NCBI GenBank assembly: GCA_013115135.1
Contig: JABANP010000074.1
Span: forward strand, 62,001 to 126,000
Direction: 5' to 3'
Source of the DNA: Perkinsus olseni
Taxonomy: Eukaryota > Perkinsozoa > Perkinsida > Perkinsidae
DNA length: 64,000 bases
The notes below the pieces were generated by a model. It saw nothing but the letters and a program-made list of their open reading frames with translations, was not told where the DNA came from and ran no database searches. Position numbers and translations under genes: made by a program. Below are positions 1-64,000 of this stretch, piece after piece (positions within the stretch are counted from its first letter, which is position 1; every line of letters starts with the position of its first letter).

Positions 1-71
1 AATTACCCGAGTATTAGATTGTCCTTCTGCATAAAGTGACTTCGGTCGATTCTGGTATACCACCCTCACAG

Positions 72-371
72 CAAGTTCATTTTCAAGGTTGCTGCTCCCG
101 AGGAACTGGCTGACCTCACTAAGAAGTCGCTGCCCGTGGTTCCCTTCTTGTTCTTATTCTACGTGGCGCTGCCGGGATACATCCTCTACCTGGTGGGCGC
201 CGGGGGACTGGGAATGGTAAGCTATTGGTTTGCGTCTGAGTTCTGTCTCGCTGATGATGACAACGCACGTGTCAGGTATTGCAGAAGACCAAGAGTGTAA
301 TGGGCCTGGACGCGAAGGGCGAGGAAGTACCGGTAGCGAGACCAGCAGTGAAAGTGCTGGAGGCTAAATAG
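72..371 (+). CDS. 3' end of an unidentified membrane-protein gene (partial)
   Basis: Two exons are visible. The first starts after a CAG acceptor at 69-71 and ends at 216 before GTAAGC. The second runs from 276 after GTGTCAG to a TAG stop at 369-371. The joined frame gives about 79 residues: a charged start (AAPEELADLTKKSL), one strongly hydrophobic stretch of about 25 residues (PVVPFLFLFYVALPGYILYL, then VGAGG), then a short polar tail ending VKVLEAK. This fits a C-terminal transmembrane anchor followed by a short soluble tail. The upstream part of the gene is outside the window or not recognisable. I do not recognise the family. Confidence is fair for coding and low for function. Confidence 0.6.
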
Positions 372-544
372 TTTCCGTGAAAAACAATTCTTTTGTTCTC
401 AATAATGGAGTCACTTCGTTTCCGGCCGAAGTGATAATACAGTTTCTCCACCCGTCCCACAAAATTTCGATAATAGTTTGTGACTCAATAGTACTGTAGT
501 GAACTAGTAGTACTAATCAAAATTAAACGGTGTACAACCGACGA

Positions 545-616
545 AGGTTCTACCGGGATTTGAACCCAGATCGCCAGATTCAGAGTCTGGAGTGCTAACC
601 GTTACACCATAGAACC
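545..616 (-). tRNA. tRNA-Gln (anticodon CTG), copy 1
   Basis: Read on the minus strand, the 72 nt fold as a standard cloverleaf. The acceptor stem is GGTTCTA with TAGAACC, there is a D-arm with GTGTAACGGTTAGC, the anticodon stem is CCAGA/TCTGG with loop CTCTGAA (anticodon CTG), and the T-arm contains GGGTTCAAATCCC. It closely follows eukaryotic tRNA-Gln. CCA is not encoded. It is the first of four copies in a ~297-bp tandem repeat. Confidence 0.93.
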
Positions 617-841
617 ACGGGTAGGCTTTGGCGACACTAGTCCAGTTCTCATAAGGTTCCTGCTCAGAGTCTCCCTTGCCTTAAAGCCTAAATTGTGAAG
701 TGCAAAGACAAATATGCGGCATGTTGGATTCATCCAATATGCAAATATCTGCAGTAGTGGGTCATATTTCAGGTCGCATCAACGAAGCCGGAAGGATATC
801 TTTCCCGCGGCCAATATTTTTTTGTAATGAATAGTCGACAA

Positions 842-913
842 AGGTTCTACCGGGATTTGAACCCAGATCGCCAGATTCAGAGTCTGGAGTGCTAACCGTT
901 ACACCATAGAACC
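842..913 (-). tRNA. tRNA-Gln (anticodon CTG), copy 2
   Basis: Identical in the tRNA body to copy 1, with the same loop CTCTGAA and intact stems. It sits 297 bp further along in the next repeat unit, so it is probably a functional duplicate. Confidence 0.93.
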
Positions 914-1137
914 ACGGGTGGGCTTCGACAGCACTAATCCAATTCTCATAAGGTTCCTGCTCAGAGTCTCCCTTGCCTTAAAGCCTAAATTGTCAAGTTC
1001 AAAGACAAATATGCGGCATGTTGGATTCATCCAATATGCAAATATCTGCAGTAGTGGGTCATATTTCAGGTCGCATCAACGAAGCCGGATGGATATCTTT
1101 CCCGCGGCCAATATTTTTTGTAATGAATAGTCGACAA

Positions 1138-1209
1138 AGGTTCTACCGGGATTTGAACCCAGATCGCCAGATTCAGAGTGTGGAGTGCTAACCGTTACAC
1201 CATAGAACC
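1138..1209 (-). tRNA. tRNA-Gln (anticodon CTG), copy 3 with an anticodon-stem mismatch
   Basis: Same as copies 1 and 2 except for one base in the 5' side of the anticodon stem (CCACA instead of CCAGA), which breaks one pair with TCTGG. The anticodon is still CTG. The copy may be weak or decaying. Confidence 0.85.
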
Positions 1210-1434
1210 ACGGGTGGGCCTCGACAGCACTAATCCAATTCTCATAAGGTTCCTGCTCAGAGTCTCCCTTGCCTTAAAGCCTAAATTGCCAAGTTCAAAG
1301 ACAAATATGCGGCATGTTGGATTCATCCAATATGCAAATATCTGCAGTAGTGGGTCATATTTCAGGTCGCATCAACGAAGCCGGAAGGATATCTTTCCCG
1401 CGGCCAATATTTTTTTGTAATGAATAGTCGACAA

Positions 1435-1506
1435 AGGTTCTACCGGGTTTTGAACCCAGATCGCCAGATTCAAAGTCTGGAGTGCCAACCGTTACACCAT
1501 AGAACC
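1435..1506 (-). tRNA. tRNA-Gln (anticodon TTG), copy 4
   Basis: The anticodon loop reads CTTTGAA, so the anticodon is TTG rather than CTG. It is still glutamine, but for the CAA codon. A D-loop base and a T-arm base (CAAATCC to CAAAACC) also differ. The T-arm change costs a stem pair or alters the loop edge. This suggests an isoacceptor that arose by point mutation inside the array. Confidence 0.85.
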
Positions 1507-1733
1507 ACGGGTGGGCTACGTCAGCACTAATCCAATTCTCATAAGGTTCCTGCTCAGAGTCTCCCTTGCCTTAAAGCCTAAATGGTCAAGTTCAAAGACA
1601 AATATGCGGCATGTTGGATTCATCCAATATGCAAATATCTGCAGTAGTGGGTCATATTTCAGGTCGCATCAACGAAGCCGGAAGGATATCTTTCCCGCGG
1701 CCAATATCGTTTCGTAATGGATACAGTCGATAA

Positions 1734-1756
1734 AGGATCTACCGGGATTTGAACCC
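1734..1756 (-). pseudogene. tRNA-Gln 3' stub
   Basis: Only the 3' acceptor strand and T-arm of the tRNA remain (about 23 nt), with a mutated acceptor stem (ggatcta instead of ggttcta). Identity to the array stops abruptly at 1756, which marks the array edge. Confidence 0.75.
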
Positions 1757-2359
1757 TAACGGTGGAGCCTCCACCGTGCACCCGCTGAGTCTTGAACTGC
1801 GAGTAAATCAGTGCACATCAAGAGCACCGAAGCACTATCATCCAGCTGTTACCCTGCATAACGACACGCAACAGCACGTCTATCGTGGCGCAACTCGGCA
1901 TCTGATTGTTCGTATCGCTTGGGAGGCGGGGACCGTATCCTACAGCGTGACTCCGGCAGCAGGTGGGTCCTTAACGGCGAAAATACACGCAGTCTATGTG
2001 TCATGGACACAGTCGACCACCCAGATACAGATTGCTGCTCCTTCGCTGGCAGTTAGTTCGAAGTATTCTTCCATACATCGCTGGCGTCGTGTTCGAGTAA
2101 CTCATTTGATCGGGTCGTCAGCAGTTGTTGAATTAAGTAAGTAAAAGCCAACTCAAGCCAACAACTGATAAAATCTTGTTAACATGATTCCATTGCGCTT
2201 GCAATGAACTCTCGTGCTTGAAACATGTGCCGATGATAGGGAACGCGTATTATCAGGCAAAGAACAGTCGTTGTGAGAAACGAGTTGCGGACGTACCCTG
2301 CAGATTGCAGCGTATGAATCTCAAATGTGCCACCAAGAAGAGTTCACTTGTCGCCAAAT
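1757..2359. other. stretch without a confident gene
   Basis: A plus-strand open frame of about 131 codons begins inside the tRNA stub and has no recognisable domain. I treat it as chance. No RNA gene or clear repeat is seen here. Confidence 0.4.
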
Positions 2360-3700
2360 CTAGGATATTGTAGACGACAGAAGAATACCAAAGAACGTCC
2401 TGTCGCCCAGGGGATCGCTGGGTATGCCCTCGAAGGATACAGAGTTATCATCGCTGGCGAGATCATCGGAAATTGCGCCAGTCTCAGAAATAAACGGAGC
2501 ACAAGTTGTTCGGTAATCGAGAAGTCCTTTGAGGAGTAGACCCTCACTCGAAGGCCTGCCTATTAGCAACACATTATCATTATCATATCCCATACACGCC
2601 AGCATAGAAGCTGTCTTGGGCTGGAGGGAGCCTGTGGAAACATCCAAGGCGATGCACTCGGCTTCTTGGGACAATGCACCCAGAAAGTCTCGGAATCTGC
2701 CCAGGCCACTTCGAGCAAGCAGAGGGTAACCGTAGTCGAGAGCCCCGGAAATGTAAGATTGTCTGATCCGACTTAGAGCAGTGAAATTGAGAGTGTCATA
2801 CGAGCTATACACAGCAGTGCCAGTAGGTAGCCCAAGAGGCTGCACGGTGATCGCCACTGAGCAATTGGGGAGCACTAATGAAGCGGAAATTGTCGGAGTG
2901 AGGTGCAGCTCCCGGATGAATAGTGTCGCGATCTGCTCGTCCATTGGCAGCTCAGTCACACATTCGACGCCGGAGCCTGCTCTCGTTGCCGGGGCTAGGT
3001 CATCGCCGAGAAACGTCCATCTAAGCGACACCTGAACGCGACACGATGCATTCGAGGCATTTAATAGAAGGTTGTGATTCCGTGACGCGGACGCGGCGGC
3101 GAGCATACGAAACACTCAACGGGATGATCAGCTTGCAGCAAGCTTAAATATCCACTCACCATAGACTGGCCGAGGGCCGTTCTGATCCGACGCATGTGGT
3201 GCTTCGTACGACGGGCGCACTCCAACCACACGGCCACGGTCGCTTTCGGAGCTTCCACCCACAGGAATGTCGACACCGAACCTTTGACGAACACGCTAAG
3301 CGTATCGATGATCTCCAGGACTACCCCGTATCCTTTTCTTCTCGTATTTCTCGCTGAAGAGCTTCACCCAACGATCGAAGTTTTGTAGTCGATTATCGAT
3401 CATTTGTCGATCAACTGGAGTCGCTCGATGGAATGCAACAACCTGACCAGTGAGGTTTCCAGATAGACTGTCGAGAATCATTCTCCGTTTCAGAATACCA
3501 TCGAAGAAACTTACCTCATCAGGCCTATCGAAGTCCAAGCCAATTGTAAGTATCTCAGTCTGAGGCTTTCGACAAATCACTTCTCGTATCGACGACAGCA
3601 TGAGCTCGCGAACAAACTGCCACGGTTTCTGAAACGTACGGTAGCCATTGTGTTCTCCCACGGTCAGTGCAAATTGAGCGGAAGTGTTGATTCAGCGCTA
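2360..3700 (-). CDS. unidentified multi-exon protein
   Basis: At least three coding segments are read on the minus strand. About 3700-3515 encodes TVGEHNGYRTFQKPWQF and onwards, ending at RPDE before GTAAGT. About 3475-3165 encodes NRLQNFDRWVKLFSEKYEKK, then GYGVVLEIIDTLSVFVKGS and a cationic stretch (ECARRTKHHMRRIR), ending before GTGAGT. About 3110-2360 is an open run of roughly 250 residues with potential N-glycosylation sites, stopping at TAG. Between EKYEKK and GYGVV the frame shifts by one base at an A-run near 3334, which could be a sequencing error, a tiny missed intron or real damage. No family is recognised. The strand is supported by the long open segment and good donors. Confidence 0.5.
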
Positions 3701-4355
3701 CACGAGCCACTGCATCCGGTGACTTAGAAAGTTGCACTACATACAACCTCTGTTAGAGCGAGGGATGTAGCGGCCGCCCGACCTTCGCGGGGACAGCCTC
3801 ATTCCTCTCGGAATCCCAGCGACACTCCGCAGCTGCTTTGTTGCCAGACGGCTGGTTGTAGACAAATACGAGCTGCTCGTGGGAGGGGTGATTGAGCGAC
3901 ATTAGGGACGATGCCCGAGTAGGGACTGTCTCACTTGGATCACAAGAGGACAGGAGAAGGCCAATCTTGATGAAGCTACAGGTATTCCCTAAGGGCCAAA
4001 GCTCCCAGGATCAGTAGATATTCTTCAGGAGCATCGGGATAGTGCGGCAGTATAGCAGTGCCACTGACGATGCCCCTTATAAGGCAGACAGGAAGCCGCT
4101 TGCCCACGTTCCCCATCCGACTCCTAACTGTATGTCTAGCTAGCATGGCTCCCCGTCAAACCTGGAAGAACTCGACAACAGATATGGCTACCCGTGAACT
4201 GCCGGCGGCAGTCTGCCGCACGATCTGACCAACGCGACACATGAGCCACTGATATATTATATATGATATAGTGATAAGTGTGCCTCGTTACTCGGCACCT
4301 GATCTTCAATCAGAGCTAAACCGGCATTGTAATAGGCGACTCCACAATTTTCGAC
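3701..4355. other. stretch without a confident gene
   Basis: No exon with convincing splice sites, RNA gene or repeat was seen. A short AT-rich run (tatattatatatgatata) lies near 4252. Confidence 0.35.
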
Positions 4356-4731
4356 CTAGAGTTGCTGGCCGGCTCTCCAGTATCCCTCAATATTGCCGCC
4401 GCTGCTCGAGCTGTAAGAACCGCTGGTAGACTCCGTGTGTCCAGCTACGCCATCGACTCCCGCTGCGAACTCCTCAGCAACCATCCAATCGACATTGTCC
4501 AGGTTCATCACCTTGCTCTGACTTCGCCACTTATCCTCCAGCCTCTTCGCCAAGTTAATCTGATCAAACAATAACACTCATTGGTGAGCGGCGATGCTCG
4601 CCCTTACGATATGATTTTGCCACTGAGGTGGGCAACCAGCTCGTGATAGAAGGTGTGGCCCCCACCCTTGAGCAGGGGCGACAATATCACTCTTCACCGC
4701 CAAGGATGTAAAGAGCATGAACTGACGGCGA
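4356..4731 (-). CDS. paralog-family protein, copy A
   Basis: One exon (4731-4608) follows a TTCTCTCCTCAG acceptor and encodes RRQFMLFTSL, then AGCPPQWQNHI. The intron 4607-4560 (GTAAGG...ATCAG) joins it to INLAKRLEDKW and an acidic/Ser-rich tail ending at a stop at 4356. Copy B at 10 kb has the same exon with the same boundaries: RRQ.ML..SL..K.D, AGCPPQWQNHI, then IN.AK.LE.KW. Conservation of the protein, the splice phase and the join shows a real gene family. Upstream exons probably reach about 4960, because both copies share GATGATATGAG before a donor. Function is unknown. Confidence 0.6.
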
Positions 4732-5302
4732 CTGAGGAGAGAATATATATCGACCCACCACCGCAGACGAGCCATCGGCATTCAGCAAGATTGATAACGA
4801 AGGACAACAACGATGCACCACGGATTATCGAAATTAGCCCGAACCAAAGTAATGCGAGCCACATAAAACAATAACCAACCTCATATCATCCTTCCCTCCG
4901 TAGCCTGGGGCATGGGTGTACATAGGGAAAAGGATTGAGACTGAAATGAACCGGGATGCCGATGAGCGTACCACAACAAATCATATAAGTTTGACAGTCC
5001 GAAAAGCTTTTCATTGCAAAAGTTTTAATTCACTATAGAACGAGCCGAAACAAACTGCTTCACATCATAGTCTCGTAGGCCCTCGAGCGCACTTCTCTCC
5101 TTATCAGACTTCGGCGAAAACCCACTCTTCCTCTGCAGCTTCGTCTGAAATACCAGCGCACGAACATGCAACCCGTAGACCACGGTCCGCAGCGAACATG
5201 GCTCCCCGTCGAAGAGGCTTCAAGGGAGATACTCCCAGTATATCGTCAAGCCGACCGTCTGGCGTCAGCTAATCGACGACAACCAACCGTTGGTAACTTA
5301 CC

Positions 5303-5401
5303 AGACTTCGCCACTGAGGTGGGCAATCAGCTCGTGATAGGAGAATTGGCCCCCACCCTCGAGCAGGGTCGCCAGTCTCACTCTTCACTACTATATAAGC
5401 T
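5303..5401 (-). pseudogene. third, diverged copy of the paralog-family exon
   Basis: The minus strand reads GWGPILLSRADCPPQWRSL before GTAAGTT, clearly related to GWGPHLLSRAGCPPQWQNHI of copy A, with DNA similarity extending over about 100 bp. The upstream part is degraded (an in-frame stop-like region around 5401) and the expected following exon was not found, so it is probably a fragment. Confidence 0.5.
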
Positions 5402-5584
5402 GACAAGAAGAGAAGAAGACTCGGTCGGCCAGGCATCAGGGAGTGCCAGATGGCACTCCCACTAATAACTTGAATGCGTGGATAAACATGGAGAGGAGTA
5501 CTGCTGACAGCTCCCTAGAGAACAGCTGAGAGACTGAACAAAACCCACACTAGCTTTTGTGAAACGTTGAACAATGTGCCGCAT

Positions 5585-8500
5585 TCAAGGTCTCATTATA
5601 TGGACGCCCCCCTGTGAAGTCGCGACAGCTAGAATGTTTCGATTGGGATGATGGGACATTCCTGTGACTTCTCCGCTGTGTGCGTAAGGTACCACGTTCT
5701 CAAGCTCACCCGTCGCGGTGTCGAAGCAGTAACTGAGAAAGAGCCAGTACTCGGGAGCGATCTAAACCCAATCGGCATGACTGTGAATTCTCAACCACCA
5801 CGAGCCCCAGCCAATGCACGGACGAATACGAGTGGGCGGATCCCATATCACGCTACATCGTCCGATCTTCTGCCGCAGCATAGATCCACCTTCCAGCATG
5901 AGATGTGCATAACAGAACGAAGTCTCCCTTACCGTCACGTTTACCTGCAACGAGAGATCAGTTACTCACCAGCCCAGGGACAGTCTCTGAGGGACTTGCT
6001 ATTAGCGGGATAAAACCTGGGCAGCCAGGCCGTTCTCAAGATAATACGCAACATGGCCGGGCTAGTGCCGGATGCGCACCGCTGCTATGGGGCGCGGAGA
6101 ACTTCAACCGAACGAGAGAAACTACCTACCCAAGATATTACCCGACTCGTACGACTTGAGCAATTGCCCAGAGACCGTCATATGATGGACGGTGCTCGAT
6201 TGCTGGCAAATAAGTAGTGTGTCCTCGCTCTGGCCTGCAGAGGAATCACTCGGCACGATAACAATGTCGCGAACCTGAAAAGGAGGTGATACGTGCTCAG
6301 AAGATACTTCTCGTGAGGCCCCCAGGGGGCCTCACGCAAAACGAAGGGGGCCGCCCCCTTACATCCAATGTGATGTTCTCGTTTTGATATGATGGTGGAG
6401 GGGGTGGAAACTTATGAAGGATCTCGCTGGATCGCAAGTCGAATACCCTTACGAATCCATCAGCACATCCGCTGACTACCTATTAAGAGAGCACGCTGAT
6501 ACGCCAGAAATCATGCCGAGACGAAAGAGCTGTCGCCTACCAATCGCTGATGCCCGGGACCGTCAGCGAAACCAACACAATTGACATAACTCGTGTGGCC
6601 ACGGAACTCTTTTAATGTACGACCGGAGTGCATTCCATGTAGCCTGCAAGTATTGTCGAGGGAGCCTGAGACAAAAGTAGAGCGATTTTCAAGTTCATGA
6701 CGAAGGGTCCGCGAGCCTGGTTAGTGAAGATCCGGCTCTACTATCGAGTTCTCAGAAGTAGGGGGATCCTCGCAGACAGGATCAAGCCGCACAGATAGTA
6801 ATCAGACCGACATCGAGTGGTTCGCCGTATCATGAGATATGACCCTCCGGGACGCTCAGTGATGCTGTAAAGCCTCTATACCATGGTAGACGATGCTCAC
6901 CTGTGAGGATCTTCTGATTGTCCCTACTGAATTCCAAGCACGTTATACCATCAGAGTGCACACTCTTGAATTCACCTGTAACATGGTACATAAGCGAACC
7001 GCTAAGAACCGACCGAGAAGTGTGCTCAGGAATAGCTGTGGTGACAAGAGCGGAACTCACGAGTAATCTGTCCAGTGTGAATATCCCATACTCTGGCAGT
7101 GCCCTTGTCATCACCGGAAACTAGGGTGTTGCTATCATGGCTAAAGGCGAGACTGAGGACCTTCGATCCATCAGGGTGACACATGAACCTAGAATAGGAC
7201 ACAAGTTTTATCACAACGATAAACCCGCACTACTCTTTTTTCGCTTGGTAGGGCAGGTCTTCCTTGTTTCGTTTCCCGGTCCTGTGGTTCCAAACCTCAA
7301 TGAGCCCATCGGCAGCTCCTGTTACCAAAAACCTGAGCACAACATATTTCTCATGGTTTCTCACCATGCCGAAAAGAGCGTCGATTCTCCAAAATGCAGA
7401 ACAATGCAGAATGTCCAACCCCACCAGAACGAGCCGAGATAGCAGAGAGAATCCTAAACCTGTGTCTTCCACGTCAAACAGAATTGCGGATCCTGTGCGA
7501 GGCAAGCGCTGGAGATCTTTGAGATATCTATAAGATCTGATCTAATGCCCCAAAAACTCACTGTCCAGAAGGGGAAAACGCAATAGACTCGGGATGCGCG
7601 CCTTTTCCGAACTTGAGAATCTTTGACGTGTGCGTTGGAGGCTCTTCCGCAACAGCGTAATCTTGTACTGAAGAGTGTGCAGACTGGCGCAGATCGCATA
7701 GCCGGATATAAAGGCCGGCCTACCTTCCACATTACGTGACTTGGGCGCGGTTGTTCCTCTGAATATATCAATCTTCTCTCCTGAAATGGGAATGGCTATC
7801 TCCTTCTGAGCGATTTGAAACGGACAGCTTGGCACCAGAAGATTGAAACAGACAAACGACAGAAACCTCGCAACGATTTGACTAAGACACTCTGTGGTGA
7901 TTCTCCCAAGAGAACTGCACTGTTCCTAGAGCACGCGCCGTCCAAAAAGTGAAGCGAAGCACAGCTCCAGTTTCTCGGAACAAACTCCTCGGTCTGAGCC
8001 GATGAGGCCCAGGGCATGTCCCGCACTCACCAGGTGGGAGCAAGTTTGCATTTTGTTGGTACTTCAAAGCCTGATTGAGCAGCGTTAATAACCGTTGTCC
8101 GTCCGCCTCTCGAAGGAATGGACGGGCTCTCTCACCTACCGAACAACATAGGTTACGCCGGCATCATACAATCATTCGACCTATCGTACTACATCAAATG
8201 CGCGTTGAACCGCCACCCACTCACTCAGCTTCTTTCTCCTGACTTCGGGTTTTTCTTCTCCTTGGTACAGCTCGCTCTCAACCGGTATATACGGCTGCAC
8301 AACCAGTCAAGTCCGAGGAGTTTTCCGACGCGCCAATGATTTCTTGATAACTTGGCCACGCTCGACCTACCTTATTCAACAAGGAATCTAGCCTCCGGTA
8401 CGTGAGGTTCTTCTGGCTATCACCCTTCATGCTCTGCATAGGAGCGCTATGTTTCAATAGTAACGCACAAAGCTGCTTCTCACCGGCCCCAAGACACTCC

Positions 8501-9400
8501 AGGAAAGCCTGAGGTGCAGTCAGATTCGCCGCAGATTCACATTCCCAGCGAGCTCACTAACCTGCTCGTATATATCTTGCAGAAGGTCCTTGGGGAGCTG
8601 CACGGTGGCGAGAGCCTGAATTACTTTGTCCCACCTGAGACCAACCCGAGTGAGACTTCGAAGCCGTCTACCGAGCAGACTCTAGCCCAAGACAGGCAAG
8701 AGATGGGCCGATCCACTCAATCATACATTCCAAGCGCCGAGGACTGAACCTCTTCAATGCGAGTGAGTGGCTGTTCAACTCAAACTATGCGCCTGCGACA
8801 CAGTCGAAAACGCATCGTTCATGTTACCGTCCGTGATTGATATCCTCACAGAACCCATCAACGGACTCCACTGCATTCAAGTAGATCTGGGACTCTTCTT
8901 GAAGTGTCTGACAGGCGATCATCGGCTTGCGTGAGAAAGCCAGCAATCAGAAAGCCAGGGTATCGGTCTCCCGGGGCCCCCAGAGAGGGCAAATCCCCTA
9001 TTCATCTATAGCGTGGCAGGCGGCCATCGGCCGGCTCGCTCATGAAGTTCAGAAGCCAATCTAATCGGATGAGTGGAAGCCACCATGAATCTTTGTTCTC
9101 AGACACAGTGCTCAAGGGAGGATAGCTGTCACTGATTAATGACTATCAAGAGCAGCTCTCTGTAATGCGATTCTCTGTAGTGAGCGACCCTGGGTCGCCG
9201 AGCCAAAGAAAGTTCAGTAATGATCTTAGAATTCACTCACTCGCATCATGATCATGCTTCGGTGAGTAATTCCGGCTAACTAGCTTAACACCCTGAATCA
9301 CCTGCATAGACCGGTTAAGATTGTTCTCCTTCAGGAACTGTATAATGAGCCGTACAACGTCACCAGAGTCTACAGAAACCTCCTGCGTCGTATCCGCCAT
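5585..9400 (-). CDS. SMU1: SMU1-like WD40 spliceosomal protein
   Basis: A multi-exon gene matches SMU1 from end to end. The N-terminal LisH segment (SGDVVRLIIQFLKENNLNRS) begins at the ATG near 9400. The linker motifs follow (NANLLPPGE near 8040, KIDIFRGTTAPK near 7750). Then come WD40 blades: FLVTGAADGLIEVWNHRTGK (7335-7280), LAFSHDSNTLVSGDDKGT (near 7130), HSGRTLKEFRGHTSYVN (near 6610), GCADGFVRVFDLRSSE (near 6450) and GKRDGKGDFVLLCTSHAG (near 5940). The last exon ends SHHPNRNILAVATSQGG...RP with TGA at 5585. SMU1 works with RED/IK in activating the spliceosomal B complex. Joins were made by hand; family assignment is firm, exon edges less so. One intron (6275-6362) holds strong hairpins. 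Confidence 0.9.
6275..6362 (-). other. hairpin-rich intron of SMU1
   Basis: This is an 88-nt intron between the exons ending ENITLD and starting VRDIVIVPS, with GTAAGG donor and TTTTCAG acceptor. It contains a G/C palindrome at 6344-6360 that abuts the donor and a 25-nt perfect palindrome at 6312-6336 (GTGAGGCCCCC / GGGGGCCTCAC). Folding would hide the 5' splice site and shorten the effective intron. Confidence 0.75.
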
Positions 9401-9879
9401 CTGCAGATCCGGCGAATCGGCACTGGACATCGGCAAGGAACCCACAGTAAACTTTCGTGAGCCAATTGGTAAGCAATCCGCCACGAATCCCGTATTTGCT
9501 ACGACCGAAAACTCAACATAGGTTGCAATTTGCAACTTGCAAAATAAATCTTACTACCGGATCACGATGATCCATCAGTGAGCCCTTCACTCGTGCTCTC
9601 GCATCAATGGTACAAGTAATTTACAACAAATTATACAGAGGCAATAGTAAAGTGATAGTCGCAACCATCACATTCACATCAGATAACCAGGAATCATTCC
9701 GATCTCTCGTGCATGCGCATCAGTTGAGTAGGCACCTGAACAGATGATTTGGGACGATGCCGGGTTGACCACTTCCATCTTTCTAGGAATGTTTCTTGCA
9801 GATCACCATGATCGGCTACAACGACCCTTGCTGGGAATCATCGCAACATGGCTGTTCCGCCGGAGTCTGAGCTTCTATG

Positions 9880-10400
9880 TCCTTGCACCAGCGAAAGGTG
9901 TTGGCACCCGATCCATCGCCAAGTTCACCTCCGAATAGAACGATCTGGTCGTGCACTCCTCAGCCACACATCTATCTATCTCATACTCCTCAACAAATTT
10001 TCTCTTCTGCCATTTCTCCTCCAGAATCTTCGCCATGTTGATCTGAAATAACATCGAAGGTAGACACGGTCATTGCGTAGACCATAGATGAGCGTGCTGG
10101 GCGAGATTACCAGTCCAGCTGAGAGAGTCTGAAGTCCGGCCAGCTCAGTCCGCCAAGAGGAAGGTGCAAAGGCAAAACCGAAGCAGCTTCGCCGAGGCTC
10201 ATTCTGGCGCAGATTCCGCGAAGAATTCATTACAAGAAATGAGTAATTTACCCCCAGCAGCCCGAATTCCTACGATATGATTTTGCCACTGAGGTGGACA
10301 TCCAGCTCTATGTAAAATCTTGAGCCCCCAGTTCTGCCCAGGGGCTACAAGTTTATCACATTTGATAACCAGCGATACATAGAGCATCAACTGGCGGCGA
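9880..10400 (-). CDS. paralog-family protein, copy B
   Basis: Exon 10400-10274 follows a TTGCTCAG acceptor and encodes RRQLMLYVSL and then AGCPPQWQNHI, ending before GTAGG. The next exon starts at 10042 after TTATTTCAG and encodes INMAKILEEKWQ, then CVAEEC, and ends near 9934 before GTGAAC or at a stop near 9880. Gene structure and protein match copy A at 4.4-4.7 kb, with one residue inserted. Upstream coding may reach 10670. Two family members therefore flank SMU1 on the same strand. Function is unknown. Confidence 0.6.
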
Positions 10401-11864
10401 CTGAGCAACAAGAAATCAGGTTCGAAGGTGAATTTTACGAAGCCACTCGAATGGTAGTATCGAAGCTGAAACCCACCTCATATCATCCAGACTAGCTTCA
10501 GACGTGCTAGCCGGGCTGGGTATGAAACGAGCTGACATGCGGGTATGAGCGCGGCAAAAACTATGGAGGGCCAAACCATTTCACGCCGCCACTCACCCTC
10601 TCCCCACATTCTTGATTTGAAGTCATGAGAGAATCTGCGAGGTTGAGTTGAGTTGAGATTGACACAGCTCAACTGTGGCAGTTGTCCGCGAGGTCAGTTG
10701 CTAACCTAGCGGCTTCCTATCGACAATTACCCCCAGATCTACAGGAGCTACTCCGCTAGAGGACCAAAAACTCAGGTTCCACGAATGAACTTCCTCCATA
10801 TCCAAATGTCACATTTTCTTTCCAGAATCCGTGAGTCATTGACTATATTATCGTACCCGGAATCACTGACTATAATATCGTCGTCTAGGCCACAACTGAC
10901 CGTATCTTGTGTCGCCTACCACCAACATCCGGCGTAGCATACAGTATGACGTACTGGCTCAGTACTACTGAGTACGCTAATAGTATGTCGCATACTTCTT
11001 CGCGTGTTCTCGGCACTCTTGATGGCCAACCGCCGGTTGGCAATTGCTGGTCGCTCAGACGGTCAGAGAGAACTGCCCCAACTAGCTTCCAAAACATGAA
11101 ACGAATTCACGCCCGCAGGCAAGAGTGACTAACAACATTACATGGAAAAAAACCAAATCGAAGAGTGACTCTTGACTGTTAGGAGTCCTGACTCGGGACT
11201 TTCCCGAATCCAAAATCGACGAAAATGAGACATCAGCGGATCACTCCAACAGTATTTTTTCGGTCAATCCGAATTATAAAAGAGTGTCGACCCTTGATTG
11301 CAACTACAACGCAAAAGCTCATCGAAAGATGACACAAGATCGCCTGAGCACATAGGGCAGTACGTATGATTACCGGTACTCGAAGAAGAGATATGGGGCG
11401 AAAAGACAGTTAGTATCTCGAGCAATATCAAGGAGATATCGTGTGGTACAAGCACGAGCGCATCTTGAGGTCTTTATGGCGGGATAAGCTTGCTCAAGAT
11501 CGCGCGCCACAGAGGATCCCATACTTGAGGCCTCATATGGAATCAGCTACACTAATGTATATCTACTAATAATCAAAAAACCTCTATCACGTGATAAAAG
11601 AGTCATGCTCGAAGTTGAGCATTAGAAGTGACCATACGGACACCAGGGTCCACTTTCTTAGAATTACGCGCCTCAAACGCACCCCTCTTCACCAATACGC
11701 CTGACAAGAGAATACATAGAGCTCAAGCGCGCGGCAGGCGAGGCAAGTTTGCCATTGGCCTCATCTCTATAGACGACCGCAGTCTTCTCAATCCATCAGT
11801 AATGACTTAGAAATGAAAGGAGAAATATCTTTTCATCCAAAATCTCACTATGTCACGTTATCTA
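10401..11864. other. stretch with weak coding signal only
   Basis: A minus-strand open segment at 11455-11264 contains a Cys cluster (YCPMCSGDL ... LRCSCNQG) that could be part of a zinc-binding exon. Nothing joins it to a gene. A 17-18-bp motif (ATTGACTATA.TATCGT-like) is repeated at about 10837 and 10866. No RNA gene was seen. Confidence 0.35.
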
Positions 11865-14800
11865 CTACGTCGAACGTTTTTGCCCACCGTTCGGTTCAGC
11901 TAGTGCCGAATCACCCGTCTTACGTTGGCATAATTCCTCCGTACAAACACAGCCCTTCGGTAGCGTTAACTTGACGATCTCAGCTTGCCCTTTGGCATTC
12001 TCGAACTTCGATTCATCAGGGTCGAAATCAGGATGATTGGTGATCACCACCACGGCGCTTATCTGAATAGATTCGGCAAAGCAATGCATCAGTGCACTAA
12101 AAGGACGTCCATATTGGCGTCCTAGGCGCTCGCTATTTTGCAAAACTCTTGGCTCGCTTTCCAGTGGCAAATTAGTGAAAGAGCAAGGCCGAATACGTTG
12201 GAGACAGAGGAAGATGGTTCATGGGCTAAGCGCGTTCGATTAGCCTTGGATTCTACCCGCCAACAACAGAGCAAAGAAGTACCAATGGTGACACCACCGA
12301 CCAAAATCTCCCGCTAGTATGGTCGTTAACATCGCGGAGGCCCTGCAGTATTCGACCTCCCTTATTACGTTGAATGCTCTGAAGAAATCAGCGCTCGGGC
12401 GCTCTGGTGCTTGTAGGATCACATCGGATACGTAACTACGAGGATACTCAACAACCGTCACGCGCCACGAAATTCATACCGGCAGCTCAGCAAGGATAAA
12501 GCTCTTTCGCCGTCAGATGTGACGGTACTATCAGTTTCTCCCTTCGCCGAAGAATCGTGTCGAACGCCAACCTAAAGAAGCGATCACTAAAAAATTGAGC
12601 GAGAAACGTTGACTCTCACCAGAAGATAGTCGGCACCTTTGACAGCTTCCATGGCAAGACGAAGTGCTTCGACGTGTGAAGTATGCAACAGATCCCAAAC
12701 AGCGGAGATATATACAATCTGGAGACCGGAACAAATCTCGAATCGTCACCGCGCCACGAAATAGCCTACTTTAGTCGCATTCTCAATAGGCTTGTTGCCC
12801 CGCGAGAATTCAGACATTCTCCTGCTGGTCAGCGAGAAAGCCTCATTGGCGTTGGCGCCAGGATGACAACCCAAAATCTGACGAAAGAACGATGAAAGAA
12901 CACCAATGACAAAAACGCATCTTCTTCGTGCAATTTATGGTACAATAGCGCAGTGCAACACCCAGTGAACATATTTTCAACTGTCGAATCACTGACGACA
13001 TGTACGCTGATTCTAATATAAGAGAAACAGGGTGAAACCGAAGAAGGCAATGTATTCACTCACAGTGAGAATATCGATCATCCCGACCACTATTCAGGGT
13101 AGGCATGAGCGCTATGAACAACAAAGTTCATTCAAACGCGATTTTTTAACCAGTACAAAGTCACTCGATATGACTGGTCGAAAGTCGATCAGCGATACCG
13201 GATACTTTGGTATCGATCATCGAACGCTACTAAGATATTATCATGTCAGTAAAACTTCAACGAAATACGGTGCAGATCAACAGCGAGCTACTACTCTGTT
13301 AATTAAGGTAGTAGTAGAAATACACTCGCTTCTCCTGAACTCACGATACCTGACCAAAACTATATTTCGCGCGCCACGAAATTTCAAACAGAAAACGACT
13401 ACCTGCCCGCCTCTTTGACGTAACCGTACATGTCAGTGCCATCGGAGGCCTTGGCGATATCATCACCGTGCACAGCATAGTCGATACGATGCTAACAAGG
13501 ATGATGAATAACACAGAGCTCAACTACGCCATACTTCACGAGGAAAGATACAGCATCATCTTGAACAAATTACTGTGAAGAATTCTCAAAAACGTAGGAT
13601 GATAACGAATACTAGAAATTTTGATGTCGATCAAGACACGCAGCGTGTCAGATGCTATAGAAGTTGCATGTGGTGACTAACTTTAAGCTAAGATACCAAT
13701 AGGTTTTCATGGTTACTAAATTAGATATCATGATCAACAAGATCCTGATATAAGAAAAATGATACAAGTACAAGATCTGATAGTACTAGAAATACGAATG
13801 ATAAAACAGCCTACGAGGAATCTTACGTCAAAGAGGGCGAAAACCACTTCACCCAACTCGAACGTGCATTGCCACTCACCACATACCACAATTAAGCGAA
13901 AGCATATCATTGCATCGTGAACAAAGGCGGAGAGAGTACTATCAAGGAGCAACCCCTTAGGGGTTGGGAGTCCCGATCATCATCTCGGGTTGCTCATTCT
14001 ACCCGATTCTCAGCACGGAATTTCAGCAAGCGTCACTCGCCACGAAATTCAACGCCACCCGTTGCCGAGCTTCTACCTTATCCAGGAACTCCACCGTGAG
14101 AGGCTTATAAGGGACATCGTGCACAATGTCATCCACCCACTTGCAAGCCCTCAGCATCGTCTACACAGAAAAAACTCCATTTCACGCGCCACGAAATTAT
14201 CCACTGTTACCTCTTTCTCCTCTTCAGAACAGACAAACTCTCCGCCTTTCACACGACGGATTTCCTTGTTCGGATGGATACCCGCCACAACTTCAACGTG
14301 GACGGTCTGAAAATTCCGAACTAGAAAGGACTCGAGGGTCCTCGAATCATCATTCTTCGTTATTCCACGCTTCCACGTCAATCGGGTGCTCACTTGCCAT
14401 TACACCATGTCCACCGAGAAAGGTCATCGCATTTATAATATAGACGATTCAAAAACGTATTAATGCCCTACAAGAACACTACACAGTACGCCCAATATCG
14501 AGGGCCCCGAAGTCATGTGGATTTTGAGTTCGTAGTATGAGCTGTCCTAACTTGAATATTTACACTGACACGCTAGATTGCGCATACTGCAAAGAAGATT
14601 GTGAACAGGAATGAACAACAACATGGTAGGAGCGGTAATAGGAGAACGAGCATCTTCGATTTCATTGATCCCGTAGTAACGAAAACGCGAATCGCTCACC
14701 TCCCCTTCCAACTGCTTTTCCTTCTCAATCTCATGAGCGATAGTTGAAACCTGAGAGTAATCCAAAGGTCCCCGGATCGATCCCAGCACCCGTCCACTAC

Positions 14801-14935
14801 CTGTCTGATTGCGTTGAAATGACCAGTATGCATCAAATCCCAGCAACCGCATATCAGAATTCGCATAGTCCTCGGAGACCGCAACAGCGGGCCACTTCCT
14901 TCAGCAGAATTACCAATGTGATTTGTCTCAACCAT
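11865..14935 (-). CDS. PCYT2: CTP:phosphoethanolamine cytidylyltransferase
   Basis: This enzyme makes CDP-ethanolamine from CTP and phosphoethanolamine in the Kennedy pathway. Both cytidylyltransferase domains are present. Domain 1 has the nucleotide-binding HxGH motif (ILICGCWDLMHTGHFNAIRQ, 14870-14811), then VVAGIHPNKEI, CKWVDDIVHDVPYK, VHGDDIAKASDGTDMYGYVK and YREFRRSECISTT. Domain 2 has a degenerate HxSH in place of HxGH (IYISAVWDLLHTSHVEALRL, near 12700), then ALSLLSCRYVSDVILQAP, and a C-terminal NHPDFDPDESKFENAKGQ. The HTSH change in domain 2 may affect activity of that half; in the animal enzyme both halves carry HxGH. Start at 14935 (MVETNHIG) is the nearest ATG. Five introns carry the same palindromic element. 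Confidence 0.9.
12436..12479 (-). repeat. class A palindromic element in a PCYT2 intron
   Basis: This 44-nt intron splits an Arg codon between LSLLSC and YVSDVILQ (GTATGA donor, CGTAG acceptor). Just after the donor it carries AATTTCGTGGCGCGTGA in the sense orientation of the gene. Confidence 0.85.
12719..12769 (-). repeat. class A palindromic element in a PCYT2 intron
   Basis: This 51-nt intron lies before IVYISAVWDLLH (GTAGGC donor, CTCCAG acceptor). It carries ATTTCGTGGCGCGGTGA in sense orientation, 8 nt into the intron. Confidence 0.85.
13350..13402 (-). repeat. class A palindromic element in a PCYT2 intron
   Basis: This 53-nt intron splits the Arg codon of KEAGRYREF (GTAGTC donor, GGTCAG acceptor). 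It holds the fullest palindrome, with left arm AATTTCG and right arm CGAAAT around TGGCGCG. Confidence 0.85.
13502..14076 (-). repeat. long PCYT2 intron with a class A element and a hairpin
   Basis: A 575-nt intron joins VEFLDK to HRIDYAVHGDD (GTAGAA donor, TTGTTAG acceptor). A class A copy (AATTTCGTGGCGAGTGA) lies at 14033-14049. A hairpin CAACCCCTTAGGGGTTG lies at 13950-13966, nested in a further inverted repeat (GAGCAACC...GGTTGCTC). Confidence 0.75.
14161..14210 (-). repeat. class A palindromic element in a PCYT2 intron
   Basis: A 50-nt intron joins CSEEEKE to TMLRACKWVDD (GTAACA donor, GTGTAG acceptor). It carries AATTTCGTGGCGCGTGA followed by AAT. Confidence 0.85.
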
Positions 14936-14953
14936 AGTGAAAAACGAGAACTA

Positions 14954-15001
14954 CTATTTGAAGTTACGCAGGTTCGAACCCCAGCGAGGGCATTATTAAA
15001 C
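14954..15001 (-). repeat. class B (tRNA T-arm) sequence in a probable 5' UTR intron of PCYT2
   Basis: The 48-nt segment starts with GT and ends with AATAG, 18 nt upstream of the PCYT2 ATG. It contains GCTGGGGTTCGAACCTGCG, a T-arm/B-box sequence. Because it would be in untranslated RNA, protein homology cannot confirm the intron. Confidence 0.5.
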
Positions 15002-15066
15002 ACAAAACTACGATCTCTGGCATATCTGATGCCTCTTAATGTACTGACATAGAAACGCCCATAAGA

Positions 15067-16180
15067 TCAGTAGGCTCCAAATCTCTCAGCACGCAGTCGC
15101 TTCCGCTCCGCCTCCGTTTCAGGCGTCGTCAATCCGAACCTAAATACCCAGGTTCGATTCCCGGCGCCGGCTTTTTTATAACCTTTTAGCTCTCTTCAAC
15201 CGCCGCTCAGCCTCTTCGGAAGAAGCGCTAGCGTCAGAAACAGACCTACAGAAGAAAGGTTGACAAATGTCACGAATTATGATCAACTACTTGGTCGTCT
15301 TCTGACCCTTCTTCACGGGAGTAGTACCGAATCTGGCCGCTCTCGCAGCTCGCTTATCTGCCTCAGTACAAGTGCCAAACCTGAACACAGCAAGGAGCAA
15401 TCTTCGGTGAATAGCCTCTGTATTTCTCACGAAACGAACTGCAGTGCGCGGTACAGTGAGTCAGCTACCCCTTCACAGGAACCTCCAATCTTTGCTTGAT
15501 CCGTGCTTTATAGAGAACACACACAAACTTTGCTTTCACATTACAGAGAAACTATTCCATTGCACGCTGCTATCCCACTAGACTAACGAAGAGGTACTTC
15601 ATAATAGACAGACTAAGATCAAGCACCAAAGACTCACAAAGACGATGTGCACTCTACTCGTCAAAGCTATACGACCATCACATGGTCAAGACTGAAACAG
15701 TATGTAAATGGCGATCCATCCTGATCGGACACTCACTAGTATTTCCAGTTATCATCAAAATAAGCATAACATGGTCCTAATGGGTATCCCTAACTGGCAA
15801 ACTAGCCAGAAGCATATCTCTTCTTCCACCGCCGTAAACCCGGTGGATCAATTTCCGATCGCCGAGAAGTCTGTCGACGAGAACACTGCCATACCCGAAG
15901 GCATCGTGATTGGAATCGCTGATCAGACCCCTGGGGTCTGACCCCAACCCATAAAGCAGGGCCGAGAACACCTCAGTTACTCCGCATGACTATCACAGGA
16001 ACGGCATCTACAACCATCGATAGAACCCGACCTAGATCGACTTCGTTACGAAGTTCACAAAATGATTTCCCAAACCCCCACAGTGTTCCCTCGTAAATTA
16101 CCTCTCAGCTCGGCGCAGTCTCTTTTCCTCCTCAGAAAGCTCGTCCTCGGAACCAGACTTGGAAACCTGCGACAGGAAAG
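15067..16180 (-). CDS. SARNP/Tho1-like RNA-binding protein (C-terminal part)
   Basis: Several exons encode short basic helices ending in RFG, the signature of SARNP (CIP29)/Tho1: EEEKRLRRAERFG (exon ending 16102), DKRAARAARFG (15380-15307), EEAERRLKRAKRFG (15183 upward) and ERKRLRAERFGAY, then TGA at 15067. All joins keep frame with GT-AG introns. Members take part in mRNA export with TREX/UAP56. The N-terminal SAP domain expected in the family was not identified; it should lie above 16180. The stop is 132 bp upstream of the PCYT2 start on the same strand. Confidence 0.75.
15140..15182 (-). repeat. class B (antisense tRNA 3' end) in a SARNP-like intron
   Basis: This 43-nt intron splits the Arg codon of KRAKRFGL (GTTATA donor, ATTTAG acceptor). 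Read on the opposite strand it is CCCAGGTTCGATTCCCGGC, then GCCGGC and a run of six T, i.e. the T-arm, 3' strand and pol III-type terminator of a tRNA gene. Confidence 0.85.
15381..16101 (-). other. long intron of the SARNP-like gene
   Basis: GTAATT donor and GTTCAG acceptor join RRAE-R to FGTCTEAD in frame. The 721-nt intron contains a 17-nt palindrome (CAGACCCCTGGGGTCTG, 15924-15940) and a minus-strand open segment of about 60 codons that I regard as non-coding. Confidence 0.6.
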
Positions 16181-16259
16181 ATCACTTCACTTCATCACGA
16201 TGGCAATCAAAAAAATACTAGCCGATAATGGAGATAATCACAGGCAAGGCGCTCTCTAG

Positions 16260-19200
16260 GTTGACCTTAGAAAACCCTAATGCACAGAATGGCCTAACAC
16301 GCTCGCGGAGCTAGTATGTGCGCCACACAAATTGTGTACGGTCATCTCGCTAGCGTGGAAGTTGTGCATACACAACAGACGAGAGGGATCATATGCACTA
16401 GAAAAAGAATACTCAATATGAGGCCACATGAGCAAAAGTAGAGGTTGCTGCACTAGCAATGACTTGGAATTATCTTCGTGATGATATCATCCCACAGTAC
16501 ATAGTTCTCGTGAGGTGTGATCAATGCATCATGATCATTAGCGTGAACCGTGACTCTAATGAGGGATCTAGCTGTCACGTATCATAGCGGCCCCATCTTT
16601 GCACGTTGCACCTTCCCAGCACAAACTCTGTTACTACTGCAATATTACCAATGACAATACCTCTATGATCGATACTCACAAAGCATTATCAGGACATGAT
16701 ATGTAGACCGCTGTTTTCCGGTCTCGTGACGGACCATCTACTACGCTATCATCACGTACTACAGCATCGACCACACTGCCGAAAACCATTACGATTGGTA
16801 TCATTCCTACTCAAAGTACGGTAGCCGTGCCCCCCCCCCCCGTATATTGTACACACCATCGGCAACCCTCGCCGTCATTTTCAAGCTATTTTTAATTACC
16901 GATGCTATTGTAGTGCCTTCCGCTCTCTCCGTGCTCTCTTCTACGGCATCTCCCTGCTGTTGCGTCTCGGCTAACTCTTTCTTGTCTGAACCAAGACACT
17001 AAATCTGGTCATCATGCACCCAGTCGCGGGAGCCCGCCAGAACTACTGAGTCTCACCCTCTTACCTTCATTCTTTCCTGCACCGTCGACCACCTCCCTAG
17101 AAACAAGATGCCGTGCAAAATGGATTGCCCCGTGTCTGTAATTTCCTTGCACGAGTGAGTTTTCGCTTTTACTATCTTGAGTTCGAAGGTAAGTCTGAAC
17201 ACACTTCTACTTCAATTTGACTTTCATTCAGCTAACTTTCTGTTTTCCGCCGTACTGACTTATCAAGTCAGAACAGTAAGACGAGACAACCCCCGCGACA
17301 AACCGGTTTTCTAAACTCACATGATAAATCGTTGAGCAACGGGCGTGCTCAATCGTCAGCTACGATTAAAATACTGGTTACACTCGACGAGAATTCCGTT
17401 AGCCTGAAAATTTTCGCTCAGTACGAATCACCTAGACGTGCTAGTCGATACGATCAGCATTACTTTTGCGCTTCTGTTTTCGACGGCAACGGAGCCTCAC
17501 TGGAAGCCTCTTCAGAGGTAACGGACATCAGAGGGAAGAAGTAGACCAAAGCAAGATTTCCATCCCTCTACGCACAGCCACAATATTGCTAATTTATAGA
17601 TAGCCGACGATATCTCGCTCGCCCGCACGCCTGCGCGGAAAACATTTCCATCCGAATCTCTACTACTTATAATAGAAGAACATACATCGTGCGCGAAGAA
17701 TCGAATTCCCGTCGTATTTTTTGAAGTTCGCTCCCGGCTTTTTTCCATGTTAGACAGCTTTACTTCTGCTATCGCATTACTTAGTGATACGTTACACACT
17801 CTCCCTGCTGCTCGTAATATCACTTTCATAGTGTGATCGATTTACGCTGATTAATTGGGTTAAACCATCACAGAAAAAATGTCCGAGTAATTTTATTACA
17901 AAGTATTATGCTGTTCAATATCTTACATCGCTCACAAATTTTACATCTTCTCGTTTGTCTCTGTGCATAGAGTTTGCCGTACTTCCTGGAAAGCAGTACT
18001 ACGCGTAGACACTTCCCAGGTTCGGTATGATGTGATGTGGATATAGTTATCGCCCCTCACAGATGTGCGCCGATGTACCAGGTGTTAAAACGTCGCGAAA
18101 TGCTATTTCCGTTCAGAACCATATCCCTCACGCTGGTTGAGTTTGCCCAAGCATACGAACTAAACCTACTCTTAAAACTCCTCTACACCTATAGTGAGAA
18201 CTAGGACTTACGTTCAACGGTAGCTGCAGATAGAAATACAGCTTCTTACTAACATGCGCCGATTTACTCCGTGTATCAACGTCACGAGACGCTATTACGC
18301 GATTTCGCTCTTTAATTGTAGGTATTTTTCCAGTTCTTGTTCGGCTCCTTTCAAGTAGAGATTGTCCCACGGTCGAGCGGCTCAAGTTGAGCCCATTCTA
18401 CTTGTGGCAACGCCATCATATCACGCTACCCGTATTATGAGCTTTCAAATGGAGACGAGCGAGTTCGCTCCCGGAAAAGTTGAGGGAAGTAACTGGGTGG
18501 GCGGTTGGATACCTTGACTTGAGATGAAGGGATCGAGCTACGCATGTGAACTTTCTTCCCAGACATTGGTAGCAGTCGCTGTCAATCGTGCAATCGTCGG
18601 ATTAGGGAAATCTTTCCTCTCCTGTCGTTCGCACATTGTAATTTACGTTCCATTGTTGGGCACGCAAGTAACATGATGTTAGTGTCGAGTCGACACTGTC
18701 GACTCCACACTGAGTATCTGCGGAATGCGGCTTCGGTAACTATCTCCGCTGTACCGTGCTCGAAGTTCATAATTATATTCTCTCCGATCCCGTGGTAAGT
18801 AAAGTTTCATTCACTCGGAATCCGGGTCTCGGATGTAGACTACATGGAAGTTCATAGCGGTAAGTGCATGGGCGTATCATCAGTGTCATCTATCATCCGA
18901 AATAGCTGTCCAAACTGGGAGTTTGGTACGGCATCTTCGAGGGACAAGTTGGTTGCCCAAAGTGAACAGCTCTTCGAGCCCACTGTTGCAGTGCAACAGT
19001 TGCACTACTGAAGCTTGGCAGTAGTACCTCAGATGCAAGTCCACGTGATGAGTGTTTGGACAGGAGGCCTGAGATATCGTAGCACAATTCCCGTTGAGTG
19101 AAGGGTAGCAGGATTCTCAGGCCCTATCTGGGCCGCCCGGGAGGGGAGGAAAATATCTGAATTCAGGTGGAAGTTCCAGTGGAACTGCCACGGTGGAACT

Positions 19201-20828
19201 GGTAATACTATTCATGGTTATCCAAATGCCGTCGTCGTGATCGACGGCCACGCTGACGACCACTGCCACATATGTTACGCAGTGTAATTTACACTCTGCC
19301 GGAGGCTCCGACTCGGAACTGTTATATCGGATGGCGAAATGGCACTTCACCACCGGTAGAGTCGTCCTGCTGCAAGCTCACGTAGAATCACACACGTCTC
19401 CGGGCAGTCTGAATCGTGTGAATCACGCCTACTAGGCTGCGAGCCTCAAGCTCGGGAGTTGCAACGGTTGAACGCAAGAAAATACCTGAGGATACTTCGG
19501 GGTGGGATGGAATCTCACTACATAGAGTGATCGGCCGAACTCGTTAAGTGCTAGCTAAGCATACTCCTCAGATTGGTAAGCTCTAATAGAGATACTTTGT
19601 AGGATTTGGAGGTGAGTCCTATTAGGACTGTCCTAAGTACTGACGTAAAAGCGGTCACCACAACGTGATGGGACAGATCGCTAAGAAGCAAGGTATAGCG
19701 CTGTTGCGACATCTGAGCCAGATGATCTGACAGGGGGTCATTGCGGGCCCCTGCGAAGAAAGCCCGCCCAACGGGCGGGCTACCTGCCGCATACATGCAC
19801 AAGGTAAGATAGCCCATCACTTTATTGAATGCGCATGAACTGCTCCATGAGGTCTTCCGATGTGGCTTCTTCCAGCGGCTTCGACTTCCTCCACCACTTC
19901 CTCGGACTCAAGCAACGGAAAGGGCGATGTTCCAATGTAGATTCGCAGAGTATTTCATGCTCACTCAGCCCGATTCGTCTCCAGCGCATTTCATTTTTAT
20001 TCATTAGATTCTGGTGTTCATCTATCTCTCTTTTTGAGTGCCTCTATTTTTGCGGCCTCCGATATCGTTCTCCTTCTAATGAAACCACGACTCGTGATAC
20101 ACTCTCGTCAGTCTCGTGTACGGAGACCACGACGCATATGATATAAGTTAAATATATGCCTTATTGGCCAAATCCGTTGAAGATCTCATTGCGGTAATTT
20201 TGTCGATACCTAAACCCTTCACTTCCTTCAGTTATTCCAGGAGTGCCGGCGAGCATGTCCTACACCTCTCGATTTTGATCCAGCTATTCTACCTTCAAGT
20301 ACTACAATCCTCTACATACCTCCTACTACTACTGCAGATGTACCAATCATTCTCCTGACGTCGTCATTTCTCTCGCAGCCTTTTACTACACGTCCTACCA
20401 CTGCCTCTACTACTACTCTACTCGAGATGTCCGTCTTCAAAAAGACGAAAGTTGACTGCCGAATCTATAATATAGTCATTCCCAGATCTCTTTTTTGTCA
20501 ACACCAACATTCATCTCCCAACTGGAGATTTACTTGGAGACTCCAATGTTCATCTCTATGTACCCGTTTCATCATTCGCACTATCAAGTTCTGAAACCTA
20601 TCCTCGCTACTCTGTAACGACCCTTGTGCTAACCTACCTTCTACCAAATACTCAACTACCAGGTAGTAATTACTACCTACAACGAACATTATTTTTGATT
20701 CTCTTACAAGCTGCATATACTCCGAGCGTGAGCGAACCATAGAACATGTCCGAAATAACGCTACATTGATACTGTATACCCCACTTGTGAGATGTGCAGG
20801 ACAAGTGAGCTTGATATGAATCCTAGCT
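16260..20828. other. long stretch without a confident gene
   Basis: Open frames here are short and show no recognisable domain. The longest minus-strand one, at 17512-17829, is a possible exon. Seen: a C10 run at 16831, a diverged duplicated segment (TGCGCCGAT.TAC..., near 18064 and 18254), and a perfect G/C hairpin at 19761-19781 (AGCCCGCCC / GGGCGGGCT). It may hold lineage-specific genes that I cannot resolve. Confidence 0.35.
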
Positions 20829-20902
20829 ATTCCCCGAGCGTAGCGAGGGACGTGGTCCCTCTGACTAAGAGCTAGAGAACCCCGGAGCGAAGCGACGGGT
20901 TC
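20829..20902 (+). promoter_or_regulatory. repeated GAGCG(T/A)AGCGA motifs upstream of the secreted-domain array
   Basis: Two related G/C-rich motifs, CCCCGAGCGTAGCGAGGGA and CCGGAGCGAAGCGACGGGTT, lie about 30-110 bp before the first ATG of the secreted array. Each can form a small hairpin, and AGGGAC/GTCCCT lies between them. The position suggests a regulatory or transcription-start element, but no function is known to me. Confidence 0.35.
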
Positions 20903-20935
20903 TGCTAGTGTCTCCTATTTAACACAACATCCGCC

Positions 20936-23608
20936 ATGTTAAGCCCTCACCGCACTCCTATGCCGAAACTCATCTTCGTTCTACTCTGTCTATACGAAGC
21001 CGCCCTCAGTGCGGCTCCCAAAGTGAGATTAGCCCCGGTGGTGAAGAACGAGGTGGCGTCGGGATTGTACAAGCCTTCGAGGGAGGCCTCCGAGAAAATA
21101 TGCTCTACTCTTCCGTCGCTCACAGAGCTCAGTTTGGAGGTCTCGGAAAGTGGTGGACAACAAGTGGATCTTGCGAGTGCTAGAGTCGGTGATCAGCTTG
21201 TCGAGATGAGAAAGAAATCTCCTTTGGTGTGGAAGGCAGATGGTGCCACGGAAAGCAATTAACATCAGACCTTACGAGAATTCGCTCATAAAAGTAAACG
21301 GTGCTTCAATTTCAAGGCGAACACGCCCTCGGGGCTGAGCGAAGCGGGTGAGTTCATGCGGAACGTGTTCAAACTTCTTGGAGAGGACGAGCGCCAACAG
21401 CTCGCTTTGCAACTGGCGTTCTGTGAAACGCAGTCGGGCCTGCTGGTTGGCATTGGACTTCGGAAGAATGGAAAAGGCTCCATCATCGGTTTCGAGCATA
21501 TTTTTTCTACTGGGCCGGCCGGTCGAGGCAGAAACTGCTCAGGAAGGGCCAAGGCCTCCTTCACTGCCGTACGAACCGGTGCGCATATTATATGCGGCAT
21601 ATACCACCTGTCGTCTGGGAAGATACGAGGCGACGCCTCGGAAGCACCGACTATGTGTGCTCAACACTACCGCTGCTGACTAGTTTCGTGATGAAGGTTT
21701 GGGAGTACGACGGGCAACAAGTAGCGAAGATGACAGCGACAGTGGCTGACAGGCCAGTCGGGATGGCTGAGGGTGTTCGTCTGGCCTGTTACGGTGATTC
21801 TTTCGTGAGACGGCTCAACTTCACCCAGTATGGGTTCCCCAAGAAGAAACCGGAAAACTGCTTCCGCTTCCTCGAAGACGAGAGAGATGTAGTTGAGAAG
21901 TTCATGCGTGGGCTCTACACTGCCATGGGGGAGCCCCTGACCCGGCGGCAAGACTCGTCCATCGTCATTTGCAAGTGCACCTCGATCATCCTGGTTGGTA
22001 TGATTCTCGAGACCAAGCGGCATCGAACTCGTGGTTTCAAGAATATTCTCTTCCTTGACGGTCCGTTGGCGATCGCAGCGCATGAGCAGATCGACAGCGT
22101 CGCCCCCTGCAACACGGGAGAGAGCTTTGGGTCGAAAAAGAGAACGCCCATCCGCGGCGGTGGGCGCTGCGAAGGAGCACGAGTTCGTTGAGAGAAAACA
22201 CTTGCCATTTTGAACGTACACATCGAGAAAAAGAATCCACAGCGAGGGCTGTGCAGCACGTTCCCGCTGCTCACCGGCTTTGAATTCGAAGTCTCGGAAA
22301 TTGATGGGCAACAAGTGGCCCTGGCTACCGCGTACGTCGGGGATCAGCGCATAGTGATGAGAGAGACGTCACGTTTGGTGCGGTACGGCGACGTTCACGC
22401 GGGCGATAGGCCTGGGGGGCTCAAGGAAATCTTCATTTTCAAGGCAGATAAGGGTTGGGGGATGAGTGCAGCCGGTGAGTTCGTGCGCGACCTTTACCGT
22501 GCCATGGGTGAGGAGGAGCCTCATCAGGCTGCCACGCATCTCGCCTTCTGTAAGGTTCGCCTGGGCTTGCTGGTCTTTCTCGGACCGAAATGGAGCGGAG
22601 GTCGAATCACTAGTTTCAAAGGTGTTCTTTCGCTCATCGGCCCAAGCACGTCTCCTACCTCCGCCGAGGGGTCACCTCTTTTTGTCGGCCAACTCGGTAG
22701 TGGGAAGTGATGTACCATCCGGAAGGTACAAGGCCGTAAGAAATGGCACGGATAAAGTGTGCCCCACCCTGCCGCTGCTCACCGATTTCGAAGTCACAGT
22801 CTGGGAAGATGGCGGACAACAAGTAGCAACCATAAACGCGAAGGTCGCTGATGAGGTGGTCCGGATGACCCGCAATGTTCGTTTGGTGTGGTACAGTGGA
22901 GGCCAAACGAGAAGACGAGAGCTTAGCCGATACGGGCTCCCTAAAAAAACTTCGAAAAGATGCTTCCATTTCGTAGAACAGAAGGAAAGACCGGTCTTGA
23001 AGTTCATGCATGACTTCTATGGTGCCATGAAGAAGGTTGCTCCCAAATTCGCTCACGCGCACCTTGCCTTCTGCCCAGCGTCGTCAAAGATCCTCGTTGG
23101 TATCGGGCTCCAGAAAGCAACGACAGACGATCGACTCACCGGCTTCGAAAATGCCTTCTTCATCAGCAAAGTAGAGAAGAACTTAGCTGAGGGTGACGTC
23201 CCAAGATTATCTTCCTCGCCACCGGTTGGTTCTCGAAGCCGGAAACGGAAGAGTTCATCAGAGACCGCGGTCGCCGCGAAGAAACGATCGACTTCCAGGG
23301 AGGAACCGAGCGGGGAGATGGCAAGACGTCCGGCGTCTGATATATCCGACTTCGTGCCAGATTGGCTGTTGGATGATGATCTGGAGCCTGCAGCAGCACT
23401 TGAAGTCAAATCTTTGTGGAAAAACTCCCAACCGACAGAGGTCGCACATGCGGCCCACTCTCCTGGACTCTCTCTGGCTATCACTGAGGATACTATGGAA
23501 GATGAAGAGAATCCTAACGTTCAAGCTGGACCACCTCCGACTCATAGTATTGTAGCCGATGGGAGCCCCGCCCCCACTTCGCTTTTTTTCTGGAGACCTT
23601 CGGGATGA
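20936..23608 (+). CDS. secreted protein with four tandem domains, reading frame broken
   Basis: An N-terminal signal peptide (MPKLIFVLLCLYEAALSA from 20960) is followed by four copies of a ~150-residue domain at about 21030-21520, 21590-22075, 22215-22660 and 22695-23170. Shared marks are C.TLP.LT.F, then GQQV, SRYGLPKK, CF.F, FM...Y.AMG, HLAFC and LVGIGL. Copy 4 is the best preserved and has a basic linker and an acidic C-terminal tail. Copy 1 has an in-frame TAA at 21260-21262; the four copies lie in at least two frames, and a linker in a third. I found no GT-AG introns that repair this, so the locus is either a decaying array or several short genes. The family is not recognised; it resembles expanded secreted families of parasitic protists. 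Confidence 0.6.
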
Positions 23609-24503
23609 CTGGACCCTATTCCCAGAGTTATTTTCTCTGTCGCCTGCGAACCTCGAACCAACAGAGGATGTGCAATAGACGTCTGCTGCCGCAGGTGAAA
23701 CTACAAACTCGGAGCCACTAGCTGGGGCCGAGCAAGCCGTTGGCGCGCTGCCCGATGGAGACGAAGCAAGAAGGCGTCGCATATCACTGTTTGTATGCGT
23801 CGTCATAATACCAGCACGCTGAAACCTGGTGGCGGGTGCGCTCAAGCTCAGCGAAGGTGCTCACGTCTTGAAGCTGGTGCAGGGCTCTTCTCATCTTTCA
23901 TTGCATATTCGCCAAGCCTTCTTCATGAGTAGCTTCCTTGGTGTATGTATTCACGCCCCCAGCGAGGATGCCCCTACGCTCATCATGCTGTTGAAGCCGC
24001 ATGCTCCGCTGTTCACATTGATGTTGATGTTGTTGTAGGTTATTGTGTTGCTCGTGTCGAGTTCATTTACTCTGTGAAGTGGCACTTTCCGCTGCGGCCA
24101 CACAGAAGCCTCACTAGGTACTCTTATGCTACCTCTCAAGCGTGCACGTAAGGGACCATCCCAACGCGCATCATTATAAGTTTCAGACACTCCTACATCG
24201 GAGCAATAGCAAACTCGACAGAAACATATATAGTCATGGGTTGGCAGCGCCGTGTGTCGCTTGGTTGCTTCGAACTCCACTTCAAGCACTTTGGAAACAC
24301 AAAAGCCCTGTTTGACAAAATATGTAAATACGAACGAAAGGGGCTGCGGTACTGAAGCAATAGCAGCCGAAGGTTGAGGCCGAGCTTCATCAGACTCGCG
24401 ATAACTCTTGTGCTCGGCTTGCTTGAAACAGCGCTAAAGATGACTTTAGGCCTTCATACAGCCAAACAATCGGGCTAGAAACTGAGAGAGAGAAGAGAGC
24501 GTG

Positions 24504-24625
24504 TTTGTTACTCATTGCGCGCCGATCATCTTGTGCATGCGTGCATAGCTAATACTCCCGCCCCCCGAATAGATCTAGGTAGAAGACTTTATACTCCTTC
24601 TCGCCTTGCGTTGACTATGAGCAAC
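24504..24625 (+). repeat. diverged duplicate upstream region, copy 1
   Basis: This segment shares blocks with 39675-39840: CGCCGATC.TCTTGTG.ATG, CGTGCATAGCT, a T/C-rich CTC..CTTGCGT and ATGAG.A.CAACA. Both end at an ATG, suggesting duplicated promoters plus first codons of two related genes. Confidence 0.45.
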
Positions 24626-24879
24626 AACGGAGAAGCAACAGTGTTCAACTCAGCAGCGTATAACGGTTGTACGTGGTGAACGAAATCGAACTTCTAATAT
24701 GCGAAGCTGAGTTTCTCAAGAGCACGAGATTGAAAGCTCGGACACGAGCATCGAAAGATCGATCCAAGATCGCTATTTCGAAATTACGAATCGCGGAGTT
24801 GAGTCTAATTCCATCGATAACGAGCTCACCAAGGGCCAAGACACGATTCTGAAGATTCTAGCCGACGAGTGGATCTGAC
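24617..24879 (+). CDS. small hypothetical gene
   Basis: ATGAGCAACAACGGAGAAGC begins a short frame just after the duplicated upstream region. A later open segment (SQEHEIESSDTSIERSIQDR, then TKGQDTILKILADEWI, stop at about 24879) has protein-like composition and could be the second exon. The join is not fixed by homology. Confidence 0.3.
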
Positions 24880-24980
24880 GGTTTCAGATTCGTACAACTG
24901 AACTTCGCTCGCCTCCGCGGTATTAATCGTTCTATTTCTGAGCCAGATGCTTGGAAGGTTAAGCACTGTGTTTCCCGACA

Positions 24981-26690
24981 CTATGCGTTGCACATCACTC
25001 TACTGAGACGATGTGAGGAGGAGAGGACAGTTGTCAATTCACGAGCGCGCAAGAGTTGAGAAAACTGCCTATGATTACAGTGTAGAGTGTTGTCGTAAGT
25101 GAACTGGAGACCCAAACCGGCGCGAAGTTGGCCACTGGAACTTACGCTCGGTCTCTTCCCTAAGTCTTCTAAGGGAGGAATCTTGATAACAAGGCTAGTC
25201 ATGTGAGCTAGCTCCTCTTGCTAAAACAAGACGACCTCGACCCCCAGAGGTTCGATCCCCGGGGCGTACATCTAAATTAATTACTCCCCACTTAGCGGCA
25301 ACCAATATCGGAAACCAGGCATCTCCAGCAGCATAAAGCTTCTGGTCTCTTGTGAGCTCGGGTGCCGTCCAATGGTAGAACCGTGGAAGATACCTAGCAG
25401 AGACGAGCGCAACTTGACGATCTCCTGCTCTAAAATTGGTACCCAGAGAGCAAATCATGGCCAGACGGACAGTGAGTGACAAGAATCATGACCCACAGCG
25501 TGAGAAAAGCTTCTCGGTGAACCGTCTGATTGCACAGCATATCAACGCTTTAGAGAGTCCCTAACTGGGCACATCGGCGAGAGTCTAACTAAGCCGAAAC
25601 CGTAAGGGGTGGACTATTAACTCTCACACACGGCTTCTGCCTGACAATTAACCGACGTTCGATACCCCCCAAGGAATCATCCGCTCACTTGCCCCAGCGC
25701 TCCTAGCTCAGAAAGCGTTGCTGCCGACCAGTGGTTATCTATGCTGTTCTCCTACCCGGGTTTGTCGATGTTGTAGCCGATACTCTCGCACATGCCTTGG
25801 AGCCCGGGCTTCTCCAAGCCCCTCTCCTCCGCCTCCTTCAGCATGTCTATAGTCTGCTCTTGTGGGATAGCAAACCCGAAGGTCTCGCGGACTTTCTTGA
25901 AATCGCTCGAGCCCATGCCCACACCGATCTTCGTTACTTTCTGAGAAAATCATTGGAGCAAGAACCCTTCGAGATAACGATGATTGAGGAAACGAGAGAT
26001 CAAGCTGATTCCGGCGTTGGAATGTGAACTCGCAAACAAGCGCAAGTTTGAGGGGCTTCTTGAGTCGGAGGCTCTTCAAGCCTACTTCATCTAATAATAT
26101 TGACTTAGCCACCGGATGCAATACCGGGCTCTCGGTATCAATTCGAAATAACACAGCAAGCCTTGTAGTTGCAATCTGTACCTGCCAACGGCTCTACGGT
26201 GGATAACGTCACCGAATGTGGATGAGCGAGTTCACACTTCTACGCCAGTACCGGACCAGTTCCCCAATGTGCTCAGTTCTTGTGGGATTCATGCCCGAAT
26301 CGATGTAGAATGGCTATCAGATAGTTCATCAAGAGGTTCACGCCAACATTCCGAAAGACCGTGGGAAAGTTCAGATAGACCACGAGACCTACCAGTGAGA
26401 CCGGAGGGTTACTTTCCCCTTCGTTCCACTCGAAGTCGATGCCAACGAAAGGATGACCGCATCTGGAGAGCGAGCAACCAGTTCCCATTGGATCTTGCTC
26501 GTGTAACCATCATAAAGTGCGGATCGCTAACGCCAGCACGAATCAGGCTTCGGTAGCGAGCAGCACTGTTATCAGAAAGTAGTTCGCAAAGGGCTATGGA
26601 ACAGACGAATGGAGCAGGAAGCCCTCTCTCACAGCTTGTCCTTGACAGAGGGCACGTCATGTTCGCCCTCAACAACGTAGATCTCTCCAC
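24981..26690 (-). CDS. WRN-like DEDDy 3'-5' exonuclease
   Basis: All three exonuclease motifs of the DEDDy class are present. Exo I is FVGIDFEWNEGE (near 26450), with the catalytic D and E. The Exo II region is KVTKIGVGMGSSDFKKVRET (near 25940), followed by GLQGMCESIGYNIDKPG. Exo III is HWTAPELTRDQKLYAAGDAW (near 25360), with Tyr and Asp in the YAAxDA arrangement. The joins IDKPG-YLPRFYHW and AAKWG-QEELAHM keep frame with GT-AG introns. The closest relatives I know are the WRN exonuclease domain and plant WEX/EXD2-like proteins. No helicase part is seen nearby. Ends are uncertain, since a good donor (GTAAGT) lies in the last segment near 25145. Confidence 0.8.
25221..25284 (-). repeat. class B (antisense B box) in the WRN-like exonuclease intron
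   Basis: This 64-nt intron lies between AAKWG and QEELAHM (GTAATT donor, GTTTTAG acceptor). On the opposite strand it reads CCAGAGGTTCGATCCCCGGG, a T-arm with the B-box core GGTTCGATCCC. Confidence 0.75.
25523..25632 (+). repeat. ~105-bp dispersed repeat, copy 1
   Basis: Runs from GTCTGATTGCAC through AGTCCCTAACTGGGCACATC and TAACTAAGCCG to GTGGACTATTAACTCTCACACAC. Similar copies lie at 30126 (+), 33697 (-) and 34081 (-), with partial ones at 27128 and 31130. Confidence 0.85.
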
Positions 26691-26805
26691 CGAAACCGTC
26701 GTATTCTTTCATTCAGTTGCAGTGGGTTCAACTGACCTGTCCAAGGGTGAACTGTAGATTGTGCTGAGACAGGATTCATCCTTCAGTCTTTGTCGTTCCA
26801 GGCGA

Positions 26806-26822
26806 GTGGTCTCGAACCACTG
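26806..26822 (-). other. isolated tRNA T-arm-like hairpin
   Basis: On the minus strand AGTGG-TTCGAGA-CCACT forms a perfect 5-bp stem with a 7-nt T-loop. The flanks do not fold as a complete tRNA. It lies just upstream of the WRN-like coding exons and may be another class B element. Confidence 0.4.
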
Positions 26823-27127
26823 ACCAATCGTGCGTCTGCGTGCTCCCGTGTACGCAAACACAACTTGCATCAAAATCGTCATCCAGGTATAACAAGCATG
26901 CCGACCCGTTCTCAGGTTAGACAGTGGGTCGGACCGACTGTGGACGCAAGGAGAGTTCGACTATACCTCGCTATCCCCCGGAGTCGTAGCTAGAGGTGCC
27001 AGAATCGAGAATGCGCTCTCAACTGAGGTAGAAGTCCAACTGAACCTGCAACGGGTGTTGAATGATGAACCAAGTGTGTCAAGCTAAGAGTTGGGCACGT
27101 CATCTAGGAAACAAGGTAGGTCGGTGC

Positions 27128-27178
27128 TAGTCTGATTGAGTCGGTTTTCGGCGTTGGACTCAAAACTCACACACACTC
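27128..27178 (+). repeat. ~105-bp dispersed repeat, partial copy
   Basis: Retains GTCTGATTG at one end and GCGTTGGACT...ACTCACACAC at the other, with the middle lost. Confidence 0.6.
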
Positions 27179-27518
27179 ACCCGGCGAAGATTCGTTTAAA
27201 ATATTAAATGCCGTTCACAGAATCACCCGAGATTTCGTCAATCCTCAGCATCTTCAGGCTAAAGGCCGAAGACGGCTGCATCAACTCATTACGTTCCACC
27301 GCAATACACTACAAGTGCCACAGAGCTTCGACCCGTGCCGTGGTTCTGCAGTCTGTCAACAAATCGCAGTTTATGGCACTTCCGATTCGAGTGATACCAC
27401 AGAAAATACTCCAACAGTTAATGCACGCCCTACTATGGCGAAACTCAAACCGAAATAAGTGAGAGGATACCAGCAATGCTTCACAGATGGACACCGGAGA
27501 AGGACCATGACACATCTT

Positions 27519-29716
27519 TCAATTCGTCGTCTCCCTGAGTGCACCTGAAGATTCCGCCGCCACATAGCATCCGAACGCTGCTCCAACGCTCACAAACACC
27601 TTCGCGAAGTTCACCGTGTGGGCTGATTCTCTTGCTCTAGCTTGACCGCGAGCTCTCGCAGCCTCGGCGGCAAGCACCCGTCTCGATGCTCCTCGGCAAG
27701 CTCTCCTCCACCTCGGAAATGATGTGCCTGGTGGAACACACATGCTGTATCCAAGATCGACCCAAGGGAGCAATGTGATGATAGTCACGACTCATCGTTG
27801 ACCCTCAGCAGCGCCAGCTCACTCGGAACGGAATGCCTTGAAAAATACCCGACCGGCTTTAAACGATATTACTACTGCCATTTCGTCGTAGTAATAATAA
27901 TCTTACCACGCGATGCCTCAATGCCAGTGGAGTCTTCTCGACCTCAAGGATACGCTCAACAACTGCCGGCGCGTCCTGAGAAAAAGTTTGCGGCAGCCGA
28001 GCTGTCGAACCGGATGACCTCCTCTGGGACTTCCAAGCGTGCGTTCACAAGGAGGCGGGCAAGTGCTGCGTCCTCGGTTGCCTCTGCTTCCGCTTCAACG
28101 CTCCGTATGTAGCCCTCGTGACCACCGAGCTCCACAAGGGTCCGATGGATCTGACATCCCCTCATCGACGGAGAGCGGCGGACTCTCCCATCCTCTGCTC
28201 GAAAGTGAGTGGGGAAAATAAGTCAGGCTGGGAGGAGATCAAGGAGAGGGGCGTGGATGGGCGGGGGCAGTACGAAAGTCATTTGCATAAGTCCACTTCG
28301 ACCCAGAGGTAGAGTGCGCAGATTTTATGGGAGATGCAGGAAGACACTTTTCCTTCGAAGAACTCAGGTTCTCGCAGATCGAGGACTCAGGATGATCAGC
28401 TACGAGTACTGGCTCCTTGCGATGGGTCGAAAAGAGGGTCTCATCGAGGCCCACTCTCTGCACTGAGACGAGTCGCTCTTAGCAAAGGGGTATACCTACC
28501 GAAGATTTCAAGGCCTCCACGTCCAATCCGTCCAGACTGCTGCAAGTGGCCCGTAGCCCGACGCTCTCGGCAGGGGTCGCCACACCGTTCTCACCTTCCC
28601 TTTGCAGCGGCTCGCGATACCTCGAAGATTGGCCGCTTCGATTGATACTTCTCCTGTCGACTTTCACGCACCGGAAAACTTCCTCCGCTGTGGAGCTTTC
28701 TGATACAATACTGCGAATCCTTAAGCACGTGTCCTTCATGAGACCGGGGCAGGCTTCTGTCGCCTGACAACTGGGCCACTCAACCGGGCTATGAAATCCA
28801 TCTGTCGAGCGGAGACGGGTGACTGAGGAATTTGCAATATCGAGGGGGTATAGACACACATTGGAACAGGGAAGAGCAGAGCTTCCACGCTATGAGGGCT
28901 AGGGAGATAAGGAAAACCAGAGGGCATCACGCACTCGGTAGAGAATCTGCTGATGACCGGACGACCGGACAGCATCCTTGACGACATTGAGGTCCCCAAC
29001 CAACGACGGAAGAGACTTTCCAGAGGTCCACCAATGCCTCCAGGCAAGGGGCGACGACTTCCGCCTGATCATCACGAGGCGATCAGTTGGCATTGCGAAG
29101 ACCTACGGCGAGAAGAGTAGCGTCTGTAAGCTTGGATCTATAGCATTCCTGATCTGTCGAAGACATTGGAAACAAATCTGAGTACGTTACGAGATGGTAT
29201 TTCAAGCACGGTTCTATGAAGCGAACCACCGATAGTTTCGACGGCAACTGCTCATTCAAGAAAATACCGATTGGAAAAAAATCCCAATTCCGTTCGATGC
29301 AAGCTTTGAACGCAACCGCAGGATATTTAATTTGTTGGCCATGTCTGACAATGAGATGTTCTCACGGATACCTACCTTCGAGGGATGGCGCACGATCGCA
29401 TCCACCAGGAGACCGCTGACCCCGTGTGTCACGCCCAGCTTGCCTGAATCCAATAGCACCGTGGTGAGAGGCGCAACCTTCGATGAGAGCACACTAATCA
29501 AGCCCCCTTACTGATGCAAAGGCAAACGGACTCAAAGCTGCTTGAAAGACTCCCAGGGCCGCCGTTTCCAGTCGCCGAGGACTCCGTCCTCGTGAGATCG
29601 CCGGCCTCAACCAAGTTGGCTTGATTGTTGCCATCGTTATAGTATGCGGACGTGCCCTGAGCGTCCTGAGCTGCCGAAAGCGTCGAGTCCGATGATGCTC
29701 TCACCAGTCCATGCAT
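27519..29716 (-). CDS. unidentified multi-exon protein
   Basis: Protein-like segments on the minus strand form a plausible gene. The start near 29716 (MHGLVRASSDSTLSAAQDAQ) is followed by PLTTVLLDSGKLGVTHGVSG (29485-29375, ending at GTAGGT), then SLPSLVGDLNVVKDAVRSSG (near 29000), TLVELGGHEGYIRSVEAEAE (near 28120) and a C-terminal VNFAKVFVSVGAAFGCYVAA...RETTN stop at 27519. The middle segments have a helical, armadillo-like feel, and the end holds one hydrophobic helix. No family is assigned. Exon joins are not established, and two genes may be mixed. Confidence 0.4.
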
Positions 29717-30125
29717 GACGTCCTGTCGTCTACTCGCTACTTTTCCCTTCTTCTTGCCGGAGGAGGGTAGAGAGACCTAACACGACTCAGAAGTCGTCAT
29801 GACGAAGTGGTAATGACAGCAATGGAAAATTTGACTTTATATCGTGTGATGAATGTAGAATACGAAAATGAGGTCACTAAGCCACGTGGCGTGAGAACGG
29901 TAGTCGAGCGTGCCACGTGCGGGCACAGTGGCCGTGACGACGATGGGTTTCAATGATCAGGTATGGTGGACTCTTGCCCTCCTCCGAGAGCAGCGTATAT
30001 TCTTACTGGGTTTAACTTGACCATAAGCAGCCTCTCCGCGCCATGAAGCTTGGAAGCGGCAGCTATCAGAGCGATGGTGCGAGCCAACACCTACCGAACC
30101 GTCCGAGCGGCGTGATCCCGGTACA

Positions 30126-30205
30126 GGGAGTCCCTAACTGAGCACATCGGCAAGAGTCTTACTAAGCCGGAACCGTAAGCGTTGGACTATGAATTCACAC
30201 ACAGA
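30126..30205 (+). repeat. ~105-bp dispersed repeat, copy 2
   Basis: AGTCCCTAACTGAGCACATC, then CTTACTAAGCCGGAACCGTA and GCGTTGGACTAT...TCACACAC. It matches copy 1 in the same orientation. Confidence 0.85.
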
Positions 30206-31129
30206 CACTGTTGTGCCAGAGAGGCAATTGGATCGTTGTGAGGATAATCTTTCTGTCCCTGAAGCTTACGGTGATGCTAGGACTTGCTTTCGAGCAACTG
30301 TGAGTTGACTTTTCCCATCATACAAGTTACAAAGTCTACGCTACTGCGTCAGCGTCAATTAACCAAGTCCAACACACCACGGTGCATGAGTCTTACCGCC
30401 GTCGTAGAGGGGCTATCCAAGCACAGCATCAAGGCCTCGCACAAGCTCCGCACGCCCATACAGTCGAGCGGCTTGAACTAAGACAAGAAGAAGCAACACT
30501 CAGCTCCACGGGAAAACAAAAGGAGCACACGAGTGCTGTGTTGAAGTTAAGATCAGTCAACAACTCTGATATCGCTCACGCTCTGAGATATCGTCTTACA
30601 TCGGCCGTAGCTCTGCCTGCCGAATGGAAGGAGTTCTTTGATGCACCTGAGTTGAGTGCAGTGTACCCCTGTTGAGTTTCATTACTGCACCCCCTACAAC
30701 GAGTGCGGGAGTCTCATCGCTAAGTAGTTCAATCAGTCATTGGGTTCAACCCAAGCATGAACGCGTGGCGAACTGGATAAATAAGACGAACCGAGACCGA
30801 CCTTCCCGGCCTCTCAGCAGCACACCGAGCATGTGCTCGTCACCGTTCGCAATTATGCAAGCTATTGATGCAGCAAGAATCTACACAGCGCGTTGTGTGG
30901 CAGGAGTCGGTAGCCGATACGGTACCGATATGTTATCCATTAGGTCCGCACTTTGCCTCGTTGCGAGCACACTTTTCGTCCCTCTCTTCTTCGTGCCTGA
31001 CCTCAACACTCATGAGCCGACACCGAGGCTCAGGCACAGAACAACTGGGGGGCTTTTCTGTGGAGGCCATATTCTATACACAGACTTTGGGTCGACTCCT
31101 TCTTCGCGCCTTCTTGACAGATGGGCGCG

Positions 31130-31165
31130 TGTGAGTTTATAGTCCGACGCTGGAGCCGGCCCGGT
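31130..31165 (-). repeat. ~105-bp dispersed repeat, terminal fragment
   Basis: Only the end GTGTGAGTTTATAGTCCGACGC is recognisable. Confidence 0.6.
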
Positions 31166-31511
31166 CACATTTTCACCGAGCAATTTACACGAATCGGTGA
31201 TTGTTAGTCAGAAGGTTTTCCTCGAGGGGGTCTCTTTAGATGTGCCAGAGGTGATTCTGCTGCGTGTGCGGTTACAGGGAATATCTAAGCTCGTTCCAGG
31301 GCGGCCGCTGCGTTAAGCTCGTTTACACTGGCGATAAATGCTGTTCAAAATTCCGGTTGTCAACTTCGGGTATCAAGACAACAATCATCTTCAACTCGCC
31401 GACGATCAAGTCGCCTCTACAAAAACCGAAGGAAAGATTGGGAGTACCCGCGGCTCCAGAAACCTTCGACTTGGCCCACTAGCTGAAAGGGCAGAACGTC
31501 ACCACTGTCTG

Positions 31512-32330
31512 TCAGTATGGGAACGACTCACCTTTAGTAAGACTAGAGTTGGTCAGCTTCGCCAAGCAGCTTACTTGAGAATCCAGTCCGGCCAAGATCA
31601 AAGACAAGCCGCCAGAATGGAGAACCTGAAGTACCGTCGATGAGGGCGCTAGCTTGGGGCGTGTGCGGACTTGTGTATGTAGCTCCTGTACGGCAGGCCT
31701 ACCGAGACGTATCTTGTCGTGCATCAGTAACCCGATGAAGGAACACAAAGCCAGCAGTCGAGCTGCCAGTAGCTCTCCGAAGATTCCAGTTATTGCGTCG
31801 GTGGTAGCAGGCCTAAGGAAATGCGACATCTTCACGACTGAGTTCCGCGAAGGGTATCACTTTGACTGTCCGTTGTTACTCTTACCAGCCTTACCGTGTC
31901 TCGCCTTGTGAGTCCTTCTAGATCGAGTCGCCTTTGAGGGGCTAGGATCTGCCGAGGCCGAACTCGGTGGAACCACCAGCACCACCTGAAGCAGCGGAGA
32001 CATGTTGTTCCGTCCATTCTTTTTTCAGCAATAAGCCAGCATGTGAGTGCTGCCTCGAGGCTCAGCCGCCGTTGCCAGGCGACAACATAGCGTTCTCATT
32101 CTTTGCATGTGGCATAGTGGCCTCATTCCTGCATGTGGCATAGTGGCCTCATTTTTGCATGTGGCACTTGCTCCGTTACGCACTGTATTCCCATCTCCGC
32201 TCACCTGCCTCGGAAGGTTTAATTGAGCTGCCCTCTGCGTGAACTCATCCGGGAAGGCCATGCCGATATGGATGAGGGTTACGAGCACAGTATGGAAGCC
32301 ACTCATCCCCAACAGAGCTATCAGACTCAT
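31512..32330 (-). CDS. unidentified membrane protein
   Basis: Two minus-strand exons look real. 32330-about 32208 encodes SLIALLGMSGFHTVLVTLIH...DEFTQRAAQLNLPRQ and ends at GTGAGC. About 31835-31580 encodes HFLRPATTDAITGIFGELLA, RLLALCSFIGLLMHDKIRLG and VLQVLHSGGLSLILAGLDSQ, ending before GTAAGC. At least two hydrophobic segments suggest a multi-pass membrane protein. The minisatellite at 32106-32166 lies in the intron between them. No family is recognised. Confidence 0.45.
32106..32166 (+). repeat. short minisatellite with an A-box-like core (26-bp unit)
   Basis: 2.4 copies of CATGTGGCATAGTGGCCTCA plus TTCCTG. The core CATGTGGCATAGTGG is identical to that of the 29-bp minisatellite at 49129-49316. 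The unit contains TGGCATAGTGG, a match to the tRNA A-box consensus. Confidence 0.85.
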
Positions 32331-33696
32331 ACCGAGCCTTGTGGATCTGACGGCATGCAGTCGGGTGAGCCACCGCCGCTCAAAGCACCGACCAGCAGGA
32401 GCCTGTTCAGGCTCCCTGTTGCACAGGATCTAGTGCTGCGGCAAAGGACCTCGCAGAGGAACCTGCCTTGGAGCAGAGTACCGGTCCTGAGTTTCATGTC
32501 TTTTCAGCAACAGCACGGAAAAACAACCGTGCGTTTCTTATTCTAGAGTATATCGATCTTCTTCCTCTTCCAAAAGCGAAACCGTGAACCCCTTACACCC
32601 GAGACTGAAACCCCCGGTGATGACGACACCACCGAGCAACGCGCTAGCCGAAATATTCTTCAGAAAGTATTGAGCACATGCTTACAGGCACTTTAGGAGT
32701 TATTAACACATCTGAAATTTTCCAACAGATCGTTCCACAATCATCTACGACTGAGGTTTCCGATATCGGCGAAGCTGCAGAGCTAACAAGGCAGCGGCGG
32801 AAAGTACTCCAGCTTCTTCAACTATCCAATGAACGATAACAGCGAAGTACCGAAAAAGTTCAACTCCCACAGCGCAGAGAGAATCAGCCGAATTCTCACG
32901 ATGATGCATCGAACTCCGCCCTCACCCCTCGACTCGCAGTTGAGGTTGGGACTGGATGGCTCGGATAATCACGCGGCAAGCCCTGCTGGTCAGTGGGGGG
33001 TCGAGGCAGCAGAGGCCTTCCAACTAAAGTGGGAGGGCGATACCGATCTTGAAAGGTTCAGAGAAGACGGTGATAGTCCCTCATTGATATCGAGGTTACG
33101 GTATAGGCCGTCTACAGTCACCGAAGCACGAACCGAGGAGGTTCTAGAGGATAGCTGGTACTGAGTGGCAGATACTCCGCCGTTCTCAGATGGGCAACAA
33201 CCGTCTACGATTTTCCTCCTGATCGTCCCGCGGTCTTAGAAATCTTAACTCACCCACTCGACGACACGGCTCATGTCCTTCTGTCCAAAACTCGACTTGG
33301 CAAGAGCATCTGTCATCAACAGAAACAGGTTGCCAGGAACGAGGCGGCGACTGTCCACACATCATCACAGCGCTCGCTGGCCTCCTCGATCTCCCCTGTT
33401 GTGCATCATCGCCAACTTTCTCAACTTTTCCGTACTGACCTCGTTGGCGCAGAGGAAGTCCGATGTCATCGTTACAGGTGCATGTGCTACCGTACACGAT
33501 CTTTGCCCTTGCTCGACGAACTCCGAAACTCAGAGCCGAAACTGGAATTGATTTTCACAAAAAGTACGTTTACAGAAGCGACTTCGTGTTTCAGTCGCGG
33601 GTCGCTGTATGGCCACAGTATGTTCGCATCGTATGTTCGTTTGTTTTGTTCGTAGTATGTTGCCTTTTGCAGCGGTGAAGCTCAAGGCCTAGGGAT

Positions 33697-33803
33697 GTGT
33701 GTGTGAGTTTATAGTCCAACGCCGATTCCGGTTTAGTTAGACTCGAAGCCGATGTGCTCAGTTGGAGACTTTCTGTAGCGTTGACATGCAGTGCAATCAG
33801 ACA
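33697..33803 (-). repeat. ~105-bp dispersed repeat, copy 3
   Basis: Reverse orientation: GTGTGAGTTTATAGTCCAAC, then GTTTAGTTAGACTCGAAGCC, GATGTGCTCAGTTGGAGACT and TGCAATCAGAC. Confidence 0.85.
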
Positions 33804-34080
33804 GAAGTCGAGTGGCACAGGAGGCCGTGGCGGCCGAGCCTCGTGACTCCGCAAAACAATTCATACCATTAACCAATGCGAAGATGAATCGACGTGACAC
33901 TGCTCAATCTACGATGAGGTCGCGAACGGTCGGCCCCTTGGCGGCAACAGTCAGCCAAGCTCATCGCGGAGTGGAGATTGGATCACCCATTCTCGTTAGC
34001 TTAGCTGAGAACGTCCTACAGATACTGCAGTGTTCACGCACTGATGATGTTGGGGCTAGGCAGCAGATAAGAACTTCTTA

Positions 34081-34176
34081 TTATAGTCCAACGCTTACGG
34101 TTCCGGCTTAGTTAGACTCTTGCCGATGTGCTCAGTAGGAGACTTTCCGTAGCGTTGATACGCGTGCAATCAGACA
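34081..34176 (-). repeat. ~105-bp dispersed repeat, copy 4
   Basis: Reverse orientation, about 380 bp from copy 3: TATAGTCCAACGC, GGCTTAGTTAGACTCTTGCC, GATGTGCTCAGTAGGAGACT and GTGCAATCAGAC. Confidence 0.85.
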
Positions 34177-34603
34177 GATTGCCAAGGAGCTCTCAAAGAA
34201 GGGCGATGCTGCCACCGTAGCAGTGCTGGCCCTACCGAACCATCTTCCCACTACTTTGAAAGGGCCTATCCCCGTAGGTAACAACAGGAACACCCGGAGC
34301 ATTTGAAAACGGTTGATGCGTAGTGGTGACAGACACTAAGGATGATGACGATTAAACTCCTTTTCACGACGAAATGATCATCAGAGTATCTTTTCTCCCT
34401 GTGGTCGATGGTCTCTGCACGGTCATATACTATTACATTATATAAATTTCATGATGAATCAATAGACAACACTGAGCGATCTTGCGGCAAAGGTTGCAAT
34501 GACGACAGACTATTTACAGATGGGAGCAGCAGCGGCAGTACTAGGCAGTACTAGGCAACAGCAGGACTGAAAAACTGGTGACAAATCGATAAAACGTAGA
34601 CAG

Positions 34604-35080
34604 CTATTTCACATTGCTCTTGTTGGTGTACCCTAGCGGGATTCTGGCGACCTCCTGACAAACAGAAGAAATCGTCGAGAAATTTTTCTGTATACACGGG
34701 TTGTCGAGCAACGAGCAAAAATCGTTAGTGTGCTGGAACCCCACCAGAAAAATTAAACCCAAAATCTTATTTCCTCTCCCTTCAAACAACCGCAGGTCCT
34801 CAAGCCCCCACAATTCTCCATACAAGGCGTTGGACCGAGATACAACCAAATTCAGATTATCAATCGGCTAAGATTATCCCTCTTCAATCGGATATTCCGC
34901 ATCCCCTGCGTTGTGCACGTCACTCACCTTGAAGTCGTGAGGCCCATGCTCCTCCAAGTCCACACTGTGAAAGGTCTTCTCGTATACTATGAGATCCCAG
35001 CTCGTCCTCTCTTGCAGTTCGACCGGCTCGCACCCTCTAGGAAAGGAAGATGCACTACTGCTCAGCGAATATTGCAACAC
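34604..35080 (-). CDS. unidentified protein with a WGLEDLRLFEG motif
   Basis: Exon 35080-34929 encodes SWDLIVYEKTFHSVDLEEHG, then PHDFK before GTGAGT. A second exon starts at about 34870 after TAATCTTAG and encodes LVVSRSNALYGELWGLEDLR, then LFEGRGNKILGLIF, ending before GTGGGG or at the stop at 34604. The EDxRLF pattern recalls the EDPR motif of glycoside phosphorylases and mannosyltransferases (GH130 and others), but Pro is replaced by Leu and the rest is too short to decide. Upstream exons were not identified. Confidence 0.45.
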
Positions 35081-35643
35081 TCGCAGGACTGTTCAATGGG
35101 AGCCAGAACGCTTCGACTGCTGCGCTCCGCAGGGAAGGGGGAAAAATACACCACACAAGGACCAGCCTCCTAGTGAAGGAAGGCTGCCTAGACTGGCAGG
35201 AGCAATCGTGCCTGGCGTGTCGCTTGAAGCTCGCGCGAAATGGTCTACCATGTGCACTGTCCTGTAGCACGGACTACGTTCGCACTTGTTTACTGCCTGT
35301 CGGTTGTCTACTATCAAGGAATGTCTACGCGCGTTCTATGTTCGATGAGAGCCACCTGCTGGGCGAAAAATGGGGAAATATTCCGTTCAACAGGAGCTCA
35401 GAAACTAATTTAATCCCTCCAAGCATCCTTGCTGCGGAGCAGACAGCAAGATTGATACATCTCGATAACCATTCCCGCCACGCTAGCAGCATCAGACCCG
35501 TCGAAGTTCTCACATCTCATTCCTGAACAGGCCGAGGACGGCCTCTCCTTCTGCCCCCTCCCGATTCTTAGCTAATGTCATATGCGAACATCGCTTAAGC
35601 CGCAGGGTATCTTACATGGTCTCATTGCCAACATATACGGCAA

Positions 35644-37374
35644 CTAGCGCGCGCCCTGATGATCGATTATGCTACTACAATCATCTCTCGTAAGAAACTC
35701 CCTAGCGTCGGCCCTACCACTGTGAACTGCAGAGGCACATTCCTTGACGGCTTGCAGGACCTCCTCGTACTTCATCGAAAGTAACACACACCTGCACGAG
35801 GGCAGTCGGCCACAGACCACAACGATGAGATTACGGAGTTTTTACCGATGACTCAGTCGAGAGGTCTTGGCAATTTCGTGGCGCGCGACGCTGCCTACCC
35901 GTCCTGTGAGACGAGAAGATCCCCCATCTGTATGCCAGCCTCAGCGCCGGCGGAGCTCAAGAAGACCGAGCTGCTGCTTCTAGTGGTGCAATCCTGAACA
36001 TGAGCAGCCATAATTTCGAGGCGCGCGACAAAAAACGGACTTGTTCTTGATAAACAATGCGAGAGAATACCATCGCGGAAAGCGTCGAGCCTGTCGTGTA
36101 ATACCACAAAAAACGGAACTCACAAATCAAGCGCCGCCGAACTGCAGAATACGATCAAAATAACGACACAGGACGACTCACGAAAGAAGATCTGATTTGA
36201 AGCTTTCCGAGTTGCTGCTGGGCGTTCGGGTGATAAACCGCTGAGGATCTAGGCTACCCAAGAGTCCGTTGCCTAACGATCGCTCATGCCTATCCTTCGA
36301 CTCTCGCTCGTCTGGTAATGTCGATCGACGTTTAGAATATGTAAATAGCAGACATCGCTGAGGCAATTCGAACATGTCTGGCGAGTTTTACCAAATTGTA
36401 CAAATTTGTGGATCCCGAAAAATCATCTCCTTATTTCACGGGAACGATCAGTTACCGGCGAGAAAGCGGTAAGTACCGAGCACAAGCGAACTGTACATGC
36501 TGATGGTAAGATCCAAGAATACGTGCGGCCGAGGAGACTTACATCAGGATTGTCGGACAATGCGGAAATGCTCCCACATCCGAGAGAAGAATCCACTGAG
36601 GCTTCCCGACCTCTCTGAAGGAAAGAATGGCATTCTAGTTCTCCGCAGAAATAATGATATTCTCGCCAGTCGATAGCGGGCCATATTCCTGCATATCCAC
36701 GTTGAGAAAGTCCAAGTGAGGCAAGATGAGCAAGATCACCGATATCTTCTCACCGGTGGTTGAAGATACACGCAATAGCCGAGAGGAGTGTCACTCACTC
36801 CAAGCAGTCCCCCAACAGCCTCGTCAGCCTTCCCCGTTTCGCTCCGTGTCGAGTTGAGCGCCGATCGAAGTCGAGCGACGAAATCTGAAAAATCAACCTC
36901 TTCACGATGGGATACCATTGAAGATAGGTCGTGACAACTCACCCCTGTAGTTCATCTCTGGTGGCCCTGAAGAAGCCAGTGGCGCTGGAATGGAGACCGT
37001 AGAGGTAGCTTGGGTCGGATCCGAAGACAGCGAGGGTCTGACAAGATGGCAACAGGCTTGTCTTGTTGTTATCAAACTATGATGATAGTAGTACTGTCTT
37101 GTTGTTATCGCAGCGTGCCATTGCCCCGGCCCAGCCATCTCACCTTCATCCTCCCCGAGTGCAGCCTCTCGGACAGTATTGAGTCCCTCGACGGTTCGAT
37201 GTACACGATGGCCTCTACCAACTCTTCCGCATCTTCTACAGACTCGATACAGGATGAGCCTTCACTGGCCTTGGACTCGATCAGGATGCCGACTGTCGCC
37301 GTTGTCGCATCACCGGTAGGGTGATGAACGGTTGTTGTGCCCACGGATAGATCCAGGACAACGTTGGCGGCCAT
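35644..37374 (-). CDS. PDZ-like domain protein
   Basis: Begins MAANVVLDLSVGTTTVHHPT at 37374, with the first exon ending at SGRMK before GTGAGA. Further segments are SSDPTQATSTVSIPAPLASS (near 37000), SHREEVDFSDFVARLRSALN (near 36890) and SKRRSTLPDERESKDRHERS (near 36310, ending before GTGAGT). The C-terminal exons read FSRIVYQEQ, then DCTTRSSSSVFLSSAG, AEAGIQMGDLLVSQDG and LLSMKYEEVLQAVKECA. The AGI.MGDLLVSQDG stretch with a following helix matches the core of a PDZ fold. Two 47-nt introns here both carry antisense class A elements. Function is unknown beyond possible protein binding. Confidence 0.55.
35852..35898 (-). repeat. class A element (antisense) in a PDZ-like gene intron
   Basis: 47-nt segment from GTAGGC to ACTGAG after DLLVSQDG. 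On the gene strand it reads TCGCGCGCCACGAAATT, the reverse complement of the copies in PCYT2. The downstream frame after this acceptor is plausible but not fixed by a known family. Confidence 0.65.
35994..36040 (-). repeat. class A element (antisense) in a PDZ-like gene intron
   Basis: 47-nt intron between VYQEQ and DCTTRSSS (GTCCGT donor, GTTCAG acceptor), carrying TCGCGCGCCTCGAAATT. Confidence 0.7.
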
Positions 37375-37756
37375 GGGGCGCACAGAGACGCCCCTGTTGA
37401 CACTAGTTCAAAGGAAGGGTAGGGGTAAGGCTGAGGGAAATCTAATATCATCATACCTAGCCCCTACGCCCCTAGTGACGTCTTTGACGGATGAAAAAAT
37501 ACTTGAACGTTGGTGGCAGTCCTGCTATCATTAGCGAGGAGGACAACAAACGACTCGAAGGCAAGGTGTTTATAAGTGCGAGTATGGTAACTCGATCCGT
37601 GCGGTAGACAAGCGGTATCGGAGATCGTCCTGGCTCTACTCGGATCGAAAAATTCAGCCAATCCTAGCGAATGACTCGGCGCGCGCATTACTATTATACA
37701 CTATGACACAGCGATTGAAAGAACTTGGACAACCCGACAAGAGCGAGCCTTAGAAA

Positions 37757-38345
37757 CTATTGAGTACTAGCTAGCTGCTCGAAGGGCACCAAAGCACGCC
37801 TAAGGGTGATAGAAAGGCGCTCGCCCCGATGAAGGATACCGTCGGCCAGCACCGACTCGCCCAGGTCGCGGCCCTCAGTCGACTTTTCTTCAACTGGAGT
37901 ATCCGTGAACGGTATTGAATGGAGATAGTCGTGGTACGCCTCGCCCTTGAAAACCAAAAGTGACCTTGCTGGGAGTAGAACCTGCGCCGTTACCTCCTCG
38001 AAAGACTTACCAAACTGCATGACCGTTGCGCTACCCAGACATACAATTAAAACCACTGGGAAATAAGCCGGGCCGTCTTCGTGAGGCATAATGCCTCCGC
38101 ACCCTCTCTCATAGTCGTTGACCAGCGCGTGGTTCAACCTAGGATTCCCATCATCGAACAGCTCCCCTAGTTGCGGAATGCTCGCAAGGAGCTCCGTTGC
38201 CAGATGGTCTACCAAACCAGCCCCTCCTCCCACACCCGAGTTGAAGCGGGCAGAGTCCGTCGCGCGCCACGTAATTGCTCATAATGGGGCAGCTCTCGAA
38301 TGGCCGTGGCCAGCTCAACCGCAACCTCCGCCAGGACCACATCAT
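37757..38345 (-). CDS. ALKBH6: ALKBH6-like 2-oxoglutarate/Fe(II) dioxygenase
   Basis: The catalytic core is clear. LNHALVNDYERGCGGIMPHE, then DGPAYFPVV, carries the HxD iron ligands. VLLPARSLLVFKGEAYHDYL, then HSIPF, carries the distal His. GERLSITLRRALV carries the 2OG-binding Arg and the substrate-strand Arg of AlkB proteins. The pattern PHEDGP.Y.PVV is characteristic of ALKBH6. The exon before it (ending 38345 after TTTTTTCTCAG) gives DDVVLAEVAVELATAIRELP, then HYEQL. A class A element lies at the exon-intron junction, so the exact join is uncertain. The N-terminus lies above 38345. The biological substrate of ALKBH6 is poorly settled. Confidence 0.85.
38260..38276 (-). repeat. class A element at an ALKBH6 splice junction
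   Basis: On the gene strand AATTACGTGGCGCGCGA follows GAGC. The best in-frame solution places the donor inside the element (AATTAC|GTGGCG) with a 44-nt intron ending GTGGGAG, giving HYEQLRGAGLVDHL. A read-through reading is also open for 15 codons, so the element might be exonic. Confidence 0.5.
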
Positions 38346-41128
38346 CTGAGAAAAAAGACTCTAACCAGTGTATTTCACACGTCCCCTATTCATTGTCGAT
38401 TTCTTATATTCGAGCGATTCCGTACATTTCAAGGCACCAAAAACGTGACAGCGCCGGTATATGCTCCGCCCCCCCCGCAATAGTATACTATTGGACTGAG
38501 CAACGGCTGTTAGCGACAAGAGTAATCGATGCTAAGTCCGCTAGCTCGGTTGTCGATTCAGCGGCCGAGGGATGTAGCAGACAAAGCTATCATGTACCCA
38601 CTTTCCCCCTTTTCTCTACTCTCCACTGCCTCAGTCTGATACTACCAATCATAATGCGGAAAGTGCAAGCTCCTCTATGAAAGACAGGATGATGGGTACG
38701 ATGAGTGAAGGCCTACCGAGACATATGTCTACCCCCACATGCCCCAACAAGGTACCCATGCACACGTCGCGATTTTAACAACGTTCCACCGCCAATACAT
38801 CGAAAGGCTTATCAAGGTACTGGTCACCACCGCTCTCATCGGATGGGGTACACGAAAAGTTCCATAATTCGTCCTCTGCCGATTCACTGACGGAATCTCG
38901 CTGTACCACTACCAGACACAGCTGATGCACCCGAGCAGCTCTGAGCCCTTTCTCGACACAGCAGCGACCTTATGTTCAGGTCGTCATCAAAAACGCGGTC
39001 TTAACAGCACGGCGGCCCAGCCATTGAGAAAATACCTTACCAATGACATAAACGCTGGAAGGACAGCCATGCACTTTAAACCGCTCAATAGTGTCTCTTG
39101 GGCCAAGTAAACCACGGCGAATCAGCTGTCGATCAAGCAACGACGAGCGGCGGCGGCTGCTGACGGCAGATTTAACCTGGCAGAGGGATGCATCCTGGCG
39201 GCCGGTGGAAGTCCGGACCCCTCAGCTCGACTACATTAATATTCGTCAAATGATTCGTAACGGACAACTAAAAGGTTGGCTATCGCCACGGCAGCGACTT
39301 CGATTCACGAATGTGCACGTAAACGATCGTTCACACGCATGAACGGACGCCGGAACGGACGCCGGAACATCCTCAAGCCGTACGGCCCATGACCCGATCC
39401 AATACAGAATTTGTCACTTTCATTTCAATTTCAGGGGATCAATATTTCCACTCTCCAACCCCCTAAGAACACTTCCGCCATCACCAGCATTTGCTCACTT
39501 TCCTCTACCAATGCTCTGGCTCAGCCTACTCACCTCTGCTGCATCTCCTTCCTTCCTCGCCTTAGCCTCCCGCATCAACTGCCGTACTGACAGGACTGTC
39601 ATACCACTGAAAAACACTGCAGCCGGAAAACCCTCCCTTCTCTCTCAATCAGCGCCGAAAGCAAGTACTCTGACGCACAACACTCACTATGTGCCGCCGA
39701 TCGTCTTGTGTATGCGTGCATAGCTGATTCCCCTCGAGAAAGCAAACCTAGGAAGAAAAGACATAGATGGGTCTGAGCCTAGGTCCAGGACATAAACCTT
39801 CACCCTCTACCCCTCTTGCGTCGAACATGAGTAGCAACAGGTGGTCCGCGTGACGCAAGCGTTGAGATACGATACCATATCAGCCTAAACCCCACTACTA
39901 AGCCAACTGCCTTTATCTGCATCACTACACGCAGCTCACTTCATAATGTAAAAACACGGTGGCCCTCCTGGTAGGCCGATTGTCAATGACGATGGAAGGC
40001 CAGCCCGGGCAGGCAGTAACCGGATAGGATTGAAGAACCAAACACGCATGAGAACTCGATACCGGTGACGATCGCGATGAAATTACATGACAATAAAGAG
40101 AGTTAAAAAACCGTTAAGGTGCGGCGGCGAAGATGGTAAAAACATCAACTAAGGGTACGCTAAGATATTTTGAAGATTCACCAGGCATCCTGCCATACAT
40201 CCTCCGGTATTGTTGGACCTGAAGGAGGGGGCACGACTGGGACGAAACGAATAACAACAACATCGACGCTATGCAACTCTCGCGGGTCTAACCCCGAACC
40301 TCGGAAGATGCGATCCGATATCACGCGGTTTCCAAGTACCAGGGACGATCGACTGTGGTGAGAGACACAGGGACGCTCCTCAAGTCGTTTCAGGAAATAG
40401 AACTAGTTTGAAGAAACCACACTCAGCAGACGAAGGATCGGCGAGGGTGTGCGAAGAAAATAGACGGGGATCTCCTTTGCCGGTTAAATCAGCTACGAGG
40501 ATGAATGAATCAGTAAGATGATACCACAACAATGGCAATCATCATCAGTCTCCGTAACCATCCTACCAAACTGCTGTTGGTATTTATCATCACTAGGATC
40601 GTAGAGTGTCAACAACAGAAGACAAACGGAGACCATCACTCAGTTAATGAGGAAGGGCTCAGGAGGGGCTTACCTCTGAATCCACCATCACCTCTCACAA
40701 ATGGTGACGATGCAGTGGAGCGTCGAGTACTGAATAAATACAGCGTTAGGGAATAGCAAGGTGAGGCAAGATGAGCAAGATCCCTACATGCCGCCGCCGC
40801 CTTTCCTCGGGCTCGATAGGCCTCGTGTACGGCCATTGTCCATCTCGAAGCGGCGAAAATCGCCACTGCTTGAATGCTGGCGGAAATCTCTCGAACCAAA
40901 GGAGGCACTCCGAGGACCGCCCTTGACCCGACCTGACCAGAGGGCCCCTACCAAATCAGTCAATCGGGCTGAGTCGAAACACCACCACCACCATCGAAGA
41001 ATGACGAGCAGTAAAGGGACCCTCCCGTTGATGAGCTATGATTGATAATAGCGCGCTCAGAAAAAATGAAACCACGCGTTTCCTGCGTTTCAGGTTGGAT
41101 ACCTTTCCCTGGACCATATCTCGAGCCT
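38346..41128. other. stretch with weak coding signal only
   Basis: Contains the duplicated upstream region at 39675-39840, a 12-bp tandem duplication (gaacggacgccg twice, 39341-39368), a 22-bp direct repeat partner at 40761-40782 and a C9 run at 38470. The first exon of ALKBH6 probably lies in 38346-38500. No other gene could be built. Confidence 0.35.
39675..39840 (+). repeat. diverged duplicate upstream region, copy 2
   Basis: Partner of 24504-24625, ending ATGAGTAGCAACAGG. An in-frame stop follows soon after that ATG, so this copy may have lost its gene or splices early. Confidence 0.4.
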
Positions 41129-46840
<5,712 letters not shown>

Positions 46841-48132
46841 GATCGCCAAATTCTGATCATAACATGGATTACATAATTTCAACAGTAGCCAAAATCGTAT
46901 TTACGATCGGAGAAAATTTCTGAACATCCTTTTTATAAGGCCCTACCATTTATAAAGAAGATTCTTGGTCGGACGAGACGACCAATTTCATTATTCGACG
47001 AACTCAGTGAATAGAGGTTACACGAGAATAATAGAGCTTGAGAGCATAGATCAGCAGCACCCAGCATCGGGTGACGGTCGGACGCTGCTAGGCGTATCTT
47101 GGGCTGGGATTTCTTCGAGGTGCGCAAGATACCCCGCATGGAGGTATGCGAGGTGCTATGCGATTGTGTACTCGGCTAACAGCGATATAATGGCAGTAGC
47201 TGTTGTAGAGTAGTGAAGTATCTTAGGTCGATCCCTGCGTTACTCAGAGTAACCCATCCTACACGGTCCCTTCCCGGACCACTCTAGAGGATGCCCACGG
47301 CATTCCAGTAGTCTTCCATTGATACCAGAAGTCCGTCATTCAACAGAGGTGATGTTATTCGGTGTGAGTGTGGTATCATCAACTATCGACTGCTACTCGG
47401 GAAGAACGTAACTTCCGAAGTTACCAAGCTCAACTTCGTCTATTCAGAAACTAGCGTTAAGGTTTGACGCGTAGCTTCCACCATCAGAAAAGCACTGAGC
47501 GCTGCTCTGGTGTAATGAATACCCTCAGGGACTCTATGGCATAGTTAACTAGTATAGTTCGGGTTTCCAATTTCTTAATTATTAATCTAATCCTAATTCA
47601 ATCCTAATTTCCTGATTTTATCAATTCTGGTATATTTCCTTAGTTTTTATGATTATTGCCGAAAAATAGTATTTGCAAGGGCATTAGTGATGGTTTTTGT
47701 AAAGTACTAATTGCTTCCCCCTGTACCTGGCAGTGGCCATTCTGCTGCTGCTCCCTTCATCCTCGCCTTTTTCCGCTACAGGCTGGCTTATCATAATGAT
47801 ATCCTTTATAAAGTTGATATTATGTTATATAAATGGTCGCATTGATGAAGTAAAATGACAAACAAATTGCGAAAATCCGGCGGAGCGATGCTCTGTTATG
47901 CGCATACTACTGCGCAGGAACGAAGGTGGTACAACATGACGATCGTACGCTGTAATTCTCGTCACGAATAGCAACTTCACGTTGGAGTGATGATCTGGGG
48001 GTGCTACATAAGCCTTGTGTTGGGCCCAATAATCGTGCAGCTAACGAGCATTTAATAAACTTGGGGATATGTTATTTCTGTCACCTAGTTCATCTGGAGG
48101 TGTTATCTTTCTCCAACAGCTTACCATTCACG
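46841..48132. other. intergenic stretch between divergent genes
   Basis: Lies between the DDX3 5' end (minus) and a plus-strand first exon at 48133, so it should contain both promoters. 47540-47860 is markedly AT-rich. Nothing else was recognised. Confidence 0.4.
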
Positions 48133-48249
48133 ATGGCGGTTCATTCCCGACCAGCTGAGGACCCCTCTGGCAGTGGATCTGATCCGGAGGGCCGTAGTGG
48201 CGACGAGGACGCCTGCACTCTGATTGAAATGCAGGGGTCCATGATAAAG
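48133..48249 (+). CDS. probable first exon of a plus-strand gene
   Basis: ATG at 48133 opens 39 codons (MAVHSRPAEDPSGSGSDPEG, then acidic, ending IEMQGSMIK) and ends at a GTAATG donor. The acidic/Ser-rich start and good donor support a real 5' exon. It may belong to the UBR gene that follows on the same strand, but the intervening exons were not all traced. Confidence 0.45.
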
Positions 48250-49128
48250 GTAATGATGAATTGGAGATCGATTGCATGGAAATTCGGGTCCGGCGAGGCT
48301 CGTCAGTACTCTCGAGAATTTGGGATATATTGATTGAAAAGTTGGATTCAACAAGCTCGAGTGAGGGACCCAAAAATCCTATTTTGTCGTAGAATTCATC
48401 GTTACACAACTGCCTCAACTGCGAAATATGAGTAATTTTTCTCGCTAGTAGTAGCCGTAATCAATATAGATCCAGAACGGGATGTAATATTATGGCAATT
48501 ATGGTTCGGTAGATGAATGTAATCTCGGCCGGATGGTATCAGCCGGTATGAGAGTCATTGGGAAGAGATCTTAGTAACTTTCAGATCATCACGGCAAACA
48601 ATAAGATCAATGCATGCCTCTACACCATTTCCAGGTCACTTAGTGAAACTCCAAAGCAATTCAGTCGGCACGCGAGACGCATCCGGATCGCCCCTCCTCC
48701 CCGCCTGGGGACTCCGGCCATGAGTTGCGGGACTCTCAGATCATCATGGCAAACGATGAGATGACTACATCCCTCAACATACCCACCAAAGGGCCGTCAA
48801 GAAGACACGTCTGGCGATATGCATAGTACTCACACTAGCACGACGCTAAGATGTTCGGATATCCACACCCACAATAGAATGCATTCTCGAGTACTCTGAG
48901 GAGGGACTTGGAAATCCGATCAGTCACGTCAATGGCTGTTGGCACTATCTTGATTGAAAACTCCGAATGCATCACTGCTAACTCTTGGAGTGGTACCTGA
49001 TACCTCGACCTTTTCTCCTGTTCTTTACGCAACAGAGAGAGGATCACGCAGTATCGGTGATCTAGTAGTATCATAATATGGTATCAATAGCACTGTAGCA
49101 TTGATCATGTCATCGTCCACTGGCAATT

Positions 49129-49316
49129 CATGTGGCATAGTGGCTGCCTCATTCCTGCATGTGGCATAGTGGCTGCCTCATTCCTGCATGTGGCATAGTG
49201 GCTGCCTCATTCCTGCATGTGGCATAGTGGCTGCCTCATTCCTGCATGTGCCATAGTGGCTGCCTCATTCCTGCATGTGGCATAGTGGCTGCCTCATTCC
49301 TGCATGTGCCATAGTG
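49129..49316 (+). repeat. 29-bp minisatellite with an A-box core, about 6.5 copies
   Basis: Seven starts of CATGTGGCATAGTGGCTGCC plus TCATTCCTG. Copies 5 and 7 have GCC for GGC at one base. The core TGGCATAGTGG matches the pol III A-box consensus. A shorter relative is at 32106. Confidence 0.95.
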
Positions 49317-49551
49317 TCCTAATTATTGCATACTTTCTACATTACCGGGGTATATTAATCTAAGCTCGTAGGCACTGCACAAGGGCCTCGGACGTCCGGA
49401 GTGGATGGAAGAACAGCTGATTACCATGTAAGGGAGTTGGCCCGTTTCGAAGTCTTATTGCCCCTCTCGGATTCATTGCTAGTGGAAAGGTTGCGAGCAG
49501 GCAGTTTTATCGCAGCAAATACGATCTTGTTATAGATTGTCATTTCTCAAG

Positions 49552-52500
49552 TTCGCTTCAATTTCCTGGATCGAGTAGCGCATCATTCTGGTTACGAATC
49601 GCAGGTATGAAGCTTTCATCAACGCCCCGGCTTCGACGTTGGATAAGAGTTCGGAAGATGCCGCGGATCCCCAAGCTCAGCGATTGCAGCACTATCTGGA
49701 TACAGTCCTTTACAGTAAGTGCATGCGTGCAGCTTATACCACTCCATAGGTGAATCGTAACAGGTTTGGCGCCTGTTAGCGGAGGAGAGTGCAGTGGGGC
49801 GTCTAAAGAGAATTGCTCCGACCTTATCGACGCGGCGGCGAAATGGTATGATGGGTGGCCCGTGGGATTCGAACCGAGGACCAGACGGTTGCTTGTCAGG
49901 TGTGAATCCCTACCGAGCAGTAAAGGCGCTAAATGCCGCTGTGATTCAGTCTGGTACGGTCGGGAGGCAGATATCGTGTGAATCAAATTTGGCATTTTCG
50001 AAGTCCTTCGCAGCTCGCTTCAGGATCGCTCTGGACGAATCGGAATCGGGATGATTGTATTAGAGCGCATTGTAGATTTGTCCCGCACCCAGGTTCGATT
50101 CCCGCAGCCGTCATTTTGACTTCAGGTACGTCGCCGATGGCCGTGAGACCATCGCCTATGGATGCAAAACCTGTGGATTGAGTAAGTGTATCGACTGGTC
50201 CGGTTGAACAATTGAATCTGTTGCTGTTGTTCTTGGCAGGTTCGGCGTCGTGTATCTGTGTTGCTTGCTTCGACGAGGGGGACCATGAAGGCCACGACTT
50301 CTTCATATCAAGGTAGGTCTGAAAAAGTCTATGTCGCTCGACGAAATTTGTCACGTGGTAGGGTCAATGCGGTAAATGAACTGACTAGCACTTCACCGGA
50401 CTTATGAGAGAATGCGTGCTAGTGAACTCTGGCAGAGTCGTCACTTCTGTTTGATAATGTGTAGTCCAGCGTCTCCGGTCAGGTCGGATTACGGCTGCTG
50501 TGACTGTGGTGATGCATATGCTTGGAAACCTCAAGGCTTCTGTCGTCGCCACACGGGACCCTTGCCTGATGTGGATCCAGCTGATGGGCTCCCTACCCTC
50601 ACCAGATCGATATTAACATCGGCGATTGGTAGGGGGATGGGTACCTTGTTGTGTAGGAGCATGGTGTTGATGCGGAACTGGATCAGCTTCCCGAGGTCGC
50701 GGGTTCGAATCCTGCCGGCGTCATTAGCTACGGGTTATTATTCCCGGCGCACTCCATGTCCTTCTCTCTCAGGTGTGGTCTGTGGCATTCTGTTAGAAAT
50801 GATACACGAGACCATGACTGTGAAGGACTCGTTAAAGGCAGGGACGCCGAAGTGAGTCTGCCGATTCACCTCAGCAGCAGTTGTAGGGCACCTTTACTGC
50901 CTCAGCCTCCCTCCCTTCGACATCAGAGCCCGACTGCCCATAATGGACGGGCAAATATCCATCATACTGCAGTGGATGATGGACCTGTCCACACTGCATG
51001 ATGGGCTGCGGCGATGCACAGCAAAGGCCATTCTACAGTCACCTGCTCTCAGGCTGGATAAGGCGACAAATCGACTGGTGAGAGAATATTGAGCCTTTCC
51101 CTTGCTGCATTGTTGGAGAGACGCGCAGCTCATTATTGATTTTATTCGAGCCAAGTGCAACATGTGTCGAAGCCAGCAACTTAGTTCGGCGTTTCCGGAT
51201 CGTGGTCTCAGACCGCGATACCACCGCGTCCCGCGGTGGGAGAGCGTACAGCATTCCAATTTTTCGATTCTACTAGTAGTTCACATTTCCTCATCGCTGG
51301 TCCAGATTCCTTTCGATACGGAGACACCAGCTACTACCCCGTCCACAATCATTGAGGCTTTGCTCACTAGTCTGCACAGACTGGGGACGAAGGGGAGGAA
51401 AGCCCTCACTAATTTTATAGTTGATCAAATGCTTGATTTAACGTACGTGAAGGGAAGCTAATTCTCATCCTCCTCGATCCACGATTGCCATCAGTTCTGA
51501 TTAATGTCGTACAGCTTGTGGATCACAAGTAAATCACAAGTTGTGATAGTCGTGAACTTTGGAATCACACCCGATGTCCGGTCCTTGGACTGCGTTAGAA
51601 GCATGAGACTCGGTGACAGTCGAAACTGTTTGTAGCTGGATATGGACTGAGTTCTTTTTTCATAGGTTCAAACACGATTTCTCAATACTTTTTGTACGCC
51701 TGTATCACGACTTGGCCTTAGCGAGAACCAGCCCAGCTCGGGAGGTAGCATTTCCTTGCTGTGATAGGTCGTCGGCTCGATTCCTGCCGGGTGCATTCTG
51801 TGCCTCTCAGGCTGGCCTGGGATCTGAGGACCCGTCTGCCGCTGCCGAGATACAGCGACATAGCGAGCTGGGGGACTTCACATGTCAGATGTTCACCCGC
51901 AAGGATGTTACTGTTATGTTGGCTACTGAGTAAGCGATCGAAATTTATGGTAGGGAAGGACGATAAAGAAGTTGATAATTTCGTGGGAGAGTCGGCAAAA
52001 TGCAGGTGCCATTCGTCGTAGTGACCCTGCCATTTCGCGAGTCCTGTGTGGAGGGCATGGGGCCACGGTTTTAACTCCAAGCCTTGGATGGTACACCAAA
52101 CGTTTGAGTCTAAGCCTTAGACTCTAAGGTTTGGTGTGCCCACCGCGCGTTCGGAAATTAGAGAATAGTTCTTTTGAAAATTTTACCTTGCGGATTGAAA
52201 ATTTCGATTCGAAAGCATTACAGCGTGTCTGAAATCTCTATACTGTCAGGTATGACGTGCTCGGCACTATCCTTCGGACTGCACGAGACATGCTGATGCG
52301 AGCTGTCATTCAGGAAGAAGGTAGGTGACCTGTAGGGGATGGTAGAAACAGGCGGATGAAATTAGTCATCGAGGTTTCATGGGATAGTTCGCCGTCGAGG
52401 GAGAAATATCTTCTGTACTCGACCGCCGAAGGATATTTCCTGCTCCAGGTACTGGCGGCATGTATCGGGGTGTTGACGTTAGACACGCTGTCATCAAGAA

Positions 52501-55500
52501 GCATGAGCTCACTCAATGCACTATGGACCTACTCTACGTTCTGGATCATGACGAGGTGAGGCAGTCATCGCACAATGGATCACAATGAACACAAGGCGAT
52601 GGCGCAAAGTCACCGTCATCTCAAATTCACCATTGCTTCGCAGCTCATTATCGAAACATACCCTAACGGTGTAGTCTCGCCAAGTTGCCATCCACGTCAT
52701 GGGCTTGCCGACGCCTCCTTTCACATCGACTAGGCTGCCTCCAGCCGGCGGTCTAGGACCGCTAAGTAGGACTCATTCTGTCACGAGACGGAGTGAAAGA
52801 GCCGGCTCTGCGAAGCAGCCGGAACCCGCCCCGGCCTGAAGACCTCGTTGCAAAGCCTATGCAGTAATGTTATGGCCCATACTCATGGGTATGGCTCCCG
52901 GGCTAAGGAAAAAAAGCACCGTGCCCATCGTACCAGTGTAACTGTTGGTCAAGCTCGTGCCGTGACAGCAACTGAGTTTGTGCGGCGGGTCCAACTCTCA
53001 GCGGCTCTTGAGCACTCTCTGCTTTTGAGGAGAGAGCTCTCGGGAGCACTCTCTGCTCTTGAGGGTCCAAGCCACTGCGGCTTGGAGCCCACTCCCAGTT
53101 GGAGCGTATACTGGGCCGCTGCCCGCTGATAACGAGGTAGCAGGCAATCTCGCGTTCGGGTTCGGGACCCGAACTTCGGGTTCCATCTTCCGATCACTGT
53201 TCAACTTCCCTCCGTCAGAGCTGCGCATTCTGACTTCCGGGGTGCTTAGTATTCATGTGCTCCTGTTGAGATCCGCTAGCGACAAAGTGTACCGACCGAT
53301 ATGCAGTTGCCCTGGCTTCAACGCTTTTCTACAGTGTTATCGCTGTGTCATCATCGACGCGGTCGTTGGGAAACGTCACCAGCGGCCATTACTCATCATT
53401 CGTGCCGTTTCGTGCGGTCCGCACGAGCACCCCGTCCGGGACGAGGTGCCCGGTTTGAACTGATGATGTGACTGATGATGTGACTGATGAAGTGGGCCAT
53501 CAAGAGCTAATTCGTCTCGAAGATCACAAACGGGTCATGTAAAGCGGAGTGCCGCGACTGGTGCACACTATGGGGTGGTGCTTCTCATTAGTGCTGCCGC
53601 ACCGATATTATTAGTTATGGCACTGAATTACACTAGTACTTCCAATTTTTTAAAGGCTCTTTCATGTAGGGTGTGCCAGGGTCTTACTGATCATCCTGTA
53701 CGCGTGCATCACACTGTGATGCGATGATCACAGTCACTGGTTTGTGTTCTCACCACAAGCTTGGATACCTGCATTCGAGGAATCACTCACATTCGTGCGC
53801 CTTCTTTGAGAATTCCCACACCACCGCCTACGCCTGTGAAAAGTTGAGAAGGCGCACAGGTTACACGGCTCCGCTGACCGCCAAAAAATCGCGACACGAC
53901 TAGTCTAGTAGCACTAGATAAGTGAACTCGCAGACTCGGCTGAAGCAGCCTAGCCGATGTTTCTAGGCTTGACTGAGCGCGAAGGGAAAACCCTATCCTT
54001 GTTGATTGTTTCGAGTAGCCGCTCATGCAAAGATCGTTGTAGAATGACCGGCAGCCACTTTGTTTGGGTTTGCCATGGTGGCGCGGTGGCACTGTTCGAG
54101 TCTTGACTGACGTCTTCGTGCTAGGTCCATGAAGTTATCATGCGAGATGATGGCAAAATTATGAAAGAGTAGTGAGCCTGCGTCACTCTTCCCCGCCTCG
54201 AATGGTTTATTCACAGGATTGTCATGCCTGGCTGGTGTGAGATGTTAAAGTTGGCGCAGTACTGCTACGCTCATAAAGTGCAGAGAGGAGATCATGTCGA
54301 GTAAGCTTCACCGGTACTCTTAAATGTCTATGGACAGTCGCAAAATATACACAAAAATGATAGAGTAATTTTCGTTGTGCATTTGGGGATTTTACGGGGT
54401 GATTTTCTGAAGTTTGCGTCTCCCATCGTCGCTCTGTGATTTTTATCAGGAACTGTCTGAGGTCGAATTGGATAGTGTCATGAGTCGCATGTGAACATCC
54501 TTCTGTTGTTCATAGGTTCTCCGATCCCGAGTGGACCGGCGCTTTGTCCCTCCACAACGATGCTGTCAGTCACTCCTGGTTGATCGTCGATATAATATAC
54601 CAGTAGGTTTGCGCATGCGTGCAGATTGAGATGTCCGTGGCATAGCTTATAGTTGAATTCTCGATGGCTGAATGGGAACTTGGTGCCAAGACTAATTGCG
54701 GTTGAATGGGTGCTCAGTGAATTCATCGCCTTTGAATGAGTAATACGACTCACAGTTCGGGGCGATACCCAAGCTGACGAAGCTCGGGTCAGTGGTTTCT
54801 CATACCGTGAATTGAACAGAAACGTAGTCAACCCGTCGTAGACACACGTTGTTGAGTGAGCTGTCTCTTCGTTTACTGTGGATATCAGTTACGGTTCCGC
54901 ACAGTTGTGTGGTGACCTCTTGCTGCAAGTTCGAGAGGCGCTTATTGACTGGGAGACTAGACTGGCCCCTGGGGTTGGAGCCATTGGGGCTCTCTCGTCC
55001 GCTGAAAGTAAGGGGATCGTTGACAGATCTACACGGGGCGGCAGAATGTCCACAATTTTGCAGTCTTCGATCGGACGGGCGGCGATGCCCTGAATTGGTA
55101 TACTACTGTCATATCGTGTTGTAGCTGTATATGGTTTGAAGTGCTCTGTAGCGTGGAGGTTATTCCACCGATTTGAAACGATTTTTCATATCCACCTATT
55201 CCTTTCGTCACTTTGACCATTGTCGCCGCCTAGCATCGTCGTTTGCTCAACCCTCTCGGCTTCTCTGAGTATCATTTTCCGACCAGGTACTTTACCGTCA
55301 CCATTCACCTGGTCTGAGGGTCGGGATCTGCTCCCCAAGATGGTGGTTGCCTCGAGGCGATGGGATAGCGGGAAGGACTTGTGCTCGATGCACGTATCTT
55401 TGTCGAGGCTGTATGTTGCGCTTCATACGCTCACACTACACAAGTAAGATATGCTCTATTGCGCACGCGGAAGATTCTCCCTTGACACAGGTTTGGCCTG

Positions 55501-58500
55501 AGCTGTGTGCCTGCTCAACTTCGTGGTGATGATGATGTTGAGATAGTGCGGTTGCTGGAGTTCCCTCTGAGGGCGCTGGTTCAGCACGAGGAAGTTTGCA
55601 GCGGGCTGTGGATAAGAAATGGTAAGCAGGGTGGCAGGGATGACTTGGTTAATCTTGAACTCTTGCGATTTCCTAATGAAATGTTTCTTCTCGTGATTAC
55701 TAGTATTGGAGTAGGTTCGTTAGTAGAGCGCTTCAGAGAGGTCTCCCCTCGGATTTGTCGGATGACTATGGGAGAAGCATCGCAGGGGCCTTAGCAAATC
55801 TTGAACTCTTGCGGTTTCCTAACTAATGTTCCGCGATCTCCTATCTTAGCCGGAGTACTTCTGCCCTTAGGTGATGCCGTACGCTCTGAGCACGAGTTCT
55901 ATGTAGCCAACTACTTCCATCACGCGTTCGCTGATCTTGACCTCCTCGCCGTCCTCCTCACCAGCAAGCTTTGCCATGACTCTGGAAGATTCATAAAGTG
56001 AGCTTCAAGTCTGCCATTCCGATTCGGGATCGTTGAACAGAACACTGTGTGGGGTCGCGGGGCCAGCGGGGCGTCAAGCTGGCCAAGGCTTTCTTGCTTT
56101 CAACCCTGCTTGACTCTTTCGATTCAGCTAGCCTATCCGCCAGGAATATACAGCCTCGGCTCTCGGGCTAGCGGAAAGTACTCGTCTTGTAGAGTTTGCT
56201 TCAGTGCAGTATCCAGAAAATTTTGAAACGGTTGATCGATTTTGAGTCAAAAACTTTTTTATTGTGAATCAGACACTTGTTGTCGGCATTTGGAATCCGA
56301 CCGACCGTGGCCTGGTGTGAACATATCCCTCCAACAAGCTCATCCTCGGTTGAAGAGGGCGAAAGATACGTCAAGAAGCTGTGCTGTGTGGTCAAGGTAC
56401 GCTTCGAGAGGGATTCCTTCTCGTCTGTGCTGTTCAGTGTAATCGATCGTCTTGGCGAGCGCTGTTGTGATTCTCAGATTCTCTGTGCTTTGGTATCGTC
56501 GTATGCATCGGGTACCACGGATAGTGAGGGAAAGCAGTACACGGAAGTGACTTCGAGGCAGCATCTGAGGCAGCGGTTGGCTGCTGCTGGGCAACTCACG
56601 TAGGCTTAGGCGCCCAAGGGGCATTGGCTCCGAAAACTCACACCACCGCATTCGTTTTTAATGCTTCAACAAATTCGGAATTTTTGTGGTTGAATTGAAC
56701 TGATGATTTTTCTCCCCTTCGCAACTGTCGATCGATGGACAGTGCCGGGCGAGTCGGTCCTCCGTCGTCTCTCGGGAAAGCATCGCGAGACGCCGTGTGA
56801 GTTGATGGTGTCGAGATAATCGCTGAGGAGGTTCTCAGAATGTTATGGTACTCAGGATGTCATACGCAAGAGATCCTCGCCTCGACAAATTTACCAATAC
56901 CTTGGCGGTAACGGATGCTGAGCTGTTGCAAGAGAATCTTGCATCCGTGGCGAAGACAGAAATGGAAGATACTAAGAATACTGCTGGGCAACGCAGTGAG
57001 TTGAGGGGGCGAAGAGATGGTATCAATACCGGCAATAGAGATTCTGATCACAGGCTCGTATACGCTGAGGGAAGACCAGTGGGGCCTCGTGGACTTGCTG
57101 CACCCCACTTGGGTATGGAGAGAACAGCAGGATGTAGAGGAAAGACTGGTGAGAGGGGGAGAGTTGTGGTGGTGGTGACATTTTATTGCACCAACAATTT
57201 GAATTACAGTGCGACGAGTTTTCGGTCATCTCGAGAGCATCACCGAGCCGATAATGAGAACAAGTATTTCCAGAATTCTTGGATCTTTTCCCCGTAGCAT
57301 TTTTGGTATTTTCCGCGATTCTCCTCCGTGGGTTGAGCTCGATCGCAGTCGCGTGAAGTGGGGTCTGTGTTTTGTTGGCGCAACTTCGGTGTATTGAGCA
57401 GAATACATCATCAGGAAAACCGTCTAGGCATCGACACTTTCCTACGCACGCTTTTTTACATGAGGCTGTAGATCCTGTTTGGAGGGTCGTCATCGTGACT
57501 ACGGTCGAGTTGGGATACTGCTTTATCTGTTCCCAGATTGCCCACTTGAAGCGAGAGCATCGAACACTCACTGAGTGGTGGTTCGAGGATGTTATTTATA
57601 ATCATGATCGGGCCAAGGTGAGGAGGCAACCAGATGGAGATTGCTGAGGGCATCTGAGAGAAGCTCGGTCAAGCTCACCCCTCCGTGACTCACTTCTCGT
57701 GTTTCTTATATTCGAATTGTCGGAGTACTGTGCTGACGTTTGACTTGTACGCTTGCATCGCTTCGCCTCTTCTCAGGTCCACAAAGATCTGCGGGATCGA
57801 TCGCTTCGGCTGGCTCGAGCTCCCGAGTTCCTGGCGATATGCTTCATTGGTCTTCTTGCTGTGAAGTGAGCACGGAGCACTCCGGGAAATTTCGCGCGCC
57901 GCGAAATTATTTGGTGTGTTTTTAGGGTTGGACTCTTCGATACATTGGGTGGTGACCAGCGACTTCTGCATCTGATACTGCATCTGCTACTAAGACTTAT
58001 CACTGTGTCTCTTGGCGTTGAGGAAGTTCAAGAGTCGCAAGATGAGCAAGTTGAATGTATGGAGGATGAAGCTGAGGCAAGTCTATTTTCTCAAGGGGGA
58101 GGCACTGATGCCCGTTTTGATGGCGTTCCTGTTCTTCCTCAGTCCTCGACCTCGTCATACAAGTTTCAGGCGTTTACTGTGCCCCAGTTGGCGAGTCGAT
58201 TCCGCTCTGTCCGAGCTGAATCTGCTACAGGTGGGAGTTCCGTTTGTTATGGTACGGATGTGAGCCAATGTGCATCATGGTTTGTAATTGGAGTAGGAAA
58301 GGAGAGATCCTACAATATAACTGCAATGAGAGAGAGCACTATACTCACGGTGATTGAGAGAGCGCAACGATTCGTTGCAGTTATATTGTAGGATCTCTCC
58401 TTTCCTACTCCGCTTTGGTTTTTCGGCCTCCTGGGTTATTGAATGATCACCCGAGCAACCTTGTAAACTTTAGAAAATACCAATGGTCCTGCTTTGAATA

Positions 58501-59222
58501 CGAGAAAATGATCTCTGCGAAGGGAGGGGAGTTGAACTTCGCATGGTCGATCAGATAACATAGCGATCCTTCGAAGCTGTCTCCACCCCATCGCTGTACC
58601 GCTAGGCCTTCCAGGAGGAGCTCAGGCCACAGGTAAACATCGGGCTCCGTATTCGCCCGGTGCGAACACGGGAAAAACAGAAAATTTGCGTGAAATCTGT
58701 GGGTCTGATTTCACTTTCACTCTCTCTTTACTCAGTCCAGGGAATTTGTGAGCGAATAAGGATAATTTTTTCGCTTCGCTGGCTGAGTTGAACCTGAACG
58801 GTTGAATCTTGTTATACCGAGGTTGGAGCGTGCTCTCGATGGGGAGGTCGTTCATCGTGTTATAGATACGTCTGAGAGTATCTTGAGCATGCTCGGATCT
58901 CTGGCGGTGAAACCGAGCTGCGCACAGGAATATCCGTGGATAGAGCTGCTGTTGAACGCGTTGCATAGAAGGGCGGTGAGAGGAAAAGACGAGAGCATCA
59001 AGGAAAAGGTCAGTGTGGTCATTGTCGCGCGCCACGAAATTGCTGTCTGTTGCAGATCGAGCAGTGCATGAATTCGGCGAATATACCGGTACCCGAAGTT
59101 GCTGTGAACCCGAGCACACCAGCTAGGAAGAAGAGTACGACTATTGCCGCTGATGAAGAGAGGGATGGAAGCTCCGATGCCGAACGTATGCCGTATCCGA
59201 TGTTGATTATTGCATTTGCCGG
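49552..59222 (+). CDS. UBR-box E3 ubiquitin ligase (UBR1/2-type), multi-exon
   Basis: The UBR zinc box is spread over exons: HCRFVPHP, then YVADGRETIAYGCKTCGL (50126 on), CICVACFDEGDHEGHDFF (near 50260), then SDYGCCDCGDAYAWKPQGF and CRRHTG (50480-50560). Nearly all zinc-binding Cys/His positions of the family are kept. Further on, FKHDFSILFVRLYHDLAL and LGDFTCQMFTRKDV (51670-51920) match the UBR1 region with VQ.FT. LEFPLRALVQHEEVCSGLWI, then RNG (55550-55620), matches the UBR1 segment HPLRCLV...AGMWRRNG. Near 59000 RGKDESIKEK-IEQCMNSANI precedes a basic stretch, as before the RING in the family. The RING itself was not found. UBR proteins recognise N-degrons. The coding end is not fixed: a donor lies near 59188 and exons may continue beyond. 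Confidence 0.8.
49846..49920 (+). repeat. class B intron of the UBR gene: antisense tRNA-like, 75 nt
   Basis: Splits a Cys codon between DAAAK and KGAKCRCDSVWYG (GTATGA donor, CGAGCAG acceptor). GTGGCCCGTGGGATTCGAAC, then CGAGGACCAGACGGTT, reads as the reverse complement of the 3' two-thirds of a tRNA. The D-arm side is decayed. Confidence 0.75.
50093..50125 (+). repeat. class B intron of the UBR gene: 33 nt, donor inside the B box
   Basis: The exon ends CACCCAG and the intron starts GTTCGATTCCC, ending GACTTCAG before GTACGTCGCC. Splicing joins HCRFVPHPG to YVADGRETIAYGC in frame within the UBR box. The donor GT is the GT of the B box GGTTCGATTCC. Confidence 0.7.
50701..50712 (+). other. 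B-box sequence in a UBR-gene intron
   Basis: GGGTTCGAATCCTGCCGGCG, then TCATT, closely resembles the sequence in the 33-nt intron at 50093 (GTTCGATTCCCGCAGCCGTC, ATT). It lies in a probable intron from about 50628 (GTAGGG) to 50770 (CTCTCAG) before VVCGILLEMI. Confidence 0.55.
51745..51810 (+). repeat. class B intron of the UBR gene: 66 nt, sense orientation
   Basis: Between LARTSPARE and AGLGSEDPSA (GTAGCA donor, CCTCTCAG acceptor). It contains CGGCTCGATTCCTGCCGGGT, then GCATT. The length is a multiple of three and has no stop, so retention would add 22 residues. Confidence 0.65.
52090..52140. repeat. imperfect foldback
   Basis: GGTACACCAAAC...GAGTCTAAG at 52090-52114 pairs with CTTAGACTC...GTTTGGTGTGCC at 52115-52140, with about four mismatches and almost no loop. 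It lies between UBR exons, probably in an intron. Confidence 0.8.
57866..57925 (+). repeat. class A element in a UBR-gene intron (fully palindromic variant)
   Basis: 60-nt intron between CFIGLLAVK and VGLFDTLGG (GTGAGC donor, TTTTTAG acceptor) with AATTTCGCGCGCCGCGAAAT, both arms complete. Confidence 0.75.
58290..58411. repeat. perfect 37-bp inverted repeat with a 48-nt loop
   Basis: 58290-58326 (GGAGTAGGAAAGGAGAGATC...) is exactly complementary to 58375-58411. It lies after a good donor (GAT|GTGAGCC near 58259) and before ACTTTAG near 58472, so it is probably intronic. It resembles a foldback/MITE or a very recent inverted duplication. Confidence 0.9.
59009..59055 (+). repeat. class A element (antisense) in a UBR-gene intron
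   Basis: 47-nt intron between RGKDESIKEK and IEQCMNSANI (GTCAGT donor, GTTGCAG acceptor) with TCGCGCGCCACGAAATT. Confidence 0.8.
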
Positions 59223-59335
59223 ATGATCTACGGTTTTCCGAGGTGTGGTAGCTAGCGCTGTGTGGCGTTCTGTGACGCTTTCACACGCTAGTTCCTACCT
59301 TTTTGATTGAGCTTGAAAACTCTCAGCCGAGTTTT

Positions 59336-59370
59336 GTGAGAATGATGGGAAAATTTTCAGTCATTCTCAC
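59336..59370. other. hairpin
   Basis: GTGAGAATGA pairs with TCATTCTCAC around a core with GAAAATTTTC, itself palindromic. Its position relative to exons is unknown. Confidence 0.6.
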
Positions 59371-60649
59371 GAGCCTCGGCTCGCTGGGATATTTCCAATG
59401 GAATTACCATGTTAGTATGAGTGAGGTCAATTCGTCTCCTTGCTTGACACGGTCGTGGTCCCAGTGAAATGTGCCGGCATCACCATCTCTTGGGTCGACG
59501 GTCTGGTGGTCCTTGTATCCTTCTAGGTAACAAGCGTCATCGTGGGGATTCATCATTCTCGGGGTCAAGTCCGATCGATCCTGGCAAGATTAGACGCCGC
59601 CGATTGGTCCAGCGGAGGATGATGTCCCTGGTAATCTTGCGTCACTGAGCACTAGGTTGAAGTATCGGTATGTCCTCTGGAACCGGAGTCCGCGAATGCG
59701 CGGATATCATAACGGGCTATTGATGTTTGTTCTCTACGGTGTTTTTCGGTCGATTGCCGTTCGTGTTATCTCTTTGGAGCAGAGAAATGATTGAGCAAAT
59801 TGCTCCGTAGGTTCGGTCGCGCCAGCAAGAGTTCCTGGATAGCATCTCCAGGAGGAGCCCCTCAGTGTCGACGGCAATGCAGCGGCAGAGGGCCACGAGC
59901 ACCTCTGGCTGTGATGCTGATGTGAGTATCGGAATATCGTTCGCGAAAGCCGTTGCGGCATTGCATGGACTGAGTGATATCCTCTCATAGTCTGGAAGTT
60001 CCCGTGCTGACTTTTAGAGTTGTTTTTATGATTTGACGGTCAAATTTTGACCTCGTGAGACATCAGGCGAAATTTTACGGATTCTATTTTTCCTTCTCAG
60101 ACCTGCGTTATATGCTTCGGCGGGAACCCGGAGCCCCTCGGTCATACTGGTATCCTCCCCGAATCGCCAACTGCTGTGTCAGGGTCCCTAGGACGCCTTT
60201 GCTTCGTGGAGGTCTCGACGTAAGCAGGCGTGGAACTCTATCTTGTATCACCTATATGTACGCCTCAAGCTGCATCTTGTGGCTACCAGCAATTGCTCCA
60301 ACTTAAAGGCACCTTTGGTTCAATTCTTGCACTTCTCAATCACCCTCTATGGATAACCTTGCACTTTCGCCGTGCTATCCTGGGTGAATAGTAATTCCTG
60401 GAAGGCCGTCGATGAATTGATGTGGCGATATTAACTCTTACATGATGATTTGTATGGTCCTTTGGGTTTTCTGTTCAGGCTGAGGATATTGCTCGAGAGG
60501 CTTCACTGTTCAGTTACACCGATATACCTCGCCCTAAGATACCCACTCACGAGGCCATACTGCCCTTTGAGGAGACCACCATGGCCTCTCCCAGACGGCG
60601 CAGTAGTGGGGGGCAGAGCAGCAAAGCCATCAACAACAGCAGCCGAGCA

Positions 60650-61381
60650 TGACGTTCTTCTCGCCCGGCCCAACAAGTGTGAAGGCTGTGGTAAGGCAGC
60701 TGAATTTCTTAGTTCAACTTCGTTGGCTAGTCACTTGTCTCTGGGGCATGGTATGTATATCTCGGACTGCTGACCGCGTGAACTAACGGTACCCGCCGGT
60801 TTGGCTGGGCATACTGCCGTACGAGTCATGCGGGCCAAGAATGCGGGAGGTACGGGACGACGGTCGTGCCGGACACCCCCTCTTCACTGGACAAGTTACA
60901 TCTACTTGACTCCGAAGTCTCTCGATGGCACGGTTATTTCAACGGGAAAGTAACATACCGTAACCTCGTCGGTTCCTTCCCGAGCAGCCACCTGGGCATC
61001 AAACCAAGCCGCGAAGAAGTACTGAAAAAGCTTCTGCGGTTTCCCCTTGAGAATAATGGACTGGAGATTCATAGGCCACATGAAATCTGCAGACACGTTC
61101 AGGCCGTTCTCAGCCGCTTTGGGTTCGGCATCGCTGGCTACTGGCTAATGGGCGTGTGGACACATATCGCGGCAGCTCAGCATAAAGACTCGCAGATCGC
61201 CCGCGTACAAGCTACTGTTATGGCGAGTGTTGACATTAATGACATTCTAGACTGGTGGGATATTTACTCCGTATGCGAGAGGCGGGATCGTTGCCCCTCT
61301 GCCGCAATACTTACTAGTCGCTGTCGACCTTCAGGAGACGGCAAGTCGAAGGTCACTTCAGGTGACGTGCACTTTCGTTAA
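60650..61381 (+). CDS. unidentified segment with a zinc-finger-like motif and a long open exon
   Basis: At 60670-60760 the frame reads PNKCEGCGKAAEFLSSTSLA, then SHLSLGHGMY, a C-x2-C...H-x4-H arrangement, ending at a stop after a possible donor. A second open run without an ATG start, at about 60800-61381, reads CRTSHAGQECGRYG, then SLDKLHLLDSEVSRWHGYFN and ends at TAA. It is much longer than typical exons here (about 190 codons). It could be one gene or a remnant of a mobile element. No family is assigned. Confidence 0.4.
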
Positions 61382-61830
61382 CTTCTGCTCCCCGCAGGAG
61401 GAGAGGGAGCAGAGTTATTCTGCCAGAATTTGAAGGAGACTCAGAAGATTAAAGGGAGGAACGTGAAGGCGAGCAAGCGAAGAAAGATGACAGAACTTTA
61501 CCAAGAAGACGGGCGAGGAACACCGTATAATTTGTCCGACGCTTTTCCGGCGACACCGGCGCGCTAATATTTCCAGCGCACTGTTACAGTGCCACATCTT
61601 CTTGAGGGGACATGCAGTCAATGACTGGCAGTTATCAGAGCTCCGTAGTGCGTCGAAGCCATCGGATGTGACCTTTTACCCTTCCGTCCAGCTGCGGATC
61701 GTGTCTATCACGTATGTACAGTTTCATCGCGTTGTTGCGTGGTACAGTGCTGATGTACCGGTGTAGTGTTGTTCGCTGGGTGAGCCTTACTTGTAGCCAG
61801 TCGGATCATCGCGCTGATATACGCTACTCT

Positions 61831-62280
61831 CTATAGATGGGGTATTGAGTGTCTCGACTCCTCAGATTCACGGTTGCGGTCATCTACTTCATACGAAGTG
61901 TTGGGAGAGTTATCGTGAAGCTGCCGTCGGGAATCTGACTTGCCCGTAAGAGACTCTGGCCGACTCTCCTCCTCGGACATGGTGCTTATTTTCGGGACCG
62001 CTATCCGCCTTAGTGCATCGAAGGTGCAACGAATGAGTCTGCTCCAAGATACGCTCTCCAGGTACTGCAATCGGCCTTGTAACGCATTGCTGCCGCTGGC
62101 GGAGGACAGAGGGCTGGAGGAACCTCCACTCGGTGAGTATGCACTCCGTTTAAATGGACTCCCCTTGAAGGGTTTCCGCATCTCGATCGGGTTTGCCAGT
62201 ATGATGGTCTTACCACGTATATCATTTGCTTGAGGGCCGTCAGTGGACTGTTTTTCATTCGGCTGCCGTACGTATGACAT
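61831..62280 (-). CDS. hypothetical Ser-rich protein
   Basis: A 149-codon uninterrupted frame starts at ATG (MSYVRQPNEKQSTDGPQAND) and stops at 61831. It is basic and Ser-rich in the first half (RSAYSPSGGSSSPLSSASGS) and acidic at the end (YEVDDRNRESEESRHSIP). Composition is protein-like, but it lies opposite plus-strand exons and has no recognised domain. Confidence 0.4.
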   Translation of the reverse strand: MSYVRQPNEKQSTDGPQANDIRGKTIILANPIEMRKPFKGSPFKRSAYSPSGGSSSPLSSASGSNALQGRLQYLESVSWSRLIRCTFDALRRIAVPKISTMSEEESRPESLTGKSDSRRQLHDNSPNTSYEVDDRNRESEESRHSIPHL

Positions 62281-62418
62281 GTCACGGAACTTGAAGGCGT
62301 GAAATTACTACACATTCGTCCAGCTTTACATACACCCTATACCTACTCATGTACAGTAAGTATGCCATATGCATGCGTGTGCGCTTAGTCTATACATACA
62401 CATGCTTCGTAGTTCCTC

Positions 62419-63330
62419 GTGAACGGAAAGTGTCTGTTCAATACAAGCCTGTTCCCGTATCTTCTCTGGATGGGTGAGCCTCAGCTAGGATATCTTTCAG
62501 CTACCACCTTTGAAGGGTGTCCGACCGCGGCTGCCCGATTCGGACTGGAGTGTATGCAGAGCTTGGTTGAGGTTTTGCCTGCCTTACAGGGGGGCATGGA
62601 TGCTAGTCAGTGGGAGAAGGTGAGATGGGTTGCACTTAGTCGGGAGCATGTCATTGCATATGTGCTTTGTTTGACGGTAGTGAGGGAACCGCACGCGCTC
62701 CCGGGGGCCGGGCAGTTCCCTGTCGCGGTTGTTCCAAATATAGGAAAAACCATCCTAGCTGAAGGTCCTTATTTCAGTTCCATTTCGGGGAGCACATATC
62801 CCCTCGGTATGTGGACACCGTCCGGGGGGTCTGCTTTGTGTTGGCCGGAGCTATCGAGGCATACACTCGGGAAGTCGTTACTGCTGAGCCCAGCCCTCTG
62901 ACTCCGAAGTAGGTGGATCACCTCGCTGTGTAGAAATTGGTTCGGACTCTCGAACGGCGTCTCTCGTACTCTGGACTTAGTAATAAACAGCTGTGGCTAT
63001 CGTTGTTGTTCCCCCGCACGGTATATACTGTGATATTCATAATGGTAGTAGTATTTGCTGGTTTCAGTCGCACCTGGGCGTGGCTGCTAGACGGCCTAGT
63101 GCACTCAGCCAGAGCACTTACGGGTGGTCCTAACCGAGAATATCTCCGCTTGATATGCGCCCAGATGTGGACAGGATCGACCTGCCGACCTTATGTTGTA
63201 AGATACTCTCGCCAGTGTACGACCTGTTGGAGTTCCCTTCACAGGCCCTGTCCCCATCATATCGTTGGTTTGCCCTGGTGATGAGCCTCTTGATAGATGG
63301 CGATACAGAAGAGAAGATGAAATTGTGAGT
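62419..63330 (+). CDS. plus-strand exons, possibly the 3' part of the UBR gene
   Basis: The open segment 62419-62810 includes LQSLVEVL-like helices, WEKVRWVALSREHVIAYVLC and AGQFPVAVVPNIGK. A later segment near 63170-63330 reads VDRIDLPTLCCKILSPVYDL, LEFPSQALSPSYRWFALVMS, ending at TGA. Helical, hydrophobic and Cys-containing composition fits the C-terminal half of a UBR-like protein, but no diagnostic motif was found. Confidence 0.35.
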
Positions 63331-63460
63331 GCTGTTCTGCGCATACGTGTATGTCGTGTGAGGTTTTGCCCGACCGTTTCCTCGTGCGCCACTTCTTGCT
63401 GATGATGTACTACTAGTACGACGTAGCGACGTATTACACTGTGACGACGTCATGAGTAAT

Positions 63461-63483
63461 GACGTGATGATGATCATCACGTC
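63461..63483. other. 23-nt palindrome
   Basis: GACGTGATGAT / ATCATCACGTC around a single central base, in a run of related ACGT-rich repeats (63418-63485). Confidence 0.7.
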
Positions 63484-64000
63484 TCGTATGTCGAAGCCTA
63501 GTGGAATTGCTTGGCCTGGTTTAATCGCTTTTACTCTTCATAGCTCTGCATTTTCCCACATAACTATCGTTCATTCCGAGGCTTAGTTCGTTTTGCAATT
63601 CCTGTAGCATCTTTGGTTCCCTCCGCACTGGCATCATTCCGCAGTATGCTGCAGTCTCTTTTCAGTTACATCATTCGAGCCTTGCTCTATGAATCTGCCT
63701 CTCCCATTCGGCAAGTGAAGCATGAGATGTGGTGAGTGTTACTGCAGCCGCTACTTCTCCTGGCCGTTGCCGGCGTAACCCACTGAAGTGCGTGGAGTGT
63801 TTATCGGATACTTTACTGAGGAATTTTTTTCCGAGCCTCGTAGTGGGCATTTCCCTCGATGGAAATAAGATTAGGTCCCCCAGGGCCAGAGATTATAAGT
63901 GCAAACAGCAGATTGAATCGATGTTAAATAATTCAATTTTGAGAGTTCGGCGATTTGCCTGGTCGCTGGTTTGGGGATTCTACACCTTACTGCCTTAAAA

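Follow-up and report, generated by a model that had tools for sequence, protein, structure and literature searches.

Why do pieces that resemble tRNA genes lie inside the introns of unrelated protein-coding genes? The question is raised by a 64-kb stretch of the genome of Perkinsus olseni, a parasite of molluscs; the whole stretch is referred to here as the window. An earlier note had reported tRNA-like B boxes within introns, about nine of them outside tRNA-Gln genes as compared to about one expected by chance in 64 kb, and had proposed that introns of this lineage have been created or occupied by an element derived from tRNA.

B boxes and introns in the window

The motif GGTTCRANNCC is present 15 times in the window as compared to a mean of 0.90 and a maximum of 3 in 100 dinucleotide shuffles, which bears out the observation. 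A tRNA-Gln array, with four genes and, at 1745, a fifth that is truncated, accounts for five of these motifs. Ten lie outside the array, and the tenth of them, at 26808, has no clear tRNA-like tail. The low-threshold tRNA model search suggested as a check returned the four Gln genes and no further tRNA (Rfam, E<=10, window). An approximate spliced-leader pattern was absent from the window. A coding-potential score based on long open reading frames was too weak for intron calling. Sites with element-like sequence are given below; gene names except DDX3 and UBR are those of the earlier note or were assigned by eye, and profile scores come from a search for the element that covered 264 kb.

44031..44110, minus strand: DDX3 intron of 80 nt with sense tRNA-like sequence, GT..AG ends, B box 44049-44059
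45552..45598, minus strand: DDX3 intron of 47 nt with antisense element, GT..AG ends, B box on the plus strand at 45565-45575
46643..46726, minus strand: DDX3 intron of 84 nt with sense tRNA-like sequence, GT..AG ends, B box 46663-46673
15140..15182, minus strand: SARNP-like intron of 43 nt with antisense element, B box on the plus strand at 15151-15161
50641..50772, plus strand: UBR intron of 132 nt with strong sense element AGGTCGCGGGTTCGAATCCTGCCGGCGTCATT, B box 50702-50712
51745..51810, plus strand: UBR intron of 66 nt with diverged sense element GGCTCGATTCC...GGGTGCATT, profile score 27.8
50092..50125, plus strand: element GGTTCGATTCCCGCAGCCGTCATTTTGACTTCAG, 3'-terminal in a probable UBR intron, profile score 37.8
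49846..49920, minus strand: candidate intron, tRNA-like element antisense to UBR, B box 49865-49875, profile score 19.7
25221..25284, minus strand: WRN-like exonuclease (name from the earlier note), possible intron carrying an antisense element, B box on the plus strand at 25249-25259, profile score 15.1
14954..15001, plus strand: element-like GGTTCGAACCCCAGCGAGGGCATTATT in a candidate PCYT2 5' UTR intron, B box 14971-14981, profile score 22.8

Exact ends that fit the reading frame could be assigned at six of the places where introns had been claimed, and the remaining places stay candidates. All three DDX3 introns are as described earlier: they have exact GT..AG ends, their flanks join into an open frame, and in each of them all three reading frames are blocked if the intron is left unspliced. 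At 44031-44110 a DEAD domain match spans the junction (Pfam, 1e-48), and a database protein named as P. olseni (P0010) has this junction spliced as predicted. By eye, the two DDX3 introns of about 80 nt look like full-length tRNA, with A-box-like sequences TGGCGAGATGG in 44031-44110 and TGGTGGAGTGG in 46643-46726, the latter having the tail CTTTTTTCAG.

The SARNP-like intron of 43 nt, read by eye, also has exact ends, and it interrupts an RFG motif. Its junction restores KRAK/RFGLTTPETEAERKRLRAERFG, the RFG motif repeats in the same protein, and TTTTTT follows the acceptor-like part of the element. In UBR, the introns at 50641-50772 and 51745-51810 both join in frame, but a frame is open in both even when unspliced. 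The former contains the element with the top profile score in the 264 kb (39.9 bits) and its join reads SAIGRGMG/VVCGILLEMIHETMTV. At 51745-51810 the open unspliced frame means that the reading frame alone is no proof of an intron, and the join gave no Pfam match. The exon directly 3' of the element at 50092-50125 lies within a zf-UBR domain (Pfam, 8.6e-18). Boundaries at 25221-25284 are plausible by eye only. A further profile match near 37980 on the minus strand (23.4 bits) was counted as chance; it lies inside an apparent exon which we take to be ALKBH6-like.

The element and its splice-site neighbours across the genome

A search of the 61.5-Mb genome for a core consisting of the B box, N10 and ATTT gave 302 matches as compared to 2 for the reversed pattern. 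The longer shared tail pointed out in the window, GGTTCGANTCCNGCN6CATT, also proved to be a genome-wide feature, with 27 matches compared to 0 for its reverse; ten of these form one tandem array and two lie in this window. Only 4 matches were obtained when the pattern was given a wrong spacing, N11, together with a stricter tail; as the tail differs too, this is no clean control of the register.

Splice-site triplets beside the element stood in for a comparison of its density in introns and intergenic DNA. Within 20 nt after the core, CAG was found in 142 matches, TAC (the antisense of a GTA donor) in 102 and the control GAC in 69. Among the matches listed, CAG lies within 5 nt of the tail in 29 of 73 distinct cores (p=0.026) and TAC in 36 of 70 (p=5e-5), whereas the control GAC is not crowded there (8 of 39). 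Some of the 302 core matches have neither CAG nor TAC close by.

The element starts at about tRNA position 44 (AGGTC), continues with the B box GGTTCGAWTCC and then a 3' acceptor strand that varies, and closes with A73 and a T run. Positions 74, 75 and 76 are T in 12, 12 and 13, respectively, of 19 B-box matches unselected for T (one palindrome counted twice), and the T run after the tRNA part resembles the terminator of tRNA-derived SINEs. Among 37 copies examined closely, the flanking AGGTC and C50, which are outside the search criterion, are conserved (C50 in 34), a C50-A64 mismatch is common to 23, and pairing of the outer T stem is at the level of shuffled sequences. The 37 copies show no A box at tRNA spacing, with an A-box score of 4.86 of 9 as compared to 4.92-5.08 in controls. 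These copies are a 3'-end-like family and not working tRNA genes or pieces of them. Their pairwise identity over 30 nt averages 0.66 with a maximum of 0.93, and BLAST with one 78-nt DDX3 element returned only itself and no second copy.

Element introns in conserved genes and their paralogues

The element, in either orientation, makes up nearly the whole of an intron in genes for eIF4E, dynein, an ORC1-like protein, a histidine-kinase-like protein, Rab, eIF3c and DDX3. Twelve of 16 measured candidate introns, two of which (L095 and L106) have doubtful ends, are 46-56 nt long with the core of about 30 nt inside; the others are 66, 80, 84 and 132 nt. The joined frame is open in all 16, and the unspliced frame is also open in eight. 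Pfam was run on 17 proteins, 14 of them joins across an element intron, and in seven of these 14 a domain runs over the junction. Besides DDX3, these domains are IF4E (7e-22), dynein AAA_8 (1e-22), AAA in the gene called ORC1-like by eye (2.5e-6), HATPase_c (1e-13), Ras (2.8e-5) and, across an antisense element, eIF-3c_N (1.7e-24). One repeat is thus found in the introns of many unrelated genes, seven of them with a junction-spanning domain. Elsewhere among the 17, seven gave nothing useful, one gave a coiled-coil match below the curated cut-off, in the UBR protein the domain lies next to the element intron and does not span it, and the last is a control part of eIF3c. Pfam confirmed five of 20 loci fetched with CAG (two of the five near-identical) and one of 18 fetched without it; only about half of the loci fetched either way entered Pfam. 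Removal by the spliceosome is predicted from the reading frames, from domains that continue across junctions and from the one database protein.

Two paralogue families within this genome contain intron-free copies of an insertion site in coding sequence, and the case for gain rests on these. For the dynein intron at C292, the junction residues fall inside the match at 11 other loci, and in six of these the match has long flanks to either side. For the eIF4E intron at C6, the junction is covered in four other matched loci, clearly in two. That these paralogues read through the intron site points to insertion. Target-site duplications, which the earlier note had named as a mark of recent gain, are not detectable at 16 element introns, where the mean run is 2.81 as compared to 2.67 for re-paired ends (p=0.27).

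Origin of the element and comparison with known systems

The genome counts, the frames in conserved genes and the read-through paralogues together support the proposal of a tRNA-derived element creating or occupying introns, and we consider it probable that the genome has an introner family which arose from a tRNA 3' end. Insertion of the element into an exon would produce an intron, usually of 46-56 nt. In the sense orientation the T run could act as polypyrimidine tract, with CAG or TAG at or shortly after it as 3' splice site; in the antisense orientation a sequence such as GTAAAAT or GTAGAAAT, from the complemented tail, could supply the 5' splice site. Insertion would be the cause, a tRNA-like sequence of Pol III type may be the ultimate source, and spread may have relied on a short intermediate, of RNA or DNA, that was copied. 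It is more tentatively that we suggest a genome-scale introner made of a tRNA 3'-end fragment that was retroposed or copied in some other way. Its Pol III terminator would serve a second purpose, as polypyrimidine tract in sense or, when complemented, as 5' splice site in antisense, such that one tiny unit would yield a spliceable intron either way. If true, introns would here be generated by a route other than that of DNA-transposon introners.

Decayed tRNA genes or tRNA-derived SINEs might instead be strewn over all noncoding DNA and persist in pre-existing introns. The unselected matches L009, L013 and L014, which by eye look like full-length tRNA relics, are in line with this, as are the many fetched loci with no demonstrated intron and the cores that lack a nearby CAG or TAC. 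However, core and splice sites nearly fill the 46-56-nt introns, so that an older host intron would hardly fit, two of the sites lack the intron in paralogues, and splice-site triplets crowd the tail in both orientations; we regard this explanation as unlikely.

Selection after insertion, through TFIIIC binding as at ETC sites or through a splicing signal such as the branch region, could also have kept the B box, making the tRNA likeness functional and not a relic. The B-box core may indeed be conserved more strongly than the sequence around it. Exact copies number 5 in the window and 3 in the sample, where permuted motifs give 0 and 0.4; copies with one mismatch are only slightly in excess (7 and 17 compared to 3.8 and 11.3; 18 for the reversed pattern in the sample), and those with two show no excess. 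Conservation of the core is partly made by the search, because the core was the search criterion. Agreement with the family consensus at 19 search-free columns is 0.61, which would suit such selection, but AGGTC and C50 are conserved although a B box needs neither, and we think this quite improbable. Least probable, in our judgement, is the independent capture of a host tRNA fragment at each intron, such as may happen when double-strand breaks are repaired with filler sequence. Diversity is high in the acceptor part (at least 73 distinct cores among the 93 matches listed), the lack of detectable target duplications would fit, and at the free columns the best sampled tRNA agrees at 0.57 (shuffled letters 0.42), so that real tRNAs match the elements nearly as well as their own consensus. 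Against capture, the elements have a mean identity of 0.69 to their best match among 12 sampled host isoacceptors, with no value above 0.80, and the shared C50-A64 mismatch and chance-level outer T stem are unlike fresh copies of working tRNAs.

The proposed introner family of tRNA 3'-end origin can be set against several known systems. SINEs carry A and B boxes, and a p-SINE1-like intron in the rice catalase gene CatA, a single gene, was reportedly described by Iwamoto and colleagues in 1999. The Perkinsus element is similar in that a tRNA-like B-box sequence and T run form an intron of a protein gene, but the 37 elements lack an A box at tRNA spacing, and hundreds of cores are distributed over the genome as compared to the one rice gene. 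With tRNA pseudogenes it shares the B box, variable loop and acceptor-like register, but differs in that it sits precisely as a short intron, sense or antisense, in several genes, and in having a common consensus whose T stem is broken. ETC sites are TFIIIC loci with only a B box, and the element is like them in having no A box; its conserved tRNA-like flanks past the B box and its predicted intron placement set it apart.

How new introns originate has long been asked, and introners, most of them DNA-transposon-like, are the source known to act genome-wide. In the survey of Gozashti et al. 2022 (PMC9860276), as far as its main text goes, target-site duplications and/or terminal inverted repeats are present in 59.2% of 130 introner families (target-site duplications in 49 of 130, terminal inverted repeats in 72 of 177), most families fit DNA transposition, median lengths range from 30 to 654 nt, hosts are biased towards aquatic species, and neither 'tRNA' nor 'Perkins' occurs. 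For Perkinsus introners, the open-licence literature yielded only a paper on Amoebophrya, whose introners, in the part of it considered here, carry inverted and direct repeats (Farhat et al. 2021; PMC7789003). By comparison, the Perkinsus element has no detectable target-site duplication and is too diverged for BLAST, and its copies lack the high similarity that is an introner trait; a target-site duplication is, however, not obligatory for introners. The survey sought highly similar introns, and such surveys would tend to miss families as diverged as this one, so similar ones may hide elsewhere. Introns would have a different kind of source in a tRNA-3'-end-like introner family, which would also explain how a tiny sequence brings splice sites both ways, and intron gain would become testable by comparing species within the genus. 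In common with introners described so far, the repeat almost fills the intron in many unrelated genes, and the aquatic host fits the bias reported in the survey (PMC9860276).

Abundance of the element and its adjoining splice triplets

The window contains 15 matches to the B-box motif GGTTCRANNCC against 0.90 expected, which bears out the claim of the earlier note that such motifs lie far above chance; the tRNA-Gln array accounts for 5 of the 15. In a 200-kb sample drawn from 20 contigs the motif is less dense, with 18 matches compared to a mean of 3.1 for permuted motifs. These comprise one tRNA-Ala, four matches in a tRNA-Leu array (ARAGORN recognises three of them), four palindromic partners of the Leu matches and, after removal of all these, 9 matches at 8 places. 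Copies with one mismatch show a slight excess over permuted motifs and, in the sample, are not above the reversed motif. Other features of the window are as follows.

545-1755, minus strand: four tRNA-Gln genes in a tandem array, about 297 bp apart, three with anticodon CTG and one with TTG
about 1745: fifth tRNA-Gln copy, truncated
near 37980, minus strand: coding exon of a gene that we take to be ALKBH6-like, which reaches 23.4 bits against the element profile, apparently a chance score
48631-48733: dispersed repeat of about 100 bp, found at 33 other places among 40 matches listed (85-92% identical), with no tRNA likeness seen by eye
49129-49308: short tandem repeat with a unit of about 29-30 bp containing gtggcatagtggctgcctcattcctgcat, directly upstream of the UBR exons, with a 97% match on contig C439

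A profile built from 33 elements of other loci was run on the window and sample together (264 kb). At a cut-off of at least 12 bits it gave 23 matches, compared to 0 for the reversed and 1.0 for the shuffled control, which we sorted into 5 tRNA genes or relics, 1 exon, 10 elements in the window and 7 in the sample. The sample density (7 per 200 kb, hence few counts) gives a rough figure of two thousand elements genome-wide.

Searching the 61.5-Mb assembly (968 contigs) with GGTTCGANTCC followed by N10 and ATTT, where N10 is the distance from the B box to tRNA position 73, yielded 302 matches against 2 for the reversed pattern, and a few of those listed are genuine tRNA-Arg or tRNA-Glu ends. 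The longer pattern GGTTCGANTCCNGCN6CATT gave 27 matches (10 in one tandem array) and 0 when reversed. CAG is the acceptor in sense orientation and TAC reads as a GTA donor on the opposite strand, so that the triplets next to this core place splice sites at the tail in both orientations.

Triplets after the core: rows with the triplet at most 20 nt away; distinct cores, among the matches listed, with it at most 5 nt from the tail; uniform expectation. One locus is counted twice where two triplets fit.
CAG: 142; 29/73; 20.9
TAC: 102; 36/70; 20.0
GAC (control): 69; 8/39; 11.1

A tandem array on contig C763, whose units also read TCAG, adds 10 rows each to the TAC and GAC lists. The element is present there ten times at a spacing of about 1,445 bp; one fetched unit carries tRNA-Glu, tRNA-Ala and then the element, soon after the T run behind tRNA-Ala. 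The element end GGTTCGAATCCCAGCTGGTCTATTTTCAG recurs unchanged, and with matching bases after it, at C95:78903, C191:56434, C283:43910 and C484:8710 among the matches listed, which suggests that it is part of a larger dispersed repeat.

Coding frames, domains and probable intron gain

Joining the flanks of 16 candidate introns with exact ends left an open frame in every case. Twelve are 46-56 nt long and the remaining four 66, 80, 84 and 132 nt. At least one frame is also open without splicing in 8 of the 16, and therefore frame alone proves nothing for those introns. Two of them (L095 and L106) have doubtful ends, since the coding-looking frames on either side do not meet there. Among 17 proteins run against Pfam, 14 are joins across an element intron, and in 7 of these a Pfam domain spans the junction:

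eIF4E
dynein heavy chain
ORC1-like AAA protein
histidine-kinase-like ATPase
Rab (from another set, of 16 fetched loci)
DDX3
eIF3c (antisense intron)

Of 20 loci with CAG, chosen by hand along the listing, 8 are represented in the Pfam searches and 5 are confirmed as introns, including a pair from near-identical copies of the same gene; for the 18 loci fetched without CAG the figures are 5 and 1. For the loci outside these searches the support consists of open frames. The histidine-kinase-like loci L048 (C8) and L060 (C134) are near-identical copies with the element intron common to both. They differ in the stretch of tail from the T run to CAG, which suggests rapid change at the end of the intron. 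The DDX3 protein joined from exons has its highest identity among the 120 matches listed, 90% across 64% of its length, with a partial DEAD-box helicase named as Perkinsus olseni, database matches with better E-values being far less similar or unnamed. By eye, this helicase and the window's own reading differ in very few residues outside the joins, which points to P. olseni or a very close relative as the host.

Comparison with paralogues bears on intron gain. The dynein intron on contig C292 interrupts a single codon, and at each of the 11 other dynein loci matched, the aligned stretch spans the residues either side of this point, with long flanks on both sides in 6 and a short side or weak score in the rest. 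Of four loci read directly, those on C520, C501 and C834 are continuous, while that on C135 has a stop slightly upstream and may carry another intron close by. The eIF4E intron on C6 is clearly missing from the paralogues on C458 and C113, and on weak matches from two further paralogues. One gain per family would be simpler than repeated loss, the comparison being among paralogues rather than orthologues.

Anatomy and source of the element

In 37 distinct elements from the loci with (20) and without CAG (18), the consensus of positions 44 to 73 is AGGTCCCGGGTTCGAATCCCAGGGGCGGCA, followed by a T run, with weak conservation at positions 66-69. C50 is present in 34/37, though no part of the search pattern, and faces A64 in 23/37. 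The outer T-stem pairs form in 16/37, 8/37 and 17/37, which is shuffle level, as were 14, 15 and 15 in an earlier set of 33 elements. With T-stem pairing at chance and no A box at tRNA spacing across the 37, these copies are not working tRNAs, nor are they relics of tRNAs at full length. Longer forms probably exist, because A-box-like sequence is seen by eye in the 80- and 84-nt DDX3 introns and in some unselected sample matches. In 19 matches not chosen for their tail (one palindrome counted twice), T stands at positions 74, 75 and 76 in 12, 12 and 13.

Whether the copies form one family or come from many tRNA sources was weighed by similarity. When each element is compared with 12 sampled host tRNAs, identity to the best one averages 0.69, with a maximum of 0.80. 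The conservation of the B-box core is not freely measurable, since the core served as the search key. Over the columns that the search left free, the best tRNA (0.57) nearly equals the family consensus (0.61), with shuffled letters at 0.42; a common family is thus favoured chiefly by the shared T-stem mismatch. No target duplication was detected at the 16 candidate introns, and BLAST with one element detected no sister copy.

Possible mechanism and precedent

Most likely, a short unit resembling a tRNA 3' end inserts into exons in either orientation. In sense its T run would serve as the polypyrimidine tract, and in antisense the complement of the T run would serve as the donor. Antisense introns exist in DDX3 (45552-45598), the SARNP-like gene (15140-15182) and eIF3c, and make it unlikely that reverse splicing of intron RNA is the sole route. 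The inserting unit could be carried by an RNA copy, DNA transposition or repair filler. Searches of open-licence papers turned up neither a description of tRNA-derived introns in Perkinsus nor one of an introner family of tRNA origin spread through a genome. A single precedent for a tRNA-derived intron is, reportedly, the p-SINE1-like intron of a rice catalase gene.
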